From: Terramyces sp. JEL0728
Lineage: Eukaryota > Chytridiomycota > Chytridiomycetes > Rhizophydiales > Terramycetaceae
Assembly: GCA_027603945.1 (NCBI GenBank)
Contig: JADIIU010000041.1
Span: forward strand, 1-64,000
Length of the DNA: 64,000 bases
Direction of reading: 5' to 3'
In this document: piece by piece, positions 1-64,000 of the stretch
Position numbering within the stretch: the first letter of the stretch is position 1
Layout of the letters: each line of letters starts with the position of its first letter
The notes under the pieces: model-generated
What the model was told of the DNA's origin: nothing
What the model saw: the letters and a program-made list of their open reading frames with translations, nothing else
Databases searched by the model: none
Made by a program: the position numbers and the translations under genes

Positions 1-3000
1 TGAACTGACTTTTCTCTTTGTTCCACCACTGAGACTACCACAGTTGACATTTTTGTACATTTCAATCCCAAATGCTTGCAGTAAACGGCTAATATAATCG
101 TCTAAAATATCATCTGGAAGGCCATTTAACGAGCAGAACAGCTCCAAATGCTCAGTAACAGTCATATTTGGAATCAACAGATCATCGAATTGCGGACAGA
201 ACCCAATTCTTTTGATAACATCAAATTTTTGAGAGGCGCAATGCAGTCTATCCATATGGATTGATCCAGCAGTTGGAAGGGTTTGGGCTGTGAGCATGCT
301 TAAAGAAGTCGTCTTTCCGCACCCATTAGGCCCTAACATGGCAAACATTTCATTTTGTTCAATTTGCAAATTAAGGTTGTTCACTGCGGTCTTAGTTCCA
401 AACTTTTTGGTCACAGCATTGAAGGATACAAAAGAGCTGTTAGTTGCCGGGATCCTTTTGAGGACCAAATGCTGTAATTCAATTGCGGCTAATATCACAA
501 CATAAAGAACCAAATATCCTACAGTAACAGTAACAATTTTTGCAGTCGATGGTAAGGTAATGCCTGCTCCATAAAAAATAGGTATAGAAAGAGATAGAGG
601 TGTGGTTGTAGGTAAATAAAACAGCACATTGACAAAAATTTCATATTCATCTGGACCCCATTGCTTTACACCACCGACAATTACCGCAACCAAAATGAAC
701 AGAAATCCAAATATACGGATACCAGTAGCAATACCACGCACCATAGTCCTTGGAAATAGTGAGCCTAAAACAGCAGACAGGAAAATCGGCTGAAGCAGGT
801 AAAAGAACACTGCAACCGGGGCAAAATTGTGACTAGGCGGAACTCTTGCTGTGATAAGAATGTTAAATGGCAATGATATGAGAAAAGATCGAATCAGCGT
901 GACAAACCAATAGCTCTTCAACGGTACACCAGTCGAAAGCAATAGAAACTTGATTTTTTCCCGAGAGTCACACACATCATCTGACAGAGTAACAACCAAA
1001 TCAGAATATACAATGTACATGAAAAATGCACAAATAGCAACCACTGTAGGACTATTTGGATCGTCATCCGAAATTGTTACATATTCAAAGACGGTCGATA
1101 CCAAATTGTCGGGGAAAAGAGTGCTCAGCGACAGTAATGACGCACCAGCAAACCCTCCGTATACTGTAGTTACATAGGCAGTTCCATTTTTCACCAACTT
1201 GCCGACAGTGATTGTTGAGCCAGTGGTATTCAAAGGCACAAAAACACTAGAATATTGAGATATCAAATCTGCAATGTCCGTTTCCAAGACAAATCCACTA
1301 GGCATTAATCTAGATAGTAGAGTCGGCATTGAGACCGATACAGAGGTAGTGGACTGTGTAGCGAATCTTTGATAAAGCACGTAAAAGACAATTGTAAACG
1401 ATATTGTAAGTATCATGCGGAGAACGATGGTTACAATCGATGCCAGAAATCGCTTGAATTCAAATTTAAAGAAAAAGATAGTCTTGGCCACTGTGGATGG
1501 ATCAGCAAACGAATCCATGCGATCTAATAACGCCTTTTGCTCTTCCTTTGAAATAGTTATATCTTTCTCATCCACAAGCTCCTTGCTGGTAAAAATTTCT
1601 TCCAAACCATTCTCCTGGACTGAAAATGCCACATAGGAATTCTTTAGGTGCACATCCTTTTCAAATTCAGATAATATTGATAAATCTTTGGCCGCAATTT
1701 TGAAATCATACAATTGGTCATTGGACTTTACACATGTAGCATAAACTCCTTTGTTCTGAAACCAATCTTCAAATATTTCCTTTTGAGTGTTGACAGTTGC
1801 CTTTTCCACGGATAGAGTATATCCAGTGTTGTAGATTTGCTTCAAGTATTCCGATGAACCAACACAAACGACTTGTCCAAGGGTTAGCATAGCTTTTCTG
1901 TCACAAAGTATATCAGCTTCGTCCATGAAATGGGTACACAGCAGAATGGCTCTATTTTCCTTTTTCTTCATCAAAAAGTTCCAGATAACACGCCTAAAGT
2001 TAATCCGGTTTACCTATTCTCTGGATCAACGCCAGACGACATTTCGTCTAGGACAACAAGCTCTGGGTCGTTTATGAATGCCAAAGCGACACCAAGCTTT
2101 CTCTTTTGCCCGCCCGAGAGTGACTTTGATGCCATATCGAGCATTGGATGGGGAATTTGTAACCCTTCAACAATATCGCTAATTTTACCCTTGATTTCAT
2201 TTGCAGGAACCCCACGCATCAACCCAAAAAAGAAGAGATGCTCTCTGGTTGATAATTCATCAAAAAGAATATCCACTTGTGAACAGATACCAGTTCTTTC
2301 GGAGATGTCAAATCTTTTTTCTTTTGCGTCAAGTCCAAATACTCCAATTTTCCCGTCAGTAGCAGAAAGTACCCCACAAAGAATATTAATTAAAGTACTT
2401 TTTCCAGCGCCATTATAGCCAAGCAAACCAAATATTTCTCCTTTAGCAAATTCCAGGGATACATCAGACAAGGCTTTAGCAGATGCACCATCGTATAATT
2501 TGCTGAGATTTGAAATTTGAATCTTATTTGTCGAATCTCCTGAACTGACTTTGCTGTTTTCAACCTTTGGAAGCAGATGCTCTCTTTCTGCAACTTCTGG
2601 AACTTTTTTGGTTTTGAAAAATTGAGAAATAGGGTAGTGTAACGGCCTGGTTTCATCTTGACTAACTTCTAACCAATTCAAGTATATTCCGATCAGGAAC
2701 AGGGCGATTGTGTAACTACACGATGTGATCACAAGGGTATTCACTGAATTAATGTACGGTTACCTGAAGGAGCTGTAAACGGAACAGAAGTGTTGGTGAA
2801 TCCTCTTCCACTTGGAGAGAATCCGGAAACATACGTATAAACAGCAAGTGCGACTCTAGGATTGATACAAAGCAAGATAATCCCCCAATCAGGAATATTT
2901 TGCACAAGTTGGGATTTAAACACGGATGAAAAGACACCAACAAGAATGTAGACAGTGTATAACAGTATCGCACTACGAATGTTGGGTGCCCTTTGAGCAC

Positions 3001-3877
3001 AAATCCAAGTAAAGCCAACATATGCATAGCACGAGCTAAAAAGCAAAAAGAAGAGCGGGCCAGCAGCAGATGGTGTTTTCCAGTAGTCTAGGAACATGAA
3101 CAAGTTCCATCCGGCGTAAATCGTCGAAAGCAAAATTGGAAAGAAAAATGTTCCAATATAGTAGGACGACCTTCGTATACCTAGCATTAACATAAGATAA
3201 CCTGTCATGAACAGTCCAAACTTCAATCCTTTGGTCCTTTCTTCAATCATATTGGTAACCATGATAGATGATAAGGCGAAAAAGAAAACATCAGAAAAAA
3301 AGTCTGTAGAAGAAGCAAGCATAGCTTTCAAATCAATATCAATTGCTTCCTTGACTTGGAATCCCGCTCCTTTGTCTTGCCCCAGATAGCTGTCAATCAA
3401 AAACTTTGTCTCCACTACAGCATGAATATCAGGACTGAAATTGCAAAATTGGCTACTGATACAAGTCCAAAGGTTTGACAAACCATCGTTATTTGCATAT
3501 AGAGTATAGTCATAATGTTGGTTTGCGGAATCGAATTTGGAAAATGACAGTAATAGAGAATTATTTTTTGAAGATTGGATATAAGCGGGCCTAGTCGTAG
3601 TGACAATATTGTATTGGTTAATTGCCGGCTGTAACTTTGCCATTGCCGTGGTGTCCAAGTTTGATGTATCCAAATACAGCGGTAATGGGTTAATATCCAC
3701 GGTGTCTTTGATCTCTGGTATGGAATCGAGTGTGCCTGAGAGAGCTTTCAACAAAATATAAGACAGTGAACCATAAATGAAGAAAAATACTATAGCATAT
3801 TTTGTTTTTCCTTTGGCCAACTGGCGAGTAAAGTTCAACCGAATGATCGCTGCTGTTTGGGTGTAAAATGAAATCAT
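1..3877 (-). CDS. ABCA-family full transporter, copy 1 (3' end cut by window edge)
   Basis: Exons (minus) 3202-3877, 2764-3180, 2014-2743 and <1-1993, with introns of 21, 20 and 20 nt. The layout is TMD1-NBD1-TMD2-NBD2, as in lipid-exporting ABCA proteins. The N-terminus has one TM helix, a large non-cytosolic loop and then a TM cluster. NBD1 (about residues 430-620) has Walker A GYNGAGKST, signature LSGGQKRKLG, Walker B ELVVLDEMSSGVDP and H-loop LLCTHFMDEAD. NBD2 has Walker A GPNGCGKTT and signature LSGGTKRKVSS, where the window ends. The first intron is 21 nt with no in-frame stop. I call it an intron because the paralogue at 4336-8708 has a stop-containing intron at the same codon. This is a tandem paralogue in the same orientation. 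The family is certain; the substrate is unknown. Confidence 0.93.
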
Positions 3878-4335
3878 CCTATTAGCTGCAATTCCAGTTC
3901 CGCCTTTATATGTGAATGGTGTTTTTAAGTTGAAGTTTGCGAGCCCAATTCTCGGTTAAGCCACTAGTGTGGCAGAAGACCGGAAAAGAACAAGAGAATA
4001 GCTAGGCAGCATGCCGTTATATTCTCATCAATAAAGGGCTGAGTTGGGATACCAAATTTCCACTTCAAATGGTCCTTTGCGATTTTCAGCGCAATCCAAA
4101 GTCAAACATGGCGAAGCTCCTTCAGAGTCATTGGTTCACGATCAAATTGCGGTAAGATTTGGTATCTGTACAGCCAGAAAGAGGATGCTTAGTTATCATT
4201 TCAGCTTGCATTAAGCCAAACAAATGTACCAGCTCTCCAAGAGATTGAAGGGCAAAGATCGTTTTCCAGAGATATCCATACGAACAGCAGTGTGTGAAAG
4301 GTATTGGTACAAAAAATATCAGAATCTATGGTTTA
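3878..4335. other. Spacer between the tandem ABCA genes
   Basis: This 458-nt stretch separates the start of ABCA copy 1 from the stop of ABCA copy 2. It should hold the promoter of copy 1 and the 3' end of copy 2. I see no gene or RNA in it. A plus-strand open frame at 4224-4409 runs into the copy 2 coding region antisense and resembles nothing. Confidence 0.6.
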
Positions 4336-7300
4336 TTAAACTGTTTCTGTGGTTGATTTCTTTACGATATCCAAAAAGACATCCTCCAAAGCCATTCTTC
4401 CAACAGTAAAGTTCTTTAGATGGCCCTGGCGCTTCAAGTTGGACAATCTGGATACGAGTACTCCTAATGGTAGCCGGAAGTGTTTAAAGTTTGCAAGAAC
4501 ACTTTCACCAACAACATTTTCAATTTCCACCTGGGCTGTTTGATCGTCAAAGAAGAGAGAGTTGTAGATAAAGTCAAGCAAGTTACCCGGCCGACTGTTC
4601 AAATGCAGTGTTGCCTTATAGCCATTGGCAGATGATCTAGTCAATTCATATTCAGTTGCGCAAGCTTGAAGGTTCCCGTCAGTCATAATAGCGATTTTGT
4701 CACAGTAGGAAGTTTCACTGATATAGTGAGTGGTCATGATTGTAGTTCTGTTAACGTTCAGCAATCGAACAGTATTCCACAACTTTTGTCTGGCCAGTGG
4801 ATCTAGCCCAGTAGATGCTTCATCCAACACAACGAGTGATCTAGGCAACATGACTGCAATGGCTGAACTGACTTTTCTCTTTGTTCCACCACTGAGACTA
4901 CCGCAGTTGACATTTTTGAATCGTTCAATCCCAAATGCACGCAAAAGATTGGTAATGTAGTCTTCGGATCTTGCTTCGGGAATTCCATTCATGGCGCAAA
5001 ACAAATGCAAGTGTTGGCCAACAGTCATATTAGCAATCAACAAGTCGTCGAATTGCGGACAGAATCCAATCTTCTTAATCGCGTCCAGTTTCTTTGATGC
5101 TACATGAAGGTTATCCATGTGAATTGAACCCTTAGTTGGTAGAGCTTGAGCAGTTAGCATGCTAAGCGAAGTAGTCTTTCCACATCCATTTGGTCCAAGA
5201 AACGCAAACATTTCATTCTTTTCAATTTGCAAGTTCAAGTCGTTGACAGCTATTTTCTTTCTTCCAAACTTTTTGGTAATCGAGTTGAAGGACACAAATG
5301 ATTTGCTGAATGGTGCAATATTTCTGATAAACAAATGTCGCAGTTCAACCCCCAAGAACACCACGAAATACAAAATGGACCAAAAGACGGCATTAGCGAG
5401 CATCTGTGTATCAGAGAGCACCTCTATGTCTGCCATGTCAGCAGAGGTTACAGACAGTGGTAAATATGGGCTGAGAACCACATTCAGGTAATGGAGGTAT
5501 TTGTATTGGTTTGGTCCCCAGTTTTCTATTGAGCCCACGAGGATAAAGATCAGAAATACCAACAAACCAAACAATCGTATACTTTGGGTAATACCACTGA
5601 CTGAATTTTTGGCAAAGAACGAACCAATTAATGCAGCAAAGAACACTGGCTGTAACAAATACGCAAAAGCAGCTAAACCACTTATATGGTAGGATGAAGG
5701 AAGTACAACTACTGTCAAAATTAGGAATGGGGCAACGATAAGCAGTGATCGGATGAAAATGACAATCCAGTAACTTCCAAGCGGTACTCCAGCAGAAAGC
5801 AACAAAAACTTGATTTTTTCCTTTGATTCAGCAATGTCATCTGTTAAATTCACCAAAAAATCAGCATAGAGCAATTGCAAAATAATTATAACGACACTTT
5901 CGTAGGAAAAGGTATTACCAGTTACATTTGCGTAGTATTCGAAACTAGAAGTAATCAGACTGTTCTGGAACAAGTTGCTCATTGCAAGGAATGGAGCCCC
6001 GTCATAGTCGCCGAAAACTGTCAAGAAAGTGCCAGTAGCATTTGAAAGTAGTGTGCCCATGGAAACAGAAGACCCTGTGGAATTTACAGGTACAAATCGC
6101 GATGGGTTGTTGCTAATCAAGCCGTTGATGTTTGTTTCCAGAACAAAGCCGTTTGGCAGCAATCTGGTGTAGATATCCTTGTCAAAAGATACCTTTTCAG
6201 TTAAAGTATAGCTAGCGCCAAATCCTTTGATAAACACCCACAGCAAAATTACCAATATCAAAGAAATTGACATGCGGAAAAAGTTTTCAACGAATGAGGA
6301 AACTAACCGCTTCATTTCAAAATTCAGGTAGAACCCTGTTTTGGCCGCAAATGATGGTTCAACAAAAGATGACATGTGGTTGAGTAGCGTTTGTTGTTCA
6401 TGTGCCGTGAGAGTGATATCTTTCTCGTCGACCAATTCTTTGTTGGTAAAGATTTGCTCCAGACCATTCTCTTGGATAGAATAGGACCGAATTGCACGCT
6501 GTATTTCGCCATCTCTTTCAAAGTCCACCAGCGCACTTAGATAATTGGCACCGATTTGATATTCGACTATCTGCTTGCTGGTTTTCCCAATTGTTACTTT
6601 TATATTTCTATTTCTGAACCACGATTGGATGCTTGGATCAAAGGAAGGATCTTTCTTTTCGACGGATAGCGTGTATCCGGTATTGTAGATTTCCTTCAAA
6701 TACTCTGATGAACCAACGCACACCAACTGGCCCAGTGTCAGCATGGCTTTTCGATCACACACAATATCTGCCTCATCCATAAAATGAGTGCACAACAATA
6801 TTGCTCGATTTCTCTTTCTTTTCATCAAAAAGTCCCAGATAACACGTCTAAAGTTAATAATTTTTACCTGTTTTCTGGATCAACACCAGATGACATTTCG
6901 TCTAGGACAACCAACTCTGGATCGTTTATGAATGCCAATGCAACCCCGAGTTTTCGCTTCTGTCCTGCCGACAGCACCTTTGATTGACTATTTAGCATGT
7001 GCTCGGAAATATGTAGTTCTCGCACGATTTCATCAATTTTTTGCTTGATTTCACTTGACGGGACTCCTCGCATTAATCCAAAAAAGAACAGGTGTTCCCG
7101 AGTAGTCAAATCATCGTATAGAATGTCAATTTGGGAGCAGACTCCGGTTCTTGCTGCAATTTCGTATCTGCTTTGTTTGGCATCAAGGCCAAATACATTA
7201 ACACTTCCTTCAGTTGTGGATAGTACTCCGCAAAGGATGTTGATAAACGTACTTTTGCCAGCCCCATTGTACCCCAATAATCCAAATATCTCCCCTTTTG

Positions 7301-8708
7301 CAAATTCCAGAGAAACATCTGTAAGTGCTTTGGTTGTTGCGCCAGCATATAATTTACTGAGATTTGAAATCGTAACCGTTTCCAAAGGATTGGTTCCTTT
7401 TGAAGTTCCAAGTTCGATTTTTGCATAAACCTTGGTGCGTTCTTCAACCACGGCAACTCTCTTTTTAAAGAATCTTGAAATTGGATAATGAATTGGTCTG
7501 ATTTCATCTTGGCTGACTTCTAGCCAATTGAGATATGCGCCAAACAAAAATATGCCAATTGTAAAGCAAACTGTTGAGGTGATAACACTATTCACTACAT
7601 TAAAGTTAGCTACCTGGTGGGGCACTAAATGGGATGGAGGTCGAGCTGAACCCTTTGTCATTGCCAGTGATCTGTGAAACCGCAAAATATGTAGAAAGAC
7701 CAAATCGCGGAATAACACAGAGTAAAAGTGTGGCCCAAGATGGAATATACTGAAGAATTTTGCTACTCTCCATAAAGGATACAAATCCTAACCCAATATA
7801 TACCGTACTGATAAGATTGGCAGCGCGGACATTCGGAGCCAACTGAGCACAGATCCAAGCGAATCCAACATAGCCATACGAAGAGCAAAATACCAGAATG
7901 GCAAGTGGCCCGGTTGCAGAAGGTACATCCCAAATATCGACAAACATGTATAACGTCAAAGCAGAAAACAGAGTAGCAATAAGCATCGGAATGAAAAACA
8001 ATCCAATATAATACGAACTTCTTTTTACACCTAAAATTAACGGTTCTTACCAGTCATGAACAATCCAAACTTTAGACCTTTGGACTTTTCTTCGAAAAGA
8101 GCATAAATGATCATTGGTGATAGGGCAAAGAAGAAAAAGTCTTTAAAAAAGTCGACTCCTACCAATCCTTGGTTTCCCGTGAATGAAATTTCCAGCATTA
8201 CCAATTCAGGAGAGTTGTCACCGCGCAATAACCTGTCAATAATATTTTTTGTTTCTGCAATTTCCTTCATACTAGGACTAAACATGCAGCTGTTAGGAGT
8301 GATGCATAGCCAGAGGGAAGATAGACTGTCTGATGTTTGCGATGTAGTCAGAGTATAGTCGTACTTTTGGTTAGCAGCATCAAATGAATTGAACGTAAGC
8401 AACAGAGTTGGTTCCTTTTTCGAAATAAAATCTGCCCTAGTAGTTTGCTGTATTTGAGAATTTGCAGTGAGTTTGGAGATAGTAGCACTGTCTAAATTCG
8501 TTGGGTCGAGGGAAATGTCCATAGGAAACACTTTGTGAGATGGAGTAGATGAAACTTGATGGCTAATGGACAAAGATTTGATGACAATGAACGGCAGTAG
8601 GGAAAGGGCAAGCAGGAACAATAGAGCGTACTTGATTTTCCCTTTTACTATCTGTCTAGTAAAATTAAGCCTTATAATTGCTGCAGTTTGGGTAAACCCG
8701 GAAATCAT
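4336..8708 (-). CDS. ABCA-family full transporter, copy 2
   Basis: Exons (minus) 8051-8708, 7614-8030, 6868-7594 and 4336-6847; introns of 20, 19 and 20 nt; 1437 residues. The three introns sit at the same codons as in copy 1, and exon 2 is 417 nt in both, so the pair arose by tandem duplication after these introns existed. TMD1-NBD1-TMD2-NBD2. NBD1 (about 430-610) has GYNGAGKST, Walker B ELVVLDEMSSGVDP and the H-loop. Its signature reads LSAGQKRKLG, with Ala for the first Gly of LSGGQ, unlike copy 1. NBD2 (about 1120-1320) has GPNGCGKTT, LSGGTKRKVSS and SLVVLDEASTGLDP. The length is short for an animal ABCA protein but normal for protist and fungal ones. It probably moves lipids or lipid-like molecules across a membrane; the substrate cannot be read from sequence. 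Confidence 0.93.
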
Positions 8709-9065
8709 TATTCTCAGTGTTTAATTACTTGCTGTTTTTATACGATAATGATGCTTTTCTGTATTGGGATTGGTGACAAGGGTTCTTCAAAACTTAAAAG
8801 GATCTCTTTATGACGTGAAACTTTGTTTTGTTAAGTTGGGAAAATACGGTTAAGTTGTGTATTGGCAGTAAGAACATCCGAGTGGAATGATTGAGAGCCT
8901 ATCAAGTTTTTACTGTTTAGATTCTCAGTAATTAATGGTGGTGTGACAGCAGCGGTAATCTTGCTTTGGGCAGCGGATTGAAAGGATGAGTATGCCCTAG
9001 GCAAGGTATTTAATCACATTCCAGTGCACAACACAAGCTTTTGAAAATCTGATTTATTCTACTAT
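8709..9065. other. Spacer, ABCA copy 2 promoter side
   Basis: 357 nt between the start codon of ABCA copy 2 and the stop codon of the Rab6 gene, both on the minus strand. It must carry the ABCA promoter and the Rab6 3' end. No coding or RNA feature was recognised. Confidence 0.6.
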
Positions 9066-10857
<1,792 letters not shown>

Positions 10858-11742
10858 ATGAGTGAAAATTATTATCAAGATCACCAGCACTACAACACAA
10901 GTACATATTCCCCGCATATAAGCCATGATAATACCAGCCATTCTCCATTCTTAAAAGCAGCTCCTTATGGAAGTGAAATAATATATGGAGGGCACAATAG
11001 TCCTGGAAATTTGAATATTAGCCAGCTTCCATATGTAATGTCTCCAACCGTCACTCCCCAATTTGCATACAGACCACAGGAGCAGCCAGTGTATAATGAA
11101 CAAGGCACTCTTCCTCCAGCACTGTCACAGTCGGATTACAATAGTCATGTGATGGAACAGATTAATGGGCAAACGGAATATAACCAGAAAGAGTATTTAA
11201 ATGAACCGAGCAGTGGAGTTACTCCGGCACAGTTGCTTGAGTTGACTTTTAGGGATGATAATAACCACACACCAACATACACTCCAGTTCAAGAAACTAG
11301 ATCCCTAGTGTTTTCAACTACTAAATAGTAATTTATTTTTAATAATAGCCAAAACAGCCTTCCTATTCGTAGACAGTCTTCAGAATCTTCCAAACCACCT
11401 TCAAATGCAAAAATCAAGAAAATGTCAAACAAAGAAGCAGAACAGATGAGAAGAGATAAATTAAAAGATGCATTTAAAGCAGTTAAAGTAGTGTTACCAT
11501 TCGAAAAGGAAAAACATCCATCCAAAGTACTTATACTGAAACGAGCTCGCGAACAAATATTAGATCTAGAACATGATAATGTACAAAAAGATTTAGAAAT
11601 TCAGCATTTAAAGAGCCAAATTGAACATTTGAAAGCGGCTATTACTTCCAGGGGACTTTCTGTTCCGTACTTTCGCCCATATACTCGTGTTGAACGCCAT
11701 TCTGGAGAGAACTATATTAGCTCTGAAGACGAAGACGATTAA
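10858..11742 (+). CDS. bHLH transcription factor
   Basis: Exons 10858-11327 and 11349-11742; one 21-nt intron; 287 residues. The N-terminal 170 residues are low-complexity, rich in Asn, Gln, Ser, Pro, Tyr and His, typical of a fungal activation region. The bHLH lies at about residues 190-245. The basic segment reads NKEAEQMRRDKLKDAF, helix 1 ends at VLPFEKEK, and helix 2 has SKVLILKRAREQILDLE. A leucine-zipper-like heptad stretch (LEIQHLKSQIEHLKAAI) follows, and the protein ends in an acidic SSEDEDD tail. The bHLH-zipper layout recalls Myc/Max or fungal Cbf1/INO-type E-box regulators, but the subfamily is not clear. It should act in the nucleus as a dimer. Confidence 0.85.
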
Positions 11743-12137
11743 ATATATATTTAACTATTTTTTATTCTTTTTATTCGTTGTTTTGGCATCTCAAGTAGGA
11801 ATACCAGAAAGGAATACCGTAAACGCACTTTTGTTTTGTAGACAACCCTGATTTCGATAACTCAACCTTTCAGAAAATATTTACAAATAGCAATTAACAC
11901 TAGAAACTATGATAAAAGCGGGGAATCGTGTAAAACTACAAGAAACTCTTGGACATGTTGCCAAATTGATTATGAAACAGCGATATTAAAATACTGGGGT
12001 TGAATTCGTCGAAACACTAAAATTTGGGGGTTGAATAAATGAGCCCAAATCTAATGACAAATTATTTCAAAGAGGACGGTTTGGAATTATGTATATGAGG
12101 TTCAATTTATTTACATTATTAATTTAATTGCCAGCAA
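11743..12137. other. Spacer between convergent bHLH and RFxV-protein genes
   Basis: 395 AT-rich nt between two convergent stop codons. No open frame, tRNA or structured RNA was recognised. It probably holds both 3' ends. Confidence 0.55.
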
Positions 12138-12779
12138 TTAATTAAAGTTGATTGAATCAAATGATAATTCAGCTTCAAAAGCATCTTCGTCTATAACCTG
12201 TTGGAATCTAGATACTGGCCCCTTATCAACATTGGCATACCAATGACTACTTTTTTCTAAAGTAACAGAGAACCTGCCTTTTTTTACTTCAGTAATGTTT
12301 TTTTCAAAGTAGCCAGAAGAGATATCCGAGCTTGCTGATAATGAATTTCTATTAGAGTGTGCAGATAATGTCTGTCTATTTGTGTTTACTCTAGGAAATG
12401 TTGATGAGAGGGGAGGCGATAGATTTAAACTTGGTCTGCGAAGCCTTGGATAAGTACTTGGTTTTTCATCTTCTCCAACTAGTGTGGTTATTGACATATT
12501 CCTTGTTCTCTTTGGCGTAAGAAATTCTTGTGGAGGAATGAACATGCTCATGTCAAGCTTTGGGTATGAATTATTGCAGGTAGAGCCTGTGCTTATTACT
12601 GAGTCTTCCGATATTTTTGAAAGTACTGTCAATTGCTCTTCGTCAGGAATTGCTTTAATACCGACGGCTTCAGCAAATTGAATTGCAGTAAGTGTTTCTG
12701 TTGTGCCTACATATTCTTCTTCCATTTCATCAGCGGTTGAAAATAGCGAATGAAGCTTCGATGTTATTGAACCTTTCAT
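12138..12779 (-). CDS. Uncharacterised Ser-rich protein with an RFxV motif
   Basis: Single exon, 213 residues, not recognised. It is rich in Ser, Thr, Asn and acidic residues and looks largely disordered, with no TM segment or signal peptide. The C-terminal third carries GRFSVTLEKS, which contains an RFxV tetrapeptide. RFx[V/I] is the docking motif of SPAK/OSR1-type kinases and their fungal and protist relatives, so it may be a kinase substrate or adaptor; this is inference from four residues. An acidic tail (DEDAFEAELSFDS) follows. A pair of small inverted repeats lies 55-91 nt upstream of the start codon. Confidence 0.6.
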   Translation of the reverse strand: MKGSITSKLHSLFSTADEMEEEYVGTTETLTAIQFAEAVGIKAIPDEEQLTVLSKISEDSVISTGSTCNNSYPKLDMSMFIPPQEFLTPKRTRNMSITTLVGEDEKPSTYPRLRRPSLNLSPPLSSTFPRVNTNRQTLSAHSNRNSLSASSDISSGYFEKNITEVKKGRFSVTLEKSSHWYANVDKGPVSRFQQVIDEDAFEAELSFDSINFN

Positions 12780-13387
12780 CTAGACTTCTTTGCTGGTTGT
12801 GTTGGTCAGCTTTATTTAACCTATTCCGCTCAAGGCGTTTCACGCCGTGGCTTGCAGTTTCAAACTGCAATACACAAAGAGCCATGTCCAGCACTGCAGG
12901 AAATCATCGTTGCTTCCATGTCAAGGGAGGGAGCTTATTTGATTTAGCAGTATGCATGTTTGATTGCGAAAATCTTGTTTGTTTTTTACTGTGCACGTCG
13001 TACAAGATGTTCATAATAGGAGACTGAGCCCAAGGCTTCAAACCCGTTGGCAACAAAAATTCTCTGATCAATTATTACTTAGCCTATGGGAGGCAAAACA
13101 TGCCCTAGCCCCCATGGAGGCATGAATATGGTAATTTTACTCCTGCCAAGTTTGTCGTAAATCACTAGGGGTAGGGTTGTTTAGTTAACGGTATAGTTGC
13201 ACAAGCCGTTATCTGTGAACAAAGGTGGACCCCTATCCAAAGCAGTAAATGCTTTCATGCAATTCCATTGCTGCTGATTTACAGTTAGATTGAGTTAAAA
13301 TATGCTTATGGTAAGTCATTACGACTTTTATTGTATTCGTAATGAATACACGTGATAAACAATGAAATCAAACTCTTTCAAAAAGTA
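12780..13387. other. Divergent spacer with two small inverted repeats
   Basis: 608 nt between divergent start codons. It contains a GGCG/CGCC hairpin at 12834-12846 and a 19-nt near-perfect palindrome at 12852-12870. A looser CATGCC/GGCATG inverted pair lies around 13098-13123. No gene was recognised. Confidence 0.5.
12852..12870. repeat. 19-nt inverted repeat in a promoter region
   Basis: TTGCAGTTT and AAACTGCAA flank a single central C. Five nt nearer the start codon is a second, GC-rich hairpin (GGCG, 5-nt loop, CGCC). Both lie just upstream of the minus-strand gene at 12138-12779. They could be a dimeric transcription-factor site or a 5'-UTR hairpin. Confidence 0.5.
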
Positions 13388-13838
13388 ATGGCAGACGACG
13401 GAAAGAAAGATACCTCAGGTAGAGGCCCGATGACGATCATTGGAGATGCAATTCTCGCAGAGACAATCAGAAAAGAGCTGCGAAACTTCAAGATCAATGA
13501 AAACTACATGCTATCTCCAAACGCAATCAAAAGTACTCTTTGCTAATTTTAGATTTGGTTTTGACAAACAAGCCCACAGACAAGTTGATTCTGACAAACA
13601 TGGAAATGCCAGAAGGTACATGCTTTTTGATTTAGCATTGAAAAAGGAGCTGAAAGCCTCTCATTCTCTACATGATACTCCTAGAACAACCTCAGAGATT
13701 TATGGATGGGATACGAAGCCATTGATGAGAATTACAGATAGAAGGTTTTATCATCCAAAAGCAGTTACAGAAATCACAAAAATGTATGGGACTCACTCTA
13801 AACCTAAAGATGCTGCACAACCAGCAAAGGCAAAATAA
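13388..13838 (+). CDS. CFAP144: CFAP144/FAM183-like axonemal protein
   Basis: Exons 13388-13532, 13553-13615 and 13636-13838; two 20-nt introns; 136 residues. After splicing, a basic N-terminal half (KELRNFKINENYMLSP, then a TNKPTDK stretch) leads to the C-terminal block IYGWDTKPLM, DRRFYHPK and EITKMYG. This pattern and length match FAM183/CFAP144, a small cilia and flagella protein thought to lie in axonemal microtubules. I rely on recalled family features, so this is moderate confidence. The stop codon lies 8 nt from the stop of the convergent CLF1 gene. Two other flagellar genes in the window (DPCD, CCDC146) make the call plausible. Confidence 0.6.
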
Positions 13839-13846
13839 ATTGGCAT

Positions 13847-15991
13847 TTATTCTTCATCTGATTCTTCGTCTGACGATCCCCCAAGTGCCGCCATTTTTTC
13901 CTTCCATTGATGCGCGATTTCGAGCAATTTGATATTACTCTTATCATTATCGTCTTCAGGGAACACATAATCGTAGTACTCTTCCCACCCTTCGGCATTT
14001 CCAGATTCGTCCATGACTCGTCTACGCTTCTTGACAGCTTTAGGCAACTTGTTTTGCACATTCTGAACAGAATCGTCAGTCCCGTGTTCCTTTTCAAAAT
14101 TGAGCCAAGATTCCAACAACAAAACCCTATCTTCCTTGTGATATTGAGATCGAGCCCAATCATTACTCTTGTCAAATCTAGCCCTTGCCGCCTCAATCCT
14201 TTTTTCTATTGAGCCATTGTCTTGTGCGGTAAATTCAAAGTTGGCAAAACTGATTTGAACCTAGGATGAAAACACTGTTACCTTGACGTGTGAAGTACGC
14301 TCTAGCAATCTGGTATACAATTCACGAGCGTTTGCCCATTCTTCCTCGTCAACTTCAAAATCTAGATACGCTTTCCACAAAACTTCTGGCAAATCCAATT
14401 CGCCCTGCTTAATTGCAATTTCAAATATTCCTCGTGCCCTTTCTGTATCTCCAAGCATTCTTTCCAGCTCTGCAAACTTTATCCATGCAGCACAGTTGGT
14501 TGGGTTCCATTCAAGATATTTTTGATACAATGTTCTTGCACGGTCAAACTCACGAAGAGACAGTTCCAACGTAATGTAATCCTTGAAAATCTTCTCTTTT
14601 GCACAAATACCAAGAGCTTTGCCCATTTGTTTACGCGCAGCAGCAAGTTCGTGCTGTCTGACCAAGAATTTGGCATACAAGTTCCAAATCTTTGCAAATG
14701 TAAAGTGTTTGTGAGGGACGACATTCAATGCATTTACATAAACCTGTTTTGTTCTTTCAATATCCTGAAATTAACTCCAAATACCTTTGCTTCCAACTCT
14801 TCCCAAACTGCATAAAATATCCAAATATAAATGTACCTTCTCCAGTATCTCTTTTCTCCAACTAGAGGTACCTGGGCAATTGCCCTTTCGTAGATTTGTC
14901 TGATTTTCTCGGGTCTGCCTCCTGATTCTTCCAGTCGTATATAATCAAACCAGATATCATAATTGTGTGAATTCTTTTGAAGCTCATCTTCATACTTTAA
15001 CCTTCTTTTTGCAACAACCACATCTTCCAGTCCTGATATTAATAACAATTACCATCCCTGGTTCCAAACTGCTTTTCAAATGATGTAAATTCATTAAACA
15101 AATTTTCCTTTAACCCCTCAGGCAATTTGTCCAGAGCGTATTGATAAATCGCGCGAGCTCTATCAACTTCCTTTTGTCTAGTTTCAAACTTTGCAAATGA
15201 AATATATACATTTTGATCAATAAATTCTTCTCCCAATGTAGATATACACTGCTCATAGATTTCACGGGCACTATCTGCGTGTCTCTGTCCTTCTTCAAAT
15301 TTACTCCACTTGATCCAGTTTTTTGGTTGTGGATACACTGAAACATATCGCTTGAATATAAGTCTTGCCCTTTCGTATTCCTTATATCTCTGCTCAAACT
15401 TTACGTATGCCATCCAAGCCTCTTCTGTTGGCTCCCATTGCATCCAGCGCTCGAATACCTGTCTAGCACCTGCTGGATTATCCAACAATTCTTCCATGTA
15501 TGTGTATTTGTACCAAAATACATCGACTTTTGGGAGAATCGCAACAGCACGATCATAAACATTTCTAGCTCGGTTGACATTCTTGTTTTTCATTTCCATT
15601 TCGGCATATTTCAACCACAAAACTTGATTTCTGTGCTCAAATTCCAAAGCCCTTTCGAAAACTGAACGAGCTCTATTGTCAAAAGCAGTTACCTTTCCAG
15701 TTCATCTTGTTTTTCTTCCCATGATGCATACTTTAGCCATGCACCTACTGCCGTCCTATTTCTCCTCACAATATTTTCAAATTCTCTCCTTTTTTGTTGT
15801 TGGTAAGTGTCTAATTCCTCTTTACCAGAGATTCTTTGTTTTGGAGCCACATTGTTTGGCTGTTCTTGCCTCTCTTTTGCTTCCCTGAGAATCTGTTCAG
15901 CAGTAATTTGAATCACAGCAGGATTTTTATTTTTGATCTTGGGTTAATTTGATATTACATCCGCTGGACGTGGGAGTAGCAGATCTTTCAT
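13847..15991 (-). CDS. CLF1: Crooked-neck/Clf1 spliceosome scaffold (HAT repeats)
   Basis: Exons (minus) 15959-15991, 15693-15937, 15053-15672, 14785-15032, 14282-14764 and 13847-14260; introns of 21, 20, 20, 20 and 21 nt; 680 residues. Clf1/CRNKL1 is a core NineTeen-complex protein that bridges the active spliceosome. Seen: the conserved entry [14 protein letters not shown], then about 15 half-TPR (HAT) repeats of the W-x-x-Y/F-A-x-x-E type ([42 protein letters not shown]). The C-terminus is acidic ([11 protein letters not shown]). The first exon is only 33 nt. Length and repeat register match the family, so nothing appears missing. It is itself interrupted by five ultrashort introns. Confidence 0.96.
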
Positions 15992-16245
15992 TTTTGAAAT
16001 TTAAAAAAATTAAAAGTTTTGTCAAAATTGTCTTTCAAATGAAATTGAAATTAGAATTGCAGTGAGCTCAATTAATATCGTAGTAGTTGGTTGAGTCAAA
16101 TCTCAGACGGCACAAAAATATTCTGTCTGTCCTTTCTTCATCCACAGATTGAAATGATGAGGGTTTCCATTATCATTAGGTTAAATGTTTAATTCTGCCA
16201 GTGCATAATCTTTACACGCGCATAATTCTGCATCTAAACCAAAAA

Positions 16246-17146
16246 ATGACTGACTTGGCATCAACAACATACAGCAATCTGTCATTATCACCAATGCGGA
16301 TCCTTCCGCCAAACGCAACGATATCAAAAACCCTTGAAAAATTCCAACAATCCTTGGATCCTATAGGAATAGTATCGCACACCGATCCAAACAAAATCAT
16401 CGGGATTATATCTCTGCATGATATCTTTAAATTTACCATGAAAGAGTTGATTAAAGGGAAACCAGTAAAGCAAGACCCTGTTGAATGGGCTCTGACTCTT
16501 AATCCAGAAGATGAGAGTTATTTGGTTTGGGAGCGCCATTTGGGAGATTTAATGCGAGACGTATTATTCGTTAATGTAGGCTTTGGAAGCATTTACTGCC
16601 GGATTGCATTATGGTTTAGTCAGCGATTTGGACAAGCATTTTATCCTTACACAGTATGCTCTATTGAATTATTTACTGGAACATGGCGATGGATTGGATA
16701 AAGATGTTCGGGAATGGATTAATTGGAAACCTTTTGATGGCTCAAAAGTGATTTCCGTCAATGGGGACGACACTTTGGAACAAGGTAACGAGTATTAACG
16801 CAGGGTTCAAAGTCATTCACACTGCAAGAGTCCCGTCTGTGCCGGTTATCCAGGCTGGCAAGTACATATCCACTCTGGATTACTTGTCTGTCTTTGGAAT
16901 CAATTCGCACGATCAACTGCAACAGCCAATCACAGAGATTGTAAAGGTTAGTCTGCGTTAATCCAGTTTCGAAAGATTGTAGACTACTGTAATGCGGGTA
17001 GCAGCTGCAGACAAGTCATTGAAATCATGCTGAATAGCCATATTTCCAGAGTATGGATTTTAGATAATGCTAAAGTATTGGGTGTTGTTTCCCAGTCAGA
17101 TATCATTGGTTGTTTAATTGGATCAATACCAAAAGCACCAAAATAA
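16246..17146 (+). CDS. CBS-domain protein (AMPK-gamma/CBSX-like)
   Basis: Exons 16246-16560, 16580-16784, 16804-16946 and 16967-17146; introns of 19, 19 and 20 nt; 280 residues. CBS pairs bind adenosine nucleotides and act as energy sensors. Repeats seen: PIGIVSHTDPNKIIGIISLHD (about 37-57), a middle repeat around VPSVPVIQAGKYISTLDY, and a clear C-terminal CBS half with SRVWILDNAKVLGVVSQSDII. A Trp-containing insert (PVEWALTLNPEDESY) separates the first and second parts. It is smaller and more divergent than yeast Snf4 or Sds23, so the exact orthologue is uncertain. The start is the ATG at 16246; no in-frame ATG lies just upstream. Confidence 0.8.
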
Positions 17147-17168
17147 TAAAACGGTATTTTATTCTAAT

Positions 17169-18029
17169 TTAAAAGAGTAATAGTACAAGGATGCTCAATG
17201 GCACAACGCTACTGGCTGCACCGCTTAGCACCATACCGTCAGTAAGACCATAAACTGCTGGGGCTTTAGTAGCAGCAGGAGGAGCGTATGCAGGAGCATT
17301 AGCAGTTGGGATGTATGGGTTTTGGGTAGGTTGAGTTGGTGCGACCACAGCTTTGGTAGTTATTGGGGTTTTAGGGGGAATAGTGGAGACGGCAACTTGT
17401 GTGGTTTCTTTTCCTAAGGGTTTGTTTAGGACACTAGCTGTCTTAGTAAGCACAGCTTTTGTAGTTGCAGCTGGCACAAGCTGTGCGACAGTTGTCGGTG
17501 CAGGGATATTATTACTTCCAGAGTTTCCAGCATTCAGTCCATCGACAGCTGGCGGCAGTTTGGGCAATAGGTATGCTGGAAGCAAATTACGCTGTCCTAC
17601 AGTGCATTCATCAGGGGAACCTACACAGATACCACCGCAGTGTGAGTGGTCAACTACACGCCATTTACACACTTCAGGATCCAGCGCATTTGAATTTGGG
17701 AATGCAGCTTGGAAAGAGGACTTGGCAACATCTAAACCTGGGTCACCTTTTTGGTCAACTGCCAAGATGTAGACACTTGGACCTCCACTCGCATTGGCCA
17801 TTTCCAAACACATGTTGCAATTCCCAGCACCTAGCCCATGAACAGCGACAATCCTAGCGACATTCAACATTGTATATCTGATTCCACACCAACCTGGCGA
17901 ATTGTCATACGCACTCCCTAGAGATTTCATATCTTCTTCGTATGGGTGATAAGTGCACCTTCCTTGTTGCCAATCGCTGCCGAACTGTGCGAAAACTGGT
18001 GTCAGCAATGCCAGTAATTGCGGACGCAT
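17169..18029 (-). CDS. Secreted GPI-type protein with expansin/RlpA-like barrel
   Basis: Single exon, 286 residues. A short signal peptide (MRPQLLALLTPVFAQ) is followed by a Cys-rich domain (about 18-165) with GRCTYHPYEED, GWCGIRYTMLN, GAGNCNMCLEM and DVAKSSFQAAFP. That is the pattern of double-psi beta-barrel proteins (expansins, RlpA, barwin-like). Next comes a Thr/Pro/Ala-rich stalk (about 175-255) and a small-residue site before a C-terminal hydrophobic tail (SSVVPLSILVLLLF), as in GPI-anchored wall proteins. The classic Asp-Cys catalytic motif after the barrel strand is not intact (VDQKGDPGLDV), so it may bind wall glycans rather than cut or loosen them. A TATA box lies 31 nt before the ATG. 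Confidence 0.75.
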   Translation of the reverse strand: MRPQLLALLTPVFAQFGSDWQQGRCTYHPYEEDMKSLGSAYDNSPGWCGIRYTMLNVARIVAVHGLGAGNCNMCLEMANASGGPSVYILAVDQKGDPGLDVAKSSFQAAFPNSNALDPEVCKWRVVDHSHCGGICVGSPDECTVGQRNLLPAYLLPKLPPAVDGLNAGNSGSNNIPAPTTVAQLVPAATTKAVLTKTASVLNKPLGKETTQVAVSTIPPKTPITTKAVVAPTQPTQNPYIPTANAPAYAPPAATKAPAVYGLTDGMVLSGAASSVVPLSILVLLLF

Positions 18030-18060
18030 TCTATTTTTTGTTTTTTTGGTTGGTGTCGAT

Positions 18061-18070
18061 TTTTATATAT
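18061..18070 (-). promoter_or_regulatory. TATA box of the DPBB/GPI gene
   Basis: Reads ATATATAAAA on the minus strand, ending 31 nt before the start codon at 18029. If transcription starts about 30 nt downstream of TATA, the 5' leader would be nearly absent. Confidence 0.6.
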
Positions 18071-18356
18071 TGCCCCGAGCTGAGATGGGCTGATACTGGA
18101 CGGCATTGTCGTACAAACGAAACCAACAAAGGATATCTGAATCGAGTAATAAAGACAACGATATTTGAAACCAAATATAGCAAAGGATTCAGATAAACTT
18201 TGCTGCCAGAACTTGCAAAATTTTGAAATTTGGCCATTCTCATCAAGCTGCGAGCACAGTTGGGGTCTAGAATGGTCTATTACTTTATTATTAGTGATGC
18301 AGGCGGAACTACAATGGAGCCCAAGATATAGGGTGGAAAAAGTCATTTTACTTTCA

Positions 18357-20039
18357 ATGGGCGTGAGAAAAAACATTGGAAAGGACAAATATCAGTCAGT
18401 AGATGATGACGACCAAGATTATGCAATCGGGTCTGCTACAAGAAACGGGTATTCCTCTGTTTCAAAAGATGAGGATGATGACAGCAAGAAGCACAAAAAA
18501 TCCAAATCAATGATATCTACATTAAAGTCATACCTAAATCCCCCAAAGTACACTAAAATAGAACCGCAGGACCATTTGGATGATGCGACTGTAATTACAG
18601 ATATGCCGGAAACAGTACGGCACAGAATACCTAAACCAGATGAAGACAAGAAAATATATCCAAATATCCCGCCTCGTTCTTATGCTTTGCTGTATGACAC
18701 TGGCGAGCGCACCAATAAAGGCAACACTGCATTTATAATGGCAATGCTGTCAGAAATGTGGATATTCAACTTGATAGTAATCATGGGATGCACTTACTAC
18801 ATGACTTTTAAAATGTCCAATACAATTCAGGGATATACTGATCATGAATATTGGAATATATCTTGCTTTTGGAAGATCTGTAACTGATTGCTAATTCTAG
18901 TTTGGATTTTGCCGCTTCCTTATTCAATGATTTGCTTCTTTGGCTTGATTTTACCGTTTAGAACGCCGAAATTCCTTTATGAAGAATCTCAGCCGAAACG
19001 AAGGGTGGATAACTTGTATATCTTGATTGTTACTAAAGGTGATAACAGGGAGGCTGTTTATAGGTCCTGGAACGCTCACAAGCATTTGGAAAGGCTTCAT
19101 CCATGTGTGAGAGTGCACGTACTGACTGACGAACCCTACTTTTTTGAAAATATCAATTGCTACACGTGTCCTACAGATTTCAGGACTGCAAACTCTAAAT
19201 ATAAAGCAAGAGCTTTGGAGTGGTATCGACAAGTTCAACAATACACTGAGCATGACTGGGTATTGCATTTGGACGAGGAATCTGTCATTGACGATGAGTC
19301 GGTCAGGAGAATCTTGGAGTTTATTTGGTATGAAACCGCTTTTCATTGGGGACAGGGTGTAATCTTGTACAATCAGTATGGATATTGGGAAAAATGGCTT
19401 TATACTGTTGCAGATGCTATTAGGGTTGGCGATGATCTGGCAAGATTCCAATTGCAATACTCTTACTTTAACAGACCTGTTTTTGGAGCACATGGCTCTT
19501 TCCTGCTATCGAATGGGAAAGTGGAAAACGAAGTTACGTGGGACTTGGGTTCATTGACTGAAGATTATGAATTTGCAATGAAGGCATGGGAACTAGGGTA
19601 CAAATGTGGCAAAGTGCCTGGGATTATTCGAGAGCAATCTCCGATGGATATGATGAGCTTTATGAAACAGCGCAGGAGATGGTATGTTGGAATTATGCGA
19701 TTACCGCAGTTTCTCCCAAAAATGTGGGCATTCTTTTGGACTATAGGCACACTATCTTTGTACGGAACTATAATTTCAATGCCATTGGGTGTAATATTTC
19801 CTAGTGCTACACCAAGGTGGTTTGGATTGCTCAAAGACTTTTCCTTTGTAAATTTCGTCTACCTGTACATTCTGGGCATCCTCATTCAAGACCTTGATCG
19901 TAAAGTCAACCCTCTAATCATACTATTTCGCATACCGTTGACTTTTTTCATCCAGTTCTTTGCAAGTATGCTGGAGGCAGCCTCTGTTACATACGGTATG
20001 TTGTATCCACCAAAAGGATTTGATGTTATTAAAAAATAA
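18357..20039 (+). CDS. egh: Egghead/BRE-3-type GT2 beta-mannosyltransferase
   Basis: Exons 18357-18879 and 18901-20039; one 21-nt intron; 553 residues. Egh/BRE-3 adds a beta-1,4-mannose to glucosylceramide on Golgi/ER membranes in invertebrates. Seen: a polar N-terminus, TM pairs (about 130-190), and a GT2 catalytic core with SKYKARALEWYRQ, VLHLDEESVIDDESVRRILE (donor-site Asp), GQGVILYNQYGYW, RPVFGAHGSFLLSNG, the catalytic LTEDYEFAMKAWELG and the processivity-type motif KQRRRWYVG. Three or four C-terminal TM helices follow. These motifs fit Egh rather than chitin or cellulose synthases. The ATG at 18357 is chosen over upstream in-frame ATGs because the following residues are hydrophilic and the upstream frame reaches into the divergent promoter. 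Substrate in this organism is inferred. Confidence 0.85.
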
Positions 20040-20089
20040 ACTCAATTCAGATTTGCAGAACCCGCTTGTTTTCGTTTACGCGTTCTTTG

Positions 20090-20702
20090 ATGCTATCTCA
20101 ACAACCTATTAATAGATCGGAAACAAAGCCATCAAAATCATGTGTAATCCAAAATGGACGGATCAGAGTCCATACTACTTTCCCTGATCAAACAGAGCTA
20201 GTGGAAGAATATCACCAATATAACAAGACACTCCTTGTTCGTAAACACAAGCAGAAAACACCACTTGGATCCCTATCAGACTGGATATATGAGGTAGGCC
20301 AAGACTATACGAAACCGCCAACAGATGGTACTTGTTTCTAACACAGAACTTATCAGAGTAAGCGGGACAAACCCGACCCTAGTTCGTCAAGATACACTTG
20401 AGCATTTCCTATGGAGAATAAGAAACTTGCCGTATCCACTTGAAACTTACTCTGTAAAACTCAATGATGAAAAGACAAAGATTATGGTTAGGACAACAAA
20501 CAAAAAGTATTTCAAGATTATCAGTATTAGCGATATGGATCAATCGGGGTTGCGATTGGATGAAAAGAATCTAGAGTGTGATTGGGGCAGTAATACACTT
20601 GTTGTCATGTATGCAAAGCCAAAGATTGTTTTGGACAAAGAAGCAGAGAATAGGGTTCAGTTGGGCAAAGTCAAAGAGGGTAACGAATGCAAGCAACAAT
20701 AA
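20090..20702 (+). CDS. DPCD: DPCD cilium-formation protein
   Basis: Exons 20090-20327 and 20347-20702; one 19-nt intron; 197 residues, close to the animal length. DPCD is linked to ciliogenesis and R2TP/RUVBL chaperones in dynein-arm preassembly. Seen: GRIRVHTTFPDQTELVEEY, LLVRKHKQKTPLGSLSDWIYEVG, FLWRIRNLPYPLETYSV and MVRTTNKKYFKIISI, all matching the family in order. The start is the ATG at 20090. The gene faces AIR2, with 71 nt between stop codons. It is strong evidence for a flagellated stage. Confidence 0.95.
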
Positions 20703-20773
20703 ACAAGTTTCGGTAGTCCATACAACCGTAACCGAATTGAATGGCATTAGGTATTATATTATATCGCAGAAAG

Positions 20774-21587
20774 TCACCACTTGCGCTTCCCACTGGAACT
20801 CCTCCACTCTTTCTTTTTCTTTTGAGTACCAGGAAAGCTCTTTCTTCGATAATCATCTTCGTCCGAGGAGTAATATCTCTTTTTGTTTAATTTGTCGACA
20901 TCTATTCCATCAAAATCAAATGCAGTTGGCGGGTGATATCCAGACCCTTTTCTTGAGCAATAATCACCAAAATGGTCGCTTGATCCGCAGTGGTAACAAG
21001 TAACAGATATAGGCCCTTTTGGGTCATTCTACGTTAAGGAATATTACCTTGTATATATACTGTCTCCATGTCTTTTCACATTCCATCGTCGAGTGTCCGC
21101 TCTTTCTACAATATTCACAATATTTGCTTCTCCTGTCTCTGCAATCCTGCCTGCAGTGTCCCCTGTAATAACAATGAAAACAAATGTCGGCCAAGGGACA
21201 TTTAACTGGATCGTGATCAGATTTACATAAATAGCATCGGGTTTCTTTTTCTTTACATGATTTGAAAGTGTGGCCTGGTTTACGGCAGAATCTGCATATA
21301 ATCTGATCCTCCTGTTCTGGATCGAAATATCTTGGCTGGGCTATTTCTTGTGTCGTTGTTAGAAAGTCTTTAATCTTTTTTTGTTTTTCTTCAGTCATTT
21401 CTAGAGGGTTTAGCAGCGAAGTTGCAGTGAGTGGTTGATAAATCTCTTTCTCTTGTTCCTGGATTCCCGTTTCCCCTTCCATCTCTTCCTTTTCCTGCTC
21501 TACCTCTTGGAATATCGTCTTTGCCTTTTCCAGCCTATCAATCAACTGCTGTATCCTTAGTTTTTTTATTTCGTCTTTTTCTTTCAT
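20774..21587 (-). CDS. AIR2: Air1/Air2-like zinc-knuckle protein (TRAMP complex)
   Basis: Exons (minus) 21048-21587 and 20774-21028; one 19-nt intron; 264 residues. Air proteins are the RNA-binding subunit of TRAMP, which marks nuclear RNAs for exosome decay. An acidic, helical N-terminus (1-85) leads to five CCHC-type knuckles: CRFCRKPGHTFKSC, CYLCKSDHDPVKC, CFHCYYRGHCRQDC, CEYCRKSGHSTMEC and, after the intron, CYHCGSSDHFGDYC. The linker after knuckle four (KTWRQYIYK) matches the Air/Trf4 contact region. A basic tail ends in KKKKEW and SGKRKW. The start codon lies 24 nt from that of CIA30 on the other strand. Confidence 0.9.
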
Positions 21588-21611
21588 TCAAGATCAAAAA
21601 AAAATAATTTC
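21588..21611. promoter_or_regulatory. 24-nt bidirectional gap between AIR2 and CIA30 start codons
   Basis: Only 24 nt separate the two divergent start codons, and they are mostly A on the plus strand. Core promoter elements for each gene must overlap this gap or lie inside the coding region of the neighbour. Confidence 0.6.
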
Positions 21612-22371
21612 ATGTCGCATTTAAAAGGATATTTCAAACGAACTCTTGAATACATGAAATCCCAGACAAAGAATGGTAATTATCATTAATTCAGCATTGA
21701 ACGTTAAACCCCCCGAGTACAAGGAAGAATTGCTTTTTAAATTCAATACCGTGGAAGAAATGGAGAAATGGATTGTGGGGTCTGACGCAGATTTAGGGGG
21801 ATATACCGAAGCATTTTGGGGTCTAACTCCTCAAAAAACAGCAAAGTTCTGGGGGAAATTAAGCACAAGAATTCCACCAGGTTCACCATTAGAATACAGT
21901 GGATACGCAGGAATAAGGTCAATTGAAAAAGAAGCAGTCATGTTTCACACTCCAAAAATAGATTCGTCGTTATATAGATTTATGGAAGTTAGAGCCAAAG
22001 GGGACAAGAAGCAGTGGATGGTAAATATTAGGTAATTGAATTTTAACTTGGAACTGAGTCATTATATCCGGACTATATCTGGCAGCACAGATTACATTTC
22101 CAGAACCCAGGTGAATGGGAAACAATCAGAATTCCATACAGAGATTTCATTCGTACCGCCCATGGGTACTTTTTATTAACATAGATTTGTGCAGAAAAAG
22201 CAAGTGCAGATGGATAGAGCCAATATAAAAACCATAGGGTTTTCGATAGTCAAACAGCCTGGTGAATTTAATTTGGAGGTCGACTATATCAAGCAAGTTA
22301 ATCTGGATAACACGCTGGGTGATATGGATCTTGTGCCTACCGGCGAGCAAGCCAGGATTAGACTGTTTTAA
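21612..22371 (+). CDS. NDUFAF1: CIA30/NDUFAF1 complex I assembly factor
   Basis: Exons 21612-21675, 21695-22031, 22052-22165 and 22185-22371; 233 residues. CIA30 is a mitochondrial chaperone for complex I assembly. Seen: GGYTEAFWGL, GYAGIRSIEKEAV, RFMEVRAKGDKKQWMVNIR, then TESLYPDYIWQHRLHF, GEWETIRIPYRDFIRTAHG and IKTIGFSIVKQPGEFNLEVDYI. The N-terminus is basic and short. Exon 1 was extended to the ATG at 21612 because a 19-nt intron (21676-21694) restores the frame. The second intron (22032-22051) is exactly 20 nt but ends in GG, not AG; the conserved frame across it leaves no good alternative (see findings). Intron 3 is 22166-22184. Confidence 0.9.
22032..22051 (+). other. 20-nt intron with non-canonical GG acceptor
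   Basis: It begins GTAATT, has TTTTAAC as branch motif and ends TTGG. Removing exactly these 20 nt joins WMVNIR to TESLYPDY in the conserved CIA30 order and keeps all four exons in phase. The only nearby AG acceptor (22057-22058) would need a 38-nt intron starting at 22021 and would delete the conserved VNIRTE. Confidence 0.7.
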
Positions 22372-22409
22372 TAAATTATGCCAGGATTAGACTGTTTTAG
22401 TAAATTATG
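22352..22409 (+). repeat. Tandem 29-nt duplication across the CIA30 stop codon
   Basis: Two adjacent 29-nt copies (22352-22380, 22381-22409) differ at one base. The first contains the last codons and stop of CIA30; the second lies in the 3' UTR. It looks like a recent slippage or unequal repair event. Confidence 0.9.
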
Positions 22410-22612
22410 CATCGATATTGCCATTGTACCACAACATTTAAAAAGATTGCAAAACCAGATATGTTAAGGTGAAAAGCAACGGATTGTTTTTACATTCCTT
22501 CGGGAGACTTACACCGCCTCTGTTCAGATCGTACAACAAAGGCAATCAAATTCCAAGTAACCGCTGCAGTACTTGCTGTGCATTCCATAATTTTTTTTCT
22601 CAAATCAAAAAA

Positions 22613-23111
22613 ATGTCGACAGCAGTACAAGCAATTAATATAGGATTCAAACATAATCTTTCAAGCATTTTTCGAAATATCAGATGTAGATCCACACGGC
22701 AAGAAATTCGACAGAGGTACTATCCACTAACACAGTATCTCGTATCTTGGCATCAAGCGAAACAATCATTTCTGAACTGACTTTGGACGTTAATACAGAA
22801 ATATATCCATTAAAAACAGGCGACAAATTTTCACTACTGCTCGTCCATTCCCTGGACGGATCCGTCGTTGATGTAACAAAAAAAGAAACTTGGAAACCAA
22901 CCAAAAAGAGTTTGGCGGATGATTACGATTATGTAATGTACGGAAAAGTATACAAGTACGACGATGAGAATAATTCTAAAGTGTAAGTTGATTTTGATGT
23001 AGATCGGTTTATTGTTCTTTTGGTGGATTATTAATGTGCTTGGCTGGTGATTATAGAGCGTTACAGTCAATTACCGTGGGTCAATATTTATATCTCTTGA
23101 TCCGTAAATAA
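22613..23111 (+). CDS. RPB8: RNA polymerase subunit RPB8/ABC14.5
   Basis: Exons 22613-22624, 22644-22716, 22736-22982 and 23003-23111; introns of 19, 19 and 20 nt; 146 residues, the same length as yeast Rpb8. It is a shared subunit of RNA polymerases I, II and III with an OB-like barrel. Seen: FFEISDVDPHGKKFDRVSR, LTLDVNTEIYPLKTGDKF, YDYVMYGKVYKYDD, SFGGLLMCLAGDYRALQ and a C-terminal YLYLLIRK. The first exon is only 12 nt (four codons). All four exons are needed for the family alignment, which confirms three ultrashort introns independently. Confidence 0.96.
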
Positions 23112-23206
23112 AGACCTTTAGAGATTGTTAATTGGAGTAGACACTGGCGTTCATTGTCACTGTAAATAATGGAATCGCAAGCTATGTACTTTTTATTAAA
23201 TTATAC

Positions 23207-23608
23207 TTAAAGAGCCAACAAAGCAACAGCGAAAGCGGCGAGGGAAAGTCCAGCAGTGTGTGCAGATGCAATAACTGGGGCATTTCCGTACGCAGCAGTG
23301 GTGGTTGCGACAACAGCATCATCTTGGGCAGATGGTGCAGCGTAACCAGCATATGGAGTTGGGACAACTGGGGCAGCAGTAGTTTCAACACACGGGGTTG
23401 AAGTTGGAACTGCCTTTGGAAGGTCTTGGTCACAAGGAGTAGTGGTTGGCGCAACTACTGGAGCATCAGTAGTTTGAACGCAAGGAGTGGTGGTTGGGGC
23501 AACAGTGGTTTCGCATGGGGTGGTGGTAGTTGGAACAGCTTTTGGCAAGTCGTTTCCGTAGTATTGTGGAGCAGCGAGGACAGCAGAGGCGATGACGAGG
23601 AATTGCAT
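23207..23608 (-). CDS. Small secreted GPI-type protein with Thr/Pro/Cys repeats
   Basis: Single exon, 133 residues. Signal peptide MQFLVIASAVLAA; then imperfect repeats of DLPKAVPT...TPC and TTDAPV-like units rich in Thr, Pro, Val and Ala with regularly spaced cysteines; then small residues and a hydrophobic C-terminus (LSLAAFAVALLAL) typical of GPI attachment. It is probably a heavily O-glycosylated wall or zoospore-surface protein. A TATA element sits 40 nt before the ATG. No known family recognised. Confidence 0.75.
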   Translation of the reverse strand: MQFLVIASAVLAAPQYYGNDLPKAVPTTTTPCETTVAPTTTPCVQTTDAPVVAPTTTPCDQDLPKAVPTSTPCVETTAAPVVPTPYAGYAAPSAQDDAVVATTTAAYGNAPVIASAHTAGLSLAAFAVALLAL

Positions 23609-23951
23609 TTTAACTTTCTATATTGAGTGTTTGAATGTGTCCTGTCCTTTTATATTTCCCTCCAAAAGCCCTCCGTTTTCCAGTGTTTCAAGTTGTTTAG
23701 CCCGGAATGAGCCCCATCCCATTATTTCTGTCGGTATTCCTTCCAAGAGCCAGCTGAAAGTAGCTACTGACGGACCACACGGACTGGAACGCAACCCACG
23801 AGATATTTTATTGCTGCATGGTGGATATCCCCAATACCAATTTTAATCTTTGCAGTTACTCTGACGAAAAAATAAGCCAAAATAAGTTACCTGCAAACAA
23901 AAGTAATGGGGCAAATACGCTTGAAACTGCATTCTAAAATAAGACAGTGCT
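23609..23951. other. Spacer between a GPI gene and ABCC copy 1
   Basis: 343 nt holding the promoter of the GPI gene (TATA near 23650) and the 3' end of the ABCC gene. No other feature was seen. Confidence 0.55.
23648..23655 (-). promoter_or_regulatory. TATA box of small GPI gene
   Basis: Reads ATATAAAA on the minus strand, 40 nt before the start codon at 23608. It is the same arrangement as in the other GPI-type genes here. Confidence 0.6.
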
Positions 23952-26900
23952 TTATTTTTTAAGATGGATTTCAGTTGCAGTCCTTATTAAATATTCATAG
24001 TCGCCAGACTCTTTGCACATATTGTGGAATAGTCCTTGGTTTTGTAAGAGTTCATACGGAGTCCCAATTTCAGCAACAACGCCATCATCCATCACCAATA
24101 CTCTGTCGTAGTCAATAATGGTTTTCAGCCGATGAGCAACAGTTAAAATAGTAGCGTCGAATTCACTTCTAATTGTTTGCTGGATCTTGGCATCGGTTTC
24201 TGGATCGACAGAAGCTGTTGCTTCATCCATGAAAATGAATTTAGATGAGCGTAAGAGCGCTCTGGCCATGCATAGTAGCTGTCTTTGCCCTTGAGAATAG
24301 TTGCTTCCATTTTCAGCTACTTCGGAATCAAGAGAGATGTTTGCGATATCTCCTTCCTTTGCGCCTTCTGCAGTTTGTAATGATTCCAACACATGTGTGT
24401 GTCTAAGAGCATCCCAAATTGCTTCATCTGAATGTTGTTCCAGCGGATCTAAATTACTCCTCAAAGTCCCTTCGAATAATACAGGGTCTTGAGGAATAAT
24501 GGTTAGATTTGTTCGGAGTGCATGAGTCCCCAATTTTGAAATATCCACTCCATCAATATGGATCGTTCCTTCGCTGTATGGCAAAATTCTAAAGAAGGCC
24601 AGCGATAATGTTGATTTACCAGCGCCTGTTCTGCCAACTATGCCTAATTTTTCTTTAGGCGCAATGCTAAACTGTAGCCCTTTCAAGACATCGGGCAATG
24701 AAGGGGCATAGCGCACTTTCAAGTCAGAAACGTGGACAGCACCGTCTGAAGGCCACTGTTTTGGTAATTTCGCGTCTTCAGGTGTGGAGGAAACTTCTTG
24801 GACAAGTTTAGAGTATTCGTCTACTCTTTCAACTGCATTCATGGCCATTTCCAAAGAAGACTGGTTTTGGATTGCATTGGACATCATTTGAACGATTTGG
24901 CTCGCAAAAGAAAGAGCAACGCCAGCCCAACCAGCAGAAACATTCGAAACAATCAACGATAGACCTGCACAAAAGACAATAAATCCTGACAAAATGGAAG
25001 TTCTGAAGGCAAGCCATCTACCAGTTGCAAACAGATAAAGCGATGCTCTGTGGTTATCATCAACTTTAGATTCTATCCAACCAGCACATTGCTTTTCTGC
25101 GCCATAAGCCCGAATAGTAGATACCCCAACAAGAGTTTCGCCGAATTGTCCATAAATTGGAGAATAGGACACAGATTCTATTCTCTTGATTTCCCGAGAT
25201 GATTTCAAATAATGGTTCCCGATTCTGATATAGAAAATTACAAGTAACAGTGAGATCAGGAAAGGAGGTGTGACGAATGTAACAATAACAATTCTACTGA
25301 TGGCGCCAAAAATAGTAAAGATGAATCTAGAACTTGTGTTCATTACTGTTTTGTCAATTGTCGCCATATCGGTTGAAAATCTGTTGATTATTCTTCCGAC
25401 CGGGGTGGTTTCGAAGAATCTCATTGGGGATCCTAGAACTTTGGCCAAAAGATCATTGTGCATAGACCGAGATGCTCTCAGAGCACCATAGAATTGCATC
25501 AAGAACTTTAAAATCATCGCAAAGAGTTTGAGGAACCCCAAAAGACCATAAATCGACAAATAGTAGAATGAGTTACTGAAACTTGTAGAGTCGTCAGACA
25601 AATGTGCGGGGTGTTCAAAAGTATAGTTGAATCCTCGAATAGATAAAGCGATACTTTCCGTATTTCCGTATGAATCTGTCCAAACCTGGTGTTAGCAAAA
25701 TAAACCTTTATCCACCAGGAATTCAAATAATCAGCAACAGTTTGAAATCCAAAACAGAATATCATCAGCAGCATGAAAGCAACTCCGCCTGCGGCAATAG
25801 CATAGGATTTATAAGTGGATAGTTTGGTAGTGCCTGTTGCTTGCCGTTCTTTGTGAGAGTCTAGAATAACAGATTTCAGAGGTATATCATCACTGAATTC
25901 TGGTGCAGGCGTAAGAGTTAAATGCTGGTCTAAATCACTTGCAATCGCTTCCGTCACAAGAGGGTTATTGAAAATCTCCAACGGAGTGCCTTGAGCAAAG
26001 GCTGAACCGTTTTTCATTACAACGACACGATCTGCATGCGGTAATACAAGATGAACGGCATGAGTTACCAAAATCACCGTGCGATCGCTAAACAAGTCCA
26101 GGATACATTCTGTTAGCAAGTGTCGTGCAGTTGGGGCATCTACCGCTGATAGCGGGTCATCCAAAATGACAATTTTCGCTTTGGAATATGCTGCTCTAGC
26201 CAGCGAGACTCTTTGTTTCTGGCCTCCAGATAGATTCACACCCTTTTCTCCGATTTGAGTCATATCGCCTCCTTCTAGAGTTTGCAAATCTCGTAAGAGT
26301 GCACAAGCTTTTGCTACTTTGTAGTATCTTTCTTCGTCGTATTCTTCACCAAACAAAATATTTTCTCTAATAGTGCCATTCATTAGCCATGCAGTTTGCG
26401 GACAATATGCCAAATCACTCTTCTGGAGCTCGGTGTTTGGAAGCAGATGAGCTTCAGAGATGAAATAGTTTCCTTGCAGTTTCTTCAATTCTATTGTCAA
26501 AAAGGCAGTTACCTCCAAGCAAGCAAGCCAGTAATGAAGATTTCCCTGAACCTGTTGGGCCAATAACCGCAGTTAACCTATCAGTTGGGAACTCAATATT
26601 GACATTTCTCAGCGTAAAAGTAGTCTCATTTTCAGAATTTGACACAGATCGATAGGTGAATTCTCCATTGCGAATTGCAATTTCAGATTCAGAAGGCATA
26701 TTGACGTGTTCATCCGTGTACTTGTCGAGTTCCTCTTCTTCCAAAAAGCTATTGAACCGCCCGATTGTAACTCTAATATCCAGCACTTGTGTGATAGTTT
26801 GGCTGATATCTGAAAGCGCGTCCGAAATCATAGACAGCAATGTAATGCTTGTAAATGCAGTAGCAGCATCAAGTTGATGGCCAGCTACTACAGTATAGAA

Positions 26901-28468
26901 CATAAAACTGGTGAAAGTCACCAACACACTGGCTCCCCATTCTACTAAAACAAGCAACATTCGGGTGAAAACCTGTTTAAGTCTCGAATTCAGCTCGTCT
27001 TCTCTTGCTTTAATGATTCTATCAATGAATTGCGGCTATATTAATAAAGATCACCTCCCAACCAAGATATTTAATAATTCTCACGCATTGGAGCGCTTCA
27101 TTTGTTAATTGAATCCTTCTATCAACGAAAGAGCGAATAACTTTCATAATCTTGTACAGCCGTTTCATAATTACTGCCGAAAGTGGTCCAGTAATCAAAA
27201 TTACAAACAGTCCTGCAAAAGCAGGCGGCCCCATCAAGTACCACAAGCCAGCAACTGACAGCGTAATAGTAATCGGCATGTCAATAATCAAAGTGTGGAT
27301 AAAAGTAATAAAGTATCTAATGTCATTTGTATCCCCAGACATTAGACTGACGATTCTTCCATGTGAAGCTTTTTCACTTTTCTTGTCTTTGGTATCTGAA
27401 TTGCCTGATACTCTCCTTAAGCTTTTGGTGAAAATTTCATAAACAAAAACTGAGCGGATCTGCATGCCCCAGTGACGAGCATTGAGATAGATGTGCGCAT
27501 ATAGAACATTTCTAGTACAGTTGGCCAGGAACATTGCAAGTAATATGTAAACTCCAGGCATTAAACTATCTTCAGGCTTTTTCTGCTGGATCCAATTCAA
27601 GAGCTTGTTTATAAAGAATGGCTTTGCGAAATCCAGGATTGTAGAAATTACAGCTGCCAGCTGCTGAAAGATGGCATATCTCAACGAAAAAATAATTGTA
27701 TCATAGATAACCGAGTTTTTCCGGTCAAGTCTAAACTTTTTCCAGTTTGATACAATGAAATTCATTTCATCTTGTTTTGATAAGCTAGGCAAGTCCTTTT
27801 CCTCCAAATGCTTTGTTGTTCCCAAAGACAGCAAAGGCTCGACCCATGAAAATGTTACAAATGAAAGAGGTGAAGCTAAATCTTCAATTGATGGGCTTCT
27901 GCCATTGAACAGCTGCTTTGAGAGGTAATCCGCATTTTTTACAGGGTTAATGATTTGTAAAGCAAATAGTCCGACATTGAATCCTAAAAGTACTTGGCTT
28001 GCTACTAGTATCTCTGAGCTGTCTTTAATGCAGATCAACAATTGATTGATTATAGCAACAAGGTACAAGTAGACAAAATATCGTGGAGCGACTGAAGTTG
28101 GAGACATTGCTATATATACTGTCAAGAATTGAAATATCTGGTTAAAAACATTTTACCCATCCTATGGCAATAATAACCGAGCATGCAATCACCAACTCGT
28201 CCATTGTGTGCAAAACTGAAAATACAGCACAAACGATAGCAGAAATCGCTTGAGCAAACCCTGTCCACAGTATAATATATTCTAGTACTGTGTGCGGCAC
28301 ATCAATAACTTCCTCTCCAATTTCCGAATAACCAAGTCTGCGGTTCTTGTCAAGGTGGTTGTAGTAGACGAAATTTCCTGTTGCCGACAATCCAAATATC
28401 AAAGAAAGTGAAAATACAATGGTTGCCGAGTTTTCTAAAACCCATTCTAGCGCTGTATTAACATCCAT
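23952..28468 (-). CDS. ABCC/MRP-type transporter, copy 1
   Basis: Exons (minus) 28157-28468, 27055-28137, 26513-27035, 25706-26490 and 23952-25685; introns of 19, 19, 22 and 20 nt; 1478 residues. Layout TMD0-TMD1-NBD1-TMD2-NBD2, as in Ycf1/MRP1 exporters of glutathione and organic-anion conjugates. The N-terminal 170 residues hold about five TM helices (TMD0), then L0. NBD1: Walker A GPTGSGKSS, signature [33 protein letters not shown]2: GRTGAGKSTLSLAFFRILP, YSQGQRQLLCMARALLRS, FIFMDEATASVDPETD. It is head-to-head with copy 2; the two share NBD2 almost word for word but only one intron position. Likely in the vacuolar or plasma membrane; the substrate is not predictable. Confidence 0.93.
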
Positions 28469-28887
28469 TGTTTTCAAGAAAAAATATTTTGCTTTTATGT
28501 TACAGCGGGAAATATTCGGTTGTCAAACATCTCTGCACTAGCTTGATGGCCAACGCAGGAGTGTGAGTCGATTTCGATGATATTACTGGAATAAAGAAAT
28601 TCCTGTAGAAGCTGCGCTAATTTCATTCTACCTGGAAAGCAGCCCTGAGCAGGAATGTTTGGTTCCTTCCGAGGTTTTAGCGTAGGCAGACAATTTCCAA
28701 AATAAGGTACTCAACATGATATTTTGCAATTTAAACTAAAGAAGATCTCTCCAGCTGAACGCGAGTAATCCAGCATATTCCGAATGGGTTTCAATGTGAG
28801 TCACCTTCAATGAGCACTCTGAAAGATTGTGCAACAATGCGGTCAGTGTACGTTTTATTTCTTTTACTTTTTCTCTAATTTCGAAAT
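28469..28887. promoter_or_regulatory. Shared divergent promoter region of the ABCC pair
   Basis: 419 nt between the head-to-head start codons of two ABCC genes. It may coordinate both. No TATA box close to either ATG and no obvious palindromic drug-response element was recognised. Confidence 0.5.
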
Positions 28888-33512
<4,625 letters not shown>

Positions 33513-33622
33513 AATTTATGTTACTTTTGTATAAATATAGCGTGTGAAAAGGGTTCAATCAGAAATATGGAACAATGGTGACAAACCCATTCCTTGCATT
33601 CGCAGGAATAGTTTAACTTTTA

Positions 33623-34108
33623 ATGCGGCTATTTTTTATACTTGCGTTCGTTTACTGTACTGCAATTACCAGCTACCATGGTGTGCAGATGTACCTGCTA
33701 GGCGACGAACTGTATAGCGACCATTGCACATGGAAGAATAACGCACAAACATTTCAAACCTTCAGCGCAAACGTCGATGTCTGCAGCCAAGTTTGCCAGT
33801 ACAATTCTAATTGCACGCATTTCCACTGGACTGGCAACAAGCATTTGTGTGAATTGAAAGGCGGTGATTTGAAATACAGCGAAGACGAAATTCTTCGCAC
33901 CAACAATCGAAACGAGTTTTGCGGATTCTTTTTGTCAAAGAATCACTACAAGATGGAAGAGTTTTACTTTGTGCTTTCAAACAAACGTCAAATATCATAC
34001 ACCTACTACCCCATCATAACGACCACTGACGCGATTCCAAAGAGAAAGGATGTACTTGAATACTTGTTAAAGATGGATAAAAGTTTATTGAGAAAGATTA
34101 AAGAATAA
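33623..34108 (+). CDS. Secreted PAN/apple-like domain protein
   Basis: Single exon, 161 residues. A signal peptide (MRLFFILAFVYCTAITS) precedes a Cys-rich domain (about 38-105) with spacing C-TWKNN, VCSQVCQYNSNCTHFHW, LCELKGG, FCGFF, as in PAN/apple modules that bind proteins or sugars. The C-terminal 50 residues are charged, with no TM helix or GPI-type tail, so it is probably released. Its stop codon is 2 nt from that of the convergent NOG2, so the mRNA 3' ends must overlap. A TATA-like TATAAATA lies at 33530-33537, 86 nt upstream. Confidence 0.7.
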   Translation: MRLFFILAFVYCTAITSYHGVQMYLLGDELYSDHCTWKNNAQTFQTFSANVDVCSQVCQYNSNCTHFHWTGNKHLCELKGGDLKYSEDEILRTNNRNEFCGFFLSKNHYKMEEFYFVLSNKRQISYTYYPIITTTDAIPKRKDVLEYLLKMDKSLLRKIKE

Positions 34109-34110
34109 AA

Positions 34111-36232
34111 TTACTTTTTGCGAGGGAAGGATTTGAAGTTTGGAGTTTTCTTGACTTTCTTTCCAACTTTGTTTTCTACTTTCTTGCTCTTATTCTTGTT
34201 CTTGACATTGGCAGTTGTGTAGTAGTTGGTTGCCTTTATCTTGTTGGTAGTCATTCTGGGCCCTTTTTTGTGCTTTCCGGTTTCTTCTTCCGATTGAACT
34301 GAGTTGGCTTCTTGATTATCTACAGATTCATCTTCACTTTGTTCTTCATCTTCGTCACTGTCCAAATCTTCTATTATCAATAACCAATTACCTTCTGCAG
34401 AGCTAGAAGTGGAATCTCCCGGCTTGCCAAAGACTCTTTCCCAGTTTGCGGCTGGATCTTCTTCATCTTGTTCATTTGCTTCTTGCACAAACTCAATTTC
34501 GTCTGATCCAGCTGGTGCTCTCATGTCATTTGGAGAAAAGTCGGCAGTCACCCTGATATTCTTCATGCGTTGCTGAACTTCGCGAGGTCCTTTTTGTCTT
34601 TCTTCTGGCTCTTCAAACTTGCCATCTGTAGGCGGAAGAGTATAAAACGGAATTCTTCCTCTGACCCAATCATTCAATACCATCTTGGAAATAGAAATGA
34701 TGTCTGGCTCGCCTCCCTTTAACAATTTACCACTTTTGGCTGCAATTTGGGACAGGAAGTCAACATGATCTGTCCAGTCAGTCAACCCATAAGTCTTTGC
34801 CATATATTCTTTTCTTACACGCCCTAATACAGTTGGAATATGCTCATCTGTATTTTCAACGTTTTCAACGCGCACTACGCCTTTCAAGATGATATCTGTT
34901 TCGCTATCATTGTTTGTGCCGTACACTACACCAGGACAATCAATCAAGTAAATTCTCTTCATCAAGGCCACGTATTGCCAGCATCTTGTTTCGCCAGGAA
35001 TTGGTGCAACATTGCATACTTTCTTTTGCTTAAGTGTGTTGATGATGGAACTTTTACCAGTGTTTGGATATCCCACAAACCCGATGGAAATTTGTTTTTT
35101 ATCAGAGTGAAGTTTGCTGAATTGTCGGAATAGGTTGATCAATGCAGACTTGCCGAATGGATTGTTGATATTTGCATGAAAAGCAACAGTAGGATACTCC
35201 TTTTCCAGGTGCTTTTTCCATTTCTCCTAAGATTAGAAATTGCCCCGATGTAGAATTTTAACCAAGAAATTGGTAAGAATACCATTTCCATAACCCAAAA
35301 TCCTTTTAATATTCCGATGATATCCCATTGATTATCACTAGTAATTGATAACCGCACTGTTCAACGGAGAGTACTTACAGTCACCCAAGTTGGAACCAAA
35401 TCACACTTGTTCAATACAAAAACCAATTGCTTGTGCCGTGCTTCCTTTTTCAAGTGTCTTTCAACGTTGTAGCATCTCGTTCCGAGTGGATCTCGAGCAT
35501 CTAGAACATGGATAATAACATCTGAAGAGTCAATCACCTAAATAAGCCAAAAAGCACCTTGTATAATTCGTTCCAGATTCTCTTTGACTGCCCTTTCGCA
35601 AAAATAGGATTTGACATTTCGACACCTGCAGTGGCTTCTTGCGGCAATGCTTGGTCCTTGTCTGATTCATAACCTTCAAGGTTTTTACTGGCCAAATCCG
35701 CCAATTCGCTCATATCCGATGCTCTCAATTTCGGTCTTTTTCTTTGGGCTTTCGGTCCAAATGTGCTGTCAAATGGATCTGCTTCTAGCAAATGCATTCT
35801 CGCTTGCTACTGTCAATCCGAAAGTTACAGTCGGCAAGTCCTGAGCCAATCCCAAAGGCAATTGCTTGGTGCGCAGTACAAAGCTGTACGGGTCATTCAT
35901 TTTAGTGTTCAATGCCGTTCTGAAAGCATCCAATTCTTTCTGCCCAACAACCCTAGTATTTTCTGTGTCAGGGATAAATTACCAAACCATCTTCTATTTG
36001 GCTCCACTCTTGCCATTGTTCCAGACGGTAGCTTGGATTGATAAATAGCCTCTTTAATGATATTTCCTTTTGCGTCTCTAGTTGCTCTTCCGCTTTTTAG
36101 GACTGCCAACTGTCTGGCTTTTTTTGCATCTCTGTAAAAGTTGACCCCTTTGGTTTTGGTTACATTGCTTAAAGAAGCTCCTCCAGTACTGGCATTCTTT
36201 TTCGAATTGGCTTCCTTCTTGTGTGTCCCCAT
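34111..36232 (-). CDS. NOG2: Nucleolar GTPase NOG2/GNL2
   Basis: Exons (minus) 35983-36232, 35829-35962, 35558-35806, 35379-35537, 34392-35226 and 34111-34370; introns of 20, 22, 20, 152 and 21 nt; 628 residues. Nog2 is a circularly permuted GTPase that times late pre-60S export. Seen: [54 protein letters not shown]4-G5-like [10 protein letters not shown] and [13 protein letters not shown], then G1 [15 protein letters not shown]2/G3 GETRCWQY and DCPGVVY, then KLLKGGEPD and WVRGRIPFY. The C-terminus is acidic, then strongly basic (nucleolar targeting). The last intron (34371-34391) lacks a stop codon and is the least certain. The 152-nt intron appears to host an H/ACA RNA. Confidence 0.95.
35246..35368 (-). 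ncRNA. Candidate intronic box H/ACA snoRNA inside NOG2
   Basis: It lies in the 152-nt NOG2 intron (35227-35378). Hairpin 1: lower stem CCGTTGA/TCATCGG (one mismatch), open pocket, 8-bp upper stem GGTTATCA/TGATAATC. Then hinge with H box ATATTA (35307-35312; fits ANANNA). Hairpin 2: lower stem GATTTT/AAAATT, pocket halves of 9 and 7 nt, upper stem AAATGGTA/TACCAATTT with one bulged A. Then CT and ACA (35249-35251). The upper stem of hairpin 2 ends 15 nt before ACA, the spacing used by pseudouridine guides. Several pairs are G-U on the minus strand and would be C-A mismatches on the plus strand, so the RNA is sense to NOG2. The target is unknown. Confidence 0.65.
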
Positions 36233-36338
36233 TTTCCAAGTTGAAAAAACAAAAAAAAATATTGGCTTATTATCAGACAAGCCTAATCCGGCCAAGCCTT
36301 ACGACATTCCGAGGAGAAATTTCCATTCCTTACCTCAA

Positions 36339-38281
36339 ATGAATTCAAGGATTTTACTTCGAACGAGAATCGGATTGAATTCATTTCATTCTAGTGGATT
36401 TAGCATTCCAAAATCACACCTAAAGCTATTTGCCGCCAATTATTCAACACCAGCTCAAAAAAAATCACATTCAGGAGACTGGCAGTATGATTTCCAAATA
36501 GTCAAAAGTTTAGCAAAGTATTTATGGCCAAAGGATGACTGGAAGACGAAAGGCCGGGTTGTTTTGGCAATTTCATTGCTAGTATCGGGTAAATTGTTGA
36601 ATGTCACGGTTCCATTCTTTTTCAAGGAAATTGTCGACGCTCTGAATATCATAGAGCCTCATTCTTCCATCGCATTGCTACTGCCTGTCATTATCGGGTA
36701 TGGTGCTGCGAGATTAGGAGCAAATATATTTCAGGAAATGCGCAATGCAGTGTTTGGGATTGTAACTCAAAGGGCAATCAGAGCTGCTGCCAGGAATATA
36801 TTCAACCACTTGCTAAAGCTGGATACAAATTATCACTTGAATCGACAAACTGGTGGACTGGTTCGCGCAATTGATAGAGGAACGAAAGGTATAAATCAAA
36901 TTCTGTCTTCGACCGTTCTCCATATTATTCCAACAGTGTTTGAAATTTCAGTTGTTTGCGCAATCCTGTCTTTTACTTTTGGTCCAGCATATGCACTGGT
37001 TACTTTTCTGACCATGGCAGCTTACACTATGTATACGGTTATTACCACTCAGTGGAGATTGCAATTTAGAAAGAACATGAACCAAGCCGATAACGCTGCC
37101 GCATCTACTGCAACAGACTCTTTGCTAAACGTAGAATCAGTCCAGCAATATAATAATGAAGCCTATGAAACCAACAGCTATGACAAGTCATTGGTAAAAT
37201 ATGAAGGTGCTGCAGTTTTGACAAACACTTCATTGGCGATTTTAAATGCTGGCCAAAATGCAATCTTTTCCGCTTCTCTGACAATAATGATGTACATGGC
37301 CTCACAAGGCATTCTGGATGGTTCTCTGACAGTTGGTGACTTGGTTATGGTTAACGGATTGGTTTTCCAGTTGGCAATGCCGTTAAACTTTTTAGGCAGT
37401 GTTTACAGAGATACCAGACAATCGTTGATTGACATGGGTGTTATGTTTGACATGCAAAAGGTTATAGGAAAGATTCAAACTTCAAAGGATATGCCAAATG
37501 TTCTTTTCAAGGGAGGAGAAATCAAATTTGAAAATGTTAGTTTTGGGTACTTGAAGGAAAGACCTATTTTGAACAATATGTCGTTCACTATCCCAGCAGG
37601 TAAGAGAGTTGCATTTGTTGGCCCCAGCGGTTGTGGCAAATCTACAATTCTACGGCTTGTATCACGATCGTTTGATCCAAACCAAGGCACCATTACACTG
37701 GATGGGCAGGATATTGGACAAGTCAATGTTCATTCTCTGAGGGATAACATCAGCATCCTGCCGCAAGACACTACTCTTTTCAACAAGACGATCTATGAGA
37801 ATATTTTGTATGGAAAACCAGATGCTACTGAAGATCAGGTTTATGAAGCAGCCCGTAAAGCCCAGCTACATGATATCATATTAAATAATTTCCCAGAAAA
37901 GTACGAAACCCATGTCGGTGAACGAGGTTTGATGATCAGCGGTGGAGAGAAACAACGCGTCCAGCTCGCAAGAATATTCATCAAGGTAGTATAGGGTTAA
38001 TGTAGGATGCACCTGTTGGGCTCTTTGACGAACCAACTTCTGCCCTGGATCAAAACACTGAAACGAAAATCATGGGCACAATCAAGAATTGGTTGTCTCA
38101 CCAAACGAAAAAGACTGCAGTCTTTATCGCCCATCGTTTGTCCACTATTTCGGACTGCGATTTGATTTACGTACTTGACAATGGCCAAATTATTGAAAAA
38201 GGAACTCATCAAGAATTATTCGCCAAAGGCGGACTGTATTATGAAATGTGGGTAGCACAACATCAACAACCTTCAGAATAA
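36339..38281 (+). CDS. ATM1: Mitochondrial ABCB7/Atm1 half-transporter
   Basis: Exons 36339-37985 and 38006-38281; one 20-nt intron; 640 residues. Atm1 exports a glutathione-linked sulphur compound from mitochondria for cytosolic Fe-S assembly. The N-terminus (MNSRILLRTRIGLNSFHSSG) is a basic, Ser-rich presequence. Six TM helices span about 95-390, including LDTNYHLNRQTGGLVRAIDRGTKG (Atm1-typical). NBD: GPSGCGKSTILRLVSRSFDP, ISGGEKQRVQLARIF, and after the intron LFDEPTSALDQNTE and FIAHRLST. The intron splits the NBD between signature and Walker B. The gene diverges from NOG2 with 106 nt between start codons. Confidence 0.95.
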
Positions 38282-38289
38282 ATACTAGT

Positions 38290-39011
38290 TTATAGTAATG
38301 ATTTTAATGATAATTTCAGTTCATCTACTCGGTCCATATGCTGTTGAATGATTTGGACAACTTGTTTTCGCTTTAATCTGACTGAATCATCCTCACTCTG
38401 AATATTATCAACTTTGAATAGAATTTGCAACAGAAATTCAGGGATTTCTAATGACAGGTATTTTAAATCTTTAGCTGGAATTGTGCGCTTTTCTACATTA
38501 GCAAAACAAACCTATTCCTTCTTGTAAAGTCTTGATTTTTGGAAGTATAGTGATTTCCACATCATGCAAATAGCCATCCAAATCTTTTTCCAGTTTCTGG
38601 TCTGGAGTGAGGTGTTTTGGCTAATTAAAATCAACTTACCGGACGGTCTCCCAACATCATTATTTTCGAGTTATTTGTAATGCCGTATTTGGCTAATGTG
38701 GTTCCGTGCGCTTTCATCAGCACTACTATTAATATTCTTTAAACCCCAACTACCGCAGTCATTTCTACCCCAGCTAAATATACTGGATGTAGATTCTAAG
38801 GTAAGTCTGCGATAGAAGGGATGGCTGTTCACTATTTACCTCCTCCGTGCAGCAATTTAATTCTATCTTCTGGTACGCCAGAGGCATTTGCAAGTTTTGC
38901 AATCAATTGCTGAAGTGTGATATGAGCAGTCCAGTCATCCTGATATTTAGCGTATTCGTCATCAAAGTGAACTGACTGTTTTTTCCCCTTCCAATTGATT
39001 ATCAATGACAT
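38290..39011 (-). CDS. UBL-BAG domain Hsp70 cochaperone
   Basis: Exons (minus) 38840-39011, 38640-38722, 38512-38620 and 38290-38492; introns of 117, 19 and 19 nt; 188 residues. BAG proteins stimulate nucleotide release from Hsp70. The N-terminal half is a ubiquitin-like fold: LIINWKGKKQSV, ITLQQLIAKLANASGVPEDR, IKLLHGG, then LMKAHGTTLAKYGITNNSKIMMLG. A TPDQKLEKDLD linker leads to a helical BAG-like C-terminus with VVQIIQQHMDRVDEL. The 117-nt first intron is required to join the two halves of the UBL in frame. Closest to BAG1 or fungal Snl1/Bag101-type proteins; the subfamily is uncertain. Confidence 0.8.
38750..38815 (-). ncRNA. Structured hairpin in the 117-nt BAG intron
   Basis: Minus-strand RNA of intron 38723-38839 folds into an outer 9-bp stem CTATCGCAG/CTGCGGTAG, an asymmetric internal loop (14 and 6 nt), and an inner 9-bp stem CTACATCCAG/CTGGGGTAG with one bulged A and a 9-nt terminal loop. 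One pair in each stem is G-U on this strand and would be C-A on the other. No clear box C/D or ACA was seen. It could be a single-hairpin guide RNA, another small RNA, or a structure that brings the splice sites together. Confidence 0.4.
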
Positions 39012-39217
39012 TTGTAATTTGGAAAGATTCAATTTGAATTGAAAAAAAGTGCAATACAAAATTATTTGGATATGCTACCACACAACCGTTGGTTAGAGTT
39101 TCTCAGTTGGTAATTTGATGCTCAGCTGGTTTGAATCCCCAGTTCAAAAAATCTGAAAAAGGAAACGAAACGCATGGCGCGGCACTATTGTGGAATCCAA
39201 ATAGTTTTTTCTATAGG

Positions 39218-40516
39218 ATGATCCCAACACTAATCTTTCAAGTAGCTAATGCATTGGGTAACCAGGACTATGTAAATCTACAAACAACAATTCGTTCCTT
39301 TATAAATGAAGAGCCAGTTCGCAGGATTCCTTTGCTGGTAAGGGCTTCTTTCCATGACTTGGCGGGATATGATAGCAACAATGGATATGGACCTCATGGA
39401 TGCTTATTCAACAAGGATATCCAGGCAATTCCTCAAAATGCTGGGTTGTCAGATATCACTAGAGATTTGGCTGCATATATACGCACAGCAATTCCAAATG
39501 CCAAGTATCCATATGGAGATATGATATCGCTGGCAGGGAAAACAGCAGTGGAATATGTACACCCTTGTATTCAAATTGAGTGGAGTTTTGGAAGGTCTGT
39601 TTGTTCTGCTAATAGCTCTCCCAGCACACTTCCAGAAGGAACATTGTCATCAATGAAGGAAATTCAGCCTTTCCTGAATAGATATGGTTTATCCGCTACA
39701 GAAATGGGATTGTTGATTGCTGGCGGACATGCCATTCCAAATGCGATAGCGAATCCAGCAAACAGCGGATTTGGACTTAGTGAAGCCACTAAACCTCGTT
39801 TATATCAACCAAAAAGATTGCAAGATTCAGCATTTAGCACGCTAATAGGAATCTGGATCACTGACAATATTAATTTGCAATGGAAGGAAATACAAACACC
39901 GCGTGGCAATATACAATTCAAATCGAAATACGATTTTCCTCCAAGACCATTGCGGCTACCTATAGACTTACTTTTCTTTCCTAGTAGTGTAAAGAAATCT
40001 CAAGGAAAGATTCAACCAGATTTTTCTGCAAAACCGGTTGAAGACTATCTGCTGAGCTTCAATTCCAATGATACAGTACTAGAAGCTGCATTTGCAAAAG
40101 TATATTCCAAGATGCTGCGAATTGGCACTGAGAAAGACACCATGACCAAGTTTGTTGAACCTGAACCAGCATGTGGGCTTGGCACTGTGAATCTCTCCAA
40201 TATCATTCCCACCTCGGACATTTCGTTCAGTGTCGCTGTCAATGTTCAAACCAAAGATTCGCTCTATATTACGGGAGATTTCTCGAATTGGTTGACCTGC
40301 CCAACAAATGCAATCGGGCCAATTCCTTGTACTATGACCAAACGCAATACTTATGATTGTGGAATTGTTACTGTACCAACTGGGAGTGCATTCAGATGGA
40401 ACGCATTTTCATTTGGTAATTCAACTGGGACAGACTGTAACAATCCGTATTGGTCAAATAACACTGATGTAACCTTTACCGCCAAGCAATCCTTGACTCA
40501 AAAAACTGCATTGTAA
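39218..40516 (+). CDS. Secreted haem peroxidase with CBM20-like C-terminal domain
   Basis: Single exon, 432 residues. A short signal peptide (MIPTLIFQVANA) comes first. The plant/fungal-type peroxidase domain (about 15-330) has the distal site VRASFHDLAGYD (Arg and His of RxxFH) and proximal LLIAGGHAIPNA (haem-ligand His). After a short linker, residues about 350-430 read ISFSVAVNVQTKDSLYITGD, FSNWL, FRWNAFSFGN, NPYWSNNTDVTF. This resembles starch-binding CBM20 modules (beta-sandwich with a G-D/S-x-x-x-W turn and late Trp). Four or more cysteines suggest disulphides. The start at 39218 is the only ATG giving a signal peptide. The CBM call is weaker than the peroxidase call. GUK1 starts 36 nt downstream. 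Confidence 0.8.
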   Translation: MIPTLIFQVANALGNQDYVNLQTTIRSFINEEPVRRIPLLVRASFHDLAGYDSNNGYGPHGCLFNKDIQAIPQNAGLSDITRDLAAYIRTAIPNAKYPYGDMISLAGKTAVEYVHPCIQIEWSFGRSVCSANSSPSTLPEGTLSSMKEIQPFLNRYGLSATEMGLLIAGGHAIPNAIANPANSGFGLSEATKPRLYQPKRLQDSAFSTLIGIWITDNINLQWKEIQTPRGNIQFKSKYDFPPRPLRLPIDLLFFPSSVKKSQGKIQPDFSAKPVEDYLLSFNSNDTVLEAAFAKVYSKMLRIGTEKDTMTKFVEPEPACGLGTVNLSNIIPTSDISFSVAVNVQTKDSLYITGDFSNWLTCPTNAIGPIPCTMTKRNTYDCGIVTVPTGSAFRWNAFSFGNSTGTDCNNPYWSNNTDVTFTAKQSLTQKTAL

Positions 40517-40552
40517 TAAAAAACATTTTCAAGGTTGGAATTTTCAACAAAA

Positions 40553-41167
40553 ATGAAGTACGCGATGGTCGTTAGTGGTCCCTCAGGAAGCGGGAAATCC
40601 ACCTTATTAAACAGATTATTTGCAAAATACCCCGACAAGTTTGGATTCTCAGTATCGCGTACTTTGATGCTCAATTAGATTGTACCAGGCAGCCTAGACC
40701 TGGTGAGACTCCAGGTGTTAGTTACAATTATATTACAAGACAAGAGTTTGAAGAGATGATTCAAAATCAAAAGTTTATTGAATTTGCAGATTTTTCAGGA
40801 AATTTATATGGAACGTCGTTTGAAGCTGTTCAAAAAGTAGAATCGCAAAGCAAGATTTGTGTATTGGACCTTGAAGTTAAAGGAGTGCAGTCTATAAAGA
40901 AGAGTATGATACCTGCAAAATACATGTACTCTAAAATAATGTAGTTTCATTCAGCCTCCATCAATGACTGCTCTTGAAGATCGATTAAAAGCGCGAAATA
41001 CAGAGACTCCTGATTCGTTGGCGAAACGACTGGCGTCGGCACAGGAAGCTTTTGATTACGCGGAAAAGAGCGGATCCTACGATATAAAGGTAATCAATGA
41101 AGACCAGGATGATGCTTACGCTAAATTTGAAGAATATGTTTCAAAAACATGGGGTAGCAGGTATTAA
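40553..41167 (+). CDS. GUK1: Guanylate kinase
   Basis: Exons 40553-40658, 40679-40925 and 40945-41167; introns of 20 and 19 nt; 191 residues. It phosphorylates GMP to GDP with ATP in the cytosol. Seen: P-loop [17 protein letters not shown]-binding [13 protein letters not shown] and [42 protein letters not shown] and the lid [19 protein letters not shown]. Length is typical. Both introns interrupt conserved motifs and are certain. Confidence 0.96.
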
Positions 41168-41245
41168 TATAGGGCTGGGACGAGTAGTGACTTCTGTTGA
41201 GCAAAAAGGCCGCAAATGTGTAATTTTGTAATAGAGTTTATTTAT

Positions 41246-41629
41246 TTACAATGCGGCTAATACTAATATCGCCAGTGAGAAAGTGTTTCTAATTTCAGAG
41301 TTGACTGCCGGTGCGTTTGTTGCCATTACAGCAGTTTGATATATCATTGGCATTTCTGGCGTTGCAGCAATGGGTGTGTTGTAAATCATTGGTGCATCTG
41401 GTGTAGCTACCGGAGTTGCGACTATCATTGTTTGAGCCAAGGCAGTCGTGTTGACAGGTGGAATATCCGTTGTCATAGTAGTAATAGATACAGAGGAAGT
41501 TGCGCCTTGATCAGTAGTAGCAGTTGAGATTAAAACTGGAGTAGCTACAGTTATCGCAAAAGTTGTACTGCTGTCACCTCCATAAGCTGCTTGTGCGGCA
41601 ATCACAGACAATAAATTAAAGATGAGCAT
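41246..41629 (-). CDS. Small GPI-type surface protein
   Basis: Single exon, 127 residues. Signal peptide MLIFNLLSVIAAQAA, then a Thr/Ala/Val/Pro-rich body with two imperfect repeats (ATPDAPMIYNT and ATPEMPMIYQT), then an Asn/Ser region and a hydrophobic tail (FSLAILVLAAL). Composition indicates O-glycosylation and a GPI anchor. No Cys and no known family. It has the same layout as the next gene (41803-42141), with which it forms a same-strand pair. Confidence 0.7.
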   Translation of the reverse strand: MLIFNLLSVIAAQAAYGGDSSTTFAITVATPVLISTATTDQGATSSVSITTMTTDIPPVNTTALAQTMIVATPVATPDAPMIYNTPIAATPEMPMIYQTAVMATNAPAVNSEIRNTFSLAILVLAAL

Positions 41630-41657
41630 CTCGAGTGGCTGATAAATAGTCGCTGGG

Positions 41658-41665
41658 TTTATATA
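41658..41665 (-). promoter_or_regulatory. TATA box of GPI-type gene at 41246-41629
   Basis: Reads TATATAAA on the minus strand, 28 nt before the start codon at 41629. Confidence 0.6.
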
Positions 41666-41802
41666 GTTTATTGTGGAACACTATTTGTCATAAAGTTGTA
41701 TGACAAAAAGTTTCAAGCCCAAACAACCACTACAAGCCTGAAATCAGCCCAAGCATACCATTTTCCAAGGAATAAATGAATCTTGAAGATTTCAGTGTTT
41801 AT

Positions 41803-42141
41803 TTACAATAGCACTACGAGAGGCACGAGTACTGCCAGAACGCCTGATTTGCCCAAAGATGAACTTACCACTCCGGTTGTAATCACTGTAGAGGAGAAAG
41901 GAATTAACGAGGTGCTCTGTGAGCTATCAGTAGCTGTTGCTGTTGAGGTTATCGCGGTGGAATTAACTGGAATATCGGTTGGTGGTGGTTGGTTGCCAAT
42001 ACCGCCAGTTGGAGCTGAAATAATGGTTGTAAATGTTACAACACTAACAGAGCATTGACAGACAGCAGATGGAAGCAGCGTAGATGAAAAAGTAGCTGTA
42101 GACTGAGCTGCTAATCCTGATACCAAAGTGAATATAAACAT
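41803..42141 (-). CDS. Small GPI-type surface protein
   Basis: Single exon, 112 residues. Very short signal peptide (MFIFTLVSGLAAQ), Ser/Thr/Ile/Val-rich body with a CQC pair and a PTGGIGNQPPPTD spacer, then a hydrophobic C-terminus (VLAVLVPLVVLL). Probably a GPI-anchored wall or membrane protein. Unrelated in sequence to its neighbour beyond composition. A TATA box lies 26 nt before the ATG. Confidence 0.65.
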   Translation of the reverse strand: MFIFTLVSGLAAQSTATFSSTLLPSAVCQCSVSVVTFTTIISAPTGGIGNQPPPTDIPVNSTAITSTATATDSSQSTSLIPFSSTVITTGVVSSSLGKSGVLAVLVPLVVLL

Positions 42142-42472
42142 CTTGGATGATTGTGCCTAGTGTTGCTCTTTATACTAATGGTATATCTTGACATCACTAC
42201 AGTATTTCATAGTGGTATCTCATCGATCCGCAACCAAGCCTGACTAACTTTAAAGTGAATGCAACTAGGGTCCTTCAATCAAGATTTACTTATAATACGA
42301 AATTAATCCAAAGAATCTGTTGATCAATTCTTCAGTAGCAGATTAACTATAGCCTATGCGATTAATAATGAGTGAAGGATGGATCTTAACTCATGCGGCA
42401 ATGCTGCTTTTAATATGCCCTACCATAATTTGCAAAATCAAAGCCCAAATCTACTCTTGTCGGTTTCCAAAA
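42142..42472. other. Divergent spacer upstream of an uncharacterised gene
   Basis: 331 nt between a minus-strand GPI gene and the plus-strand gene whose start I place at 42473. The downstream frame stays open back to an ATG at 42356, so the last 117 nt could instead encode a hydrophobic N-terminal extension. Confidence 0.45.
42168..42175 (-). promoter_or_regulatory. TATA box of GPI-type gene at 41803-42141
   Basis: Reads GTATAAAG on the minus strand, 26 nt before the start codon at 42141. Confidence 0.5.
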
Positions 42473-43294
42473 ATGAGTGAAGAATATAAAAAGAAATTCG
42501 CTGCTTTATGCACCGAGTTCTATGAATCCTGTCAGGACAATCCAACACAAGAAACTTCTCTCCACCACTTTTTCACTCTGTTTGATTCATGTAAATCCAA
42601 GGATTCAAAAGTGCATTTGGATTTTGAGAGACAGGATTTACACTTGCCATTACCAGCAACAAGCCAATACCAGCAAATTATAGAATATTACTTGTCAGTT
42701 GGATTTGATTCCAAAGGAGAAATGATTTACCCGCAGGAATTTGTTACTTATTTGAAAATCAAGAATGATACTAGAGCTAGAGTTCATGACGAGGGACAGC
42801 TACGAAGGCTTGCTGAATTGGAATTAGTTCTCCAATCGGATTTAACTTGCAATTTATCACCAATTGAAGCATTGGATGATTTCTTAAGCAACTACAATTC
42901 GGTTGGATCGCAATCATTCATTTCTGGATTGCAATTGTTTTTGTATACTCAATCAAAGACTAGTAGACAAGTTGAATGGGAAATTGAAGATCTACAATTG
43001 GTGGAAACTGGAATTCCCCAGTTTTACACAAAAGTAGTTGAATTATTGCGGATTTTAAAGTGCAGACATTCCAGATTACAACAAAGGACAAGCTGGATCT
43101 GCGACTTTGATTATATTTCCTTGGTTAATTACGAGCTAAAAGTATACTCTTCAGCAACAAGGTCTTTGGTAAGACCCTGCGGTACTTTGATTACCACTGC
43201 CAGAGAACGAGGAATAAACGAAAAGGATGATTGGGGCTCTTTGTTTTGGACTTGCTCGTACTCTATCAAATCATTTTTCGTACATTTATTCTAA
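42473..43294 (+). CDS. Uncharacterised helical protein
   Basis: 273 residues if started at 42473 (MSEEYKKKF). An alternative in-frame ATG at 42356 would add 39 residues with a hydrophobic stretch (MLLLICPTIICKI) that could be a signal anchor. The protein is mostly alpha-helical, rich in Leu, Gln and Ser, with no motif I recognise. The 3' end is uncertain: a possible 29-nt intron (43280-43308) would replace the last few residues with about 20 hydrophobic ones ending just before the next ATG. I kept the simpler model because 29 nt is outside the intron size range here. Confidence 0.5.
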   Translation: MSEEYKKKFAALCTEFYESCQDNPTQETSLHHFFTLFDSCKSKDSKVHLDFERQDLHLPLPATSQYQQIIEYYLSVGFDSKGEMIYPQEFVTYLKIKNDTRARVHDEGQLRRLAELELVLQSDLTCNLSPIEALDDFLSNYNSVGSQSFISGLQLFLYTQSKTSRQVEWEIEDLQLVETGIPQFYTKVVELLRILKCRHSRLQQRTSWICDFDYISLVNYELKVYSSATRSLVRPCGTLITTARERGINEKDDWGSLFWTCSYSIKSFFVHLF

Positions 43295-43374
43295 CCTAAA
43301 TAAACTAGAATCGATTATCACTAATCAACCAATTTTGGATATCTCTATTTTTGACTTTTTTAAACGCGGAATAG

Positions 43375-43629
43375 ATGGAGGATAGAGAATTCAACAGAAA
43401 ATTCAAAGAGATGACTGAAAAGGCAAACGAATTACTCTTAGTTGGAACCGATGCGCTCAACACTTCAATGGAAATTCCCGTTTCAGCTTCAAAAATTGTC
43501 TGTAATCATAGATCTGCTGCAATTACCACCTTTTTATTTCCATTAGAGGCTTTCTTTGTTCTTTTTACTATAATTCCTTGTTTTCTCTGGACTGTAACGC
43601 TTTATGTAGTCAATAAATTACAATATTAA
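43375..43629 (+). CDS. Small membrane protein
   Basis: 84 residues, not recognised. An amphipathic, charged N-terminal helix (EDREFNRKFKEMTEKANELL) is followed by a polar linker and one long or two short TM segments (TTFLFPLEAFFVLFTIIPCF, then LWTVTLYVV). Layout is that of a small tail-anchored or hairpin membrane protein. Convergent with the EF-hand-like gene; stop codons are 9 nt apart. Confidence 0.5.
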   Translation: MEDREFNRKFKEMTEKANELLLVGTDALNTSMEIPVSASKIVCNHRSAAITTFLFPLEAFFVLFTIIPCFLWTVTLYVVNKLQY

Positions 43630-43638
43630 TCCTCTATA

Positions 43639-44142
43639 TTAGGGTCGATAGTTATTATCATAATATTCATACACTATATCTGTGATACGACCAAGACCGC
43701 CTCCAAGCTCTTGATATCTTAGGCGCATCCATCTGTCCAAGTAATACTTGAAAGCGCCTTTTCCGTCACCAATATAGTCCAGCGTAAGCTCTCCCCACGA
43801 GATCATGTCATTGTTACTAACATCTAAAGTAGTGAAAAACATCTCTACTTCTGCTGTAGTCATTGGTATGTTGTACAGGGACAGCAGTCTCGTGAATTTA
43901 GTGAATGTGAGCTGGCAGTCGGACGTGTATTCGTTAAAGTTCAAGTAGCCTAATGCCGTATATGAATCACATCCAGTCAATCCAAAATAAACTCTTGGCA
44001 AGAGTGTATTCCAATCTGATGGCTGCACTGTCAGCGCCGCTTTAAATAGAAAGGTATAGCTGGTGAATACCAGAGCAATTAAAACGCAATGCGACACTAA
44101 TTCCTTGAAGGAATAGTGGTATTTGAGTATTTGAAATTTCAT
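43639..44142 (-). CDS. Membrane-anchored protein with one EF-hand-like loop
   Basis: 167 residues. A basic N-terminus precedes one TM helix (about 16-37, CVLIALVFTSYTFLFKAALT), so it is probably a type II membrane protein. Near residues 109-120, DVSNNDMISWGE has ligand positions 1, 3, 5, 9 and 12 and the hydrophobic position 8 of an EF-hand loop, flanked by helices (AEVEMFFTTL, LTLDYIGDG). The earlier half (residues 60-95) may be a degenerate partner EF-hand. It could sense calcium at a membrane. No orthologue recognised. Confidence 0.5.
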   Translation of the reverse strand: MKFQILKYHYSFKELVSHCVLIALVFTSYTFLFKAALTVQPSDWNTLLPRVYFGLTGCDSYTALGYLNFNEYTSDCQLTFTKFTRLLSLYNIPMTTAEVEMFFTTLDVSNNDMISWGELTLDYIGDGKGAFKYYLDRWMRLRYQELGGGLGRITDIVYEYYDNNYRP

Positions 44143-44220
44143 TGTTCGAACGCGATTTTTGAACTTTAAACACGAATAAAACAGACACGAATGAGTTACA
44201 GAACCAATTTATTTGCTAGA

Positions 44221-45052
44221 TTAACTGCCAAGATGTTCCACTAAACATACCAAATCAGCTTCATTTTCAGAATTTTCCGAATCGCGCTTGTCTGATACTT
44301 TGAATGCATCATTCTAGGTTAATTAAACGTACCTGTGCGGAAACCATTGCCTCTCTATCAATTTCAAATGCAGATCTACTTGGATTTTCCCTAGCTTCTT
44401 TTAGAGTGGTTGGAATGTAGATTCCCTGTCTTCTTCCCTGGAATTCTTTGATTGAATCAGAACGCTTCAGTGAATCGGCTCTTTGGATAGTCTCCTCTCT
44501 CTTTGGAAGCATCTCTACTGTAGGAGAATTGTAGATATCAGGATCGCCAACGCGGAATGGTACTTTGCAAACATTGTCTTCCGCAGAAGAGGCATATTCC
44601 CTTTGCATAGATTTTAGATATGCTTCATCTACAGGGTCATTCTCTCTATCTTCAAAATCGCCTGCAGTTCTATAAATTCTGGTTTTAGTTTCCAATTCGG
44701 ATACGATTATTTCCTTTTCCTTTTCAGTAACTCTAGACTTTCCTTTGCTGAACCAATTAGTGATACTTTTAAAGTTTGTCGACGGGATTCTTTTAACACT
44801 GTTTCTAAAAGTGACTTCAGAGATATCGGTATTTTGATAGACTGGTTTATTCAACGAGGATCTGCTTCCTGGTAGGTACTTTGTTAACTTGCGAATGCTA
44901 TCTCCGAATTTCGAATTGCCGTTTTTAGTATCTGGAATATTCAATGAAGTATCGGTCGAGACAAAGTCTGAGTTTTTGTCTCCGAATTTCGAATTGCCGT
45001 TTTTAGTATCTGGAATATTCAATGAAGTATCGGTTGAAACAAAATCTGACAT
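44221..45052 (-). CDS. Uncharacterised disordered protein with an N-terminal tandem duplication
   Basis: Exons (minus) 44333-45052 and 44221-44313; one 19-nt intron; 270 residues. The first 26 codons are duplicated (period 78 nt): SDFVSTDTSLNIPDTKNGNS occurs twice. The rest is polar and charged, with basic patches (FSKGKSRVTEKEKE), many Ser near Arg (phosphorylation-like) and a segment YIPTTLKEARENPSRSAFEI. No domain recognised. Divergent from CCDC146 with 188 nt between start codons. Confidence 0.6.
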
Positions 45053-45056
45053 TTTG
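44901..45056 (-). repeat. 78-nt tandem duplication including a start codon
   Basis: Two copies with 78-nt period (44901-44978 and 44979-45056) differ at only a few bases. The copy nearest the promoter contains the ATG (MSDFV). In the other copy the same position reads as Asn in KNSDFV, so 5' leader sequence has become coding. Confidence 0.85.
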
Positions 45057-45240
45057 TCAAAGAATATTTCCTGCTAGACTGACGTAAGCAGAACAACTGG
45101 CCATCTCACGAATTAAAGACGAATACTAGTGAAAATACCACCTGTATTTCAAATATAAGCAATAGATATCTTTGAATACTGAATTTGTTTTATTACATCA
45201 TAAGAATCGCGCAAGTGCCAAGTTACTTTTCAACTTTTTA

Positions 45241-48200
45241 ATGGCAGACGCAAGTAACTTGAAAATTAATTAAAGCTGAGGAAACCCCAAAAAGAAAGGA
45301 TTCACGAATTGAAACGCAACTGTTGGATATTGACGATGAGGACCACCAAGGAGACTATTACCTGTCTGGGCTGTTTAATATTGAAACATCTCCCGGATAC
45401 AAGGCGCTTGATGGATTAAAAACAAAAAAAGATATTTCAGAAGAAAAGTATCCTACCATTGACATAGAATCAACAAATACAAGAAAGCCTTCATAGATTT
45501 ACACGGATTTCTGCTCAGTCTTACCGCATTCGAGAAGGAAATGTCGGAAACTTTTAGGAGTACTTTGCAGGAAATGACTATGCAGAGATTAGAAAAAGAT
45601 CGAGCAATTTCCCTCCAGTTTACAGGAAATGCGGAAATTGGGGAATTGAAACGAGAATTGTTAAAAGTAATCGATTATAATGCAGGCTCAAAACGAAGTA
45701 GATATGGCAATCGACAGAGAATCAAAGTTGCAGCTAGATATAGAAGAATTGTCGAAAACCAAACAGGATTTGATTCACGATATTGAAGAAATACGAAGGC
45801 ACAAAGCAGACATGCTCGAGCCTCAGTTGATTGCCGCGACAAAGGAATTAAAGATTGATTTGTTGCAAAGAAGACAGCAAGTAGACAACTTGCAAAAAGA
45901 CATGGAAGAAAAACAAGCTGCGTACGAGGTTGTAATGCAAGAAAGATCACGAGCTGAGGCTGAAAGAGAAAAGCACTCTATTGCCTATGTGAAAGCGTCA
46001 GAAACCCCAATCAAAATATTGTAAGTCTTGCATAACTCAGAAAACAAATTGAAGTTTTGCGAGACGCAATGAACTCGTTGACTGGCGAAAATGTGAAACA
46101 GCAAACAATCAGCAGCTCTTTAGACAAGGAAATCGAACGACTTGGTAAAAAAAAGAAGGATTTAGAAGAGATGCGAATTGGGTTATCAGCTGCGTATGAA
46201 GAACGACGGGGTTTAATTCATCAGATGGAAAGACAGGTTGATGATATTTTCAAAGAGCATGAGTTGGCCAAGGAACAACTAGCATTCCAGAGGGCCGAAC
46301 GAGTAAGGCTGGATCTCTCTCTAAGAAAACACGTTTTCGAAGTAATTTTCGCTGACCTAGATCAAAAGGGAGCACGATTTAGTTTTACGGGTAATCAGAG
46401 AAAAGGATACTTTTTTGAAACTTTATAGGAGGCTCGAATTAACGGTTAACAATATCAAATTGTCCACACCGGCAACCATAAAACACGGAATTGATCTTCA
46501 AAGGCAGCTGGAAGCAATCAAGAGCGATGAAAAACACTATCGAAAGGAAGTACAGAGACTAAGACAAGCCATCGATGTGTGCACGTATGATTTTCTTCAG
46601 CAAGACAGAATTGAAAAAGCTGGAAGTGAAGAATTAGAAGAACAACTTATGGTCAACAAGAAACTGGAGGCGGAATTGGATACCGCAATTCAAGAGGCAA
46701 ATATGACTGCTAGAGAATTGGAAGAAATGAAAATGGAAAAGGATTTGCGGGTAATTGGGATTTTATTGTAGTCCAGAGAAGTCATTAGAGCGCAAGTTAG
46801 AATCAGGAGCTTAAAGAACGATAATGCTACGCAAGACATTGCTCTAGTTGATTCTGCAAAAAGATGTAACGAGACTGTTACTAGAGTAAAAGAATTCATG
46901 GCTCTATATGAATTGGTAAAGAACGAGAGAAACAAATACGTAAACTTTACTAATTAAAGCTTAATTTGATTCACTCGTCGACTCAAAGACTGGCAGAAAT
47001 GAAAGAAAAGATTAAAATTTTAACAAATGAAATTGAAATCCTCCGTCATGAAATGGCCCACAAAGACAGAGATTTAGCGGTAATATTTACTGATTGTAGA
47101 GAAAAAAACAAGATAACAGTGCGGCATACGCTATACGCGATTCTTTGAGGAACGAAGCAAACAAGTTGATGTTGCAGTACAGAGACAAGAGAGACCAGAT
47201 TGAACATCGTCTAACAAGAATTGAAGCCTTGAATAGCAATATTAATGCTGCAGAAGAAGAAATGCAGATTTTGAAATCTCGATATGAACAATCAGTAAAA
47301 GATCGAAACATGGCTGGTGTGCATTTGCTGGACAGAAATGACGAACTATGTATTCTGTATGAAAGAATCAACGTCAAAAAAGAGAACATGTCAAAGGGTG
47401 CTACAGCACTAGCCGACAGAAATGATGAAATGAGGAAGCTTCAATTGATACTCGCAGAGTCTAAACGGCAATCTGAGCTGCAAAAGCAAAAGAAGCCAAT
47501 CATTGCAGAGCTGGATACAGAGCTGACCAAGCTGGAAAAGAAAAAAGCAGAATTAATGAACTTGACGGTAATGCTGGGAGAGCAAATGGAGAATCCAAGC
47601 GATGAAAAAAGATGCAGAAATCTTGGAGGTGTTGATCCAGCACAGGAGGAATTAACCAAAAAAATTGAAAAGTTGGAGAATTTATTGTCAATCCAAGAGG
47701 TATTAGTGTTTTAATGAAAGGAAAGTATTTTGGAAAAAGACTTGATATTGGAAGAAGTCACATCTTTATCAGAGCGACTAAAAGCCCAGACAATGGAGTC
47801 AAAGGATGAAACCCACACTACTACCACAGAAATTAATGAGCTGACCAAGAGGATTAAGAATGTTACCAAAAAGACAATGGCGAAAGTGTCAGAGTTGGCC
47901 ATGCACCAAGCAATGGCGATGAGCTTGTACAGAGAAACCGCTGAAAAGGTATAAAATGTTAATCCAGGAATGCTTGTTGGAAGAAGCCAACAATAGACTC
48001 GAAACTGGAGATATTCCCCTTGAACAGATTGAAGGAGATTTCATCAGAGAAGAGCGCAAAAGACAGCAACGAAAAGCCAAATTGCAAGCACTCAACGAAA
48101 AAAGAGAAAGAGTCGCGAATGGCAGGTTTATTGAGCTGTACTTGTTCTTAATATTAGCGAAGACGATTTCTATTTACACGGCAAAGTCAAGACAACTGCA

Positions 48201-48356
48201 GAGCCAAGACCTAATGCCTACATTCCAGAAACGACTGGGCTTGGGCAATTGCCTATTCCAAAGCCATATGGTGAGCACTCTCCTTTCAAACCTCAAGAGC
48301 CTGGTGCGCAGTTGCGCCATTACAAGAAACCAAGTGTTTTGCCAATTGAAATTTAA
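45241..48356 (+). CDS. CCDC146: CCDC146/MBO2 axonemal-centriolar coiled-coil protein
   Basis: Twelve exons: 45241-45253, 45276-45447, 45468-45666, 45686-46020, 46041-46341, 46361-46750, 46772-46939, 46960-47079, 47100-47699, 47721-47948, 47968-48137 and 48158-48356. Eleven introns of 19-22 nt; 964 residues, close to animal CCDC146. Almost entirely coiled coil. Family landmarks: [60 protein letters not shown], and the conserved C-terminus [24 protein letters not shown] and [16 protein letters not shown]2, the Chlamydomonas protein, is needed for normal flagellar waveform. The first exon is just 13 nt. No exon skips the frame, so the gene appears intact. Confidence 0.93.
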
Positions 48357-48526
48357 TGATCTTATGCAATAAAGGAAATGTATTATATTTGGAGATTCAG
48401 ATCAGGTCCATTTACTGCCAGTATTTGCAAATGAAATAGTTGTCCGAAAAAGTTTGCAAAACTAAATGATTTCACTTCCTAATCAACAAGTCGATTTATT
48501 GCAAACCTTTAAAAAAGCAGTCTCTA

Positions 48527-49729
48527 ATGGCGGATCGGTCATCAAATACGTTAGTTCCTCGTTTACCGCCTCCGCTTCCCTTCTTTTTGTCCCAACTGGA
48601 GTTCATGCTTCAAAACCAGCGGGTAATTCACAAAGTAACTGTAGAAATTGAAAAAGTATTGACCGATTACAGCAAGCAATCACATATGATTACAAACGAA
48701 AGAGTAAGGTAGATTTAAACAGTAGATCATCAACAAGATCGCTACTGCAAATCAAATTGTCGAAGAAAGCATTTTGACTGTGTCTCACACTGAAATGATC
48801 GACTGGTTATTGCCTGGAGTCAAACCAACAAAGAAAGAACTTGACGTTGCAATGGTAATTGCTAAATAATTACAGGTTTCTATCATGACATTGCAAGATG
48901 GAAAGATTTCTCAATACAGAGTTTATTGGGACCAAGCCGCTGTTTTGTCGCAAGCTACCATCCTACCAAGATCTCTTTACTGTAAAGCAAATAGAACTGA
49001 AGTTGTATTACCTGTTGCCAATTCGGCCAGCCATTTAACCGCATTATCAAATGATGATGTTGATCAAATTAGCGAAAAGGTTGAAGCTGTTGCAGTAGAA
49101 GCAAATCCAAGGTTGAACCCGCAAAGAAACGCTGCATCTGAAGGCTTTATGCAGCATGACGATTCATTCAGGTAATAATCTTTTGATTCAGACCATCTTC
49201 AAGGGTACTTGGAAGACCTGGCGATAAATCCTCCGATATCTTTGGCACTGAAGAAGAGTCTTTCAGACCATCTTCCCGTGTCTTGGCTAGACCAGGGGGC
49301 AAAACTAATGATGTTTTCAACACTGGACCAGAACCTGAAGTTACAAATCGTCCAGTTTATAAAAAATCTTTGGATATTTTCTCTGACGAACCTGCACAAA
49401 CAAAGGAGGTAAATCGCAGAGATCCAAACCGGGCTTCATTGGATGATGATTCAGCTCACCGTCCTGGACACAAACAATTCCAAGGTTTGAACAACAAAAC
49501 TCAATTTACCATTGGTGGAGACTCAACTGCCAACCAAGGATTCCGCACTGGAAAACAAATTGACCCAACCAGCAATCAAAGCCAAATCTCCTTTGCTAAT
49601 ACCGAAACTGTTCGGGTAGTTGGATTTGCACGCCGTGATCCTAACGCCCGCAGTGAAGAAACTGTAACCCGTCCAAGCTCTAGAGTTTTGAACAACCCAG
49701 GCGGTAAGAGCTCCTTTTCCTTTGCTTAA
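48527..49729 (+). CDS. NTF2/SnoaL-like protein with Jupiter (JPT/HN1)-like C-terminal repeats
   Basis: Exons 48527-48703, 48726-48854, 48876-49171 and 49192-49729; introns of 22, 21 and 20 nt; 379 residues. The N-terminal half ends with SIMTLQDGKISQYRVYWDQA and AVLSQATILP, the last strands and Trp-Asp signature of NTF2/SnoaL-like folds in fungal proteins. The C-terminal half is disordered with three copies of a PSSRVLxxPGGK motif: RPSSRVLGRPGDKSSDIFG, RPSSRVLARPGGKTNDVF and RPSSRVLNNPGGKSSFSFA (the very C-terminus). This resembles the SRVLxPPGG and PPGGKSS motifs of the microtubule-associated Jupiter family. Function is inferred only. Confidence 0.6.
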
Positions 49730-50001
49730 ATATGAAAATATATTCATTTTCTTGGTTGTGACCATTGACCCATATTAAGGATACTCTCGACGCCGCAATT
49801 ATGCGACAAAGAATTGTAGCTGCAGCACATTTCTTTTGAATAGCAGGGCAGATTATTGCAATTGTTGCATTTATGTATATTCTCTCCAAAACAATGGAAT
49901 TAACTACAAGGGCTAGGGCTGATATGGAGTTGCGTCATTGATTGATTGTCGCCTCGCTTTTCCTTTTTGAAATACAGTTTTGAAATCTAAGCACTAGGAG
50001 A

Positions 50002-50237
50002 ATGTCTGAATTAAAATTACGAAAGCTAATGGAACATACCCAGAGACTCAGGGAGCAACTGGAATTACCGCGTATCAAAGTATCCGAGGCAGGACAAACG
50101 TAAATATATCTTAACAAAGACTGATTGCATATGTGAAATCTACAAAGGACGCCTTACTACCATCCGTATGGGGCCCTGTAGACAAGAAAGACGATCCATT
50201 CCAAGCGCAAGGCGGTGGTTGCTGCTCAGTCATTTAG
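50002..50237 (+). CDS. STE18: Heterotrimeric G-protein gamma subunit
   Basis: Exons 50002-50099 and 50120-50237; one 20-nt intron; 71 residues. G-gamma pairs with G-beta at the plasma membrane. Seen: an N-terminal coiled-coil helix ([26 protein letters not shown] region), [22 protein letters not shown]-like DDPFQAQ, and C-terminal GGGCCSVI, a CaaX prenylation box with an adjacent palmitoylation cysteine as in fungal Ste18. Too short and split for simple gene finders, but the fit is clear. Confidence 0.9.
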
Positions 50238-50471
50238 AATTGCTTTTTACGGAATCCCAGAATATTATTCGACAAATAAAATGTTTTGAAATTTAGAAAC
50301 GCTCCCACAATGTGTTTTATAACGTAAGATGCGGTGCCGGTTTGCATACACCAATCAAACCTTATGAGTGTTCTCTGTGATTATCTAGTAATGTTTTAAT
50401 TCCCTGTGGGTTCTCAAGTATGGATTTGGGCATTATTTACACTTTTCAATCAAAACAAAGCGCGTTTGAAA

Positions 50472-53182
50472 ATGGGGACAATTCGCAAAAATAATTCGAT
50501 AGACATCAACCAAATGGATGATGACCAGTTATCTCAAATGCTAGGATTCGATGTCTCTGATTCGTCGGCACTGGAGAAGGCTATTTTTACAAACATCAAC
50601 GAGGGAAACAGAGTAGCAATAGTAAATATATTTCAAAACTACCCCTCATCCACTTCCATTTTGCAAATATTACTAACCACTACCTATCCAAATAAAGACT
50701 ATTTCTATACGCACGACCCAGAGGTCATAAGAGACGCAGACGAATTGTTGGGAGAAAGGTAATCGTAAATAACAAAGCTTGGAAAATTTAAATGCCATTC
50801 AGATAGCGTGTATTTTAGGAGAGGAAGATTTAGGTATGGATATACTGCAGTTTGTCAACGACTTTACGGAAGAAATCAATGCCAAGAAAATCTTGTATGA
50901 ATTCATGGGAAGAATATGGGGCGATGGAAATACAACTTTGCATCTAGCTTCTTTTATGGGGATGAGCGACTTGGTTCAAATGATGATCGAACTTGGAGCG
51001 GCTGTTGGTAAAATCAATAATAGAAAGTACAAACCTGTGGATTGTGCTGGAGACGATGTGACAAGGACTGTGTTTGAGACTGCTATCGAAAGTAACAGAT
51101 AGCTAATATTAGTTGACAGAGCGAAAAGGAAAAACGTTGGGAATTCTCCAAGTATTACAGATTTAGTGACAAGCTCTCCTCAAAGTAGCCAGATACTATC
51201 CCCACAAGCTATCAAGTCGCCTAATGACACTTCACCATTGACACCTAGCAAAGGCGTGGACGAGTCAAACAAAGGCCACAGCAAAAGCTCGTCTTTAGAT
51301 TCTGGCCGCAGATCACCTGCAGGTTCGAAATCAAGAAGTAGTAGAGCCGGGACAGTGTCTTCCGCACAACCATTTAAAATTGATTCCCTCCTCCGAACGG
51401 ATAGTTCGCAGAGTAGTTTACAAAAGAAACAAAGAAAGAACGTAAAGTTTGATAAAGGAGTGTTGCTGCTACATTTGTGTCAACATGGTGATAGTACTCA
51501 AGAATGCCGTGATCAAGTTTACGATTGCTTAGGAATTACAGAAAATGAAACCAACAAATCGGCTTTCGATGTAAACAACTTATGCCTGCCTCAACAATGG
51601 CTCTCACCTCTGCACTTGGGTTGTTCGCATGGCAGACTAGAAATTGTAAAAATACTTCTTACGCGAACAAATGTCGCAGTGAATATTAGAGATAAAGAAG
51701 GATGGACCCCACTTCACTGCGCATCCGCAGAAGGCCATGTGGAAGTAATCAACCTGTTGGGAAGATGCCAAGGCTCTATATATGACACTGATCAATCTAA
51801 TAAGGAGTGGACGTATGTATTAGATGGACCAATAAATTTGGTGCCAGTGAATGATGATGATGATTTACCTGAAGACGTAGCGCTAGAATCCAGAGCAAAA
51901 GAAATCAAAGCGATCTTTAAAAGTAGATATTGCTGATTTAGGTCTTTTAGAAAAATATCCTCCAAAGGAAGCGGAAGTCAACAATGAAGAGGATGAAGAG
52001 TCAGATAATGTAGAAGATGTTGCTCCATTGAAAAAATCGTTTAGCGATAACTTGAAACGAATAGGATCTGTGATGAAATCATCAATGAGACACCAAAAGC
52101 GTGAGGAAGAGCAAAATGACGACGAAGAATCGCCAGAAAGCAAAAACCCATCAAAACAAAGCGAACCTACAATAATACCCGCTCCTGTAATAGCTGCTAC
52201 AAACTTACAACCCACAGAAAAGTCGATTCCTTTAAAAGCAGATCCGCTGCAGGAAATCACCAAAGAAGTTATTAATTCTAGCGGTCCAAACCTCAAATCT
52301 GAGAACAGAAATCGAGTCGCAGAGCCTATCCCTGCAAAACCTGCGGAGCCAGTTGCTGATTTGCCAAAAAAGCCTGTAATTTTGGGAAAGGAGTTAAAAG
52401 CAACCGCAGTGTCAATAGAACCAAAAAACAATTCAGAATTGGAAAAAGTAAACGCGAGGGACACTATCATTCAGCCCAAACCACAAGCAGAAAGTATTCC
52501 TATCCTCCGTCCCAAAGACGAACAGAAAACTTCCAATAGCAAGAATACTGTATCGATACCTTTATCCAATACCCCAAAAGTAGAAACAGAAATAAGTTAT
52601 GAACCAGAAATAATCAAAACTCCAGTAAAGAATATCCAAAAAACAGGTAGCACATCAGAGCTTAAAAGCCCATTGAGAATCGAAATAGTTCGGGCTGAAG
52701 AAGAACAGCAATCACAGTTATCATTTGAGCAGTGGAAGCTTGCAAACAAACATATCATGCTAGCTTCACCGATTGTTCCGAAAACACCTACAGATGGTTC
52801 TCGAAAAGAAAGATTGTCATATTTACGAAGCAAAACAAAACCAAATAACGAATTAGACTTGGAAAGTGCAAAGCATTCTGCGGAACAAATGAGACGTCCG
52901 GTAGAGCTGCAAAGAAGGTCATCAAAGAGTAATAGAGACAAACCTATCCTTGATCAAAGTGGATTTGGCGCGTCGTACTACATGAATGAACAAGCGGCTC
53001 CTGGAAAGGTGGAATCGATAAAGAAGGTGTTCACTGTGGAAAAGGAGAAGAGCAATGGTAGTCTGGAAAATCTCGCTACCGAAGGTGCTTTGCCTAGAAT
53101 GGTTAGTTCTGTCAAAGACAAAATCAAAATGTTTCAACCTTCAGCGCAGAAAGTAACCGTTCCATCTTCAAAGTTAAAATAA
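50472..53182 (+). CDS. Ankyrin-repeat protein with a PP1-docking motif
   Basis: Exons 50472-50758, 50778-51091, 51113-51922 and 51942-53182; introns of 19, 21 and 19 nt; 883 residues. Ankyrin repeats occur in two groups. The first includes GDGNTTLHLASFMGMSDLVQ (about 150-185). The second includes LSPLHLGCSHGRLEIVKILL and EGWTPLHCASAEGHVEVINL (about 370-425). Between them lie a Ser-rich linker and RKNVKFDKGVLLLHLC, where KNVKF fits the RVxF motif used to bind protein phosphatase 1 just before ankyrins, as in MYPT/PPP1R12. The C-terminal 440 residues are acidic-basic, Pro/Lys-rich and disordered. A myosin-phosphatase-like targeting subunit is a reasonable guess but not proven. Confidence 0.75.
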
Positions 53183-53232
53183 TATACAAGAATTACCAAA
53201 TTATTTTCACAATTTTGCAATTTTGATCAGCA

Positions 53233-56200
53233 ATGAATAATCAACAGCTGAAAACCTGGATTCACGATTCCTTGATGAAAATGACGGGAATGTCTGAAGA
53301 AACGATTGTAGATTACTTTGTTGCTTCAGCCAAAAAGGCCAAATCCCCGGAGCATTTACTGAAAACTTTGCAAAAGGTTGCGGATATTCAGAACCAGGAA
53401 TTTGTTCAACAGCTCTACGGCAAATTCCCTCACCCAAATGAGCAAACCTATCGCAAGCAGCAAGAGATTGAGCAAATCAAACTGCTGGAGAAAAACAAAC
53501 GATTTGCATTGATCGAAGCAGAGCCAGAAAATTTCGAGTTAAAAAAGTCAAACAAGAAGCGAAAATTCCGAAAAGAAGACTTGAAAGAAAAGGAAAAGGC
53601 TTGGGAAGAGCCTGAAGAAGAATACTATTCAGAGGAAGACGAAGCGGAAGATGAAAGGGATAGGGATATCAGAGAAAGAGATGAACTTGACGAAAGAATC
53701 AAAATGAGAGACCTAGAGGGCAAACAATATAATGACAAATCTCAAGTCCTTGATGAAAAGGCTCGCTTAAGAAAGATTATTGCAGATGACAAGGAGGCAA
53801 GAAAAGAGATGATGGGATCTATTAGAGATCGGGCTAGATATGAATACGTAAAAAAGAGAGAAATGGACAAGATCAAGCTACTTCGACAAGAAATCAAAGA
53901 TGAAGAATTTCTATTCCAAGGAGAACGACTAACTGAAAAGGAAAGGAAAGCCCTGGAGATGAAAAAAATGATTCTTAGACTGGCGGAGGAAAGATTGTCT
54001 CTAGTTGACAAGAACGATGGATATGTCATGCCAGAGGACTTTATAACCGAAAAAGGAAAGCTGGACAAGAAAAAGCAGGAATCAGTGTTATATAGCAGAT
54101 ATGAAGAACCAACAGAGAAGATTGTTTCTGAGCAAGACCAATGGGAAGAGAATCAAATACAGAAAAATGTTTCCAAGAAGCAGAAACAACAAGACGAGCT
54201 GGATTTCGAATATGTGTTTGACGAGAAGGAGCGGGTGGAATTTATCATGCAGAAGGCTTTGGAAATGCAGAATAAGGAAGCAGTCCCCCAAATCAGTGCT
54301 GCACAACAGAAACAGCTCTCGATCATGGAAGTCAGAAAATCACTGCCAATGTACCAATTCAAAGATGACCTCTTGGATGCAATTAATAAATACCAAACAC
54401 TGATTATTGTTGGAGAAACAGGATCCGGAAAGACGACACAGATTCCTCAATACTTGGCTGAAGCTGGCTATACCAAGGATGGAAAGAAAGTTGGTTGCAC
54501 ACAGCCTAGAAGAGTTGCGGCAATGTCGGTAGCTGCTAGAGTAGCCGAAGAGTTTGGCACAAAATTAGGTGCAGAAGTAGGGTATTCCATTCGTTTTGAA
54601 GATTGCACCTCGGAAAAAACGATGATCAAGTACATGACGGATGGAATGCTTTTGCGAGAGTTTCTTACTGAGCCAGATTTGAGCTCCTATAGTTGTATTA
54701 TTATAGATGAAGCACACGAACGGGCACTGCACTCGGATTTACTATTTGGGTTGGTCAAGGATATTGCCAGGTTTCGGCCAGACTTGAAGCTGTTAATATC
54801 TAGTGCAACAATGGATGCAGAAAAGTTTTCAGAATATTTCGATGACGCACCGATATTTAATATCCCAGGAAGAAAGTTTCCTGTGGAAGTTTACCACACT
54901 GCAAACCCAGAAGCGAATTATTTGGCTGCAGCAATCACTACAATTATGACGATCCATATTACGCAAGATAAAGGAGATATCTTGTTGTTTTTGACAGGAC
55001 AAGAAGAGATAGAAAAAGTCCACGAAAGTTTAACTCAAATTTGTAAATCACTGGGAAGCAAAATTAAAGAGCTTATTATTTGTCAGATTTACGCCAATTT
55101 GCCCTCGGATTTACAAGGAAAGATTTTTGAACCAACCCCAGAAGGCGCAAGAAAGGTGGTATTATCAACAAACATTGCAGAAACGTCAATCACTATTGAT
55201 GGTGTGGTTTACGTGATAGATCCGGGATTCTGTAAACAGAATAATTATAATCCTAGGACGGGTATGGAATCACTTGTGGTGGTACCTATTTCAAGAGCTT
55301 CTGCTAATCAAAGAAAAGGAAGAGCAGGTCGTGTTGGCCCAGGAAAATGTTTCAGACTCTATACCGCATGGGCATACCAAAACGAATTGGAGGAAAGTAC
55401 AGTTCCTGAAATTCAGCGAACCAATATGTGCTCAGTTGTATTGCTGTTGAAATCTTTTGGGATTGATGATTTGATGAGTTTTGACTTTATGGATGCACCT
55501 CCAGCGGATACGCTAATTAGATCTCTGGAACAGTTATATGCCCTTGGTGCTTTGAATGATCGTGGGGAGCTAACCAAATTAGGTCGTAGAATGGCGGAAT
55601 TTCCAACTGACCCTATGCTAAGCAAAACCCTCATTGCAGCAGAAAAATACCAGTGTACCGAAGAAATAGCTTCAATCATTGCAATGGTGTCTGTTGGCAA
55701 TAGTGTATTTTACAGACCAAAGGACAAAGTTGTCATGGCTGATCAAGCTCGAAAGTCGTTCAACAGACCCGGAGGGGATCATTTTGCTCTCCTTGCAGTA
55801 TGGGATACTTGGGTAGAAACTGGTTACGCTATGCAATGGTGTTACGAAAATTTCATACAGTATCGAACCATGAACAGGGCGAGAGCAGTAAGAGACCAGT
55901 TGGTTGGGCTGATGGAAAGGACGGAAGTGAAATTATTATCCAATCCTGACACTTCAAACGTGGTCCCCATTAAAAAGGCACTTACAGCTGGGTTCTTTTA
56001 CCATACTGCAAGGCTGCAACGTTCGGGGGATTCGTATCGCACGATTAAAAGCCATCAGTCCGTTCTAATTCATCCTTCTTCTACTCTGTACGGTGAATTA
56101 CATCGCTGGGTGCTGTATTATGAACTAGTTCTGACATCAAAAGAGTTTATGCGGCAATGTATCGATATTCAGCCTGAATGGCTGATGGAAGTGGCCCCGC

Positions 56201-56268
56201 ACTACTATCAGCAAAAGGAGCTTGAAGATGATTCAAACAAAAAGCTGCCTAAAGGGTCTAGAAATTAG
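53233..56268 (+). CDS. PRP2: Spliceosomal DEAH helicase PRP2/DHX16
   Basis: Single exon, 1011 residues. Prp2/DHX16 remodels the spliceosome just before the first transesterification. The N-terminus ([33 protein letters not shown]) matches DHX16, followed by a charged coiled region to about 360. RecA motifs: [16 protein letters not shown], Ia [80 protein letters not shown]; then winged-helix, ratchet and OB domains ([13 protein letters not shown]). It has no intron, unlike most genes here. A 21-nt stretch at 55562-55582 mimics an intron perfectly but encodes conserved residues. Confidence 0.96.
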
Positions 56269-56356
56269 CTCCATAATAAACTTTATTTTCTGGGCTCTTT
56301 TTGTGACGTGTGTGACATGGTTGCTTTTTCCAATAACCTTATTCTTTCCTTGCAAA

Positions 56357-59300
56357 ATGGCTGAACGGAGGCAGCGCAGAATACCAAGAAAGGCTCCAGA
56401 GGTACAAATGCATTGATTTCAGGATTCAAATTTAAGAGGGATTGTAATGGAGGAAACTTTGAATTTGGACAGAACTACTAAAAGCACAAACAACTCTATG
56501 GACGATTTAAATGCTGAATTGGCGGATATTTTAAGCGATAGTTCTTCCAGAAGACTTCCTAGGGAAAGGAGACAAGTAACTGACCAGAGTGGGGGTCGTG
56601 AGCGGACGAGGTCTGAGGGCAGAACTGTAATTTATGATTAATGAAAGAGAAGACCAACTGAAGAACGACAAAAATTATTGGGAATTGCAGACAGCCAGCG
56701 GATGCAAATACCTTTAAATGACAGCAAATCCAACGACGATTCAGCGCGACGGCGGCGGGATGTGGAACGCCGAAATGTTCCAGACACTCGTAGGAATCTT
56801 GATAAGAGTACACTGAGAAGCACAGATTCATATTCAAGACGACGGGAAGATTCGGAAAAGTCAATTAACCGACGTGATGACATTTCTAGTCCGAGAACTT
56901 TAGTGGAAGACAAAAGAGATATCGGAAAAGGCAATACATCACCGACTACGCCGAGGAGAAGTTCTCTTGCTTCTACGACATCAGGCTTCTTAAGTAAGGC
57001 TGTATCTTTCAAAATTGGGGCTTTATTTAATGAAAACGATCACACCGACAATGCTACAAGCTACACAAATGATAGTACGATGCCAGATTTGACCGATCCT
57101 GCCACAATATATTCCCTGTTAAGTCAAGCCAGTTTGGATGCTGAAGGTACCTGATATGTTGATTGCAGGATTCCCAATTCTTAACCCTGAAAGATATCAA
57201 GAGCAGAAGAAAAAACTCGTACAGATCACAAATACATTTTCATCCCTTCAGAACAAACTATCCCTTGAATTTAAAGTCAAAGAAGCTACCGAGAACATCT
57301 TGCGGTTCAATGCAGAAGACAAGAATCAAATAGCAGAAGCGCGAGAGCAATTGCGAAGGTCAGACCGAAAAATGAATGACATTTCGAAAGGTTAAGGAGA
57401 TTATTAATGCAGATTTGTGGGTTGTGGTTGGCGATTTGATTGATGCAGAGCGAGGTGTACTAAAGCATTTAGCTGGGACTCTAAGATGGTATTTATAAAA
57501 GTAACTGTTAGGAGAGTGGAGGAGGCAAAGCAGGAAATGTCGGAGGCACCTACCCTTAAAGTTCGTCCTGATCAAGAAACCAAAAAGAAATTGATGTCTG
57601 CTGAAGAGAGAGTTCGAGAATTAGAAGCCCAAGTAAAGGTGTTAAAATCAACAGTATCCAGATTAGAATTTGAACAGCAGCCATTGCGAGAATTAGCTGC
57701 AGATTCGCAGCGAGAGGCTAGGAAGGCAAGGGAAGACCGAGATGCAGTTAAACAGTCGGTTAAAGCTTCTCCAGACTCCCAGCCAAGCTCCTTAGAATTC
57801 AATCGCATCAAACTGGATTATGCAACTTGCAAGGCAGAATTGACAGATGTGAAAGAAGAACTTGCAGCAATTAAAAATTCTCAGGCGAATTTGCAAATGC
57901 AACTGGAGCAAGATCAGCAACTTATTCAATCCAAGGATCGCACAATTGCAAACTTGCTCTCTGAATTGGAGGAGGCTACAAACAAAGTCGAATTTTCCAG
58001 AGCCGGAGGTAGATTAATGGACAATACTCCTGGAAGCAACGCATCGCTAGGAAGAATGCTCGGACGAAAGAATAACGGCGAAAATAAAGTTGCCGAGAAT
58101 GAACGAATGAATAGTATGATGGGAACTCAGTTGAAAGAAGCGGTTTTGGAACGAGAAAAGCTGAAATTAAAACTGGAGCAAGAAATCGAAAGGTCAAAGG
58201 ATTTGGAGATGAAATTAAGGAATGCAGGTTCGAGGAATGATGACGATACCGACCAAGAAGACAATAGCTTTTCAAGAAGCAGAAGTATTGCCTCACCTCG
58301 TTCCCGAAGAGCCAGAGGAATGGAAAGTATTGACGGCAATTTGGAAAGTAAGGTTGCAGAGTTGGAGCGGAAATTGCGTGAAAAAGGAAATGGGCTTGAT
58401 CCAATTCAAGAAAGACAGCTGGTTGACATGCAAAGAAATATTGAGAATTATTTGGGAATTAACCGTTCTGATTTCAAAATTTCAAACTTGAATGACAAAC
58501 TTGGAATGTTGATTGAAAATAATCAAATATTGGAAAGAAAATTAAAGAATTCAGAAACAGAGTTGGCCATATTGGAAGATACCGTTACCAATCTGAAGAC
58601 AAAAAGCAATCGAGCACTGGAAAATAACATGAAATCTTCTGGAATGGACGAGCTCAAAAGGCTAGAATTGGAATACAAAGATCTATCCAATGCGTATGTG
58701 GATGCAGAGAGAAAGTTGGCGTCAATGGCCGAGTTGAAAAAACTATCAGACCAACAGGCAACCAAGATTTCTAAATTCCAAACTGATAGGGATACTGATT
58801 TTAAATTGCACGAGGCTCAAATGGAAGATTTAAGGACAAGTATGAAGAATGAATTGCAAAAAGTTAAAGACAAGCATGAGAGTGAAGTGAGTCGATTAAA
58901 AGATGATCACGAGCGTTCCATTCAACATTTTAGAGATCAGACTGGAAGGGAAAATGATGATCGAACCAAAAAGCAAACTAGGGAAATGGAAAATACCAGG
59001 GCTATGTGGGAAGAAGAGGCAAAGCAGAGTTTAGAGAAGAAAATAAAGCTTTTATCGGAACAGCACAAGTCAGAGCTGGAAGAAGTCGCTGCATTGGCCG
59101 ATTTAGAAAAGACACGCTTCAAGTCTTCTTTCCAAAAGGAACAAATCGAATCCAAAGCCAGGTTAGAACAAGCTGAGGAAGCGCTGGTCCTAGCAAGACA
59201 ACAATTTTTTATTGAAAAAGAAAAAATTCAAGAGCAAGTCGAAGTTCTGGAAAAAGACATCACAGTGCTAAATCAAAAGGCAAAGACTGCGGCTGATGAC

Positions 59301-60185
59301 TGGAGTGGAAAGAAATTGGACTATGAAAATATTATTGATAGTTTGCATGACGAAATCGATCAATTCCAGCAGCAAATTCAGGATGTGAATCGTAAGTTGG
59401 AAATCAAATCGCGTGAATTGTTGGAAATACAAGGAATACAAGAGATTGAAGTCAAGAAAATTAAATCAGACTATGAAGCGGAAATTTCAAACCTTTCTTC
59501 ACGCATTTCGGAATTGGAAAACTCTGAAAACGAGCTGCAAAGATCGTTGCAAGAAAATAACGCAAAACTTCAAAACTCACAAGGAGATACCGAACAAATC
59601 AAAGCCGACTTTGAAGCCCAGAAAGCAAAACTACTGAAGGATATCGATAGAGCCCAAGATGCAGTTGGCGACACCACAGATCAACTGGAAAGAGTACAAA
59701 GATTACTCAGAGATGTGAATGGCGATGTGGATAGGTATAGGAAACTGGCCGATAGCAGGGATGAAGAGTTGATTACTGTTAAGCGCCAAGTAATTTGCTA
59801 TTTAATATAGTTGCGGCAAAAAGAAAAAGAGTTGACAGAGGGGGTAAAGTCTGGATCGTCGGAATCGTCCAATGTTCGGAAAATTTTAGATCAAAAAGAT
59901 ACGGAACTGGATAATTGCAGAGCGGAAATCCGAAGCTTGAACGGGGAAATTGCTACTCTTAATAGGAAACTGGAAGTAAAAGACCGGGAAATTGAAGAAG
60001 CAAAGTCCCAAATGCGACGCAATGCAGGGGCAGACCAGGATGAACAGACGCAGGAACTCAATCGCATGCAAGTCATGTTACTAGAACTTAAAACCACCAG
60101 GGTAGATCTTCTCGAGCAGTTGGATGATGCACAGCATGAAGCGGAAATGCTCCGCAACGAACTCAAGGCATTGAAGGCCCAATAA
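56357..60185 (+). CDS. Uds1-domain long coiled-coil protein (fungal septation family)
   Basis: Exons 56357-56401, 56423-56626, 56648-57146, 57169-57390, 57413-57488, 57512-59789 and 59811-60185; introns of 21, 21, 22, 22, 23 and 21 nt; 1232 residues. The first 240 residues are basic, Ser/Arg-rich and disordered. Residues about 245-350 match the Uds1 (upregulated during septation) domain: LSQASLDAEGFPILNPERY, LQNKLSLEFKVKEATENILR, ISKDLWVVVGDLIDAERGVL KHLAGTL. From about 360 to the end it is continuous coiled coil, broken by a Ser-rich, acidic patch near 600. Uds1 proteins are known from fungi, so this supports a fungal host. Likely a cytoskeletal or septum scaffold. It has the longest ultrashort intron (23 nt). 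Confidence 0.8.
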
Positions 60186-60332
60186 TTTCACGTTGTATTG
60201 TAGTAAAGAACCAAGATAATATACTCACTCATAGACATTTATTCATACTTTATTGTTGACCCAGCAGCCTACCTGTCATTTTGAGCAACCCAATGCTGTC
60301 TTCGGATATATAGAGATTCTGGATTAGAAAAG

Positions 60333-63300
60333 TTATACCATATTCATTGTTTGAAGTTTTTCAATTGAGCCAATTGTCTGCACTGTTTCTTGAACCGCCA
60401 TCCCTTTCCTAATGCTTTTCAATAGCTGGATGCTGGACATTTCAACGATATCTGCATTAATAGTAAGAGTACTGAATAATAAGCCAATCTTGTCCTTGAT
60501 GTACCCAACAGATTCCGAAATCTTGATTCGATACATTTCTTGCCTCGCAGCCAAGCTGGCTTCTGCAGATAACTTTTCATTTTCAATTCTCGAGACTTCA
60601 TTGATTTCCTCGATTGGTACTTGATCCAATTCAGCAATCTTATTTTCAATATTTTTCAATTCATTGGCCAGATGCAAAATCTGATCTACGCTGTAATTCA
60701 GTAATAAAGTGTATACTAAAGATTGTAATATTGGTTCTATTGTAAACGCATTGATACCTTTCGTTTGAATTTTTAAGGTCTGAGGCACTGGCTTAACTTG
60801 CAGAAAGAGGAGCACATTCCTTGAGATTTGCTCTGAAAGGTGGAGCACTTCTTCAGCAAAAACAGTCCGCTTTGTTCCGGCAACAAAGAATGGCAAGTAA
60901 ATGTGGTCTTTAACCCTTTCAACTTCTTCAGATGGTTCTATTTTGTTGTGCCACTTGGTTCCAGAGAAAATCTCAAGCACATGAGTGAGAATTGCATCAA
61001 AAGTGTTCAAGCCTGGACCGGGAAACTAAAGTTAATCATAATCTACTGGAATATGAACAAAGTTGAGTTGATGGCCAATCCATGCAAAAATCCCAGTGAT
61101 CAACTTCAAATGTTTCATAGAGGACAGAGTAAGGAATTCGCACGAGTTTTTGATCAGAGAAAGGATGCTTCCGTGGTGGGCAAGTAGGAAAGATATCGCT
61201 TTCTTTACAACTGTAACATTTTCGGAGCTGAAATGCGACAATGTGATGGCAATCAATTCCAAAGTATGCTTTATAATGCCATTGTACAAGATTACGGTGT
61301 TATCTTCAAACATAGAGCCTTTGCTTATATCATATTTTGGTATTTGGTCCAGGAAACGGCACTCGGTAAGTGTTTCCAATAGCTTGTGCTCTAACAGTCC
61401 TTCTGCTCCAGTTTTAGTTTCCGCAAATCTTTTCAAGAAACTCATTTTGGTTTCAAAGACATATCTGTTGACATCATTATCAGATCCTATGGTCAAAGTC
61501 GGTTACTTGTATTCATGATTACCCCGCAGAGGTTCTTGTCATCTATTTGCTTGATAGTTTGGATGTAATGTCCCAAAAAATTTCTATGGCCCAGGAAGCT
61601 GAGCATTGGGTGAGGAGAATGGAAAGAAGCTGTATAGTACCAGTTTCCAAGAGCACACAGCTCGGTAAGGGCAGTGAATGCGACAGTCTGCCAAATATAT
61701 TCAGAATCTGAAGCATCCCTGCAAATCTGTTCCCAGAAATTGCTCGACTCCTTGAAAATAAACGCTGCTGCCTGATATAGTGCATCATCTACATTCCTGG
61801 ATTGATTTGGATTGCTTGGAGCGGTATCCGGCTTGATATAAGTGATTAATCTAATCAGTGCAATGTAATAGTTTCCACGGACGGCTGTTGAAGACGACTC
61901 GTTAGTAATGCAAGCTAAAATGCCCTTCAATATGTCAGAATGGAAGGAATCTAACGAGGCCATTGCAATGTTATCTTTGAACCCAACTACCAATCTTGAT
62001 TTCTTGTCTGAAAGCAATTGTGAAATTAAGGAAACTGCTACTTGCGAAGGTCCAGCTCCAACGCATAAGGTACTGGAATCGTGATTAACTTTTTTGAATA
62101 GTTTTGTCAAGATTTCAAATATTCTTCTTTCGAGCAATTCGGCAGGGAAAATATCAGAGTACGATTTCATTGAAATGCGAATGAGTTTACACCAAGCCTC
62201 GGCTACGTGGAATCTAGCATAATTTAGCTTTTGAAGGTTGTTTTTTTCAATAATTATGTTTAGTAGCTCTGATGCCTGGTCTTGTGCGGCTAATCTTCCA
62301 CCCGCTTGAATAATAGACCCGGCCTTTTCCATAAAGTCTATACGCATTAAAAAGGCAAAATAAATTGCCGGGACATTGAAGATTTCAGCGCCGTGTTCAT
62401 CTGATTTCATGAAATCAGCCAAAGCAAAATCATTGAATACTGTCTGGGTAAGATCTGTAATTGGCATTTGCGTCCCCCTGAAATTTAATGAATCCAGAAT
62501 TGAAACAATTTTAGTGTTGATTTGTTCATATTCGCCTTGATAGTCTTCAGAATCCCAAAGCATTCCATTGACACTAGACATATTGAACAACAAGCCTATA
62601 ATTCTCTGGCTAGTAGCACGCTGTTCAGACAATGCTGTGATGTGAAGCTCGAGAGCTAATATTTGCAAAAGCCAGGCGCATTGGTGTAATCTACTCACTT
62701 GGACATCAATATGTTCAACACTGTCGCTGTCATCAACAGTTTTGAAGAGTGAAATTTGTTTTGCAAAGAAATCGCACTCATTTCGAAGGAATCGAAGTGC
62801 TTGAGTGCTTGTCTTCTGGTCGAACGAAACCAAGTAAACTAAATGCAAACACTTTTCAGCCAATTGTGGGTGGGTAATATAAATGGAATCAGAATCTTCT
62901 CTTGTCAGCATATTTACGATTACTGCCAAACAGGTATTTTCTTTAGATCTTGCTTCGATTTCCTTTGCTTTTGATTTCAACCCCAGCAAAAAGTGTGCAA
63001 TATTAGGGCAGGTCTGAATAGAGACATTCCAGATCAATAAATCCAAAATTACCAGCTTAATTGAGTGGTTATACGAATGTTTGAATGCTAAAAGGTCAAA
63101 GTGATAACCGCTTGCTGTTGGTTGCTGGAAATTCTCTTGTTCATTGTTTTCAATTCCATCCACAGTAAGCCTATCAATAAAGCCTTGTAAAATCTGGTCA
63201 CTGTACTTGGAAGCTTGAATAATCCCAACCAATCTGTTTGTATGTGAATCGTAAGAATCCACTCCTGAAAACAGGGGGCTTTGCGAGAGCAAGTTGATGA

Positions 63301-64000
63301 TAGACATTGCAATTAGACACAGTATTTCATTGTCACTATTAACGAAAGAAGTGACTTTCGTAATGGTTTCGGTGTGCGACGCCAAAAGAGTATCAATTCC
63401 ACTCATAGATATTGGTAATCCTAAAATAAACGCTTCTTGGTGTCCTACTATGGCAGGACATACAACTTCCAGGAAAGTTTTGTGCGTATTGAACATGAAA
63501 TAAATGATTTTCAAAGATTGGAAAATTGCATCCTTAACCAACAAAAAATTGGACTCGTTTTCAATAATTTGGAATATTTTGAGGGCAAGTTTCGATCCTG
63601 ATAGCACTCTGGTAATAATTTCAAATCCAGGCGACAATCCCAATATTCTTAGGGGCGATAGATTGTTCCCAACATCTTGAATAGGATTTGTGATATAACC
63701 TAGTACTGGCTCCATTTCAAATTGTTCAAGACAGTGGTTGAAAATTTCCAAGCATTTTGTGCAAATCTTCCATTTTTCTTTCCCATCTGCAAATGGACGC
63801 TCATCGATTTTAAGGAATATCTCGTCGATAATAAATGCAATGTAAGGTCTAATTCCAGGTAGTCTATCTGGTTCGCCCAAAGTTTCATACATGCTTGTTG
63901 ATTTACATTGGACCAGATTGCAAATTAAATTAAGGAAGGCAAGTGTTTCTGGATATGTTTGTTGAATGGTTTCAATTTCTTTGATATCATACAACAGCCC
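60333..64000 (-). CDS. NUP205: Inner-ring nucleoporin NUP205/NUP192 (5' part beyond the window)
   Basis: Exons (minus) 61507->64000, 61047-61486 and 60333-61025; introns of 20 and 21 nt; about 1200 C-terminal residues present. Nup192/Nup205 is a large alpha-solenoid of the nuclear pore inner ring. The visible part is all helical repeats without signal or TM. Family-like stretches include TLAFLNLICNLVQ, RPYIAFIIDEIFLKI, EKWKICTKCLEIFNHCLEQ F and FLEVVCPAIVGHQEA. The 5' end lies past position 64000. It converges with the Uds1 gene, with 147 nt between stop codons. Confidence 0.85.

Follow-up and report, generated by a model that had tools for sequence, protein, structure and literature searches.

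Nearly all introns seen in this chytrid are shorter than about 25 nt and fall within a narrow range. They are very probably (at a probability of roughly 0.93) ordinary U2-type spliceosomal introns, reduced to the minimum length that the chytrid's spliceosome accepts. This reading upholds the original prediction and agrees with their GT-AG ends, their YTAAY-like branch motif, the restoration of reading frames, the alignment of homologues at checked junctions, and the tolerance of insertions and deletions inside introns. In the window (the whole 64,000-nt stretch of DNA that was analysed), 71 short introns are supported after curation, with 23, 25, 16, 6 and 1 at 19, 20, 21, 22 and 23 nt, together with two long introns of 114 and 152 nt. 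The totals reproduce the 71 of 73 introns at 19-23 nt that had been reported earlier; the earlier counts by length (21, 26, 17, 6 and 1) hold at 22 and 23 nt and are revised at the three shorter lengths. The density of short introns is about 1.5 per kb of coding sequence. Its proteins place the organism as Terramyces sp. JEL0728 or an isolate nearly identical to it (Chytridiomycota, Rhizophydiales); an aphelid identity was rejected in view of the PRP2/DHX16 helicase match.

Intron calls and the length peak

Length-informed gene models of the 64-kb window called 74 introns in 29 genes (20 of 19 nt, 24 of 20, 17 of 21, 7 of 22 and 1 of 23, plus single calls of 114, 152, 153, 228 and 230 nt). Three short introns of RPB8 were added by inspection, and the 153-nt call was dropped in favour of a 19-nt intron inside its span. 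The 228- and 230-nt calls were discarded by eye as fusions of neighbouring genes; also discarded were 40513-40533, which by eye joins two genes, and 48623-48644, where an alternative gene model needs no intron. The genes and their short introns are as follows, with lengths in brackets and the support for each.

1..3877, minus: ABC-transporter-like gene, off the window edge; 1994-2013 (20), 2744-2763 (20), 3181-3201 (21); coding model
4336..8708, minus: ABC-transporter-like gene; 6848-6867 (20), 7595-7613 (19), 8031-8050 (20); coding model
9066..9702, minus: Rab-like GTPase; 9274-9292 (19), 9475-9495 (21); coding model and Pfam Ras
10858..11742, plus: basic-helix-loop-helix-like gene, named by eye; 11328-11348 (21); coding model
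13388..13838, plus: small unnamed gene; 13533-13552 (20), 13616-13635 (20); coding model
13847..15991, minus: CLF1 / crooked neck; 14261-14281 (21), 14765-14784 (20), 15033-15052 (20), 15673-15692 (20), 15938-15958 (21); homology
16246..17146, plus: CBS-domain gene; 16561-16579 (19), 16785-16803 (19), 16947-16966 (20); coding model, Pfam CBS
18357..20039, plus: glycosyltransferase-2-like gene; 18880-18900 (21); coding model, Pfam Glyco_trans_2_3 in the 3′ exon
20090..20702, plus: DPCD; 20328-20346 (19); Pfam DPCD
20902..21587, minus: zinc-knuckle-like gene, named by eye; 21029-21047 (19), 21163-21181 (19); coding model
21612..22371, plus: CIA30-like gene, named by eye; 21676-21694 (19), 22166-22184 (19); coding model and inspection, the gene structure at 22021-22090 being provisional
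22613..23111, plus: RPB8; 22625-22643 (19), 22717-22735 (19), 22983-23002 (20); inspection, with homology for the last two
23952..28468, minus: ABC-transporter gene; 25686-25705 (20), 26491-26512 (22), 27036-27054 (19), 28138-28156 (19); coding model
28888..33512, plus: ABC-transporter gene; 29873-29893 (21), 30854-30873 (20), 31224-31244 (21); coding model
34111..36232, minus: NOG2 GTPase; 34371-34391 (21), 35538-35557 (20), 35807-35828 (22), 35963-35982 (20); coding model for the 21-nt intron, homology for the other three
36339..38281, plus: ABC half-transporter; 37986-38005 (20); coding model, first exon with Pfam ABC domains
38290..39011, minus: ubiquitin-like and BAG domain gene; 38493-38511 (19), 38621-38639 (19); coding model, with Pfam BAG across one of the two
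40550..41231, plus: guanylate kinase GUK1, start codon by eye; 40659-40678 (20), 40926-40944 (19), 41154-41172 (19); homology for the first two, coding model for the third
43639..45052, minus: model fusing two genes; 44314-44332 (19); coding model
45241..48356, plus: CFAP58/CCDC146-type cilium gene, 11 introns; 45254-45275 (22), 45448-45467 (20), 45667-45685 (19), 46021-46040 (20), 46342-46360 (19), 46751-46771 (21), 46940-46959 (20), 47080-47099 (20), 47700-47720 (21), 47949-47967 (19), 48138-48157 (20); alignment with seven chytrid homologues
48466..49729, plus: unnamed gene; 48704-48725 (22), 48855-48875 (21), 49172-49191 (20); coding model
50472..53182, plus: ankyrin-like gene, named by eye; 50759-50777 (19), 51092-51112 (21), 51923-51941 (19); coding model
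53233..56268, plus: PRP2/DHX16 spliceosomal helicase; no intron called; best match listed 95% identical, from Boothiomyces sp. JEL0838
56447..60185, plus: coiled-coil gene; 56627-56647 (21), 57147-57168 (22), 57391-57412 (22), 57489-57511 (23), 59790-59810 (21); coding model
60250..64000, minus: large gene, off the window edge; 60319-60338 (20), 61026-61046 (21), 61487-61506 (20); coding model

Homology was checked for 27 of the 71 short introns (11 in the CFAP58/CCDC146-type gene, 5 in CLF1, 3 in NOG2, 2 each in RPB8, GUK1 and the Rab-like gene, and 1 each in DPCD and the BAG gene); for the remaining 44 the support is the coding model, with inspection where they were added. In particular, all five CLF1 junctions are ungapped against Crooked neck-like protein 1 (8c6j). 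The spliced Rab-like protein matches Pfam Ras over 1-158 of 162 positions (195.9 bits) with both junctions inside the match, and spliced DPCD matches its Pfam family over 7-187 of 189 (205.7 bits). Residues 15-463 of spliced NOG2 align to Nucleolar GTP-binding protein 2 (6lss), with both 20-nt junctions ungapped and a 2-residue gap just upstream of the 22-nt junction; the 21-nt junction lies outside the aligned query. Against RPB8 chains, junction 2 is ungapped, a 2-residue gap lies near junction 3, and junction 1 falls beyond the alignment. The GUK1 match to guanylate kinase 1lvg covers residues 5-184 (7-186 in 1lvg), a range that spans the first two junctions. The spliced BAG gene product carries Pfam BAG and ubiquitin matches, with one of its two short junctions within the former.

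The original prediction had proposed tabulating lengths beyond the window, and the twenty further contigs sampled agree: the length-informed model called 248 introns there, of which 231 are 19-23 nt. Together with the window this amounts to 300 of 322 length-informed calls, in 264 kb of the 15 Mb genome, and several of the calls outside 19-23 nt are doubtful. The coding model behind the intron calls had earlier calls as its training set.

The length peak appears under lighter assumptions as well. When any GT..AG gap of 10-40 nt was allowed, with neither a length preference nor a branch motif, 127 of 167 frame-restoring gaps were 19-22 nt. Four decoy dinucleotide pairs lacked this peak (15/110, 6/80, 10/107 and 14/118 at 19-22 nt), their biggest single length bin holding 15 gaps at 23 nt, which confirms the GT-AG ends of the short introns. 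A model with a donor profile and a flat 13-28 nt prior, and no branch or acceptor model, placed 194 of 213 gaps at 19-22 nt and two at 18 nt, so that the 18-nt class is nearly absent. A flat-prior reading-frame model over 10-120 nt placed 105 of 217 gaps at 19-22 nt; flat-prior gene models fused neighbouring genes and thereby over-called long introns, and they were therefore not used for long introns. Further, with no gene models at all, GTR..YTRAY..YAG patterns with a spacing of 19-22 nt occur 64 times, whereas three order-2 Markov simulations give about 12. Spacings of 16 and 17 nt also exceed expectation (6 and 7 versus 2.7 and 2.0), as do, mildly, some long ones.

Two near-identical genomic copies were compared over 12 kb. 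Their exons (7,319 nt) differ by 68 substitutions and no indels, and their short introns (305 nt) by 3 substitutions and 2 one-base indels; the proteins of both genes with an indel-bearing intron are identical between copies over the shared part. Both intron indels sit in T-runs, which are prone to assembly error, and exons free of indels are equally expected from coding constraint.

Branch position and splicing machinery

A YTRAY branch motif emerges in 159 introns that were found without a branch model. The branch adenosine lies at intron position 14, 15 or 16 in 148 of these (79, 53 and 16, respectively) and never at positions 12-13, which gives the common class a sharp lower bound at 14. 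The donor-to-branch distance is thus mostly 13-15 nt, replacing an earlier value of 10-13 nt. Outlying motifs at positions 8-11 (9 of 159) and 18-20 (2 of 159) are perhaps chance matches. The tail after the adenosine is 5-6 nt in 137 of the 159. Within positions 14-16 and tails of 5-6 nt, the donor-branch span and the tail are independent (p 0.41). The seven 4-nt tails occur solely with the branch at position 15 or 16 and never at 14 (Fisher p 0.004), which counts against two wholly independent spans.

These spacings suggest a mechanism in which the donor-to-branch span has a floor, with the branch adenosine at position 14 or greater. The limit may act on the two spans separately or on total length as well. 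A 14-nt span would leave just enough room for U1/U6 pairing at the donor, a short T-rich linker, and a branch site bound by U2 and SF1, and a tail of 5-6 nt would then lead from the branch to the AG. A span of 14 and a tail of 5 give 19 nt, and spans of 14-16 with tails of 5-6 give 19-22 nt. The floor may accordingly be the footprint of the bound factors, the short introns would be removed in vivo by the spliceosome, and deletion pressure is a plausible cause of their shrinkage.

Several components of that spliceosome could be read. U2 snRNA was found full length (140 bits) with a canonical branch-binding sequence; it carries GUGUAGUAUCUG, with which the YTRAY motif of the introns is able to pair. 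Genes for SF1, U2AF65, CLF1, DHX16 and PRP8 are present. Splicing out the introns raises the U2AF65 profile score from 251.7 to 324.7 bits and lifts the SF1-HH score to 114.8 from the 66.2 and 42.9 of its separate pieces; in PRP8, 385 residues align ungapped, and homologues continue across the three intron junctions checked. The original prediction had suggested looking for matching changes in the spliceosome, and the readable parts of U2, SF1, U2AF65 and PRP8 contain none: as judged from sequence, U2 snRNA and the visible parts of the three proteins look ordinary. Searches run without a positive control did not find U6 (family search, two patterns and an S. pombe U6 query), U1 (family search) or RED_N, the last of which PMC6692369 connects with short introns of human cells. 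U6 family matches on L022 and L023 were rejected as protein-coding.

Long introns and structured RNA

Six long introns were listed, in RPL7 (two), RPL22, RPS3, NOG2 and the BAG-domain gene. Long calls in L004, L006 (158 nt), L008, L009, L011, L013, L016, L018, L020 and L021 were left out of the counts; the L004 call was folded and is not structured (z 1.3). Of the six listed, the two in the window are:

35227..35378, minus: NOG2 152-nt intron, with an H/ACA-like layout
38726..38839, minus: BAG-domain gene 114-nt intron, within the ubiquitin-like domain, its junction inside the Pfam ubiquitin match

The NOG2 intron, whose junction LVPTWVT|EKW is ungapped against 6lss, contains a candidate box H/ACA snR191: hairpins at 35314-35369 and 35252-35304, a hinge AUAUUA between them, and an ACA at 35249-35251. 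Only its 3′ hairpin is unusually stable (z -4.1, with none of 200 shuffles equally stable, as compared to z -0.8 for the 5′ hairpin and -1.1 for the whole intron), and it has no match among Rfam snoRNA families. The BAG-gene intron holds a hairpin at 38742-38822 (z -4.5, 0 of 200 shuffles equally stable; z -3.4 for the whole intron). An Rfam scan of the 64-kb window at gathering scores gave no match.

The single snoRNA family match among the long introns is RPL7 intron 2 (L005:3082-3204), whose host was identified as RPL7 through Pfam L30_N/L30. It matches the snR39 family over its full length (1-95 of 95, E 0.0046) at 28.7 bits, under the Rfam gathering score of 40, and boxes C and D are present; the intron is thus predicted to host the box C/D snoRNA snR39, and its folding is not unusual (z -0.3). 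RPL7 intron 1 has a strong fold, and no RNA cargo was seen in the RPL22 (155 nt) and RPS3 (45 nt) introns.

These features suggest that some longer introns persist because of snoRNA cargo (RPL7 intron 2) or a strong fold (NOG2, the BAG-domain gene and RPL7 intron 1). Regulation of ribosomal and ribosome-biogenesis genes could instead explain their retention, a possibility given somewhat less than even odds: five of the six listed introns lie in such genes (two in RPL7, and RPL22, RPS3 and NOG2), and those of RPS3 and RPL22 lack cargo, but the snR39 match of RPL7 intron 2 is full-length, and the BAG-domain gene belongs to neither class and yet carries a very stable hairpin.

Alternative explanations and significance

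The short segments disrupt reading frames in many genes of an assembly of 231 contigs, and two differences between the genomic copies fall in T-runs, as sequencing or assembly errors or gene decay might produce. That origin is next to negligible: the window and twenty other contigs share the GTA..YTAAY..AG pattern and the 19-22 nt lengths, the decoy dinucleotides give no peak, and homologues continue across the checked junctions. The proximity to the known lower limit of spliceosomal introns (PMC10245619) would also fit removal by other means, such as DNA elimination as in ciliates or a non-spliceosomal RNA enzyme. This too is highly improbable, given GT-AG ends, a branch motif in keeping with the U2 sequence, the presence of SF1, U2AF65, CLF1, DHX16 and PRP8 genes, and an organism that is a fungus and not a ciliate. 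Splicing by an ordinary spliceosome remains the preferred reading. A stronger form of it, which is unlikely, is that intron length is a physical read-out of a spliceosome ordinary-looking in its visible parts, with hard minima of 14 nt between donor and branch and of 19 nt overall; the whole genome of a non-relict, non-reduced organism would be pressed against these minima, and introns longer than about 25 nt would be exempt through the structured RNA they carry or fold into. If so, intron length alone would flag intronic non-coding RNAs.

PMC10245619 places ultrashort introns in relict nuclei, in ciliates of the heterotrich group and in reduced parasites. The many introns of the chlorarachniophyte nucleomorph (Bigelowiella) share a narrow ultrashort range, 18-21 nt (PMC10245619), but in a relict endosymbiont nucleus, as compared to a 15 Mb chytrid assembly with cilium genes. 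Stentor coeruleus, a heterotrich, shares a single narrow class and a 5-nt tail; its introns measure 15-16 nt, place the branch at position 10-11 and have a weak branch consensus (PMC9505925), whereas the chytrid's are mostly 19-22 nt with a clear YTAAY at position 14-16. Mikrocytids likewise have uniform ultrashort introns (16-17 nt; PMC10245619), but are parasites with a reduced spliceosome, in contrast to the chytrid's SF1, U2AF65, CLF1, DHX16 and PRP8, themselves a partial inventory. A single ultrashort class also dominates the genomes of Paramecium and Nyctotherus (PMC5014332), which are ciliates with slightly longer introns (about 25 nt). Trichomonas vaginalis has short (down to 23 nt) and long classes side by side (PMC12316389), but few introns per genome. 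Among the top literature matches listed for broad queries, a coverage that excludes most subscription papers and preprints, none describes ultrashort introns from any fungus, chytrids included.

The original prediction also expected standard gene finders to read these genes as broken. The single gene used for comparison, the CFAP58/CCDC146-type gene, does not bear this out: most public junctions are right, and the deposited protein agrees with the splicing inferred here at 9 of 11. The earlier name CCDC146 is widened to CFAP58/CCDC146-type, the nearest annotated relatives being labelled coiled-coil or cilia- and flagella-associated. Among its public proteins, one apparently retains a short intron, two omit an exon flanked by two short introns, and one mis-splices two junctions; such mis-spliced, retained and skipped pieces make short introns a warning for annotation. 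Overall, a chytrid with cilium genes and ordinary-looking spliceosome parts would suggest that ultrashort introns require neither extreme genome reduction nor odd machinery, and lets the determinants of minimum intron size be studied in a fungus.

Length distribution and reading frames

The assembly comprises 15,016,339 bases in 231 contigs. GC content is about 0.40, and there is no sign of a need for a non-standard genetic code. The statistics cover 264 kb: the window (contig C41, positions 1-64000) plus 20 further contigs (C1-C20), sampled at 10 kb apiece. In the window, a length-informed model called 29 genes and 74 introns. Three introns were added in RPB8 and one in a CIA30-like gene, and five doubtful calls, two of them short and three long, were removed, leaving 71 short and two long introns supported, in close agreement with the original prediction, which had listed 71 introns of 19-23 nt and two longer ones unaided by tools. 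Applied to the 20 other contigs, this length-informed model places 231 of 248 introns at 19-23 nt.

Four tests support the peak in intron length. Searching both window strands for a GTR donor followed by YTRAY(N1-5)YAG yields 22, 20, 13 and 9 occurrences at 19, 20, 21 and 22 nt, compared to 3.7, 1.7, 3.0 and 4.0 in simulated sequence; spacings of 16 and 17 nt are somewhat raised too (6 and 7, versus 2.7 and 2.0). A codon-usage dynamic programme, allowed to skip any GT..AG segment of 10-120 nt at equal cost, selected 19-22 nt in 105 of 217 skips, the remainder being broadly scattered. When the same programme used a coding model trained on earlier length-informed calls, which also scored the decoys, skips of 10-40 nt with dinucleotides as the sole requirement fell at 19-22 nt in 127 of 167 cases for GT/AG, versus 15/110, 6/80, 10/107 and 14/118 for four decoy pairs; with a model trained likewise, a donor profile only and a flat range of 13-28 nt, 194 of 213 fell there and two at 18 nt.

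A homology check of the junction exists for 27 of the 71 short window introns. The alignment of CLF1 to Crooked neck-like protein 1 is ungapped at all junctions of its five introns, and PRP8 aligns gap-free to Pre-mRNA-processing-splicing factor 8 over a 385-residue stretch that crosses three introns (22, 21 and 21 nt). The NOG2 alignment spans introns of 20, 22, 20 and 152 nt with a 2-residue gap immediately before the 22-nt intron; in RPB8, one junction is clean and a 2-residue gap lies near another. Pfam profile matches extend over the junctions in DPCD and a Rab-like GTPase. Splicing raises the U2AF65 profile score from 251.7 to 324.7 bits (cut-off 310.3) and likewise raises that of SF1. 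For guanylate kinase, the check consists of matching coordinates (residues 5-184 against 7-186).

Elsewhere in the window, no intron of 19-23 nt closes the frame of the CIA30-like gene at 22021-22090, which may hold an intron of medium length or an erroneous base. ABC-transporter-like genes (1-8708 and 23952-33512) lie as one pair side by side and another head to head, sharing, by eye, at least one intron position; these pairs look like local duplication.

Intron anatomy and splicing machinery

The 300 introns called at 19-23 nt have GTA (90%), GTT (6%) or GTG (5%) as donor and TAG (187), CAG (78), AAG (31) or GAG (4) as acceptor. YTRAY is present in 159 introns of a set called without a branch model. 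Its adenosine occupies intron position 14, 15 or 16 in 79, 53 and 16 of these, positions 12-13 in none, 8-11 in nine and 18 or 20 in two, and lies 5 or 6 nt from the final G in 137. Across positions 14-16 and tails of 5-6 nt (133 introns), donor-branch span and tail are independent (p = 0.41). The seven introns with 4-nt tails all branch at 15 or 16 and never at 14 (Fisher p = 0.004), as if a total length of 18 nt were too short. This gives a donor-branch floor of 14 nt and perhaps a total-length floor of 19 nt, either of which may be the primary one. The 14 nt would comprise donor pairing, a linker and the branch site. Stentor introns, described as 10+5 (PMC9505925), have an equal tail but a different donor-branch span from the 14+5 found here.

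The U2 snRNA is full length with a canonical branch-binding sequence, and the genome contains PRP8, SF1 (helix-hairpin and KH domains), U2AF65, CLF1 and DHX16. Whole-genome searches found neither U6 nor U1 snRNA genes, nor was RED_N found; these searches, run with no positive control, may have missed them. The U6 gene may be intron-interrupted, divergent or unassembled.

Long introns and their possible RNA content

Six long introns are listed, four of them backed by protein continuity.

Long introns, with length and basis
NOG2 intron: 152 nt; protein continuity
BAG-domain gene intron, window positions 38726-38839: 114 nt; protein continuity
RPL7 intron 2, locus L005 positions 3082-3204: 123 nt; protein continuity, inside Pfam Ribosomal_L30_N
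RPS3 intron: 45 nt; protein continuity
RPL7 intron 1: 215 nt; directly after the first codons; coding model
RPL22 intron: 155 nt; directly after the first codons; coding model, gene identified by Pfam

RPL7 intron 2 contains a full-length match to the snoRNA snR39, guide included (E = 0.0046, under the family gathering score), and the NOG2 intron resembles an H/ACA RNA in layout, one of its hairpins being strong. RPL7 intron 1 folds strongly (z = -3.0), and the BAG-domain gene intron forms a very stable hairpin (z = -4.5). The RPL22 intron shows no strong folding (z = -0.9, 150 of 155 nt) and no relevant Rfam match. RNA cargo or folding thus fits four of the six introns, and a ribosomal-gene effect fits five. 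In one survey (PMC8476143), 82% and 72% of fungi retain RPL7 and NOG2 intron positions that may correspond to those seen here, and the yeast introns carry snR59 and snR191, respectively.

Genomic copies, relatives and other systems

C199:1-12000 and C111:30101-42141 are near-identical, alignable copies of one region with several genes. Loci from the two contigs (L022 and L023, extended by L031-L034) differ by about 1%; the assembly seems to retain diverged haplotypes, or there was a recent duplication. With 1,516 poorly aligned columns masked and one 235-nt long call (3 substitutions) kept apart, substitutions and indels number 68 and 0 in exons (7,319 nt), 3 and 2 in short introns (305 nt), and 41 and 7 in intergenic sequence (2,883 nt). 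Both intron indels are of one base in a T-run between donor and branch, creating 20- and 21-nt forms, and the two proteins concerned are identical across their shared part. At the sequence level, this pattern is what would be predicted for spliced segments. That exons show no indels is accounted for by coding constraint alone, and the two intron indels could have been produced by misassembly of T-runs.

Public annotations of the CFAP58/CCDC146-type protein diverge at its introns. Terramyces sp. JEL0728 HDV01_005188 shares 929 identical residues with our model; all 21 differences fall within residues 93-128, where the annotation chose different splice sites, and a total of 14 residues is absent, in that region and at a second junction. 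This match identifies the source as Terramyces sp. JEL0728 or an almost identical isolate (Terramycetaceae, Rhizophydiales, Chytridiomycota). The protein of Boothiomyces sp. JEL0838, a strain whose DHX16 is the best match among those listed to the intronless Terramyces gene (95% identical), has seven additional residues at the last junction, as expected of a retained 21-nt intron. The Boothiomyces macroporosus and Globomyces pollinis-pini proteins, the latter from another family, are without 40 residues between the seventh and eighth introns, as would result from merging a pair of tiny introns with the intervening exon into one annotated intron. Judged from annotated proteins, this suggests that the short introns may be shared with these relatives.

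Introns below about 23 nt have been described in heterotrichs, in mikrocytids and in the nucleomorph of Bigelowiella (PMC10245619, PMC12316389). No report of ultrashort introns in fungi was found among the literature matches listed. Chytrids such as the Terramycetaceae (Rhizophydiales) are free-living saprotrophs. Terramyces adds one more, apparently independent, case to the known ultrashort-intron systems.
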